From a virus, in the IMG/VR virus record IMGVR_UViG_3300046007_004432, positions 1 to 24,461 of that record: DNA of 24,461 nt. The stretch is one strand, 5' to 3'. Under the pieces are notes generated by a model. It did not search any database. It saw only the letters and a program-made list of their open reading frames with translations, and had not been told where the DNA came from. Both the position numbers and the translations under genes were made by a program. The stretch's first letter is position 1, and every line of letters starts with the position of its first letter. Shown here piece by piece: positions 1 to 24,461 of the stretch.

Positions 1-1
1 A

Positions 2-304
2 CAAGAGGACCATGACACCTTTTACCATAGGTTTCCCATTAGGGATAGCCTTCCTCAGAAATGGGAACCCGCAACCGAGTTCGAGGACACTTTAGTCCTA
101 GTGGACACTGAGCGGGGCCAGTCAGCGGCTAGGCTCGTGGTCCATAGTGTCACTAACGGGAACCGTTACCAGATGTTCTTTGCTGACTTCGTGAAGATGC
201 TCAAGCAGATTGACATGCACAAGGGTATCTTTACCGGACGTTTTTTGCCGTGCAAGAAGGGAAGCAACTACGCTATCCAGTGGTTGGGGAAACCGAATGA
301 GTGA
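2..304 (+). CDS. Hypothetical protein, 5'-truncated by the window edge
   Basis: The frame is open from the first bases of the window to a TGA at 302-304, so the gene starts upstream of what is shown. A GTG at 101 is a possible internal start, but the 33 codons before it read as normal protein (for example RDSLPQKWEPATEF), so I take the gene as truncated. The visible 100 residues are mixed alpha/beta and end in KGSNYAIQWLGKPNE. I recognise no motif, signal peptide or membrane segment. It overlaps the next gene by 8 bases in an ATGAGTGA junction, which suggests translational coupling. Function unknown. Confidence 0.6.
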   Translation, partial: QEDHDTFYHRFPIRDSLPQKWEPATEFEDTLVLVDTERGQSAARLVVHSVTNGNRYQMFFADFVKMLKQIDMHKGIFTGRFLPCKKGSNYAIQWLGKPNE

Positions 305-548
305 ACTAGGGCCACAGAAAAGACGTTTATCTTCCGCCGAGATTTTAGCAAAACTAGAAGTAACCGCAGTCCAATGGACCCACCTATTGCCCTGCCCGTT
401 CTGTGGCGGCGAAGCCGTCCCCTGTTACCAGAGAGATGATCTCGGGGACTGGAAGGTAGAGTGTACCGGCTGTGGGGCAGTCTCCTGCCCCGATGGGATG
501 CGGTATGATAGAGACTTGGCTATTGCTGACTGGAATAAAAGGGCTTAG
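297..548 (+). CDS. Lar-like zinc-ribbon protein (restriction alleviation family)
   Basis: An 83-residue protein with a CPFCGG knuckle near residue 37 and a second pair, CTGCGA, about 25 residues later. It ends in DLAIADWNKRA, the aromatic-Asn-Arg ending typical of Lar-family zinc ribbons (LxPCPFCGG...C..CGA...A...WN.R). In Rac prophage, Lar modulates type I restriction; most phage homologues are only assigned by similarity. I chose ATG 297 because it overlaps the upstream stop in the style used across this window; an in-frame ATG at 210 would overlap the upstream gene by about 95 bases. Its stop codon interlocks with that of the convergent PhoH gene. The family is fairly sure; the anti-restriction role is inferred. 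Confidence 0.7.
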   Translation: MSELGPQKRRLSSAEILAKLEVTAVQWTHLLPCPFCGGEAVPCYQRDDLGDWKVECTGCGAVSCPDGMRYDRDLAIADWNKRA

Positions 549-553
549 AGCCC
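532..553 (-). terminator. Rho-independent terminator of the leftward PhoH operon
   Basis: On the minus strand, GGGCT (complement of 549-553) pairs with AGCCC (complement of 541-545) around a 3-nt loop, followed by TTTTATTCC. The loop contains parts of the stop codons of both convergent genes (PhoH TAA at 545-547, Lar TAG at 546-548). The stem is only 5 bp, so efficiency is uncertain. On the plus strand no T-run follows, so it should work in one direction only. Confidence 0.5.
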
Positions 554-1204
554 AGTAGTATCGCCCCACAAAGCAGCACAGATTTCTCGGATGATCGGAT
601 GGCGTTGGTTGTCCTTTGGGTCAAAGTGGACTATAGACACCCCGTTGACATGCTGTACGGCACGTACGAATGGACCAAGACCGCCGCTTCTACGGATGTC
701 CTGTAAGGCATCCCCGGTGAAGACCATTACCGAGCCTAAGCCTAGCCGAGTCACCACGGCCTCAAACTCAGCTAAGGTAAGAGACTGGCACTCTTCCACA
801 ATTACCATAGTATCTGTGAAGGTGTATCCTTGGATATGCCCCAGGTGGATGAACTCTAGTTGATCGGCAATTCCCAGTTCCTTGCCCATCGCTCGGCTTG
901 CCGCAGCCCAGGGAGCTAGCTTGTCTTCTAGGCTCCCGCCCAAAAATCCTAATCCGGCGCGGGAAACTTCCAAAGGCGACCGCACAATGACTACTTTTTC
1001 AATCTTGTTTGCTCGCAGTAGTTCCCGAGCCATGTACAATGCAGCAAAGGATTTGCCTCCCCCGGCATTACCTAGTAGCAAACTAATGGGGTGTTGCCGT
1101 ATAGATTCACAGGCTCTTTCCTGTGAACCATTAAGCTTGAACCGCTTGGGCATTTCGTGGAAAGCGTCTAGTTCATCGTTTACAGGTCGTTTTCGCTTTG
1201 CCAT
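545..1204 (-). CDS. phoH: PhoH family ATPase
   Basis: A 219-residue P-loop ATPase. A Walker A motif GNAGGGKS lies at about residues 45-52, the strand VVIVRSPLEVSRAGLGFLGG follows, the Walker B-like VIVEECQSL is near residue 135, and VFTGDALQDIRRSGG acts as the sensor region. This is the standard phage PhoH layout (ATPase core only, about 200-260 residues). PhoH is widespread in phages and induced by phosphate starvation in E. coli; its exact phage role, perhaps RNA-related, is unsettled. It is the last gene of a leftward operon. It starts at the ATG whose complement is 1202-1204, downstream of an extended -10 element at 1233-1241. Confidence 0.9.
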   Translation of the reverse strand: MAKRKRPVNDELDAFHEMPKRFKLNGSQERACESIRQHPISLLLGNAGGGKSFAALYMARELLRANKIEKVVIVRSPLEVSRAGLGFLGGSLEDKLAPWAAASRAMGKELGIADQLEFIHLGHIQGYTFTDTMVIVEECQSLTLAEFEAVVTRLGLGSVMVFTGDALQDIRRSGGLGPFVRAVQHVNGVSIVHFDPKDNQRHPIIREICAALWGDTTGL

Positions 1205-1218
1205 AGGGTGCTTTCTTG

Positions 1219-1259
1219 TAGGAGTTGATCCTATTGTAGCAGAGTGCCGGTTTACCGGC
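1219..1259 (-). promoter_or_regulatory. Candidate extended -10 promoter for phoH flanked by two palindromes
   Basis: On the minus strand TGCTACAAT (plus 1233-1241) matches the extended -10 seen before the second HNH gene. No good -35 box lies 16-17 bp upstream; that place is taken by the inverted repeat GCCGG-TTTA-CCGGC (1246-1259). A second repeat, TAGGA-GTTGA-TCCTA (1219-1233), overlaps the predicted start point. The flanking repeats could be operators, or the first could end transcription from the upstream gene. Promoter activity is inferred. Confidence 0.4.
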
Positions 1260-1266
1260 TAGGAAA

Positions 1267-1563
1267 TCAGTCCTCGTCACCTAATTCGGTGGACCTATAG
1301 CCAAGATCCCACAGGATTTTGGCTAGGTCGCTAGCGAACTCCAAGACCGCCTCTTCAGACCACCTCTCCAGCGCACAATGGGTGTATTCGTGAATGATCG
1401 TATCCAAAAGGTCTCGCCCTTTCGTAGCTGAATTGATCCAGATATGCTTGTTGTAGGTCTTAGGGTTGTTCTCGGCTAGTCCATCGTAACCAGGAATACT
1501 GGCACTCACTATCGTCCAATATTTACCGTTGATTTTTATGCGTCTGGGGTGGATTTCAGGCAT
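1267..1563 (-). CDS. Small HExxH metallopeptidase-like protein (SprT-like)
   Basis: A 98-residue protein whose core is TIIHEYTHCALERWSEE. The HEYTH is a zincin HExxH motif, and a downstream Glu-rich helix (SEEAVLEFASDLAKILWDLGY) could supply the third ligand. The order of an extended strand segment (KHIWINSATKG), a catalytic helix and an EE-containing helix resembles small SprT/WSS1-like phage proteins. An in-frame ATG at 1692 would add 43 residues, but that stretch would have to be read through the HNH promoter and hairpin, so I prefer ATG 1563. It lies between the metallophosphoesterase and PhoH genes in the leftward operon. Proteolytic activity is inferred from the motif alone. Confidence 0.6.
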   Translation of the reverse strand: MPEIHPRRIKINGKYWTIVSASIPGYDGLAENNPKTYNKHIWINSATKGRDLLDTIIHEYTHCALERWSEEAVLEFASDLAKILWDLGYRSTELGDED

Positions 1564-1574
1564 GTTGCATTTTC

Positions 1575-1602
1575 TTGCAAGGAACAAGGGATATGCTAAA
1601 AT
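1575..1602 (+). promoter_or_regulatory. Sigma-70-type promoter of the first HNH gene
   Basis: TTGCAA (1575-1580), a 16-bp spacer and TAAAAT (1597-1602) with an upstream TGC giving an extended -10. The second HNH gene has the same TTGCAA box and TGCTACAAT at 17-bp spacing. Conservation at two unlinked loci supports it as a real promoter carried with the HNH module. Confidence 0.65.
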
Positions 1603-1604
1603 AC

Positions 1605-1639
1605 GAAAAGCCGCCGTGTTGTCGCACGAACGGCTTTTC
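1605..1639 (+). ncRNA. Hairpin leader of the first HNH gene
   Basis: GAAAAGCCG (1605-1613) pairs with CGGCTTTTC (1631-1639). An inner CGTG/CACG stem is separated by a small internal loop and capped by TTGTCG (1619-1624). It begins about at the predicted transcription start. The shape (A-run, GC stem, T-run) would also suit an intrinsic terminator, so it may attenuate the gene or release a small RNA. The same element with a changed stem precedes the second HNH gene. The RBS (GGGAG, 1659-1663) lies outside the hairpin. Confidence 0.55.
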
Positions 1640-1668
1640 TGACCATCATCAACTTTCGGGAGTATCAA

Positions 1669-2346
1669 ATGGCTAAGTACATTGTAGTACATGGGATAAG
1701 AATTGCAACGGAATTCGTGCCGGAGACTTTCGGTCGTTTAACGACCCTCGGCCCTAAGTTCAAGCTAGGCAATGAACAAAAGCAGGTATACTCCTGCAAT
1801 TGTGGGAATACGGTAGTTGCAAGACCCTCGGCAGTATTAACAGGCAACACAAAAAGCTGTGGATGTCTCAATAGCCAGCGACTACTGGAGCGAAACACCA
1901 AGCACGGCATGTCTGACTGTCCTACATTCAAAATATGGCTCGGAATGCTATCTAGGTGCAGCAACCCAAAAGTCAAATGTTACCACAATTATGGAGGCCG
2001 GGGTATTCGCGTCTACGAAGACTGGAAACTACCAGAAGGTCGTGGTTTTGTCAACTTTATTGAACACGTAGGGCACAGACCAAGTGTTTTGCATACATTG
2101 GAAAGAAAGGACAACGACAAGAACTACGAGCCAGGAAATGTCTACTGGGTATCCAGGAAGGAGCAGGCACGCAACAGAAGAACAAACTACGCAATTACCT
2201 TTAACGGAGAAACATTAAAGCTAGTCGAATGGGCGGAACGCACGGGAATAGCAGCCGGACTGATATCAGTCAGAATCAAAAAACTAAACTGGACAGTCGA
2301 AAAAGCCCTAACAACCCCAGTTAAGAAGCGTAAGACTTCCCATTAA
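1669..2346 (+). CDS. HNH-type homing-endonuclease-like protein, copy 1
   Basis: A 225-residue protein of the phage HNH family with a YGGRGIRV block. The N-terminal 35 residues (MAKYIV.HGI.IA.EF.PETF) are shared with the copy at 9249. A Cys cluster follows (C43, C45, C64, C66; a probable zinc ribbon), then IWLGMLSRCSNP and YGGRGIRVYEDW. The nuclease segment is LERKDNDKNYEPGNVYW, and the C-terminus holds an HTH-like LVEWAERTGIAAGLI. Compared with copy 2 it has lost the SIDR and CRWAT residues (LERK and VYWVS instead), so catalysis may be altered. It reads against its neighbours and its 3' end overlaps the metallophosphoesterase gene by 26 bases, as expected of an inserted module. Confidence 0.8.
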   Translation: MAKYIVVHGIRIATEFVPETFGRLTTLGPKFKLGNEQKQVYSCNCGNTVVARPSAVLTGNTKSCGCLNSQRLLERNTKHGMSDCPTFKIWLGMLSRCSNPKVKCYHNYGGRGIRVYEDWKLPEGRGFVNFIEHVGHRPSVLHTLERKDNDKNYEPGNVYWVSRKEQARNRRTNYAITFNGETLKLVEWAERTGIAAGLISVRIKKLNWTVEKALTTPVKKRKTSH

Positions 2347-3070
2347 AGACGGCATGGCCGTCAAAGATGCCGATAGGGTACATATTGAAGCAGCCGTTGT
2401 CTCGAACATAGGCAACGGCTACCATGTGGGTCCAAGCATTTGGTCTGTTTCGCATGAATCCAGGGTTCTGGGAACACAAGCAGCCTAGGTTGTAGGCAGT
2501 ATGCTTGTCTCGGACATCGATAGGTGATGTCCAGGTGAACGTACTATAGCTGTGGGTATGACCGAAGCAAATCGAGCGTTGGTATGCCATTACCATCTTC
2601 TTGGCTGCCGTGTCCCCTGTGTACGTTCCATGGGTGAACCAAAGCTTACCTATGTTCAGGGCTTCATTGTATTCGCAAATGCGAATCTTCTTACCATCTT
2701 TGCGGCGTTCTTTCAGGTGGATGTTCTTCTCGAAGTTTACCAGGGAAGCTACTTCGGGGTGCTGATCGGCGTACTTTCGTAGACGATCACAGTGGTTTCC
2801 TTTTGTTATCAGTACCTCGTTGGAGTAGGCAGTGAACCTGTCGAACAGTCCATTAAATGAATCAAATTCATCCCCGAGGTCAGCTAAAGCCCTAGCGGCA
2901 ACGGATTCCTTAATGTGCTCGGAGACCCCTTCGGCTTCGATAACGTCACCAAGAAAGACCGTAGCGTCGGGTTTTACGGCTTTGCATATCTTTAGGGCCG
3001 TTTCCACGGCCTGTGGATCATGGAGAGGAGCATGGAGATCGGGAACAATGAGAACTGTTTTTACTGCCAT
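2321..3070 (-). CDS. Calcineurin-like metallophosphoesterase
   Basis: A 249-residue protein with the full metallophosphoesterase signature. PDLHAP (D11, H13) and LGDVIE (D42) are followed by KGNHCDR (N92, H93), WFTHG, and the closing FGHTHS. These residues bind two metal ions in enzymes that hydrolyse phosphomono- or diesters. The substrate cannot be read from sequence; phage members include predicted DNA or nucleotide phosphatases. It is the first gene of the leftward operon and starts opposite the divergent control region before the sigma-like gene. An internal GACGGC-ATG-GCCGTC hairpin (2348-2362) lies next to the HNH stop codon. Confidence 0.85.
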   Translation of the reverse strand: MAVKTVLIVPDLHAPLHDPQAVETALKICKAVKPDATVFLGDVIEAEGVSEHIKESVAARALADLGDEFDSFNGLFDRFTAYSNEVLITKGNHCDRLRKYADQHPEVASLVNFEKNIHLKERRKDGKKIRICEYNEALNIGKLWFTHGTYTGDTAAKKMVMAYQRSICFGHTHSYSTFTWTSPIDVRDKHTAYNLGCLCSQNPGFMRNRPNAWTHMVAVAYVRDNGCFNMYPIGIFDGHAVFNGKSYAS

Positions 3071-3099
3071 AAAATTTTCCCTTTTTGTTTGGATAGCCC

Positions 3100-3135
3100 T
3101 TGTCGTCGGTGTAACCGACGCTATGATTACACCGA
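3100..3135 (+). promoter_or_regulatory. Promoter of the sigma-like gene with two competing hairpins
   Basis: TTGTCG (3100-3105), a 16-bp spacer and TATGAT (3122-3127). Two exclusive inverted repeats overlap it: CGTCGGT/ACCGACG (3104-3110 with 3114-3120) and TCGGTGTAA/TTACACCGA (3106-3114 with 3127-3135). A protein binding either palindrome would cover the promoter, so this looks like an operator in the divergent region between the leftward operon and the sigma-like gene. Factor unknown. Confidence 0.45.
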
Positions 3136-3169
3136 AGTCGGAACCTTAACCACCAATTTTGGAGCAATC

Positions 3170-3652
3170 ATGCAAAGTACCATCAATGTAACACCTGAAC
3201 TCGATGCCGCTTTTGACGGTAATGCAAAGTACGCCATCAAGATTCTAGCACAAGCCGCAAGAAACAGTGCGTTTTTGGGCGATACCGAGGAATTATTCCA
3301 AGAATTTTACCTCTTTTACACCCGTAAACGGGTGAAGTACGACCCTAGTCGAGGCAAGCCCACGACCTTTATGTTCCAAGTAGCTCGGTCTTTTCTGTTT
3401 ACCAAACGCCGGTCATCGTTCACGATGCCAAAATTGGTACAAAAAGAAGCAGATGTCTTTGGTTCAAGTGTATCATTGGATGCAGATGAGCAAAGTCTTG
3501 TAGACGCTGCTTTAGAAGCACAGGGCCGTTACACGGCCAAGTCGCTTGCGAAGCAAGTAGGACGATCAGAACGAGAGGTCATGCGTGACCTGGAGTCGAT
3601 CAGAGAGAAGCACACAAGGGCGGCTGGCCGCCGAGTAGTGGTGAGGAACTAA
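3170..3652 (+). CDS. RNA polymerase sigma-70-like (ECF-like) factor
   Basis: A 160-residue protein. The N-terminal half holds a sigma region 2-like segment: TEELFQEFYLFYTRKRVKYD, then PSRGKPTTFMFQVARSFLF and TKRR. This mirrors the E(D)LxQExxL...FDPSRG..F.TWLFxIARN pattern of ECF sigma factors. The C-terminal half has a helix-turn-helix candidate (TAKSLAKQVGRSEREVMRDL) in the position of region 4. I chose ATG 3170 because GGAG lies 5 bases upstream; the ORF extends further 5' but that stretch overlaps the promoter. It probably redirects host polymerase to phage promoters. The sigma assignment rests on motif pattern only. Confidence 0.6.
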   Translation: MQSTINVTPELDAAFDGNAKYAIKILAQAARNSAFLGDTEELFQEFYLFYTRKRVKYDPSRGKPTTFMFQVARSFLFTKRRSSFTMPKLVQKEADVFGSSVSLDADEQSLVDAALEAQGRYTAKSLAKQVGRSEREVMRDLESIREKHTRAAGRRVVVRN

Positions 3653-3993
3653 TGGTCCCCGGAATCCCAGAAGGCTACGAGTTAATCAGGATCGGGTATC
3701 CCGATCACGGGGAACTATATCTGAGATCAATGGGCGAAGTCATGCAACATGACTACAATAGTCCTCTGATGCTTTGCCCGGTGGCTATACTGCGAAAGAT
3801 TGAGAACAATTGGAAGCGATTGACCTTGGGTATGTGGGACGGGAAACCCCGTCCAGCTAGGTTTAGGCTGACTAGGCATGATCCTTGGGTTTACGGAGTT
3901 GTAGAGGACCATCGCCCGTTTGCGGGCTGGCGGTCCCAGAGTGGTTTATGGTTCAAACATTGTGAGGTGCAGGATGCCAAGAAAAATACCTAA
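3652..3993 (+). CDS. 'PEGYE' family small protein, paralogue A
   Basis: A 113-residue protein of unknown function that starts in a TAATG junction with the sigma-like gene. Its first 50 residues (IPEGYELIRIGYPDHGELYL, later AILRKIENNWKRLT) share the pattern PEGYE-x5-G/R-x-GEL...ILRK...W..LT with the genes at 16087 and 18896. These three define a paralogous family in this genome. The rest is Trp- and Arg-rich (DPWVYGVVEDHRPFAGWRS) and is not shared. No signal peptide or membrane segment. It overlaps the helicase start by 20 bases. Confidence 0.65.
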   Translation: MVPGIPEGYELIRIGYPDHGELYLRSMGEVMQHDYNSPLMLCPVAILRKIENNWKRLTLGMWDGKPRPARFRLTRHDPWVYGVVEDHRPFAGWRSQSGLWFKHCEVQDAKKNT

Positions 3994-5311
3994 ACCCCAC
4001 CAGCTAGAAGCTGTAGATTTTGCCGTAGCCAACGAGGGTCGCATCCTTATAGCCGACCCCGTGGGCATGGGCAAGACACTAAGTTGCGTGCTCTATGCCG
4101 AGAAACTCGACAAGTGGCCCATACTCATCGTATGTCCCCCTAGTGTCTTAGGTTCATGGAAACGAGAGTTTGAGTCCGAACTAAACCGCAAAGCGGTTAT
4201 TATTCGAGGCAAGGCCCTGTGCGAGGGCGAGCTACAGCATGACGCAGTTATCATTAACTACGACATCCTTGAGGCTCAGCGTGAATGGCTACTTGAACAG
4301 CGATTCGCGTTTATGATTTTCGACGAATGCGACAAGCTATCTAACCGCAGTACCCAGTGGACCAAAGCGGCAATGGCGATTGCTCGCACTTGCCCCAGGG
4401 TCATGGGAATGAGCGGAACGCCACTGGCTAATCGCCCTAGCGATTTCTTTAGTATCCTACACATGATTCGCCCTAGCGAATTTCCGTCTGCCCAAGAGTA
4501 TATGTGGCGGTATTGTGATCCCAGGTATGATGACCGTTTTGGGTGGAACTATCAGGGCGCAACGAATTTAGCTGAGCTACATGAACGGATCAAACCGTTT
4601 ATGCTCAAGCGAGACAAAGCCATCCTAAATCTACCGCCCCAAAGCATCAAGATCGATTTTATCGAAATGGATGACATGGACACCTATCAACTGTTGCACA
4701 AGCAGTACATAGGCGCAATTAAACGGAACAATCCGTTTCAAAACAAAGGTATCGACAAGCTGACACTGTTGACCAACTTGTTGATGCTAGTAGCTCGTCT
4801 AAAAGCGAGGGGTGTAGTCAAGTGGATTCGTAAGTTCCATGAAGAAAACCCTACAGAAAAACTGATCGTATTCTGCACACACACCCAGATGATTGATGTC
4901 ATCCAGCGGCGAGCCGCTGCTGAAGGGGAATCCATTGTCATCCAGGGTAATGTCCCCGCTGCCAAACGTACTGTAGCAGTAGACACATTCCAGAACGATC
5001 CCAAGGTATGGTTGGCAGTCATCAATATAGCCGCAGGTGCGGCAGGAATAACCCTGACGGCAGCCAAGACCATTGCAGTAGCGGAGCTACCTTGGACTGC
5101 TCGGAGCGTTACACAGCTATCGGGCCGAACCGACCGAATAGGACAGCAGCGAGAGAACGAAGTCATATTCCTTTTAACCCAAGATACCATAGAGGCAAAA
5201 CTTTGTCAGACTATCCAGACCAAGGCGGGGATTCACGAGCAAGTGATAAATGGGACCAAGACGAACACACTGCCTCTGCATCGGATGCTGGAAGAGTCCT
5301 TAATGCAGTAA
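3974..5311 (+). CDS. SNF2-type superfamily 2 DNA helicase/ATPase
   Basis: A 445-residue protein with a complete SF2 core. Motifs in order: ADPVGMGKT (motif I, residues 27-35), PILIVCPPSVLGSWKREF (Ia), MIFDECDKL (DExx box near 117), MGMSGTPLANR (III), LIVFCTHTQMIDVI (IV), VINIAAGAAGITLTAAKTI (V) and QLSGRTDRIGQ (VI). Spacing and the 'SWKREF' and 'GRTDRIGQ' wording are typical of compact phage SNF2/Rad54-like translocases. It likely remodels DNA or protein-DNA complexes during replication or recombination. I chose ATG 3974 for the GAGG about 7 bases upstream. It ends normally at TAA 5309-5311; the following frame is open and lacks a start. Confidence 0.85.
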   Translation: MPRKIPKPHQLEAVDFAVANEGRILIADPVGMGKTLSCVLYAEKLDKWPILIVCPPSVLGSWKREFESELNRKAVIIRGKALCEGELQHDAVIINYDILEAQREWLLEQRFAFMIFDECDKLSNRSTQWTKAAMAIARTCPRVMGMSGTPLANRPSDFFSILHMIRPSEFPSAQEYMWRYCDPRYDDRFGWNYQGATNLAELHERIKPFMLKRDKAILNLPPQSIKIDFIEMDDMDTYQLLHKQYIGAIKRNNPFQNKGIDKLTLLTNLLMLVARLKARGVVKWIRKFHEENPTEKLIVFCTHTQMIDVIQRRAAAEGESIVIQGNVPAAKRTVAVDTFQNDPKVWLAVINIAAGAAGITLTAAKTIAVAELPWTARSVTQLSGRTDRIGQQRENEVIFLLTQDTIEAKLCQTIQTKAGIHEQVINGTKTNTLPLHRMLEESLMQ

Positions 5312-5535
5312 CCGCCAAGACCGCTAGTGAAGTCGAAGACTTCCATCGGAAAATAGACGAATCTTTCCAAAAATATGTCGCATGTTACGATTTCCCTGTA
5401 GAATGGGTATTGTCGTACCTGAAGGTATACGCTATGCGAGAGGGGCTCGATATCGCTGACCGATTACATCGGTTCCGATCTAGGCGTAAGACTGGGATTC
5501 TGGAAGAACTGAAAACAATGGACCATGAGGTATAA
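5308..5535 (+). CDS. Hypothetical protein with no recognisable start codon
   Basis: An open frame that runs alongside the helicase end and continues to TAA 5533-5535. Beyond the helicase stop it encodes a convincing 75-residue helical protein (SEVEDFHRKIDESFQKYV, DFPVEWVLSYLKVYAMREG). It joins the next gene by a TAATG junction, as real genes here do. No in-frame ATG, GTG or TTG lies between 5200 and 5409; the first candidates are TTG 5410 and ATG 5434, deep inside the protein. It may use a rare start, or be made as a helicase extension by a -1 shift at the helicase stop (reading GTA at 5308); I see no standard slippery heptamer. A base error is also possible. Function unknown. Confidence 0.5.
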   Translation, partial: VTAKTASEVEDFHRKIDESFQKYVACYDFPVEWVLSYLKVYAMREGLDIADRLHRFRSRRKTGILEELKTMDHEV

Positions 5536-6224
5536 TGATGAGCCGATACGTTGCCTGCCTTATTTTCTTGCTATTCATTTTCCTACTCGCCAAAGGTGTT
5601 TTCGGAGTAGACCCAGAAAAGAATGGCGTCTTCCGCATCAGAACCCCCGAGCAGAGCCAAGGCACTGCCTTTGCCATTGAGCAGATAGGCGACAAGGTTT
5701 ACCTAGGAACCGCTGCCCATGTCGTTTTAATGGACAATGGCATGATGTTCCAGGGGGCGTCCTACACGCTGGAGAACGATACCATCAAGGACATGCCTAA
5801 TGCCAAGGTGTCCGCTGTGGACGTTAAGGCAGATGTCGCAGTCATCCAGTGTACTACTAGCAAGCGGTTTGAACTGCTTGCTTTGGTCGATGTAGCCGAG
5901 GATCTACGAGTAGATAAAATTGGCTTTAGCTATCAGCCCAGTAACGTGAAAGTCACGTTCTATGGGTTCGGTAGCGGAAATTGGCTAGAAACTTCTGGAA
6001 AAGTGTCCTTTACTACCAGAGAATCGGTGTATAGTGATTCTGTAGTAGCTTCCGGCCAGAGCGGCGGTCCCGCCGTTATAGACACTGGGATCATCGGCGT
6101 AGTGTCAGGGGGTTCCGAATGGTATCCGGCAGCAGAACACACAGAGCGTAATGTTACATGGCCAGCAAGAGCGGGCTCCGCTCGGCGGCTCAAAGAACTA
6201 TTGGAATGGGCGAAGAAACAATGA
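5535..6224 (+). CDS. Predicted exported trypsin-like serine protease
   Basis: A 229-residue protein. The N-terminus MMSRYVACLIFLLFIFLLA is a clear hydrophobic signal sequence or membrane anchor, with a possible cleavage site near VFG. The mature part has the chymotrypsin-fold triad: His in YLGTAAHVV, Asp in KADVAVIQ and Ser in ASGQSGGPAV, with IIGVVSGG after it. It begins in TAATG and ends in ATGA with the next gene, so it is embedded in the operon. Phage proteases are usually cytoplasmic capsid proteases; an exported trypsin-like one in a replication-region operon is unusual. It may act in the host periplasm or cell surface. Substrate unknown. Confidence 0.75.
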   Translation: MMSRYVACLIFLLFIFLLAKGVFGVDPEKNGVFRIRTPEQSQGTAFAIEQIGDKVYLGTAAHVVLMDNGMMFQGASYTLENDTIKDMPNAKVSAVDVKADVAVIQCTTSKRFELLALVDVAEDLRVDKIGFSYQPSNVKVTFYGFGSGNWLETSGKVSFTTRESVYSDSVVASGQSGGPAVIDTGIIGVVSGGSEWYPAAEHTERNVTWPARAGSARRLKELLEWAKKQ

Positions 6225-6400
6225 TACTAACCTGCAAACTAATCCTCACGGGACTAGGTACTTTGGCAATTGTTGCCGGTATCTACACCTTCGCCGTAAA
6301 CGATGGCCCGTTACATGACTTCACTCTTGGTCTTTGCATAGGCTCAGCAGTTAGCTGGGGCATCGAAACCGTTTACTCTGCATGGAAAAAGCGACCCTAA
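6221..6400 (+). CDS. Small two-helix membrane protein
   Basis: A 59-residue protein starting in an ATGA overlap with the protease gene. It has two hydrophobic segments, LILTGLGTLAIVAGIYTFAV (about residues 7-26) and FTLGLCIGSAVSWGIETVY, separated by a short polar turn, and a basic tail WKKRP. Coupling to the protease suggests a joint role at the inner membrane. The layout would also fit a holin-like protein, but no lysis gene is nearby. Its ending ETVYSAW faintly resembles EAVYTAL of the small protein at 19276. Function unknown. Confidence 0.6.
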   Translation: MILTCKLILTGLGTLAIVAGIYTFAVNDGPLHDFTLGLCIGSAVSWGIETVYSAWKKRP

Positions 6401-6402
6401 CC

Positions 6403-6948
6403 ATGTTCCAACATCTCCGCCAAGAAACCAAATCACGCCTCGTCGAATTATTTACCAAATACCGTCAAGTAACTGTGGGCACTGCCCGTCTTGCGGATTT
6501 CAAGGACTTGGTTCGACGAGGCTTTTCAGAACAACAGATTGAAGCCGTAGTCAATTGGCTATCGGTCCATAGGGCGGGATTCGCCCCAGGGACACCCAGC
6601 CTAGTGCGGAACTTTAAGGCCCTGCTAGCAGAGGCCGAACTAGACCCTGTGGCCAGCAAGCTGCCCGTCAGCATCCAAGCCTATGAACTATGGGAACGGA
6701 TCGTAGACAACAGCAATAGCATCGACCCAGAGTATGTGCAAGCAGCGTTACAGGACTACAAAGCCTACTTTAAGGAAATTGAAGGAACTTTGTTGTACCA
6801 GTACCTACCGTCAGCCGTTTCTTTCGTGTACGATTGGTTCGTGCTAATGGCCCGGAACGGGTCACCAAGAGTCAGGAGGTTTAGAGTGGACCATCCTAAG
6901 TTTGTGGAATATCTTAGGCTCGTAAAACGAGCAAGTGAAAGGGCATGA
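6403..6948 (+). CDS. Hypothetical protein
   Basis: A 181-residue, mainly helical protein (MFQHLRQETKSRLVELFTKY through DHPKFVEYLRLVKRASERA) with no motif I recognise. There is no signal peptide. A start at ATG 6382 would add 7 residues and overlap the previous gene by 19 bases; I prefer ATG 6403, 2 bases after the previous stop, though neither has a strong ribosome binding site. Codon use and spacing match its neighbours, so it is a real gene of unknown function. Confidence 0.6.
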   Translation: MFQHLRQETKSRLVELFTKYRQVTVGTARLADFKDLVRRGFSEQQIEAVVNWLSVHRAGFAPGTPSLVRNFKALLAEAELDPVASKLPVSIQAYELWERIVDNSNSIDPEYVQAALQDYKAYFKEIEGTLLYQYLPSAVSFVYDWFVLMARNGSPRVRRFRVDHPKFVEYLRLVKRASERA

Positions 6949-6949
6949 T

Positions 6950-7063
6950 ATGAAAAAAGGCGATGCAAAAGGCGGCAAGGGATCAGGTACTAAGTCCACA
7001 GGAACCAAGGCCGCTCCGAAGGGCGGTAGTGGTAAGGGTGGCAAGGGAACCAAAGGATACTGA
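6950..7063 (+). CDS. Gly/Lys-rich 37-residue basic peptide
   Basis: A short frame starting one base after the upstream stop (TGATATG). About two thirds of its residues are Gly or Lys, with Thr and Ser (KKGDAKGGKGSGTKSTGTKA, ending GGKGTKGY), so it is strongly basic and disordered. GGGCA 10 bases upstream is a weak ribosome binding site. The composition resembles the tail of the protein encoded at 12175 (GSVSGKSGVSGSRGTAKKGK). It could bind nucleic acid. It is the last protein gene before the tRNA region. Short length keeps confidence moderate. Confidence 0.5.
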   Translation: MKKGDAKGGKGSGTKSTGTKAAPKGGSGKGGKGTKGY

Positions 7064-7077
7064 GTGGGAATGGGCTG

Positions 7078-7189
7078 GTAACCCTAGGACGCGGCACCCG
7101 AATGTGCTATAGGTTCGCGGGCGAACGGGGAGTTACTGTCCCTAGTAGTTACGGAGCGTGGACCACACCAATGCCTACCAAGCATTGGT
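7078..7189 (+). ncRNA. Structured RNA candidate upstream of tRNA-Leu
   Basis: GTAAC + CTAGG (7078-7088) pairs with CCTAG + GTTAC (7141-7152), closing a domain that contains GCAC/GTGC and GTTCG-CGGG-CGAAC (7113-7126) hairpins. A separate perfect 8-bp hairpin, ACCAATGC (7167-7174) with GCATTGGT (7182-7189), ends 5 bases before tRNA-Leu and may guide its 5' processing. No protein frame fits. No known RNA family recognised. Confidence 0.4.
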
Positions 7190-7194
7190 ACTAT

Positions 7195-7278
7195 GGGGGA
7201 TTGGCGGAATTGGTAGACGCGCTGGTCTTAGAAACCAGTCGAAGATAGTAGGTACAGGTTCGAGTCCTGTATCCCCCA
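7195..7278 (+). tRNA. tRNA-Leu (anticodon UAG)
   Basis: Acceptor GGGGGAT (7195-7201) pairs with ATCCCCC (7271-7277), discriminator A. The anticodon arm is CTGGT-CTTAGAA-ACCAG, giving UAG, which reads CUA and other CUN codons. A long variable arm (class II) and the T arm ACAGG-TTCGAGT-CCTGT follow. CCA is not encoded. CUA leucine codons are common in the surrounding genes. Confidence 0.9.
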
Positions 7279-7280
7279 CT

Positions 7281-7394
7281 AAGGACTAATTGCGGCTAAA
7301 TACCGCTGGTAGAGATGCGGACAATCGGCGTAGCATACCGACCGTCACCAAAGGTAAGCAAAAACCTTCCGGGAGTACATCCCGGTTAGTCCTT
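7281..7394 (+). ncRNA. tRNA-like five-arm RNA candidate
   Basis: AAGGACTAA (7281-7289) pairs perfectly with TTAGTCCTT (7386-7394). Directly against the 3' strand lies a 5-7-5 arm, CCGGG-AGTACAT-CCCGG (7369-7385), exactly where a tRNA has its T arm, but the loop is not TTCRANY. Further hairpins: GCGG/CCGC (7292-7306, D-arm position), TGGT/ACCA enclosing TCGG/CCGA (7307-7350) and AAGGT/ACCTT (7351-7368). The roughly 60-nt centre does not give a normal anticodon arm. It could be a degenerate tRNA or a tRNA mimic. Confidence 0.5.
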
Positions 7395-7517
7395 TAGTTT
7401 AGAAGCAAGATGCCGGATAGCGACCGGATGAACTGCGGAGTTAGCGGGGGAAACGCAGAGAGATTGGAATGGTACAGTGCCTCTTTAGGGCGATCATACC
7501 AAGAAATGCCCGCCCAC
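7395..7517 (+). other. Inter-tRNA spacer with folding potential
   Basis: No protein frame or standard tRNA. TGGTA (near 7470) can pair with TACCA (near 7498) around a GCC/GGC stem, GCGGG can pair with CCCGC just before tRNA-Glu, and CTGCG can pair with CGCAG. The motif CAAGATGCCGG near 7408 recurs loosely as GGCAAGATCCGG near 7621 and GGAAGATGCCG near 7769, so the spacers may share ancestry. Confidence 0.35.
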
Positions 7518-7589
7518 GGAGCTATAGTATAATGGTTAGTACACCCGGCTTTCTACCGGGGAATCCGAGTTCGAATCTCGGTAGCTTCA
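7518..7589 (+). tRNA. tRNA-Glu (anticodon UUC)
   Basis: Acceptor GGAGCTA (7518-7524) pairs with TAGCTTC (7582-7588) with one G:U, discriminator A. The D arm contains AATGGTTAG. The anticodon arm CCCGG-CTTTCTA-CCGGG gives UUC. The T arm is CCGAG-TTCGAAT-CTCGG. CCA is not encoded. Confidence 0.92.
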
Positions 7590-7644
7590 CTTCGATGAAT
7601 AGGTTTGGTTGTACCCGCGACGGCAAGATCCGGCAGAACAACAC

Positions 7645-7716
7645 AGGCACCCATGTTCCAAGGTGGCGAGACGGTTTCCAAAACCGACTGGCAGGGTTCG
7701 ATTCCCTGGGGGTCTG
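7645..7716 (+). tRNA. tRNA-Trp (anticodon CCA)
   Basis: Numbering from A7645 puts GG at D-loop positions 18-19 and CCA at 34-36 in CGGT-TTCCAAA-ACCG. The T arm CAGGG-TTCGATT-CCCTG is canonical. Acceptor AGGCACC pairs with GGGGTCT apart from one A:G mismatch and a G:U. The mismatch and a short D stem make the 5' end less certain than the anticodon. CCA is not encoded. Confidence 0.75.
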
Positions 7717-7834
7717 CTGGGGCAGTAGCATATTGAATGCGTCCACGCAGGGATAAAAGCCTGTTTGGAAGATGCCGATTCGTTACGGTGAGCCCCTCAT
7801 ACAATTACGTCAAATTAGGATAAGTTACGTTAAT
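7717..7834 (+). other. Gap between tRNA-Trp and the next gene
   Basis: No protein gene seen. It contains a TGCG-TCCA-CGCA hairpin near 7739 and CAGG/CCTG around 7748-7763. GTTACG, also present at 7148, occurs near 7785 and 7824. The latter part (7800-7834) is AT-rich and probably holds the leader of the next gene, but I see no convincing promoter. Confidence 0.35.
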
Positions 7835-8077
7835 ATGAGCACAGATTACTACGTCGTATGTGACAAAGACAAGATATTTTGGCACCTAGGCGTTCGATTT
7901 ACATGCGGACCTGTTTTCGGAAATGGACGTAACGATACAGAAGGTAGAACCTTAGCCATGGATCGCATTTGCGATCACTGGCACAAAGGTCTGCGGATAG
8001 TGGAAACAGATAGCCTGCCGAACGAAGATTCGGGGTACGAGGAACTGCCATTGTTTTCTGATCTTCCGCAGGAGTAG
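7835..8077 (+). CDS. Hypothetical protein
   Basis: An 80-residue protein (MSTDYYVVCDKDKIFWHLGV to ELPLFSDLPQE) with several aromatics and a CDHWH motif around the middle. It resembles no family I know. An in-frame ATG at 7772 would add 21 residues, but ATG 7835 follows the AT-rich leader and AGGA lies 14 bases upstream, a long spacing. It is the first gene after the tRNA region and is followed 2 bases later by another small gene. Confidence 0.55.
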   Translation: MSTDYYVVCDKDKIFWHLGVRFTCGPVFGNGRNDTEGRTLAMDRICDHWHKGLRIVETDSLPNEDSGYEELPLFSDLPQE

Positions 8078-8079
8078 GT

Positions 8080-8226
8080 ATGGTAATCATCGTCTGGCAC
8101 TGGAACCATGCAAACCTAATGGGGCCTAGGCCCCTAGAGGGTTTCTGTGCCATAGACCCGCCTACGGTCATAGTGATTAGTATGTGGGGTCACTTTGTCC
8201 ATGCAGGCAAGTACCATACAACCTAG
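8080..8226 (+). CDS. Small hypothetical protein, 48 residues
   Basis: Starts 2 bases after the previous stop with a good AGGAG about 5 bases upstream. The product is short and rich in His and Trp (MVIIVWHWNHANLMG, then PPTVIVISMWGHFVHAGKYH). VIVISMW is hydrophobic but too short for a membrane helix. Scattered His and one Cys could bind metal. No family recognised. Position and ribosome binding site support it more than its sequence does. Confidence 0.45.
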   Translation: MVIIVWHWNHANLMGPRPLEGFCAIDPPTVIVISMWGHFVHAGKYHTT

Positions 8227-8283
8227 GGGGTAGGGCATCCTGTAACAAATTTACCCTATTTCTCATTACAAGAATAACCGCCA

Positions 8284-9150
8284 ATGCTTACAGAGTTCCT
8301 TGATAAACATGGAGTGGAATGGTCCAAGACGGACAAGCACTCTCGCCATTCCTGGACGCAGGCACGTCCCTGTCCCCGGTGTTCCAACGACCGATTCCAC
8401 CTAGGTATCAAGGACGATTTTTCACGTTCATCATGTTATACCTGTGGGTCGTTTCACGTCCCTAAGTTACTAAAAGACCTGACCGATGCCCCGTGGTCGG
8501 AAATCTACAAACTGCTCGGTTCCCGAGCCTATCTACCCAAGGAAGCGGATACCGCTTCTAAGGGCGTTTACACGCCTCCTACGCTACTTCAGCCGCTTGA
8601 GGCTGTACCTGCCGTAGCTGCCTATCTGAAGCAGCGTAGCTTCGATTTAGAGTACCTGGAGACGGTCTGGGGAGTCCGGGCAACCGGACCATTCAGCAAT
8701 TACCCGTTCCGGGTGTTCATGCCCATATACCTGAACCGCAAAGCGGTTAGCTGGACGGCTAGGGCCGCGTGCGGCCAAGAGCCGAGGTATCGCAACGCCG
8801 GTCCCGGCGAAAAGTCTATAGACGAAAAAACTTTGCTTTTTGGGGCACAGTTCGTCAAGGATACGTGTATCATTTGCGAGGGACCAACGGATGTGTTCAG
8901 GGTGGGCAAAGGTTGCGTAGCAACCCTAGGCGTGTCATACACTATGGCACAAGTGGATCGTCTCGCCAGTATATGGCGTAGGATCATCTGCTTTGACAAT
9001 AGTGAAAATGCACAGCGTAGGGCAAATAAGCTAGCCGCTGAATTATCTGTATTCCCAGGAGAAACTATTGTGGTAAATTTGGACGCGGAAGACCCAGGCT
9101 CGGCATCCGAGCAAGAGGTCCGGCAACTACGGAAATTGGCAGGACTATGA
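8284..9150 (+). CDS. DnaG-type DNA primase
   Basis: A 288-residue primase. A zinc-binding domain with CPRC (C30, C33) and CYTC (C51, C54) recognises template DNA. A TOPRIM-type catalytic region has CEGPTD (E199, D203), then ICFDNSENAQRRANKLAAEL and NLDAEDPGSASE with its acidic residues. It lacks the DnaB-binding C-terminal domain of bacterial DnaG and is short even for phages, like other minimal phage primases. The DnaB-type helicase gene follows after the HNH insert, so primase and helicase were probably adjacent before the insertion. It should make RNA primers at the phage fork. Confidence 0.85.
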   Translation: MLTEFLDKHGVEWSKTDKHSRHSWTQARPCPRCSNDRFHLGIKDDFSRSSCYTCGSFHVPKLLKDLTDAPWSEIYKLLGSRAYLPKEADTASKGVYTPPTLLQPLEAVPAVAAYLKQRSFDLEYLETVWGVRATGPFSNYPFRVFMPIYLNRKAVSWTARAACGQEPRYRNAGPGEKSIDEKTLLFGAQFVKDTCIICEGPTDVFRVGKGCVATLGVSYTMAQVDRLASIWRRIICFDNSENAQRRANKLAAELSVFPGETIVVNLDAEDPGSASEQEVRQLRKLAGL

Positions 9151-9155
9151 TTTTC

Positions 9156-9184
9156 TTGCAATGACCTGTCGTTTGTGCTACAAT
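9156..9184 (+). promoter_or_regulatory. Sigma-70-type promoter of the second HNH gene
   Basis: TTGCAA (9156-9161), a 17-bp spacer and TACAAT (9179-9184) with TGC before it. It matches the promoter at 1575-1602 in both boxes and starts 6 bases after the primase stop. It allows the HNH gene, and perhaps the helicase, to be transcribed separately. Confidence 0.65.
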
Positions 9185-9186
9185 GC

Positions 9187-9220
9187 GAAAAGCCAGTGGT
9201 TGTCACCCCACTGGCTTTTC
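9187..9220 (+). ncRNA. Hairpin leader of the second HNH gene
   Basis: A perfect 13-bp stem, GAAAAGCCAGTGG (9187-9199) with CCACTGGCTTTTC (9208-9220), with the loop starting TTGTCA. It sits at the predicted transcript start, as at 1605-1639. The outer GAAAAGCC/GGCTTTTC and the TTGTC loop are shared with copy 1 while the inner stem differs yet still pairs. The RBS AGGAG (9239-9243) is outside the hairpin. Possible attenuator, RNA-stability element or small RNA. Confidence 0.6.
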
Positions 9221-9248
9221 TAACCACCAACGACTAATAGGAGTCATC

Positions 9249-9926
9249 ATGGCTAAGTACATTGTACACAATGGTATTCACATTGCAAGCGAATTTACCC
9301 CCGAGACGTTTGATCGTCTGACTACAATCGGACCCAAGTTCAAAATAGGTAAGCATAGGTATCAGGTTTGCCAATGCTCCTGTAGCACCCAAGGCTATGT
9401 CATCCGTAGGACAGATGTGTTAAAGGCAGGACAGAACCAAAGTTGTGGGTGTTTATGTAAAGAACTGCTAATCGAACGAAACACTACGCACGGACAGTCG
9501 TACCGTTCAGAGATGGGGATTTGGCGAGGCATGATCTCTAGGTGCCACAATCCTAAGAATAAATCATTTAAGAGGTACGGTGGACGCGGAATCCGCGTCT
9601 GTGATCGGTGGAACGATCCTGTGCATGGCTATGCCAATTTCCTAGCAGACATGGGGCCGCGTCCCGGCCCAGAGTACAGCATTGATCGTTACCCGATTAA
9701 GAACGGTAACTATGAACTCGGCAATTGCCGGTGGGCAACCATGACAGAACAAAACCGAAACAGGAAAGACAATAGGATGCTTACAGCATTTGGAAGAACT
9801 CAGTGCATGGCTGCATGGGCAGAAGAGTTTGGGGTCACTTCTGGTTTGATCTACCGCAGACTGAAAGAAGGATGGGGACTGTCCGATGCGATAAGCAAGC
9901 CGCCAAGGAGAAACCCATGCAAGTGA
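9249..9926 (+). CDS. HNH-type homing-endonuclease-like protein, copy 2
   Basis: 225 residues, the same length as copy 1 and similar throughout. Cys pairs (C41/C43/C45 and C66/C68/C70) suggest a zinc ribbon. IWRGMISRCHNPKNKSF, YGGRGIRVCDRW, SIDRYPIKNGNYELGNCRW and EQNRNRK form the intact HNH-family nuclease block. The C-terminus (AAWAEEFGVTSGLIYRRLKE) looks like the DNA-binding modules found at the ends of homing endonucleases. It lies exactly between primase and helicase, and its last codons carry the AAGGAG ribosome binding site of the helicase gene. Copy 1 appears diverged in the nuclease motif; this copy looks active. The mobile nature is inferred. Confidence 0.85.
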   Translation: MAKYIVHNGIHIASEFTPETFDRLTTIGPKFKIGKHRYQVCQCSCSTQGYVIRRTDVLKAGQNQSCGCLCKELLIERNTTHGQSYRSEMGIWRGMISRCHNPKNKSFKRYGGRGIRVCDRWNDPVHGYANFLADMGPRPGPEYSIDRYPIKNGNYELGNCRWATMTEQNRNRKDNRMLTAFGRTQCMAAWAEEFGVTSGLIYRRLKEGWGLSDAISKPPRRNPCK

Positions 9927-11308
9927 CCCAAGTAAAAGGAACGGAAGAACAGCTAGCATTAGTAGCCCTGTGCTTAGACACCGAGGTACTATCCAGGGTT
10001 GTGGACGCTTTGCCCGAATCGCCGTTTGCTGCCAAAGTATCTAATTTGGTGTACAACTGGTGCCGGAAGCACTATGCCGAATACAAGGAAGCCCCTGGGG
10101 CAGTATCGCTTACTGCGATCTATGCCGAATGGGCGAATACTGCTGACGAGGCTACGTCCTCGCTGGTCGGTAAATTTCTTTCGTCATTGAGCCCCACGCA
10201 ACTAAACCCGGACTATGCTGTCTCGCTTATAGAGAGGCTAGTTGTCCGCCATTCGGCAAAGCAACTAGCCGATAGGGTTCAGGCGGCGTTAGCCAACGGC
10301 AACGTCCAAGCAGCCACAGACACTATCAAAACATGGCAACCTCCAACATTGACTGCCGATGTTGACTACCTAGACCCCATCAATGACCCTTCTATTATTG
10401 CCCAATCCCATACAGCGGCTAATTATGAGCCTTTGATTAAGTTCAAAGAAGGCACTGCAATCAGCCGGTGGTTTGGGCCTACGTTGCACCGGGATGCGTT
10501 AGTGGTTCTGTGTGGTGCGGATAAGTCAGGCAAGTCCAGCCATCTGACGAACTTATGCCAAAGGGCATTACTTCAGGGAAAGCGTGTCGCTTTCTTTAAT
10601 CTGGGTGACTTGAGCACAGAGCAAATGCTGAAGCGATGGACTACTGGATTTGTAGGCAAGTCCGAATTTGCTGGCAAAATCAAGATTCCCACAAGTCTGA
10701 AGTACGAAAACAAAGAATTTTCTTTGGAATACTTAGAGAAGTACCAGAAATCTGCGTATACTACTGACGAGGCAAGCGAAGCGTGGGCTAAGCTAAGAGA
10801 CCCAGCAGGCGAGTGCCTAATCCGTTTTATCACAAGACCAGCCCGAACCATGACAGTAGAAGATTTACACAAGACACTACTGGGATGGGCAAACAAGGGA
10901 TGGGTTCCTGATGTTATCGGAATCGACTACGCTGCTTTGCTTGGGTTTAGCCGGGGCTTTGAAAAAAGCCATGAGGCGATAGAACATGCGTGGTCTAAGC
11001 TTAGGGCTATTAGCAGCGAGTTCAAGTCTCTTGTGCTTACTGCTAGCCAAGTCAACGCAGATGCTTACCACGGTAGCACTTATTGGCTAACGCAATCGTC
11101 ATTCACTGGGAGCAAATCCATTTGGGCGTATGCTAATGCCTGCTTGGGACTAAACGCGACCGTAACGGAGAGAGACCAACAGATCACAAGAATGAATTGG
11201 ATAGTCCTGCGAGAGCGGAACTATCTGTCACAACTACCATCGTCTTATTTGGCTGTGGGAGGAGCACCTCTCCTTGGCCGTTTTCACCTTATTTCGGAGT
11301 TTATTTAA
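9917..11308 (+). CDS. DnaB-type replicative helicase
   Basis: A 463-residue RecA-fold helicase. Walker A is GADKSGKS (200-207), Walker B VIGIDYAALL (from 333), and LVLTASQVN is the motif preceding the DNA-binding loop. The N-terminal about 180 residues are a divergent helical collar-like domain. It should unwind DNA at the fork with the primase encoded upstream. AAGGAG at 9905-9910 decides ATG 9917; the start overlaps the HNH gene by 10 bases. The usual C-terminal 'SRxxE' wording is altered (TGSKSIWAYANA instead), common in divergent phage DnaB proteins. Confidence 0.8.
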   Translation: MQVTQVKGTEEQLALVALCLDTEVLSRVVDALPESPFAAKVSNLVYNWCRKHYAEYKEAPGAVSLTAIYAEWANTADEATSSLVGKFLSSLSPTQLNPDYAVSLIERLVVRHSAKQLADRVQAALANGNVQAATDTIKTWQPPTLTADVDYLDPINDPSIIAQSHTAANYEPLIKFKEGTAISRWFGPTLHRDALVVLCGADKSGKSSHLTNLCQRALLQGKRVAFFNLGDLSTEQMLKRWTTGFVGKSEFAGKIKIPTSLKYENKEFSLEYLEKYQKSAYTTDEASEAWAKLRDPAGECLIRFITRPARTMTVEDLHKTLLGWANKGWVPDVIGIDYAALLGFSRGFEKSHEAIEHAWSKLRAISSEFKSLVLTASQVNADAYHGSTYWLTQSSFTGSKSIWAYANACLGLNATVTERDQQITRMNWIVLRERNYLSQLPSSYLAVGGAPLLGRFHLISEFI

Positions 11309-11309
11309 T

Positions 11310-12173
11310 ATGGCACAGGCTACAGCGACAAAGATTTACGAGCACGAGGGCAAGAAGTATCGGCTTGCCGATCACAGGGACATTGGTAAGGAAGTGTACA
11401 TAGATGATGCGGACATCGAACAAGCAATTTCCGATCCCTGTCTATTGGAATTGACAGACATTTCCGTAACACCAGACTTTCCTTTCAAAACCGCAGCCTG
11501 TGGATGGCGACACGCTTTCGTCGAACTCGAAGCACCTGTCCCCGCCGTAGTGCCGTTTAACGGCACCTTGGAAGTGGGGCAATGGTATGAGACGAACGAA
11601 GAAAAGCGTCTGCATTGCAATAGCAGGACGCACCATGACACCTATCCGATGGTGATGGTGGAAGAGGATGGCTGTGTGGAAACTTACATGGAGAAAGGTC
11701 TGTGGATTGAAGACCATGACATGGATGCCGAAGACAGCATCGCCTTGCACCTAGTAGGCTGCACAGGGTTCGATTGGCCTAAGCCGGTTTCACCGGCCCC
11801 TGCCCCAGAACCACGGTCGCTAGCTACCGCAGTCATTGACAACCTATGCAAGACAATCCACGAAAAGAACGTCGCAGCGGGCTGGTGGGATGCAGCGGGC
11901 AATCCGCTGGTAGTCCCAACCAAGCTAGCCTTGGTCGTGTCCGAAGTAGCCGAAGCACTAGAGGGTCACCGAAGGGGCCTCAAGGACGATAAGCTACCGG
12001 AATACGATATGATCGGCGTCGAGCTAGCCGACGTATTGATCCGAGTGTTCGATCTTGCTGGGTTCCTTGGTATCGAGCTGGGCACGATCATGGAAGCAAA
12101 AGAGAGGTTCAATTCGTCGCGTAGCGACCACAAACCAGAAGTACGAAAGGGACAGAATGGCAAACGGTACTAA
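11310..12173 (+). CDS. MazG-like nucleotide pyrophosphohydrolase with unknown N-terminal region
   Basis: A 287-residue protein. The C-terminal about 110 residues form a MazG-like all-alpha domain with SEVAEALEG (E212, E215) and VELADVLIRVFD (E238, D241), the ExxE...ExxD metal site that hydrolyses NTPs or dNTPs to monophosphates. Phage MazG proteins act on the nucleotide pool or on (p)ppGpp-related signalling. The first 165 residues (KIYEHEGKKYRLADHRDIGK onward, with GQWYETNEEKRL) are not a family I know, followed by a Pro-rich linker PKPVSPAPAPEP, so the gene looks like a two-domain fusion. GGAG is 10 bases before ATG 11310. Confidence 0.75.
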   Translation: MAQATATKIYEHEGKKYRLADHRDIGKEVYIDDADIEQAISDPCLLELTDISVTPDFPFKTAACGWRHAFVELEAPVPAVVPFNGTLEVGQWYETNEEKRLHCNSRTHHDTYPMVMVEEDGCVETYMEKGLWIEDHDMDAEDSIALHLVGCTGFDWPKPVSPAPAPEPRSLATAVIDNLCKTIHEKNVAAGWWDAAGNPLVVPTKLALVVSEVAEALEGHRRGLKDDKLPEYDMIGVELADVLIRVFDLAGFLGIELGTIMEAKERFNSSRSDHKPEVRKGQNGKRY

Positions 12174-12174
12174 C

Positions 12175-12489
12175 ATGAAAACTGCAATCGTAACCTTCTT
12201 TACGTTACTGTGCATTTTGCCAGTTACAATCCAAGCCACTGAGCGTTACACGCTCCGGGACACCCAAGGGAGACTGCAAGGCTCCCTGGTGATTACTGGA
12301 CCTAAGATCACTGTGCGGGATGCCAGCGGTCGGATCACAGGGTCAGCAGTTGTGTCCGGGAATCGTGTAACGATTAGGGACAACCAAGGCCGCTTAGGCG
12401 GCTCGTTGCCGGGAACCGGCACTAGGGGGTCTGTTTCTGGTAAGTCCGGTGTTTCTGGGAGCCGTGGAACGGCTAAGAAGGGCAAGTAG
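12175..12489 (+). CDS. Predicted secreted protein with three 20-residue repeats
   Basis: A 104-residue protein starting one base after the MazG stop (TAACATG). ATG 12157 is an alternative, with AAGGGA upstream, adding 6 residues. The N-terminus MKTAIVTFFTLLCILPVTIQA is a strong Sec signal peptide with an A-x-x cleavage site. Three tandem 20-residue units follow: YTLRDTQGRLQGSLVITGPK, ITVRDASGRITGSAVVSGNR and VTIRDNQGRLGGSLPGTGTR. The pattern x-T-x-R-D-x-x-G-R-x-x-G-S suggests repeated beta hairpins. The tail is Gly/Ser/Lys-rich. Similar 'RD.(Q/S)GR..G' repeats occur in bacterial envelope proteins of unknown role. A replication-region phage gene coding for export is unusual. Confidence 0.7.
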   Translation: MKTAIVTFFTLLCILPVTIQATERYTLRDTQGRLQGSLVITGPKITVRDASGRITGSAVVSGNRVTIRDNQGRLGGSLPGTGTRGSVSGKSGVSGSRGTAKKGK

Positions 12490-12490
12490 C

Positions 12491-12922
12491 ATGGCAGACA
12501 AAGATCCTTGGGATATTAAGCCCTCTGAGATAGGCACTGTGATTGGTCACATCAAGCGTCTCGTACAAATCGCGGAGCGATCAGGCGAGCCAGAGCTAGA
12601 TGAAATCAAACAAGCCTTGATGCCTGATAACATCTGGATCAGTGACTTCGTTCCGATGTCTGTGGATGACATGGCAGCTATCGGCGGTGCTTGCTCCGAC
12701 AAGGCTGCTGTAGTTGCCGAGCAGTATCGGTGCATAGTAGCCGTTATCAATGGGGGCCTTAACACCGGCAGGTGTGGATTGCCCAAGGAACTTGCGAATC
12801 TCTCCACCGAGGAACTCGAAGAACAGCGGATTCCTTGGGGAGACTATGCCTGGACTTTTGCCTGCTGGGCAGAGCGAATGAAGGAACTTGCTGATAAACA
12901 CCATCCAATGAAGCCGCAATGA
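12491..12922 (+). CDS. Hypothetical protein
   Basis: A 143-residue, soluble, largely helical acidic protein (MADKDPWDIKPSEIGTVIGH to ELADKHHPMKPQ). It starts one base after the previous stop and overlaps the polymerase start in an ATGA junction. I recognise no domain. Position immediately before the polymerase suggests a replication accessory role, but this is only positional. Confidence 0.6.
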   Translation: MADKDPWDIKPSEIGTVIGHIKRLVQIAERSGEPELDEIKQALMPDNIWISDFVPMSVDDMAAIGGACSDKAAVVAEQYRCIVAVINGGLNTGRCGLPKELANLSTEELEEQRIPWGDYAWTFACWAERMKELADKHHPMKPQ

Positions 12923-14316
12923 AACCAGCAACCAAAGATGCCCATAAACTATTTCTGCAAGGGGCCGTCGCCTTTGCAGATATAGAGGCAGCGGGACTGC
13001 CCATTAGTTCCGAGAAGCTTTCAGCTTCCCATGCTTCGGTAGATCAGTCTATCCATGAGCTAGGGCGAAAGCTGAAGGAACATGAAGTGTTCAAGTTGCA
13101 GCGTAAAATCTTTGGTAAGGAATGCTCTATCGGCTCCCGAGAGCAGTTAGGCACTATTCTGTTCGACCACTTAGGAGTCCCAGGAGCGACTCGCTCCACC
13201 AAGACTAAGAAGTACGTCATGGACGTGGAAGCCTTGGAGCGAATCCATTTGGATTATGTAGACTGGTATGTTGAGTACATGCAGTTACAGAAGATCAAGG
13301 GAACGTACCTCAATGCCATTTCCCGAGATACCATCGACGGGAGGCTACGAGGCTTTTTCGGGCTTCACAACGTCAAGAGCTTCCGAGGCTCAGCGGACTC
13401 ACCGAACTTGAATAATTTACCCTCTCGCCGCGCCGAGCTAGCTCGGCATGTGAAGGGCTGCGTCTGTCCGCCAGAGGGCTACTACCTAGTCGAGAGCGAC
13501 TATTCCTCTTTGGAAGTACACGTAGCCGCGTGCTACAACAAAGACCCGACGCTTATATCCTATCTGGAAAATGACTATGATATGCACCGTGCTGTCAGCA
13601 AGCAATGCTACCTGTACGAAGACGATTTCATCGAGAAGAACCCAAAGTTAGCCAAGACTTTGCGACAAGCAGCCAAGGGTGATGCTGTGTTTTCTTGGTT
13701 TTACGGGAACTACTACAAGGACGTTACCCTGCGTCTATGGAAGACAGCGACTAATAGCAACATGATCGAGCACTTAGCATCCAAGGGCATCAAACGCCTA
13801 GGGCTAGAGTTCGACCACAAAGAGGGCGAATGGGTCGAGATACCAGGACCAGACGCCTTTGTGACTCACATCAAGAATGTTGAAGATGACTTTTGGAATA
13901 AGCGATACAAGGTATATAATCAGTGGCGAAAGAGTTGGTTTGCCAACTATGCCGCCCGAGGATTCTTTCACACTCTAACTGGCTTTGCTTGGTACGGTGT
14001 TGAGAAACGCAACTTCGTAATAAACTGCCCGATCCAAGGCAGTGCCTTCCATTGCTTGCTAAGGTCGATTATCGACATCCAAGCCGAGATTAAGCGAACC
14101 GCTATGGACGCGGCAATTGCGTGCGAAATTCACGACTCGATTGTGGCTATTGTCCACAAGAATCATTTACATGATTACGTGGCTATGTCGAACCACATTA
14201 TGACTACACGCTTGCGTGAACAGTGGCCCTGGATTATACTACGGCTCAAGACAGAGGTGGAAGTCTCACCAGTGTCATGGGCAGACAAAACCGCTTACAC
14301 AGGAAACGAAAGCTAA
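12919..14316 (+). CDS. Family A DNA polymerase, polymerase domain only
   Basis: A 465-residue protein covering thumb, palm and fingers. The N-terminal SREQLGTILFDHLG is the thumb signature, motif A is VESDYSSLEVHVAA (D194), motif B R249-x3-K253...WFYG, INCPIQGSAFH the Q-helix and CEIHDSIVAIV motif C (D406). In motif C the usual Glu after HD is Ser (S407). No 3'-5' exonuclease domain precedes it; the gene begins where polymerase I-type enzymes pass from exonuclease to thumb. A separate gene at 23736 encodes the UDG-like part and the start of an exonuclease, so the polymerase appears split. ATG 12919 overlaps the previous stop (ATGA). Confidence 0.88.
   Translation: MKPATKDAHKLFLQGAVAFADIEAAGLPISSEKLSASHASVDQSIHELGRKLKEHEVFKLQRKIFGKECSIGSREQLGTILFDHLGVPGATRSTKTKKYVMDVEALERIHLDYVDWYVEYMQLQKIKGTYLNAISRDTIDGRLRGFFGLHNVKSFRGSADSPNLNNLPSRRAELARHVKGCVCPPEGYYLVESDYSSLEVHVAACYNKDPTLISYLENDYDMHRAVSKQCYLYEDDFIEKNPKLAKTLRQAAKGDAVFSWFYGNYYKDVTLRLWKTATNSNMIEHLASKGIKRLGLEFDHKEGEWVEIPGPDAFVTHIKNVEDDFWNKRYKVYNQWRKSWFANYAARGFFHTLTGFAWYGVEKRNFVINCPIQGSAFHCLLRSIIDIQAEIKRTAMDAAIACEIHDSIVAIVHKNHLHDYVAMSNHIMTTRLREQWPWIILRLKTEVEVSPVSWADKTAYTGNES
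13432..13447. repeat. Perfect 16-nt palindrome inside the polymerase gene
   Basis: GCCGAGCTAGCTCGGC is self-complementary across all 16 positions and lies in the codons for RRAELARH. It is one of many palindromic or hairpin sequences in coding DNA here. No specific role known. Confidence 0.6.
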
Positions 14317-14543
14317 TGCCATCGATAGAAGTCGCCAAGGGCGACCTATTGAACCTGCGAAGGCAGGTTTACATGCGGCTGTGGGAGTTGAAAAACACCC
14401 CTGCCTACAAAGACCCGGTAAACAGGGAATGGCTCATGCCCGAGGTGACGGCACTTAGCAAGTTCATCCGAAAACTCAATAGAGCCTGCGTGCAGGCTTA
14501 CGGACACGATTGTCACGCAGACCTTTACCCTTCAGAGGATTAA
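14316..14543 (+). CDS. Hypothetical protein
   Basis: A 75-residue protein in a TAATG junction with the polymerase gene (MPSIEVAKGDLLNLRRQVYM to HDCHADLYPSED). It is helical with a basic central segment (KFIRKLNRACVQAYGHDCH) and two Cys and two His near the end that might bind metal. No family recognised. An in-frame ATG at 14223 lies inside the polymerase gene and is rejected. Confidence 0.55.
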   Translation: MPSIEVAKGDLLNLRRQVYMRLWELKNTPAYKDPVNREWLMPEVTALSKFIRKLNRACVQAYGHDCHADLYPSED

Positions 14544-14544
14544 C

Positions 14545-15111
14545 ATGCAATTACCACACATGATAGGTATGGCCGGACCCCAAGGCTCTGGCAAAGACAC
14601 TTGCGGCGAGATACTCGCCCAAAGATATAACTACATCCAAATGGCTTTTGCCAACCCAGTCCGTGCCGGACTCTATGCTCTGAACCCTCTGATTGTGCTA
14701 GACAACGGAATCGTTGCACGATTACAGACGGTCGTAGATCAGATCGGCTGGGATTCCGCGAAGCGGAATAGCAAGGACTTACGGGGTCTGATGCAACGCT
14801 TCGGAACCGAAGCTGGGCGAGACCTACACGGGTACAATTGCTGGGTGAACATTGCGGAGCGGGCTACTAAAGCAAACAGAAACTTTACGTTCACCGATGT
14901 TCGGTTCCCGAACGAAGCAGACTTCATTCGATCCTGCGGCGGGATCATCGTTTACGTTGACAGGGACGATGTACCAGTACAGGCAGCGAATCACAAGTCC
15001 GAAGAGTACGATGTCAAGGAAGACGCAGACTTCATTATCTTCAATAATGGTACTCTCCCGGAGCTAGGTGCCCAATTGACCCAGATCATCAAAGCCTGGA
15101 ACTTAGTATGA
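14545..15111 (+). CDS. Deoxynucleoside monophosphate kinase
   Basis: A 188-residue P-loop kinase. MAGPQGSGKDT (about residues 9-19) is the Walker A with the Asp typical of phage dNMP kinases, followed by QRYNYIQMAFANPVRAGLY, LRGLMQRFGTEAGRDLHGYN (cap and substrate region) and FTDVRFPNEADFI (the DVRFxNE motif of this family, as in T4 gp1). It phosphorylates dNMPs to dNDPs to supply phage replication. The C-terminus overlaps the clamp loader start by ATGA. The family assignment is strong; the nucleotide preference cannot be told. Confidence 0.85.
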   Translation: MQLPHMIGMAGPQGSGKDTCGEILAQRYNYIQMAFANPVRAGLYALNPLIVLDNGIVARLQTVVDQIGWDSAKRNSKDLRGLMQRFGTEAGRDLHGYNCWVNIAERATKANRNFTFTDVRFPNEADFIRSCGGIIVYVDRDDVPVQAANHKSEEYDVKEDADFIIFNNGTLPELGAQLTQIIKAWNLV

Positions 15112-16037
15112 CCTACCACATTAAATACCGACCAAGCACACTAGCCACCGTATTTGGGCAACCGCAAGCGGTTAAGCAGTTACAGGGCTTCCTAGACGCT
15201 TCCAGCGTCCCACAGGTCTTAGGCTTCTATGGTCCCCCAGGGACCGGGAAGACGACCCTAGCCCGCATTATGGCTAAGGAAGTTGGGGCGACCGCTATGT
15301 CGGTCAACGAGATAAATGTCGCTGATAAGAACGGCGTAGAGGATGTGCGGAAGCTACGGGACGATGCGGCTATGAAGCCGTTAGGGTCCAAAGTGTCTGT
15401 CTTCATCCTAGATGAAGCCCATAGCTTCTCCAAGCAAGCTTTCCAAGGCTTGCTCAAGCTGTTCGAGGATACCCCTAAGCATTGCTACTTCTTTCTGTGT
15501 ACCAGCCAGCCGGAGAAGATCGACAAGGCAATCAAGACCCGTATTACGGGTATCGAACTCAAGGCAGTATTTGAAGCAGAATTAGTCAAGCTAATACAGA
15601 GCGTAGCTACCTGCGAGAACATTGAATACCGAGAAGGCGACTTCAAAGCTATTGCTAAGGCAGCCAAAGGTTCCGCTCGGAACGCTCTGGTGTACTTGAA
15701 TCAGATGCAAGCCTGCGGCTTCGATAGGTCCGTGTTAGCGGACCTAGCCAATAGCGTAGACGAGAAGCATAACGCCTTTCCGCTGTGTTCGTTGCTTATG
15801 TGGCCCAAAGCAGGCAAGTGGGGCGAACTATACGCCCTAGTAGATGCTGTAGAAGACGAGGAACTGGAAGCAGTTCGCTGGATGTTGCTGCGGTATGCAG
15901 CCAGTTGTATGAAGGATGCGAAAAACTGCGTGCCTGCTCGCAATGTGATCGAATCAATGGCTTCGCCATTCTTCGATTCCAAGAAACCAGGATTTTTGGC
16001 AAAATGTTCTGCTATCTGGTCAAAGAACGGTGTATAG
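15108..16037 (+). CDS. AAA+ clamp loader subunit (DnaX/gp44-like)
   Basis: A 309-residue AAA+ protein: KYRPSTLATVFGQ (the YRP start of clamp loaders), YGPPGTGKTT Walker A (42-50), FILDEAH Walker B (102-105), and KAIKTRITGIEL as sensor 1 with the trans-acting Arg. GSARNALVYLNQM is sensor 2-like. The usual SRC motif reads TRI here, which suggests an altered arginine finger. As no second loader gene is seen, it may form a homomeric loader for the clamp at 22370. It loads the sliding clamp at primer ends. Confidence 0.85.
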   Translation: MTYHIKYRPSTLATVFGQPQAVKQLQGFLDASSVPQVLGFYGPPGTGKTTLARIMAKEVGATAMSVNEINVADKNGVEDVRKLRDDAAMKPLGSKVSVFILDEAHSFSKQAFQGLLKLFEDTPKHCYFFLCTSQPEKIDKAIKTRITGIELKAVFEAELVKLIQSVATCENIEYREGDFKAIAKAAKGSARNALVYLNQMQACGFDRSVLADLANSVDEKHNAFPLCSLLMWPKAGKWGELYALVDAVEDEELEAVRWMLLRYAASCMKDAKNCVPARNVIESMASPFFDSKKPGFLAKCSAIWSKNGV

Positions 16038-16086
16038 TTACAGCGTGACCTGATGTGTCAAGCACAACATTATAATTGGAGACCCT

Positions 16087-16497
16087 ATGACGAAACACAC
16101 AGCAACCGTTGAATTTGAAGTACCCGAAGGGTACGAATGGACCGGAGAAATTCGGTGCCCCGCTAAGGGCGAGCTAATGCTTTCCAACTATCTCAGTCTT
16201 AAATCGGCAAAGCCTTGGGAAGCACAGTTCAACTACACCAGCGAACAGTATCCTATCCTCCGCAAGGCAGAGAAGTGGGTCAAGTTGACAGACGCCGTGG
16301 CTCTGGAATGCTTCCAAGGACGAACGATGGTTATGCTACGAACGGCTATTCGCCATGAACCGGCAAAGAACAGAGGCATCCGGGACATCTACTGGTCAGC
16401 AAGTGATTGTCTGTGCCTACGGGTTACCATCAACGATGACCGAACTCCACGAATCTTTCTAACTAATGAACTCGAATACTTGGAGACAAGCAAGTAA
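16087..16497 (+). CDS. 'PEGYE' family small protein, paralogue B
   Basis: A 136-residue protein. VEFEVPEGYEWTGEIRCPAK, GELMLSN and YPILRKAEKWVKLT match the genes at 18896 (closest) and 3652. The C-terminal half (INDDRTPRIFLTNELEYLE) looks like a beta-rich region. TGGAG lies 5 bases before ATG 16087. TATAAT at 16071-16076 is close by but too near the start codon to be an ordinary promoter. It opens the UvsY/SSB/RecA segment. Function unknown. Confidence 0.65.
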   Translation: MTKHTATVEFEVPEGYEWTGEIRCPAKGELMLSNYLSLKSAKPWEAQFNYTSEQYPILRKAEKWVKLTDAVALECFQGRTMVMLRTAIRHEPAKNRGIRDIYWSASDCLCLRVTINDDRTPRIFLTNELEYLETSK

Positions 16498-16498
16498 C

Positions 16499-16885
16499 AT
16501 GACAGAGAAACTCAACCTAACAGTAACCCGCGAAAACATCGAAAGCGTTCTACAGACGCTGCCGGATGACATCGCCCATTGGGAAGGGGTACTTGCTGAT
16601 GCCTTGTACAAACAGTATATTGCAGAGCAGAAGGTCGCATACGTGCGAGCCAAGGTCAATATCACCGTGCGACAAACACCAATTGACTTCGGGATCAGCA
16701 AGATCACAGAAGACTCGGTGAAGGTCGTAGTTGAGATCCAAGAAGAAGTTCGGACGGCTGAAGCGGAATACGCTTCCGCTCGTCTCGAAGTAAGCAATGC
16801 AAAGGCAATTTGCAGTGCTCTCGATGCCAAGCGTTCCGCTTGCAAGTACCTGAGCGAATTGTGGCTCTCGGGTAAGCTAGGTTAA
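16499..16885 (+). CDS. UvsY-like recombination mediator candidate
   Basis: A 128-residue, highly helical protein starting in TAACATG (an upstream in-frame ATG at 16466 overlaps the previous gene). Its layout resembles T4 UvsY: a central helix rich in Lys and Ala (YKQYIAEQKVAYVRAKVNIT), a hinge, a second long helix (EEVRTAEAEYASARLEVSNA) and a closing C-terminal basic segment ICSALDAKRSACKYLSELW. UvsY's end also carries ALD.K.R...K. UvsY loads UvsX recombinase onto SSB-coated DNA. Here the gene sits directly before the SSB gene and 2 kb before RecA, which is the strongest argument. Similarity is weak by eye. Confidence 0.5.
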   Translation: MTEKLNLTVTRENIESVLQTLPDDIAHWEGVLADALYKQYIAEQKVAYVRAKVNITVRQTPIDFGISKITEDSVKVVVEIQEEVRTAEAEYASARLEVSNAKAICSALDAKRSACKYLSELWLSGKLG

Positions 16886-16921
16886 TTTTCTTTCCGCCTT
16901 TCTTTAGGAGTGTTCTACACT

Positions 16922-17752
16922 ATGTCAGATATGTCCTTTGACGACATCCCCGAGGGCCGGGGTTCCGGCTCGATGTACTTTACGATTGATATTGGCCAAG
17001 GCAAAGAGCGGCTGAAGATCGACCGCGAATCCACAATGACTGCGATCATTGTCCCCTATATCACAACTTGTTCACGCACCAAGAAGCCCGGCGACATGCA
17101 CTTCATGCGGGATTACTTCCTCTACCGAAACCTCGGTCCAGAGCAAAAGGATTCCTACTTCGATTGCGTCCAGACTTTCGGTGAGAAGTGCCCAATCGGG
17201 GACTTTGCCAAGCAGGCAGGTGCCAAGATGGTTCCGCAACGCAAAGCGTTGTTTAACCTCTTTGTCGTCGATATCGACGGCGTAGAAGTCAACAAGCCCT
17301 ACGTGCTTGACCACTCTTTCGCCAACTTCGCAGCAGTGCTGCGTATGGCGGCTGAGAACAAGAGCAAGCGTCGAGGACAAGAGAACGCTAAGTTCTTCAT
17401 GTCCCCAGACAAGGGCTCCTATGTTACTTGGTCTTGGAAGGAAGATACCTTCAACCGAAACAAGTTCTATGTCGCAGCAGACTTTGACTTCTCGCCACAC
17501 AACGGCTTCGACGGCAAGATGCCTGAACTGATTGCAGGTGCAGTCGATTTGGACAAGGCTCTGAACAAGCTACCGTATGACGAAGCGAAGGCTCGCTTCA
17601 TTGACGGCTTTGTGGCGGCTCCCGCCGCACCTGCTGCGGACCCCGCAGCCAAGTCCACTCCTAAGCCTAATGCTCCCGTAGCCGATGCTGCGGTTGCCGC
17701 AGCCGTGGAAAAGGCAAAGGACGATGCTCCGTTCGATGCCGGTTGGGAATAG
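16922..17752 (+). CDS. Single-stranded DNA-binding protein (gp32-like)
   Basis: A 276-residue protein. The core has Cys and His residues (PGDMHFMRDYF, FDCVQTFGEKCPIGDF) in the place of the zinc site of phage gp32-like SSBs, followed by a beta-rich segment (ALFNLFVVDIDGVEVNKPYV) and a long Ala/Pro linker. The end, DDAPFDAGWE, is an acidic tail of the type SSBs use to recruit partners. AGGAG at 16906-16910 decides ATG 16922 over a GTG at 16910. The linker contains three hairpins with 7-bp stems (17582, 17633, 17687). A terminator follows directly, so this is probably a highly expressed, separately ended transcript. Confidence 0.7.
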   Translation: MSDMSFDDIPEGRGSGSMYFTIDIGQGKERLKIDRESTMTAIIVPYITTCSRTKKPGDMHFMRDYFLYRNLGPEQKDSYFDCVQTFGEKCPIGDFAKQAGAKMVPQRKALFNLFVVDIDGVEVNKPYVLDHSFANFAAVLRMAAENKSKRRGQENAKFFMSPDKGSYVTWSWKEDTFNRNKFYVAADFDFSPHNGFDGKMPELIAGAVDLDKALNKLPYDEAKARFIDGFVAAPAAPAADPAAKSTPKPNAPVADAAVAAAVEKAKDDAPFDAGWE

Positions 17753-17772
17753 TCCCACGTAGCTGGACCTAT

Positions 17773-17799
17773 AGCCCCGCGAAAGCGGGGTTATTTTTT
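17773..17799 (+). terminator. Rho-independent terminator after the SSB gene
   Basis: CCCCGC (17775-17780), GNRA-type loop GAAA, GCGGGG (17785-17790), extended by A-T and G-T pairs, then TTATTTTTTG. It lies 20 bases after the SSB stop and 23 bases before the RecA start. Much SSB transcription should stop here, so RecA needs read-through or its own promoter, of which I see no clear example. Confidence 0.85.
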
Positions 17800-17821
17800 G
17801 TACCTACTAGAGAAAGAAAAC

Positions 17822-18892
17822 ATGGCAAAGAAAGCAATACAGCAACTAGACGAAGCAATGGAATCCCTAGAGGCATCGGCAGTTTCACTGCCAGAGCCCA
17901 ACTTGAGCCTAGGGTCCGATGTTATGGACATCCACGTCTCGGGAACCCCCGGAAAGGCCGTGTCCCCCGGCATGTTCCTATGGTTCCACGGGAACTCGGG
18001 ATCAGGCAAGTCCTTCCATGCTAAGTTACTTATGGCGGAAGCCGCCAACAATCCAGCCTATGATAATCACCGGCTCGTCATTTTCGACGGCGAGAACGGC
18101 TCCAACTTCGACTGCGAAGAGTTCTTCGGTCAGAAGATGGCTGATAGGATCGAAGCTATGGAAGTCCCCAGCCTTGACCACCTCTATGACGCCTTGGACG
18201 CTTTAGCGTCCGAACCGTTTATTGGAATCGTAGATTCTTGGGATTCCTGGTTGCCGCACGCGGCTATTAAGAAACTGGACGATGACATCAAGAAGCGATC
18301 ACAGGATAAGGAAATCGATGGCTCATACGGAATGGAGCATGGTAAGATTCACAGCAACCGGCTTCGGCAGACGGTGCCTAAGCTAGTTAAGAGCAATAGC
18401 ATCCTGATTGGCGTCAGCCAGCACCGAGACAATGTGAACCGAGCTAATCCCTATTCGCCCAAGGACGTAGTGCCCGGAGGCCGGGCTTTGAAGTTCTGGT
18501 GCCACCTAGAACTTGAAATGGCCATAGCAGGCCAAATCAAGAAGGACATCAAGGGCAAGGAAATCCCCATCGGCGAAGAGATTCAGATTACGGTACGAAA
18601 GAACCGTGTGAACGGTTTAAGGCTGAACTTCCGGGAGCACTTCTACCCAACCTACGGGATTGATAACATCGGCTCTACGATTGCTTGGTTGCAGGAGAAC
18701 AAGTACCTAGTGCCTGCCGGGGGTCGTTACACGACCGACTTTACCGGGGACAAGGGCTACTACCTAAATGCCTTCATTGAAAAGATTTTGGCAGAAAATA
18801 AGGAACCGGAGCTACAGAAGCTCTTGGTTTCGGCGTACACTGATTACATGACTCATTTGGACATTTCCCTTTCACGCAAGAAGAGGTACTAG
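17822..18892 (+). CDS. RecA/UvsX-like recombinase
   Basis: A 356-residue recombinase. Walker A is GNSGSGKSF (57-65), VIFDGENGSNFD holds an acidic strand, PFIGIVDSWDSW is Walker B, ILIGVSQHRDNV carries the motif before the DNA-binding loop, and DVVPGGRALKFWC matches the loop L2 region (GG.ALKF). RecA-family filaments pair homologous DNA. The N- and C-terminal extensions differ from bacterial RecA, as in T4 UvsX. I take ATG 17822; an in-frame start at 17798 lies in the terminator T-run. It follows the UvsY-like and SSB genes, as a recombination cluster. Confidence 0.85.
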   Translation: MAKKAIQQLDEAMESLEASAVSLPEPNLSLGSDVMDIHVSGTPGKAVSPGMFLWFHGNSGSGKSFHAKLLMAEAANNPAYDNHRLVIFDGENGSNFDCEEFFGQKMADRIEAMEVPSLDHLYDALDALASEPFIGIVDSWDSWLPHAAIKKLDDDIKKRSQDKEIDGSYGMEHGKIHSNRLRQTVPKLVKSNSILIGVSQHRDNVNRANPYSPKDVVPGGRALKFWCHLELEMAIAGQIKKDIKGKEIPIGEEIQITVRKNRVNGLRLNFREHFYPTYGIDNIGSTIAWLQENKYLVPAGGRYTTDFTGDKGYYLNAFIEKILAENKEPELQKLLVSAYTDYMTHLDISLSRKKRY

Positions 18893-18895
18893 GCT

Positions 18896-19276
18896 ATGGC
18901 AAAGACGAAGATTGAATTTGAAGTTGAGATTCCTGAAGGGTATGAGTGGACTGGGGAGTTCCGTAAGGTACTCCGAGGTGAACTGTACATCAGCAACGAG
19001 GGCAAGGTAGACAAGTGGGATGTATCAGCCCAGAGCAATTCACGATACACTATTCTCCGCAAGGCGGAGGTTTGGAAGCAGTTGACGCCTGAAAAGGCGT
19101 TCGAGTTTATGTTGTCCCGAAAGGAAGTGACATTCAAGCACGCCGCTTGGAAGCACAGCAACCTAACACATACAACTGTACTAGACAAAGTATACTACAA
19201 CGGACACACGTTCTGTATCCAATTGGAAACAGAATCATTCATAAGCAATGTTACGTATCTGGAGCCCGACGCCTAA
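18896..19276 (+). CDS. 'PEGYE' family small protein, paralogue C
   Basis: A 126-residue protein beginning 4 bases after the RecA stop. KIEFEVEIPEGYEWTGEFRK, GELYISN and YTILRKAEVWKQLT match paralogue B closely and A more loosely. The C-terminal half (HTFCIQLETESFISNVTYLE) is beta-like. It ends in a TAATG junction with a small membrane protein. Function unknown; the placement of B and C on each side of the UvsY/SSB/RecA cluster is notable. Confidence 0.65.
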   Translation: MAKTKIEFEVEIPEGYEWTGEFRKVLRGELYISNEGKVDKWDVSAQSNSRYTILRKAEVWKQLTPEKAFEFMLSRKEVTFKHAAWKHSNLTHTTVLDKVYYNGHTFCIQLETESFISNVTYLEPDA

Positions 19277-19401
19277 TGCTAAACCCACTGACCGACGCTT
19301 TCGCGTCCATGATCCTGACAGGCATAGTCTTGTTCCTATTGTACTACGCAGCAGAGGCCGTCTACACGGCCCTGTTTGGGGGCGACGATGAACTCGAATA
19401 A
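19276..19401 (+). CDS. Small single-span membrane protein
   Basis: A 41-residue protein in a TAATG junction. MILTGIVLFLLYYAAEAVYT is a clear membrane helix, preceded by a short polar N-terminus and followed by an acidic tail GGDDELE. It overlaps the exonuclease start by 14 bases. EAVYTAL resembles ETVYSAW at the end of the small membrane protein at 6221. Function unknown. Confidence 0.5.
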   Translation: MLNPLTDAFASMILTGIVLFLLYYAAEAVYTALFGGDDELE

Positions 19402-20227
19402 CTTCGTCCTGCTGGACGTGTCCAACCTCGCCCACCGAGCCCTACATACCGTTAGCAATCTCAGGCACCCAGACAACCCTGAGATGCCTACCGGCATCCT
19501 GTACCAGATAGGGCAGACTGCCGAGAAGCTACAGCATATCTATTCGACGTGGAACGTCGCTTTCTTCTTTGACAGTCGGCAAAGCCGACGCAAGGAAATC
19601 TGCCCCGAGTACAAAGCGACTCGGGAAAAGATGAGAGCGGCGGAACCCGCCGATATGCAGCAGGCTAGACAGGATATGTACGAGCAGGTCAATGCCCTGC
19701 CTAAGCTACTGAAGGACATGGGATGTGTCAACATCTTTGGTCAGACGGGCTATGAGGCAGATGACCTTATCGCTTCAGCGATCCGAAACAATCCTGACAA
19801 GGATTTTGTAGTCGCGTCCCGCGACCAAGACTTGTATCAGCTATTGTCTCCCTCGGTCAAATTATTTGACCCCCAGACTAAGGCGGAGTACACGGAAGCA
19901 GACTTCTGGAAGGAATGGGACATCCAACCTACGCAGTGGTCTAGTATCAAGGCATGGGCTGGCTGCGTCAGCGATAACGTCATTGGGATCAGGGGAGTAG
20001 GCGAAAAGACTGCGGTGAAATTCCAGCGAGGAAAGCTACCACAGGAAAGTGCTAAGTATTCTTTGTTTATGGACAACTTGGCGGTGTATACTAAGAACAT
20101 TGAACTGGTCCGCTTGCCCCTGAAAGGGGCTATGGACGTGAAGTTAGTAGTGCAGGACACCCCTATCAAGTGGGGTGTCCTTGCGGAACATATTGGTGCT
20201 GTAACCTTTGGATGGGAGATGGAATGA
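19388..20227 (+). CDS. 5'-3' exonuclease (FEN/Pol I N-terminal type)
   Basis: A 279-residue protein with the FEN signature: LLDVSNLAHRA, AFFFDSRQSRRKEICPEYKA, TGYEADDLIAS, FVVASRDQDLYQLL and CVSDNVIGIRGVGEKTA (helix-hairpin-helix). The acidic residues of the two-metal site are present. It removes RNA primers and 5' flaps, the work of T4 RNase H or T7 gp6. ATG 19388 is the first plausible start, overlapping the membrane protein gene by 14 bases. It contains a 9-bp hairpin at 20155-20180 near its 3' end. Confidence 0.85.
   Translation: MNSNNFVLLDVSNLAHRALHTVSNLRHPDNPEMPTGILYQIGQTAEKLQHIYSTWNVAFFFDSRQSRRKEICPEYKATREKMRAAEPADMQQARQDMYEQVNALPKLLKDMGCVNIFGQTGYEADDLIASAIRNNPDKDFVVASRDQDLYQLLSPSVKLFDPQTKAEYTEADFWKEWDIQPTQWSSIKAWAGCVSDNVIGIRGVGEKTAVKFQRGKLPQESAKYSLFMDNLAVYTKNIELVRLPLKGAMDVKLVVQDTPIKWGVLAEHIGAVTFGWEME
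20155..20180 (+). repeat. 9-bp perfect hairpin near the exonuclease 3' end
   Basis: GGACACCCC (20155-20163) pairs with GGGGTGTCC (20172-20180) across an 8-nt loop. It lies about 45 bases before the stop and is followed by no T-run, so it is not a terminator. It could slow ribosomes or exonucleolytic decay near the junction with the next gene. Confidence 0.55.
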
Positions 20228-20571
20228 AAAAGTCAGAGATTCGGCGTATCAAAGTAATCATCGACAAGCAAAACAAGATCAAGGAAGCCGCCCGCATTAA
20301 GCGGAATATCCGCTTGCTGGGCCTACGGGAAATGCGGCTAAGTGCAGAAGAGGCGAAACGCCTGCCTAAGCTACGCAAGGGTCGCAGCCGGATTAAGGAC
20401 AGGCACCTGATGCAGATGGTCCTAGGGTCGCTCAGCGACCGCTGGTTGGAGGAATACAATGCCAGGGGTATTACCCCTGCCGATGTTGACAACATGGTTA
20501 AGGACCGCCCTGCGGTCTTGGCAAAGCTGAAAGCTTTTGGGGTAGCTGTTGACGAGGTGCAAGGTGGGTAG
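20224..20571 (+). CDS. Hypothetical basic protein
   Basis: A 115-residue protein starting in an ATGA overlap with the exonuclease. The N-terminal half is very basic and helical (KSEIRRIKVIIDKQNKIKEA, then LRKGRSRIKDRHL), consistent with nucleic-acid binding; the C-terminal half is less charged (GITPADVDNMVKDRPAVLAK). No domain recognised. It overlaps the nuclease start by 8 bases. Confidence 0.55.
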   Translation: MKKSEIRRIKVIIDKQNKIKEAARIKRNIRLLGLREMRLSAEEAKRLPKLRKGRSRIKDRHLMQMVLGSLSDRWLEEYNARGITPADVDNMVKDRPAVLAKLKAFGVAVDEVQGG

Positions 20572-21073
20572 ATCCTCCAAAGGTGCCGACCTAGAACGAA
20601 ACATCTCCCGCCAGTTATCCCTATGGTGGAGCGACGGCAAAGCCGACGACTGGTTCTGGCGAGCCAGTCAATCTGGTGGCAGAGCCACCCAAAGGGCTAA
20701 GAAAGGGATGCGAACCCTGAACTCGGCGGGCGACTTGTGCGCCCAGTGTGCCGATGGGCAGAAACTACTGGATTTGATTACCTTTGAATTAAAGCGAGGG
20801 TATCCCAAGGTCAGCATAGCTGACGTGTTCGAAAAGAAGTCAGGAGGCTTCTACGACTTCATAGCACAAGCCGAGAAGTCTGCCAGCCTTGCAGGTACAC
20901 CTGCGTTCGCTGTCTTGCACAAGAGAGACAGACGGGATGCTGTGATCTACCTTAGCCCGCTCTACGGATCGTATCCGATCATTGACTCACTTGAATCCTT
21001 CTTGAATTTCACCAACCGAGAATGGCTCCTAGGACTCTGGGACACACACTATGCCGAAAAAACGACCCGTTAG
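20564..21073 (+). CDS. PD-(D/E)xK-like nuclease (Holliday junction resolvase-like candidate)
   Basis: A 169-residue protein read from GTG 20564, with GAGG about 7 bases upstream; a TTG at 20549 is an alternative. SSKGADLERNISRQLSLWW begins with a Glu in helix 1. WFWRASQSGGRATQ is a conserved-looking block, GDLCAQ supplies the Asp and FELKRG the E-x-K of the PD-(D/E)xK fold. Phage proteins of this pattern are predicted endonucleases near recombination genes. With FEN and RecA as neighbours a branched-DNA role is likely, but a restriction-like endonuclease cannot be ruled out. Confidence 0.6.
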   Translation: MGRSSKGADLERNISRQLSLWWSDGKADDWFWRASQSGGRATQRAKKGMRTLNSAGDLCAQCADGQKLLDLITFELKRGYPKVSIADVFEKKSGGFYDFIAQAEKSASLAGTPAFAVLHKRDRRDAVIYLSPLYGSYPIIDSLESFLNFTNREWLLGLWDTHYAEKTTR

Positions 21074-21551
21074 AAAGCCTTTGCATGAGTTCGTGCGATA
21101 CGCACAGGCGTTCCCTGCCCAGGCCAGAATTCTGGCCAACTTCGACAAGAGACATAACCCCTCCCCGATGTCACTTCGGGAGTGGAAATGGACCCTAGCC
21201 GAGGAGCAGGTAGACATTCTGTGCTACGTGGCTCTGCATGGCAAACAGAATAGTGTCTGTGGCTACCTGCTAGTGGGACCGGGCTCGGCAACGAGCGTGT
21301 CTATCTTGAACGTGTTCGTGGAGCCCGAACTACGGAAGTGTGGAATCGGAACCCGATTACTGCTTACCCTGCTAGGGGACTTGACCCCCGATGTAGCTCG
21401 GATCAACTTCGTAGTCCCAGAGGATGATCTTGACTTGCAATTGTTCCTACGGACGGTAGGCTTTAAGGCTCGGTTGCCTCTGAAGGCGGAAGCCTTCCCT
21501 GGGCGGGCGAATGAAACGGGAATCAAGTTTACCTACAAGATTACGGAATAG
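21051..21551 (+). CDS. GNAT family N-acetyltransferase
   Basis: A 166-residue protein. ILNVFVEPELRKCGIGTRLL contains the acetyl-CoA binding R-x-x-G-x-G/A motif (RKCGIGT), followed by INFVVPEDDLDLQLFLRTVG and FKAR, the usual end of the GNAT core. The N-terminal 60 residues (KKRPVRKPLHEFVRYAQAFP) are basic. Phage GNATs may modify host proteins, small molecules or DNA-base precursors; the substrate is not visible. ATG 21051 overlaps the nuclease gene by 23 bases. It contains the 16-nt palindrome at 21122. Confidence 0.7.
   Translation: MPKKRPVRKPLHEFVRYAQAFPAQARILANFDKRHNPSPMSLREWKWTLAEEQVDILCYVALHGKQNSVCGYLLVGPGSATSVSILNVFVEPELRKCGIGTRLLLTLLGDLTPDVARINFVVPEDDLDLQLFLRTVGFKARLPLKAEAFPGRANETGIKFTYKITE
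21122..21137. repeat. Perfect 16-nt palindrome inside the acetyltransferase gene
   Basis: GGCCAGAATTCTGGCC is self-complementary over 16 nt, in the codons for QARILANF. A second 16-nt palindrome lies in the polymerase gene at 13432. No role known. Confidence 0.6.
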
Positions 21552-21555
21552 AAAT

Positions 21556-22380
21556 ATGACTTGGGAAAAGCTACCTAACTGTAAACTAGGGCAAGGCGAC
21601 TGCCTTGAGTTGATGAAGGGGATACCGGAGGGTATGGTAGATTTGACTGTTACCAGTCCTCCGTATGACAATCTCCGCACCTACAACGGCACGTTGGAGT
21701 GGGGAGAGCATGTATGGAAGCCTGTACTAGAATCGCTGTTCCGTGTAACCAAGGTTGGAGGCGTCGTGGTCTGGGTAGTGAATGACGCCACGATCAAGGG
21801 AAGCGAAACGGGAACCAGTTTTCGACAGGCGTTGTACGCCAAGGAAATTGGGTTCAATCTACACGATACGATGATTTGGCATAAACCGAACCCAATACCA
21901 AGAACGCACAACAGGTACGAGCAGGCGTTTGAGTTCATGTTCGTGTTCGCAAAGGAATCCCCTAAAGCGTGGAATCCCATAAAAGTACCGAGCAAACTAG
22001 CAGGAAAAAAAAGAACAGGGACCATACAAAAAGACGCTAGCGGAAAACGAAGCGAAAAGAACCTTGGTGGCTGCGTAGCAGCCACCAAGCAAGCAGCGAA
22101 TGTTTGGAGTATGGTCAATGGCGAAAAGTCTGAGCACCCTGCCGTATTCCCTCTAGCCTTGGCACAAGACCACATCCTATCCTGGTCCAACGAGAACGAC
22201 GTAATCCTTGACCCGTTCCTCGGTTCCGGCACTACCGGAGCAGCCTGCGTAAATCTCAATCGCCGATTCATCGGCATCGAGAAGGACGCCACGTACTTCG
22301 CCATAGCGAAGGATCGGATACAAAAGGCAATCGACGCTAAAGCGTCCACCAAGTCAGAGGAAACACCAGATGCAGTTTAA
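21556..22380 (+). CDS. DNA methyltransferase (beta-type, SPPY)
   Basis: A 274-residue methyltransferase. VDLTVTSPPYDNLRTYNG holds catalytic motif IV (SPPY, residues 34-37) and DPFLGSGTTGAACVNLNRRF near the C-terminus is motif I for S-adenosylmethionine. Motif IV before motif I gives the beta order; SPPY is most common in N4-cytosine enzymes and some N6-adenine ones. No partner restriction gene is nearby, so it is probably an orphan that protects phage DNA. ATG 21556 is chosen over 21511, which would overlap the GNAT gene. A 12-bp perfect hairpin lies in its coding sequence at 22063. Confidence 0.85.
   Translation: MTWEKLPNCKLGQGDCLELMKGIPEGMVDLTVTSPPYDNLRTYNGTLEWGEHVWKPVLESLFRVTKVGGVVVWVVNDATIKGSETGTSFRQALYAKEIGFNLHDTMIWHKPNPIPRTHNRYEQAFEFMFVFAKESPKAWNPIKVPSKLAGKKRTGTIQKDASGKRSEKNLGGCVAATKQAANVWSMVNGEKSEHPAVFPLALAQDHILSWSNENDVILDPFLGSGTTGAACVNLNRRFIGIEKDATYFAIAKDRIQKAIDAKASTKSEETPDAV
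22063..22089 (+). repeat. 12-bp perfect hairpin within the methyltransferase gene
   Basis: CTTGGTGGCTGC (22063-22074) pairs exactly with GCAGCCACCAAG (22078-22089) around loop GTA. The 27 bases are nine whole codons for LGGCVAATK, between motif IV and motif I. It is the longest hairpin in the window and has no T-run after it. It could be an operator for autoregulation by the enzyme, or an RNA structure. Confidence 0.7.
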
Positions 22381-23395
22381 CCGACAAACCCTGCTCAGGA
22401 TCTTAGAGTCCTGCTCAGCAGGACTAAACACCAAAGACTCAGCGGAGCAGAGTTCCTGCTTCGTTTTCAACGAAGGCATAGTCACGACATACAACGGCGA
22501 GATCCTGTGCCAAGCGTTGCTCTGCAACGACGAGGGAGAGAAGCTAATGTGCCACGGTGCTTTGCCTGCAAAGCCTTTGGTTGAGACTTTAAGGAAATCA
22601 CCGGACGAAATGCTGAACGTCGTAGCCGAGGAATCGTCGATAACGATTAAGGGCACTGGACGTAAGCAACGCCTAACCATGTCCACCGATGTTCTACTCG
22701 ACATTAGCGAAGTTGAGCAACCGTCCGTATTCACGGACCTGCCTCCTGTGTTCAGTGAGGCACTAGCCTTAGCGGCGGGTATAACCGCCAAGAAGGACGA
22801 TAACTTCGCCCTTAACTGCATAGCCGTAACCCCCAAAGGGTTGCAGGCAACTAATAGGCATCAAGCCCTACGCTACCTAGTAGCCACGGGCAGGGATGCT
22901 GGGACCGTGCTTGTACGAGGCGAAAGCATCAAGCCGGTCACCGGACTAGGACTCGCTAAAGCGAGCTATGGTACTGAGTTCGTTTGGTTTCAGACCTACT
23001 CGGGCACTAAGGTCGCTGTGCGACTACTAGATGCTGAGTACCCGAATCTATCGGAGATATTCTCCCAAGAGACTGTGGCTGAGTTCGAGATGCCTCGAAC
23101 CGTAGCCGATGTAGTCCAGAGAGCTATTCCGTTCGTAGCTGAGAATGCCTCGGGTAAGATAGTCGAAGTTCGCCTAGCGGACCATGTGCTTACGGTGCGT
23201 GCACAGAACGCCTATGGTGACTTCTACGAAGAGAAGCAGGTTACCTATGCCGGGAAGCCGATAGGCTTCACTATGAATCCAGAGTCCTTGGCAGAGTTGC
23301 TTAGGTCCAATGGTAAAATTGAAGTAACGCCAGCGTCCTTACGGACCAAGGGCGATGGGTATTGTTTGGTCGTAAGTGCAGAGGTGGAAGTATGA
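22370..23395 (+). CDS. Sliding clamp (DNA polymerase III beta-like)
   Basis: A 341-residue protein, close to the length of bacterial DnaN (about 365). Repeated beta-alpha segments fit three clamp domains: CFVFNEGIVTTYNGEILCQA with LPAKPLVETLRKSPDE, then ALALAAGITAKKDDNFALNC with GLQATNRHQALRYL (the DnaN 'TD.hRL' position), and VRLLDAEYPNLSEIF, followed by FTMNPESLAELLRSNGKIEV. It encircles DNA and tethers the polymerase; the loader is encoded at 15108. ATG 22370 overlaps the methyltransferase stop by 11 bases. Similarity to DnaN is by fold pattern rather than identity. Confidence 0.65.
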   Translation: MQFNRQTLLRILESCSAGLNTKDSAEQSSCFVFNEGIVTTYNGEILCQALLCNDEGEKLMCHGALPAKPLVETLRKSPDEMLNVVAEESSITIKGTGRKQRLTMSTDVLLDISEVEQPSVFTDLPPVFSEALALAAGITAKKDDNFALNCIAVTPKGLQATNRHQALRYLVATGRDAGTVLVRGESIKPVTGLGLAKASYGTEFVWFQTYSGTKVAVRLLDAEYPNLSEIFSQETVAEFEMPRTVADVVQRAIPFVAENASGKIVEVRLADHVLTVRAQNAYGDFYEEKQVTYAGKPIGFTMNPESLAELLRSNGKIEVTPASLRTKGDGYCLVVSAEVEV

Positions 23396-23736
23396 CCGAA
23401 ATGCCCAATCCCCAGAAGTACGAGCAGAGGGAGTGTCGGGATTACGAAGTAGTCGTATCTGACCGGATTGCACTTGCTCAGATAGCTGTCAAAGTATTAG
23501 ATAACATAATGCTAAAGCAGGCATATCCGGTCATTAGTGACCGGATGGATGCGCCCGAGATCCCGTTGACCGCACAAGAGCACAGCACCTTAGATTCCGC
23601 TTTGCGGTATCTACAGAGGCAGTTCGACGACGGACATCGAGATACTTCGGTAGAACCGAAGCGGGTCGAAAAGATCAATGTCCTAGAGTACCCAACACCA
23701 AGCCCTGCTGAAGCAACCACTCCTGCGAGTTCGTAA
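23392..23736 (+). CDS. Hypothetical protein
   Basis: A 114-residue acidic protein (MTEMPNPQKYEQRECRDYEV to SPAEATTPASS) starting in an ATGA overlap with the clamp gene. It has a helical middle (IALAQIAVKVLDNIMLKQ, STLDSALRYLQRQFDDGH) and a Pro/Ala/Thr tail that is probably disordered. No domain recognised. It contains a 9-bp hairpin (23525-23546) and a 7-bp one (23645-23661), and overlaps the next start by TAATG. Confidence 0.55.
   Translation: MTEMPNPQKYEQRECRDYEVVVSDRIALAQIAVKVLDNIMLKQAYPVISDRMDAPEIPLTAQEHSTLDSALRYLQRQFDDGHRDTSVEPKRVEKINVLEYPTPSPAEATTPASS
23525..23546 (+). repeat. 9-bp perfect hairpin in coding sequence
   Basis: ATCCGGTCA (23525-23533), loop TTAG, TGACCGGAT (23538-23546). 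No T-run follows. With the hairpins at 20155 and 22063 it is among the three longest stems in the window. Confidence 0.6.
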
Positions 23737-24461
23737 TGTTCCAGTTTTTTTCGACTTCCCCAGAATCCAAGCCTAGATCACTCCTACCGGAGTGTCAGGC
23801 TTGTGGATTGCTTAGGCAATGCAACCACGGGAAACAGGCACCTGTTCGCAAGGGCAAGACGGTTATCATCGTCAATGGCCCCGGCGAAGACTCACCTAAA
23901 GGTCTTGCCAAGCAAGACAAGCTGGACGGAGTTCTCCGTCGCTTCGGTCTGTCCTCGGATGAGTTCACCTTGATTCCCGCTGCTGCTTGCCCGGTAACGG
24001 GCGCGGAGCCTAAGAATACCCCGTGGCAGCATTGTCAGCCGCTAATGATTCATGAGATCAAGAAGCTGAATCCAGAGAAGATCATAGTCTATGGGAAGCG
24101 AGCACTCGCTTCTGTGGTGCAATGGCTCTGGGGAGAGCCTGCCGGTTTACCGGATAACTGGTACGGGCGTAGGATTCCCTCTCGGGAATTGAACGCTTGG
24201 GTATTCCCGGTCGGAGCTAAGGGCATCCAAGCTAATCCCAAGGTAGCCCAGATTTATTTGTACAAGGGCCTTGACATGGCCCTGAAGCAAGAGGGTCGTC
24301 CCTACGACCATGTGCCTGACTATGGTAAAATGGTTAAGATTTCCTATGACGAAGACGAGATTCGGCGTATGCTGGCTAAAGCCAGCCAGTCGCCCCTGTC
24401 TGCGCCTGACTATGAAACCAATTGCCTGAAGCCAGAGAAGCACCGCAGCAAGGTCTATACC
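23736..24461 (+). CDS. UDG-like domain with start of a 3'-5' exonuclease (split polymerase N-terminal part), 3'-truncated
   Basis: The frame opens with ATG in a TAATG junction and stays open to the window end (242 codons). The first 190 residues resemble family 4-like uracil-DNA glycosylases: a Cys cluster CQACGLLRQC, VIIVNGPGEDSPKG (the GE.PG-like motif), LIPAAACPVTGAEPKNTPW and LNPEKIIVYGKRALASVV. After a linker, SAPDYETNCLKPEKH is exonuclease motif I (D-x-E), as in DnaQ-like proofreading domains. UDG-like plus exonuclease is the N-terminal arrangement of some phage family A polymerases; here the polymerase part is a separate gene 10 kb upstream. Glycosylase activity is not certain, since such domains can be structural. 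Confidence 0.75.
   Translation, partial: MFQFFSTSPESKPRSLLPECQACGLLRQCNHGKQAPVRKGKTVIIVNGPGEDSPKGLAKQDKLDGVLRRFGLSSDEFTLIPAAACPVTGAEPKNTPWQHCQPLMIHEIKKLNPEKIIVYGKRALASVVQWLWGEPAGLPDNWYGRRIPSRELNAWVFPVGAKGIQANPKVAQIYLYKGLDMALKQEGRPYDHVPDYGKMVKISYDEDEIRRMLAKASQSPLSAPDYETNCLKPEKHRSKVYT

Follow-up and report, generated by a model that had tools for sequence, protein, structure and literature searches.

Short perfect DNA hairpins pervade the protein-coding genes of a clade of uncultured tailed phages

Several described systems place inverted repeats or hairpins within genomes. The closest are the coding palindromes of Nematomorpha (hairworm) mitochondrial DNA, perfect inverted repeats with hairpin geometry that are embedded in conserved coding sequence, are gained and lost between species, and show a 'binary' perfection without an excess of imperfect repeats (PMC6649704; PMC10380579). 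These repeats are few and long, with a mean of 43 bp, arms of up to 142 bp and an average distance of 37 bp. Template-switch (quasi-palindrome) mutagenesis makes perfect stems and inverts loops, and has been described as scattered events (PMC8794818, PMC8604942). Genome-wide secondary structure in coding regions of viruses or bacteria recruits synonymous sites through selection at the mRNA level. Finally, the virion RNA polymerase of phage N4 reads a handful of hairpin promoters of conserved sequence upstream of genes in single-stranded form, each with a 5-7 bp stem and a 3 nt loop. Here we describe hairpins in the genes of a clade of uncultured tailed phages, occurring about every 150-200 bases, that are perfect like the hairworm palindromes but much shorter and far more numerous. 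Literature searches found no precedent in phages.

We analyzed a stretch of 24,461 nucleotides from the IMG/VR virus record IMGVR_UViG_3300046007_004432 (positions 1 to 24,461, hereafter the window), which is a piece of a tailed phage genome of roughly 65-70 kb. An initial annotation, made from the sequence alone, had claimed an excess of tight perfect hairpins within coding sequence, and this observation is confirmed. All 16 stems of 7 bp or more that it listed exist at exactly the coordinates given, and AACCGCAAAGCGGTT is present at both 4184 and 8734, as claimed. However, the excess was undercounted. By exhaustive counting of stems with loops of 3-4 nt, we found 119 stems of at least 6 bp (about 48 had been listed) and 28 of at least 7 bp, against 10.4 and 3.2, respectively, in dinucleotide shuffles. 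Two outcomes had been named in advance as refuting the observation, and neither was obtained. Shuffles that keep both protein and codon use gave 23.7 +/- 5.2 stems (largest of 100 shuffles: 35) where 144 are seen (at least 6 bp, loops 2-5), and 4.6 where 31 are seen (at least 7 bp, loops 2-4). In addition, the hairpins are conserved in a close relative: 94 hairpin centres are shared by the window and a 92%-identical relative, out of about 126 in either. The individual hairpins and the genes used in the analysis are listed in Table 1.

Table 1. Hairpins and selected genes of the window. G002 and L003 are relatives of the window; L013 is a further sequence of the comparison set.
Position	Strand	Feature	Loop	Comparison or further evidence
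474..491	.	perfect hairpin, 7 bp	TCTC	
3104..3120	.	perfect hairpin, 7 bp	GTA	
3690..3706	.	perfect hairpin, 7 bp	TAT	
3738..3754	.	perfect hairpin, 7 bp	CAA	kept in G002 with the outer base pair lost
3837..3854	.	perfect hairpin, 7 bp	AAAC	loop near-inverted (GTTC) in G002, arms unchanged
4184..4198	.	6 bp hairpin AACCGC-AAA-GCGGTT	AAA	same 15-mer as at 8734; centre shared with L003
4721..4738	.	perfect hairpin, 7 bp	ACAA	
5943..5959	.	perfect hairpin, 7 bp	AAG	
6169..6183	.	6 bp hairpin GAGCGG/CCGCTC		compensatory change in G002 (GGGCGG/CCGCCC)
8514..8528	.	6 bp hairpin	TTC	loop exactly inverted in G002 (TTC to GAA), arms unchanged
8542..8558	.	perfect hairpin, 7 bp	ATA	
8734..8748	.	6 bp hairpin AACCGC-AAA-GCGGTT	AAA	
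9583..9599	.	perfect hairpin, 7 bp	AAT	same hairpin sequence occurs in L013 at 4396
10578..10594	.	perfect hairpin, 7 bp	TGT	
11550..11566	.	perfect hairpin, 7 bp	TTA	one pair broken in G002
12919..14316	+	PolA-family DNA polymerase (polymerase half only)		marker used for the phylogeny of the trait
14352..14369	.	perfect hairpin, 7 bp	GAAG	
14658..14672	.	6 bp hairpin AGTCCG/CGGACT		compensatory in L003 (AGTGCG/CGCACT)
14753..14769	.	perfect hairpin, 7 bp	GAA	centre shared with L003
15401..15417	.	perfect hairpin, 7 bp	CTA	
15956..15970	.	6 bp hairpin AATGGC/GCCATT		compensatory in G002 (AATGGT/ACCATT); centre shared with L003
16910..17752	+	gp32-like single-stranded-DNA-binding protein with an acidic tail		structure model with mean pLDDT 71.6; five best PDB matches are T4/RB69 gp32, E 1e-6 to 4e-4
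17582..17599	.	perfect hairpin, 7 bp	AGGC	
17633..17649	.	perfect hairpin, 7 bp	ACC	
17687..17703	.	perfect hairpin, 7 bp	TTG	one pair broken in G002
17798..18892	+	UvsX/RecA-like recombinase		
19638..19652	.	6 bp hairpin CGGCGG/CCGCCG		compensatory in L003 (CGTCGG/CCGACG); one pair broken in G002
19855..19871	.	perfect hairpin, 7 bp	TTA	
20299..20315	.	perfect hairpin, 7 bp	ATA	
20463..20479	.	perfect hairpin, 7 bp	ATT	
22063..22089	.	longest tight hairpin, 12 bp	GTA	inside the methyltransferase-like gene
22407..22425	.	8 bp hairpin	TCA	identical in L003
22459..22475	.	perfect hairpin, 7 bp	TTC	
23083..23100	.	perfect hairpin, 7 bp	ATGC	
23525..23546	.	perfect hairpin, 9 bp	TTAG	
23645..23661	.	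perfect hairpin, 7 bp	AGA	
23902..23918	.	perfect hairpin, 7 bp	CAA	
24095..24112	.	8 bp hairpin GAAGCGAG-CA-CTCGCTTC	CA	identical in L003
1..24461	.	whole set: 152 non-overlapping perfect stems of at least 6 bp	2-5 nt	in all genes and between them

The excess is confined to short spans. The 314 non-overlapping stems of at least 5 bp peak at a total span of 15-16 nt, whereas palindromes without a loop are depleted (8 bp or more: 29 seen, 88 expected). The spacing of the hairpins is random except that they do not overlap, and we found no regular spacing or helical phasing. The hairpins are not tied to intergenic regions or promoters; 1757 of 1912 hairpins lie inside predicted ORFs, and their density is similar within ORFs (5.6/kb) and outside them (6.7/kb). 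The initial annotation had stated that the hairpins are not followed by T-runs, which holds for nearly all of them; a few qualify as intrinsic terminators, such as the intergenic hairpin at 17775-17790, which is followed by TTATTT and looks like an ordinary terminator. A search against Rfam found only tRNAs.

We then examined the distribution of the trait among relatives, using PolA as the phylogenetic marker. The excess runs through two relatives of 66-70 kb and all 14 viral loci with PolA at least 57% identical, and it is missing in nearly all of 60-odd loci at 41% or less, so that the trait marks one clade with 100/100 support. The loci come from independent metagenomes. Stem length is lineage-specific, being 6-8 bp, or 8-15 bp in two separate branches. 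In one lineage (lineage IV), 63 stems of at least 10 bp are seen where shuffles keeping protein and codon use give 0.3. A search through the terminase for a prophage or host found no relative in 84,980 species genomes.

The stems are all-or-none. Perfect stems are tenfold over expectation, while stems with one interior mismatch are at or near chance in the window and in lineage III, with a small excess in G001 and G002; chance one-mismatch stems are not depleted. Between close relatives, the arms change 0.37 times as often as matched sequence: arm divergence is 0.0230, against 0.0629 for complementary 6-mers 20-80 nt apart and 0.0630 for the same 6-mers outside hairpins, although the close pairs on which these values rest are few and overlap through shared genomes. 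The constraint fades as the loop grows (0.026 at 6-9 nt, 0.048 at 10-19 nt), and the reduction is similar at all codon positions and for all change types. In the long-stem pair of loci L059/L065, the shared hairpins show 11 paired double changes and 1 broken. Among 216 gains and losses of hairpins, 144 are single substitutions. Of 72 multi-pair changes, 28 (39%) lie in one arm, only slightly more often than in control stretches (27%). A comparison of duplicated genes within lineage IV was uninformative, because the hairpins there lie in tracts identical for other reasons.

Several features indicate that the unit looks like a DNA hairpin rather than mRNA structure. On the coding strand, changes that would leave a G.U pair are rejected as strongly as those giving A.C (47 vs 171 expected and 56 vs 164, respectively), and the ratios are 0.39 for A-U to G.U and 0.37 for A-U to A.C. 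A first wobble count on one-mismatch stems had seemed to show an excess of G.T in the clade of the window; however, a refined count found A.A and T.T mismatches raised as well, and we therefore rely on the directional test. The enrichment of base steps follows DNA nearest-neighbour energies (r -0.91) better than RNA energies (r -0.75), and CG steps are preferred over GC and GG, opposite to RNA stacking. GNA triloops are enriched 2.2x on the coding and 2.4x on the template strand, while UNCG loops are not enriched. GNRA-type loops are stable in RNA as well, so the loop evidence is not by itself decisive. Loop and energy preferences are the same on both strands, with effects of equal size.

The explanation that we favor, though only at even odds, is that the clade carries hundreds of short, perfectly Watson-Crick-paired inverted repeats (with a span of about 13-18 nt in this lineage) that act as DNA hairpins and are kept by weak selection. 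The analysis itself establishes the excess, its perfection, its restriction to one clade, its lineage-specific length, and the slowed evolution of the arms without tolerance of G.U. That the hairpins persist because weak selection favours complete stems that are stable as DNA hairpins, with 2Ns of about 1.7 per hairpin spread over some 350-430 hairpins per genome, is inferred. In this inference, one parameter fits two numbers: the arm rate ratio of 0.387 = S/(e^S-1) gives S of about 1.7, which predicts a 5.4-fold excess, where 5.3-6.1 is seen. The least certain inference concerns the use of the hairpins. They may work when phage DNA is single-stranded at the fork or in recombination, folding either strand so that coverage by the phage's own predicted gp32-like SSB and UvsX-like recombinase, or access of ssDNA nucleases or ssDNA-sensing defences, would be limited. 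Against selection, perfect stems of up to 15 bp in coding DNA without an excess of imperfect ones are what a copying process would also make, and a locally reduced mutation rate combined with extra creation is not excluded. Somewhat less firmly than the main explanation, these phages may carry a structural code laid over the protein code by selection on the folding of single-stranded DNA, in which hundreds of individually weak hairpins have a stem length that changed at least twice, and which is possibly read by the SSB and recombination proteins or serves against ssDNA-directed defence.

The interpretation in the initial annotation, which offered three possible roles, is partly supported. Structures in single-stranded DNA are supported as the level at which the hairpins matter, with the function itself inferred, whereas mRNA armour and small mobile palindromes are not supported.

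Among the alternatives, a purely mutational origin survives best, although we consider it unlikely. In this view, the replication machinery switches template within short inverted repeats, making stems perfect and keeping them so; the hairpins would be parasitic on replication and of no use, and stem length would reflect the copying tract of each lineage. The same argument was made for Nematomorpha mtDNA (PMC6649704). Template switching does act here: among 13 loops with two or more changes, four are exact inversions with intact arms, one of them of 5 nt, and multi-base changes in one arm that complete a stem occur, including a three-base change near 8075 that creates a whole arm. The perfection of the stems, the DNA energetics and the strand symmetry are also consistent with this origin. 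However, unbiased conversion fast enough to slow the arms as observed predicts about 40 compensatory pairs among 422 pairs of third codon positions in close relatives, where 4 were seen, with 26 single changes, and unbiased arm conversion is rejected as the sole cause. The predominance of single substitutions among gains and losses and the lack of depletion of one-mismatch stems likewise speak against it.

A less likely possibility is that hairpin arms are local mutational cold spots, for example through error-free bypass using the other arm, while template switching creates new ones without selection. The similar reduction across codon positions and change types agrees with this. However, a threefold lower loss rate alone gives less than a threefold excess, where 5- to 10-fold is seen, and over 100-fold in lineage IV, and two coupled mechanisms are needed. 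Structures in mRNA, acting as armour against RNases or RNA-targeting defence or in translation control, are improbable. Most hairpins do lie in transcribed genes, and RNA folding energy is also lower than in codon-shuffled genes, but the rejection of G.U, the equality of the two strands, the stacking preferences and the density outside ORFs all disfavour this reading. Operator-like dyads read as double-stranded DNA by a dimeric protein, or a mobile REP-like palindrome family, are largely refuted: the arms of the short-stem lineages have a weak consensus G..CG, but arm sequences are nearly all different yet perfectly complementary, loopless palindromes are depleted, the long-stem lineage loses the composition preference, and only one 15-mer was found to recur. 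Chance, codon usage or assembly artefact is refuted by the codon-preserving shuffles, the independent metagenomes and the conservation between relatives.

If selection is the cause, this is a genome-wide second code in protein-coding phage DNA, acting on single-stranded DNA with a measurable coefficient, and the sharp on/off boundary in the phage tree makes the responsible gene or host trait searchable. If template switching is the cause, these phages are a natural laboratory, with very strong effects, for a process long proposed to make and keep hairpins (RNA genes, hairworm mitochondria). Either way, the question left open for the hairworm case, why coding DNA should hold perfect palindromes, becomes testable in a phage.

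Compared with the described systems, the N4 promoters resemble these hairpins in size, but here there are hundreds of unrelated sequences inside genes, and N4 itself shows only a 2.0-fold excess. Coding-region structure selected at the mRNA level likewise recruits synonymous sites, whereas here G.U is not tolerated, effects are strand-symmetric, and the stems are short, local and perfect. Template-switch mutagenesis shares the perfect stems and the loop inversions, but here perfect hairpins are pervasive, and the arms evolve more slowly, with fewer compensatory changes, than conversion predicts. The coding palindromes of Nematomorpha share with these hairpins the perfect repeats in conserved coding genes, the hairpin geometry, the gain and loss between species, the perfection without an excess of imperfect repeats, and the lack of a known function. 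In contrast to those mitochondrial repeats, the phage hairpins number hundreds per genome, have stems of only 6-15 bp with tight loops and a lineage-specific length, and occur in dsDNA phages, with measured constraint on the arms and a lack of compensatory conversion.

All 16 tight perfect hairpins named in the initial annotation are present in the window at the positions it gave, and its observation of an excess is confirmed. In an exhaustive count, the window has 73 perfect stems of at least 6 bp with a 3-nt loop and 46 with a 4-nt loop, against 4.6 and 5.8 in dinucleotide shuffles. Loops of 2 and 5 nt are enriched as well (38 vs 4.8 and 30 vs 5.6, respectively). The excess is limited to a total span of about 13-18 nt with a peak at 15-16 nt, there is none at loop sizes of about 20 nt, and palindromes without a loop (8 bp or more) are strongly depleted (29 vs 88 expected). 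Shuffling of synonymous codons within each gene, which keeps protein and codon use, gives 23.7 +/- 5.2 stems against 144, so neither codon usage nor amino-acid content explains the excess.

The window is a complete 24,461-base IMG/VR record, for which a nucleotide search found no relative in named phages. Its genes are those of a tailed phage with a self-encoded replisome, including a PolA family polymerase, sliding clamp, clamp loader, DnaB-like helicase, Toprim-domain protein, and UvsX-like recombinase, while its relatives supply terminase, portal, tape measure, and an SbcC-like exonuclease. One further protein matches no Pfam or PHROG family, but its structural model (mean pLDDT 71.6) matches T4 and RB69 gp32 best, so the phage has its own gp32-like single-strand binding protein (SSB), identified only by structure. 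The terminase has no relative in the species genomes searched. The coordinates of individual features in the window and in related loci are collected in the table below.

Coordinates of individual features in the window and in related phage loci (G and L numbers denote related genomes and loci)
Sequence	Position	Feature
Window	1572-1772 and 9145-9376	Similar stretches at and just before the start of HNH endonuclease-like genes, also found at two places in G002; looks like a spreading homing-endonuclease family
Window	7195-7717	Small tRNA cluster: Leu (TAG), Glu (TTC), Trp (CCA)
Window	near 8075	Three adjacent changes complete a hairpin arm
Window	8514	Exact loop inversion
Window; L018 (G002)	12919-14316; 185-1426	Split family A DNA polymerase: the 465-aa gene holds only the polymerase part; in G002 a separate 413-aa gene matches an upstream part of the same PHROG (positions 552-820)
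Window	14658	Hairpin centre shared by compensatory change
Window	16910-17752	gp32-like SSB (predicted from structure) with an acidic C-terminal tail
Window	17775-17790	Intergenic hairpin CCCCGC-GAAA-GCGGGG followed by TTATTT, identical in the relative L003; probably an ordinary terminator
Window	19638	Hairpin centre shared by compensatory change
G009	7312	Exact loop inversion
G004	17759	Exact loop inversion
G010 (L052)	11006	Exact 5-nt loop inversion in a 10-bp stem relative to G006; a clean natural case of template switching in a phage
L015	8298-9054 and 15173-15956	Duplicated methyltransferase gene in one phage; three hairpins identical in both copies within long identical tracts
L059	7156	15-16 bp stem with three compensated pairs relative to L065

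Two long relatives show the excess along their whole length (G001, 66 kb: 340 vs 65; G002, 70 kb: 388 vs 69). A PolA-based search kept 80 loci, of which those with usable coordinates were scored; all of these genomes are metagenomic and possibly incomplete. Every one of the 14 loci with PolA at least 57% identical has 3.5 to 10 times the control number of stems, whereas those at 41% or less lie at 0.2-1.5. The only exception outside the clade is L076, a distant relative (38% PolA) with a 3.1-fold excess (16 vs 5.2) on a 6.3-kb contig that is too short to judge. In a tree of 33 sequences, the hairpin phages form one group with 100/100 support.

The preferred stem length is lineage-specific. In the lineage of the window, stems of 6-7 bp are most enriched and longer ones fall off (6 bp 5.1x, 7 bp 6.0x, 8 bp 3.1x). 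In contrast, in the locus pairs L015/L066 and L059/L065 the 6-bp class is only about doubled, and stems of 9-11 bp number 27-79 where about 0.5 are expected. These two long-stem groups are not sisters in the tree. In lineage IV, stems of 10 bp and more in genes number 63 against 0.3 in codon-preserving shuffles. In the G008 lineage (L047-L050), most hairpins of 7 bp with a 2-nt loop have the loop TA and a C next to it, i.e. they are 16-bp palindromes centred on CTAG.

The stems are all or none. In the window (6 pairs, 3-nt loop), perfect stems number 73 against 6.9 in control geometries, while stems with one mismatch at arm positions 2-5 number 22, 17, 18 and 25 against about 18.5 each. Lineage III shows the same pattern (41 perfect vs 2.7; interior one-mismatch stems 4, 4, 5 and 4 vs about 5), whereas in G001 and G002 a small one-mismatch excess exists. 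A benefit or a process that needs complete pairing is implied.

The arms of the hairpins are constrained. In close pairs (window vs G002, G009 vs G002, and pairs within lineage III, which share genomes and so are not independent), hairpins defined in one genome diverge in the arms at about 0.39 of the background, with 0.049 vs 0.132 at third codon positions, 0.016 vs 0.040 at first and 0.011 vs 0.023 at second positions. The controls are clean, since complementary 6-mers 20-80 nt apart diverge at 0.0629 and the very same 6-mers outside hairpins at 0.0630, against 0.0230 for hairpin arms. The constraint fades with loop size (0.026 at 6-9 nt, 0.048 at 10-19 nt). Between the window and its 73%-identical relative, 23 of 145 hairpins share the exact centre where 0.4 is expected, some of them by compensatory change. 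In the more distant long-stem pair L059/L065, shared hairpins have 11 double changes that keep pairing and one that does not.

We considered whether selection or a copying process maintains the hairpins. A mutation-selection-drift balance with one parameter does fit the data: the rate ratio of 0.387 gives S of about 1.7, and e^S of about 5.4 is close to the observed 5.3-6.1-fold excess over codon shuffles, although this argument is a heuristic and an inference. Template switching also happens in these phages, as four loops are exactly inverted between close relatives while the stems are kept (in one of them with one pair broken), and near 8075 three adjacent changes complete an arm. However, if arms were converted to each other without bias, fast enough to lower single changes to the observed level, pairs of third codon positions should show about 10% compensated changes (about 40 of 422), whereas 4 are seen, with 26 single changes. 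Most hairpin gains or losses are single substitutions (144 of 216). A reduced mutation rate plus extra creation could also be tuned to fit. We therefore favour, with moderate confidence overall, weak selection with template switching as a minor source.

The evidence points to DNA rather than RNA structure. On the coding strand, substitutions that would leave G.U are as rare in arms (0.28 of expectation) as those leaving A.C (0.34) or transversions (0.36), and for A-U pairs alone the ratios are 0.39 for G.U and 0.37 for A.C, whereas RNA structure under selection should spare G.U. Enrichment of base-pair steps follows DNA nearest-neighbour energies (r -0.91) better than RNA energies (r -0.75), with CG most favoured and TA most avoided. 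In lineage IV, with long stems, no such preference remains, as expected if stability is already sufficient, though the control set is small. GNA triloops, which are very stable in DNA, are enriched 2.2-fold on the coding and 2.4-fold on the template strand, while UNCG, the hallmark stable RNA loop, is not enriched. Folding energies are shifted equally on both strands, and hairpin density is similar inside and outside predicted ORFs (5.6 vs 6.7 per kb, with gene calls being simple ORFs). The interpretation in the initial annotation, which had listed both mRNA-level and single-stranded DNA structures among possible roles, is partly supported.

Our analysis shows that what is kept is a perfect, DNA-stable hairpin of lineage-specific size, on either strand and anywhere in the genome. 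That it acts when DNA is single-stranded is our inference. The gp32-like SSB and UvsX-like recombinase of the phage would make the replication fork and recombination intermediates the natural place for such action, where dense small hairpins might interrupt cooperative coating or shield strands from nucleases or ssDNA sensors.

Other phages examined for the same excess are near 1 (T7 0.9, Cellulophaga phi17:1 0.9, Vibrio KF3 1.3) or modest (N4 2.0, Aeromonas AhSzq-1 2.5, with terminators and other hairpins counted together in these two). The binary character of the stems is the same as that described for hairworm mitochondria (PMC6649704).
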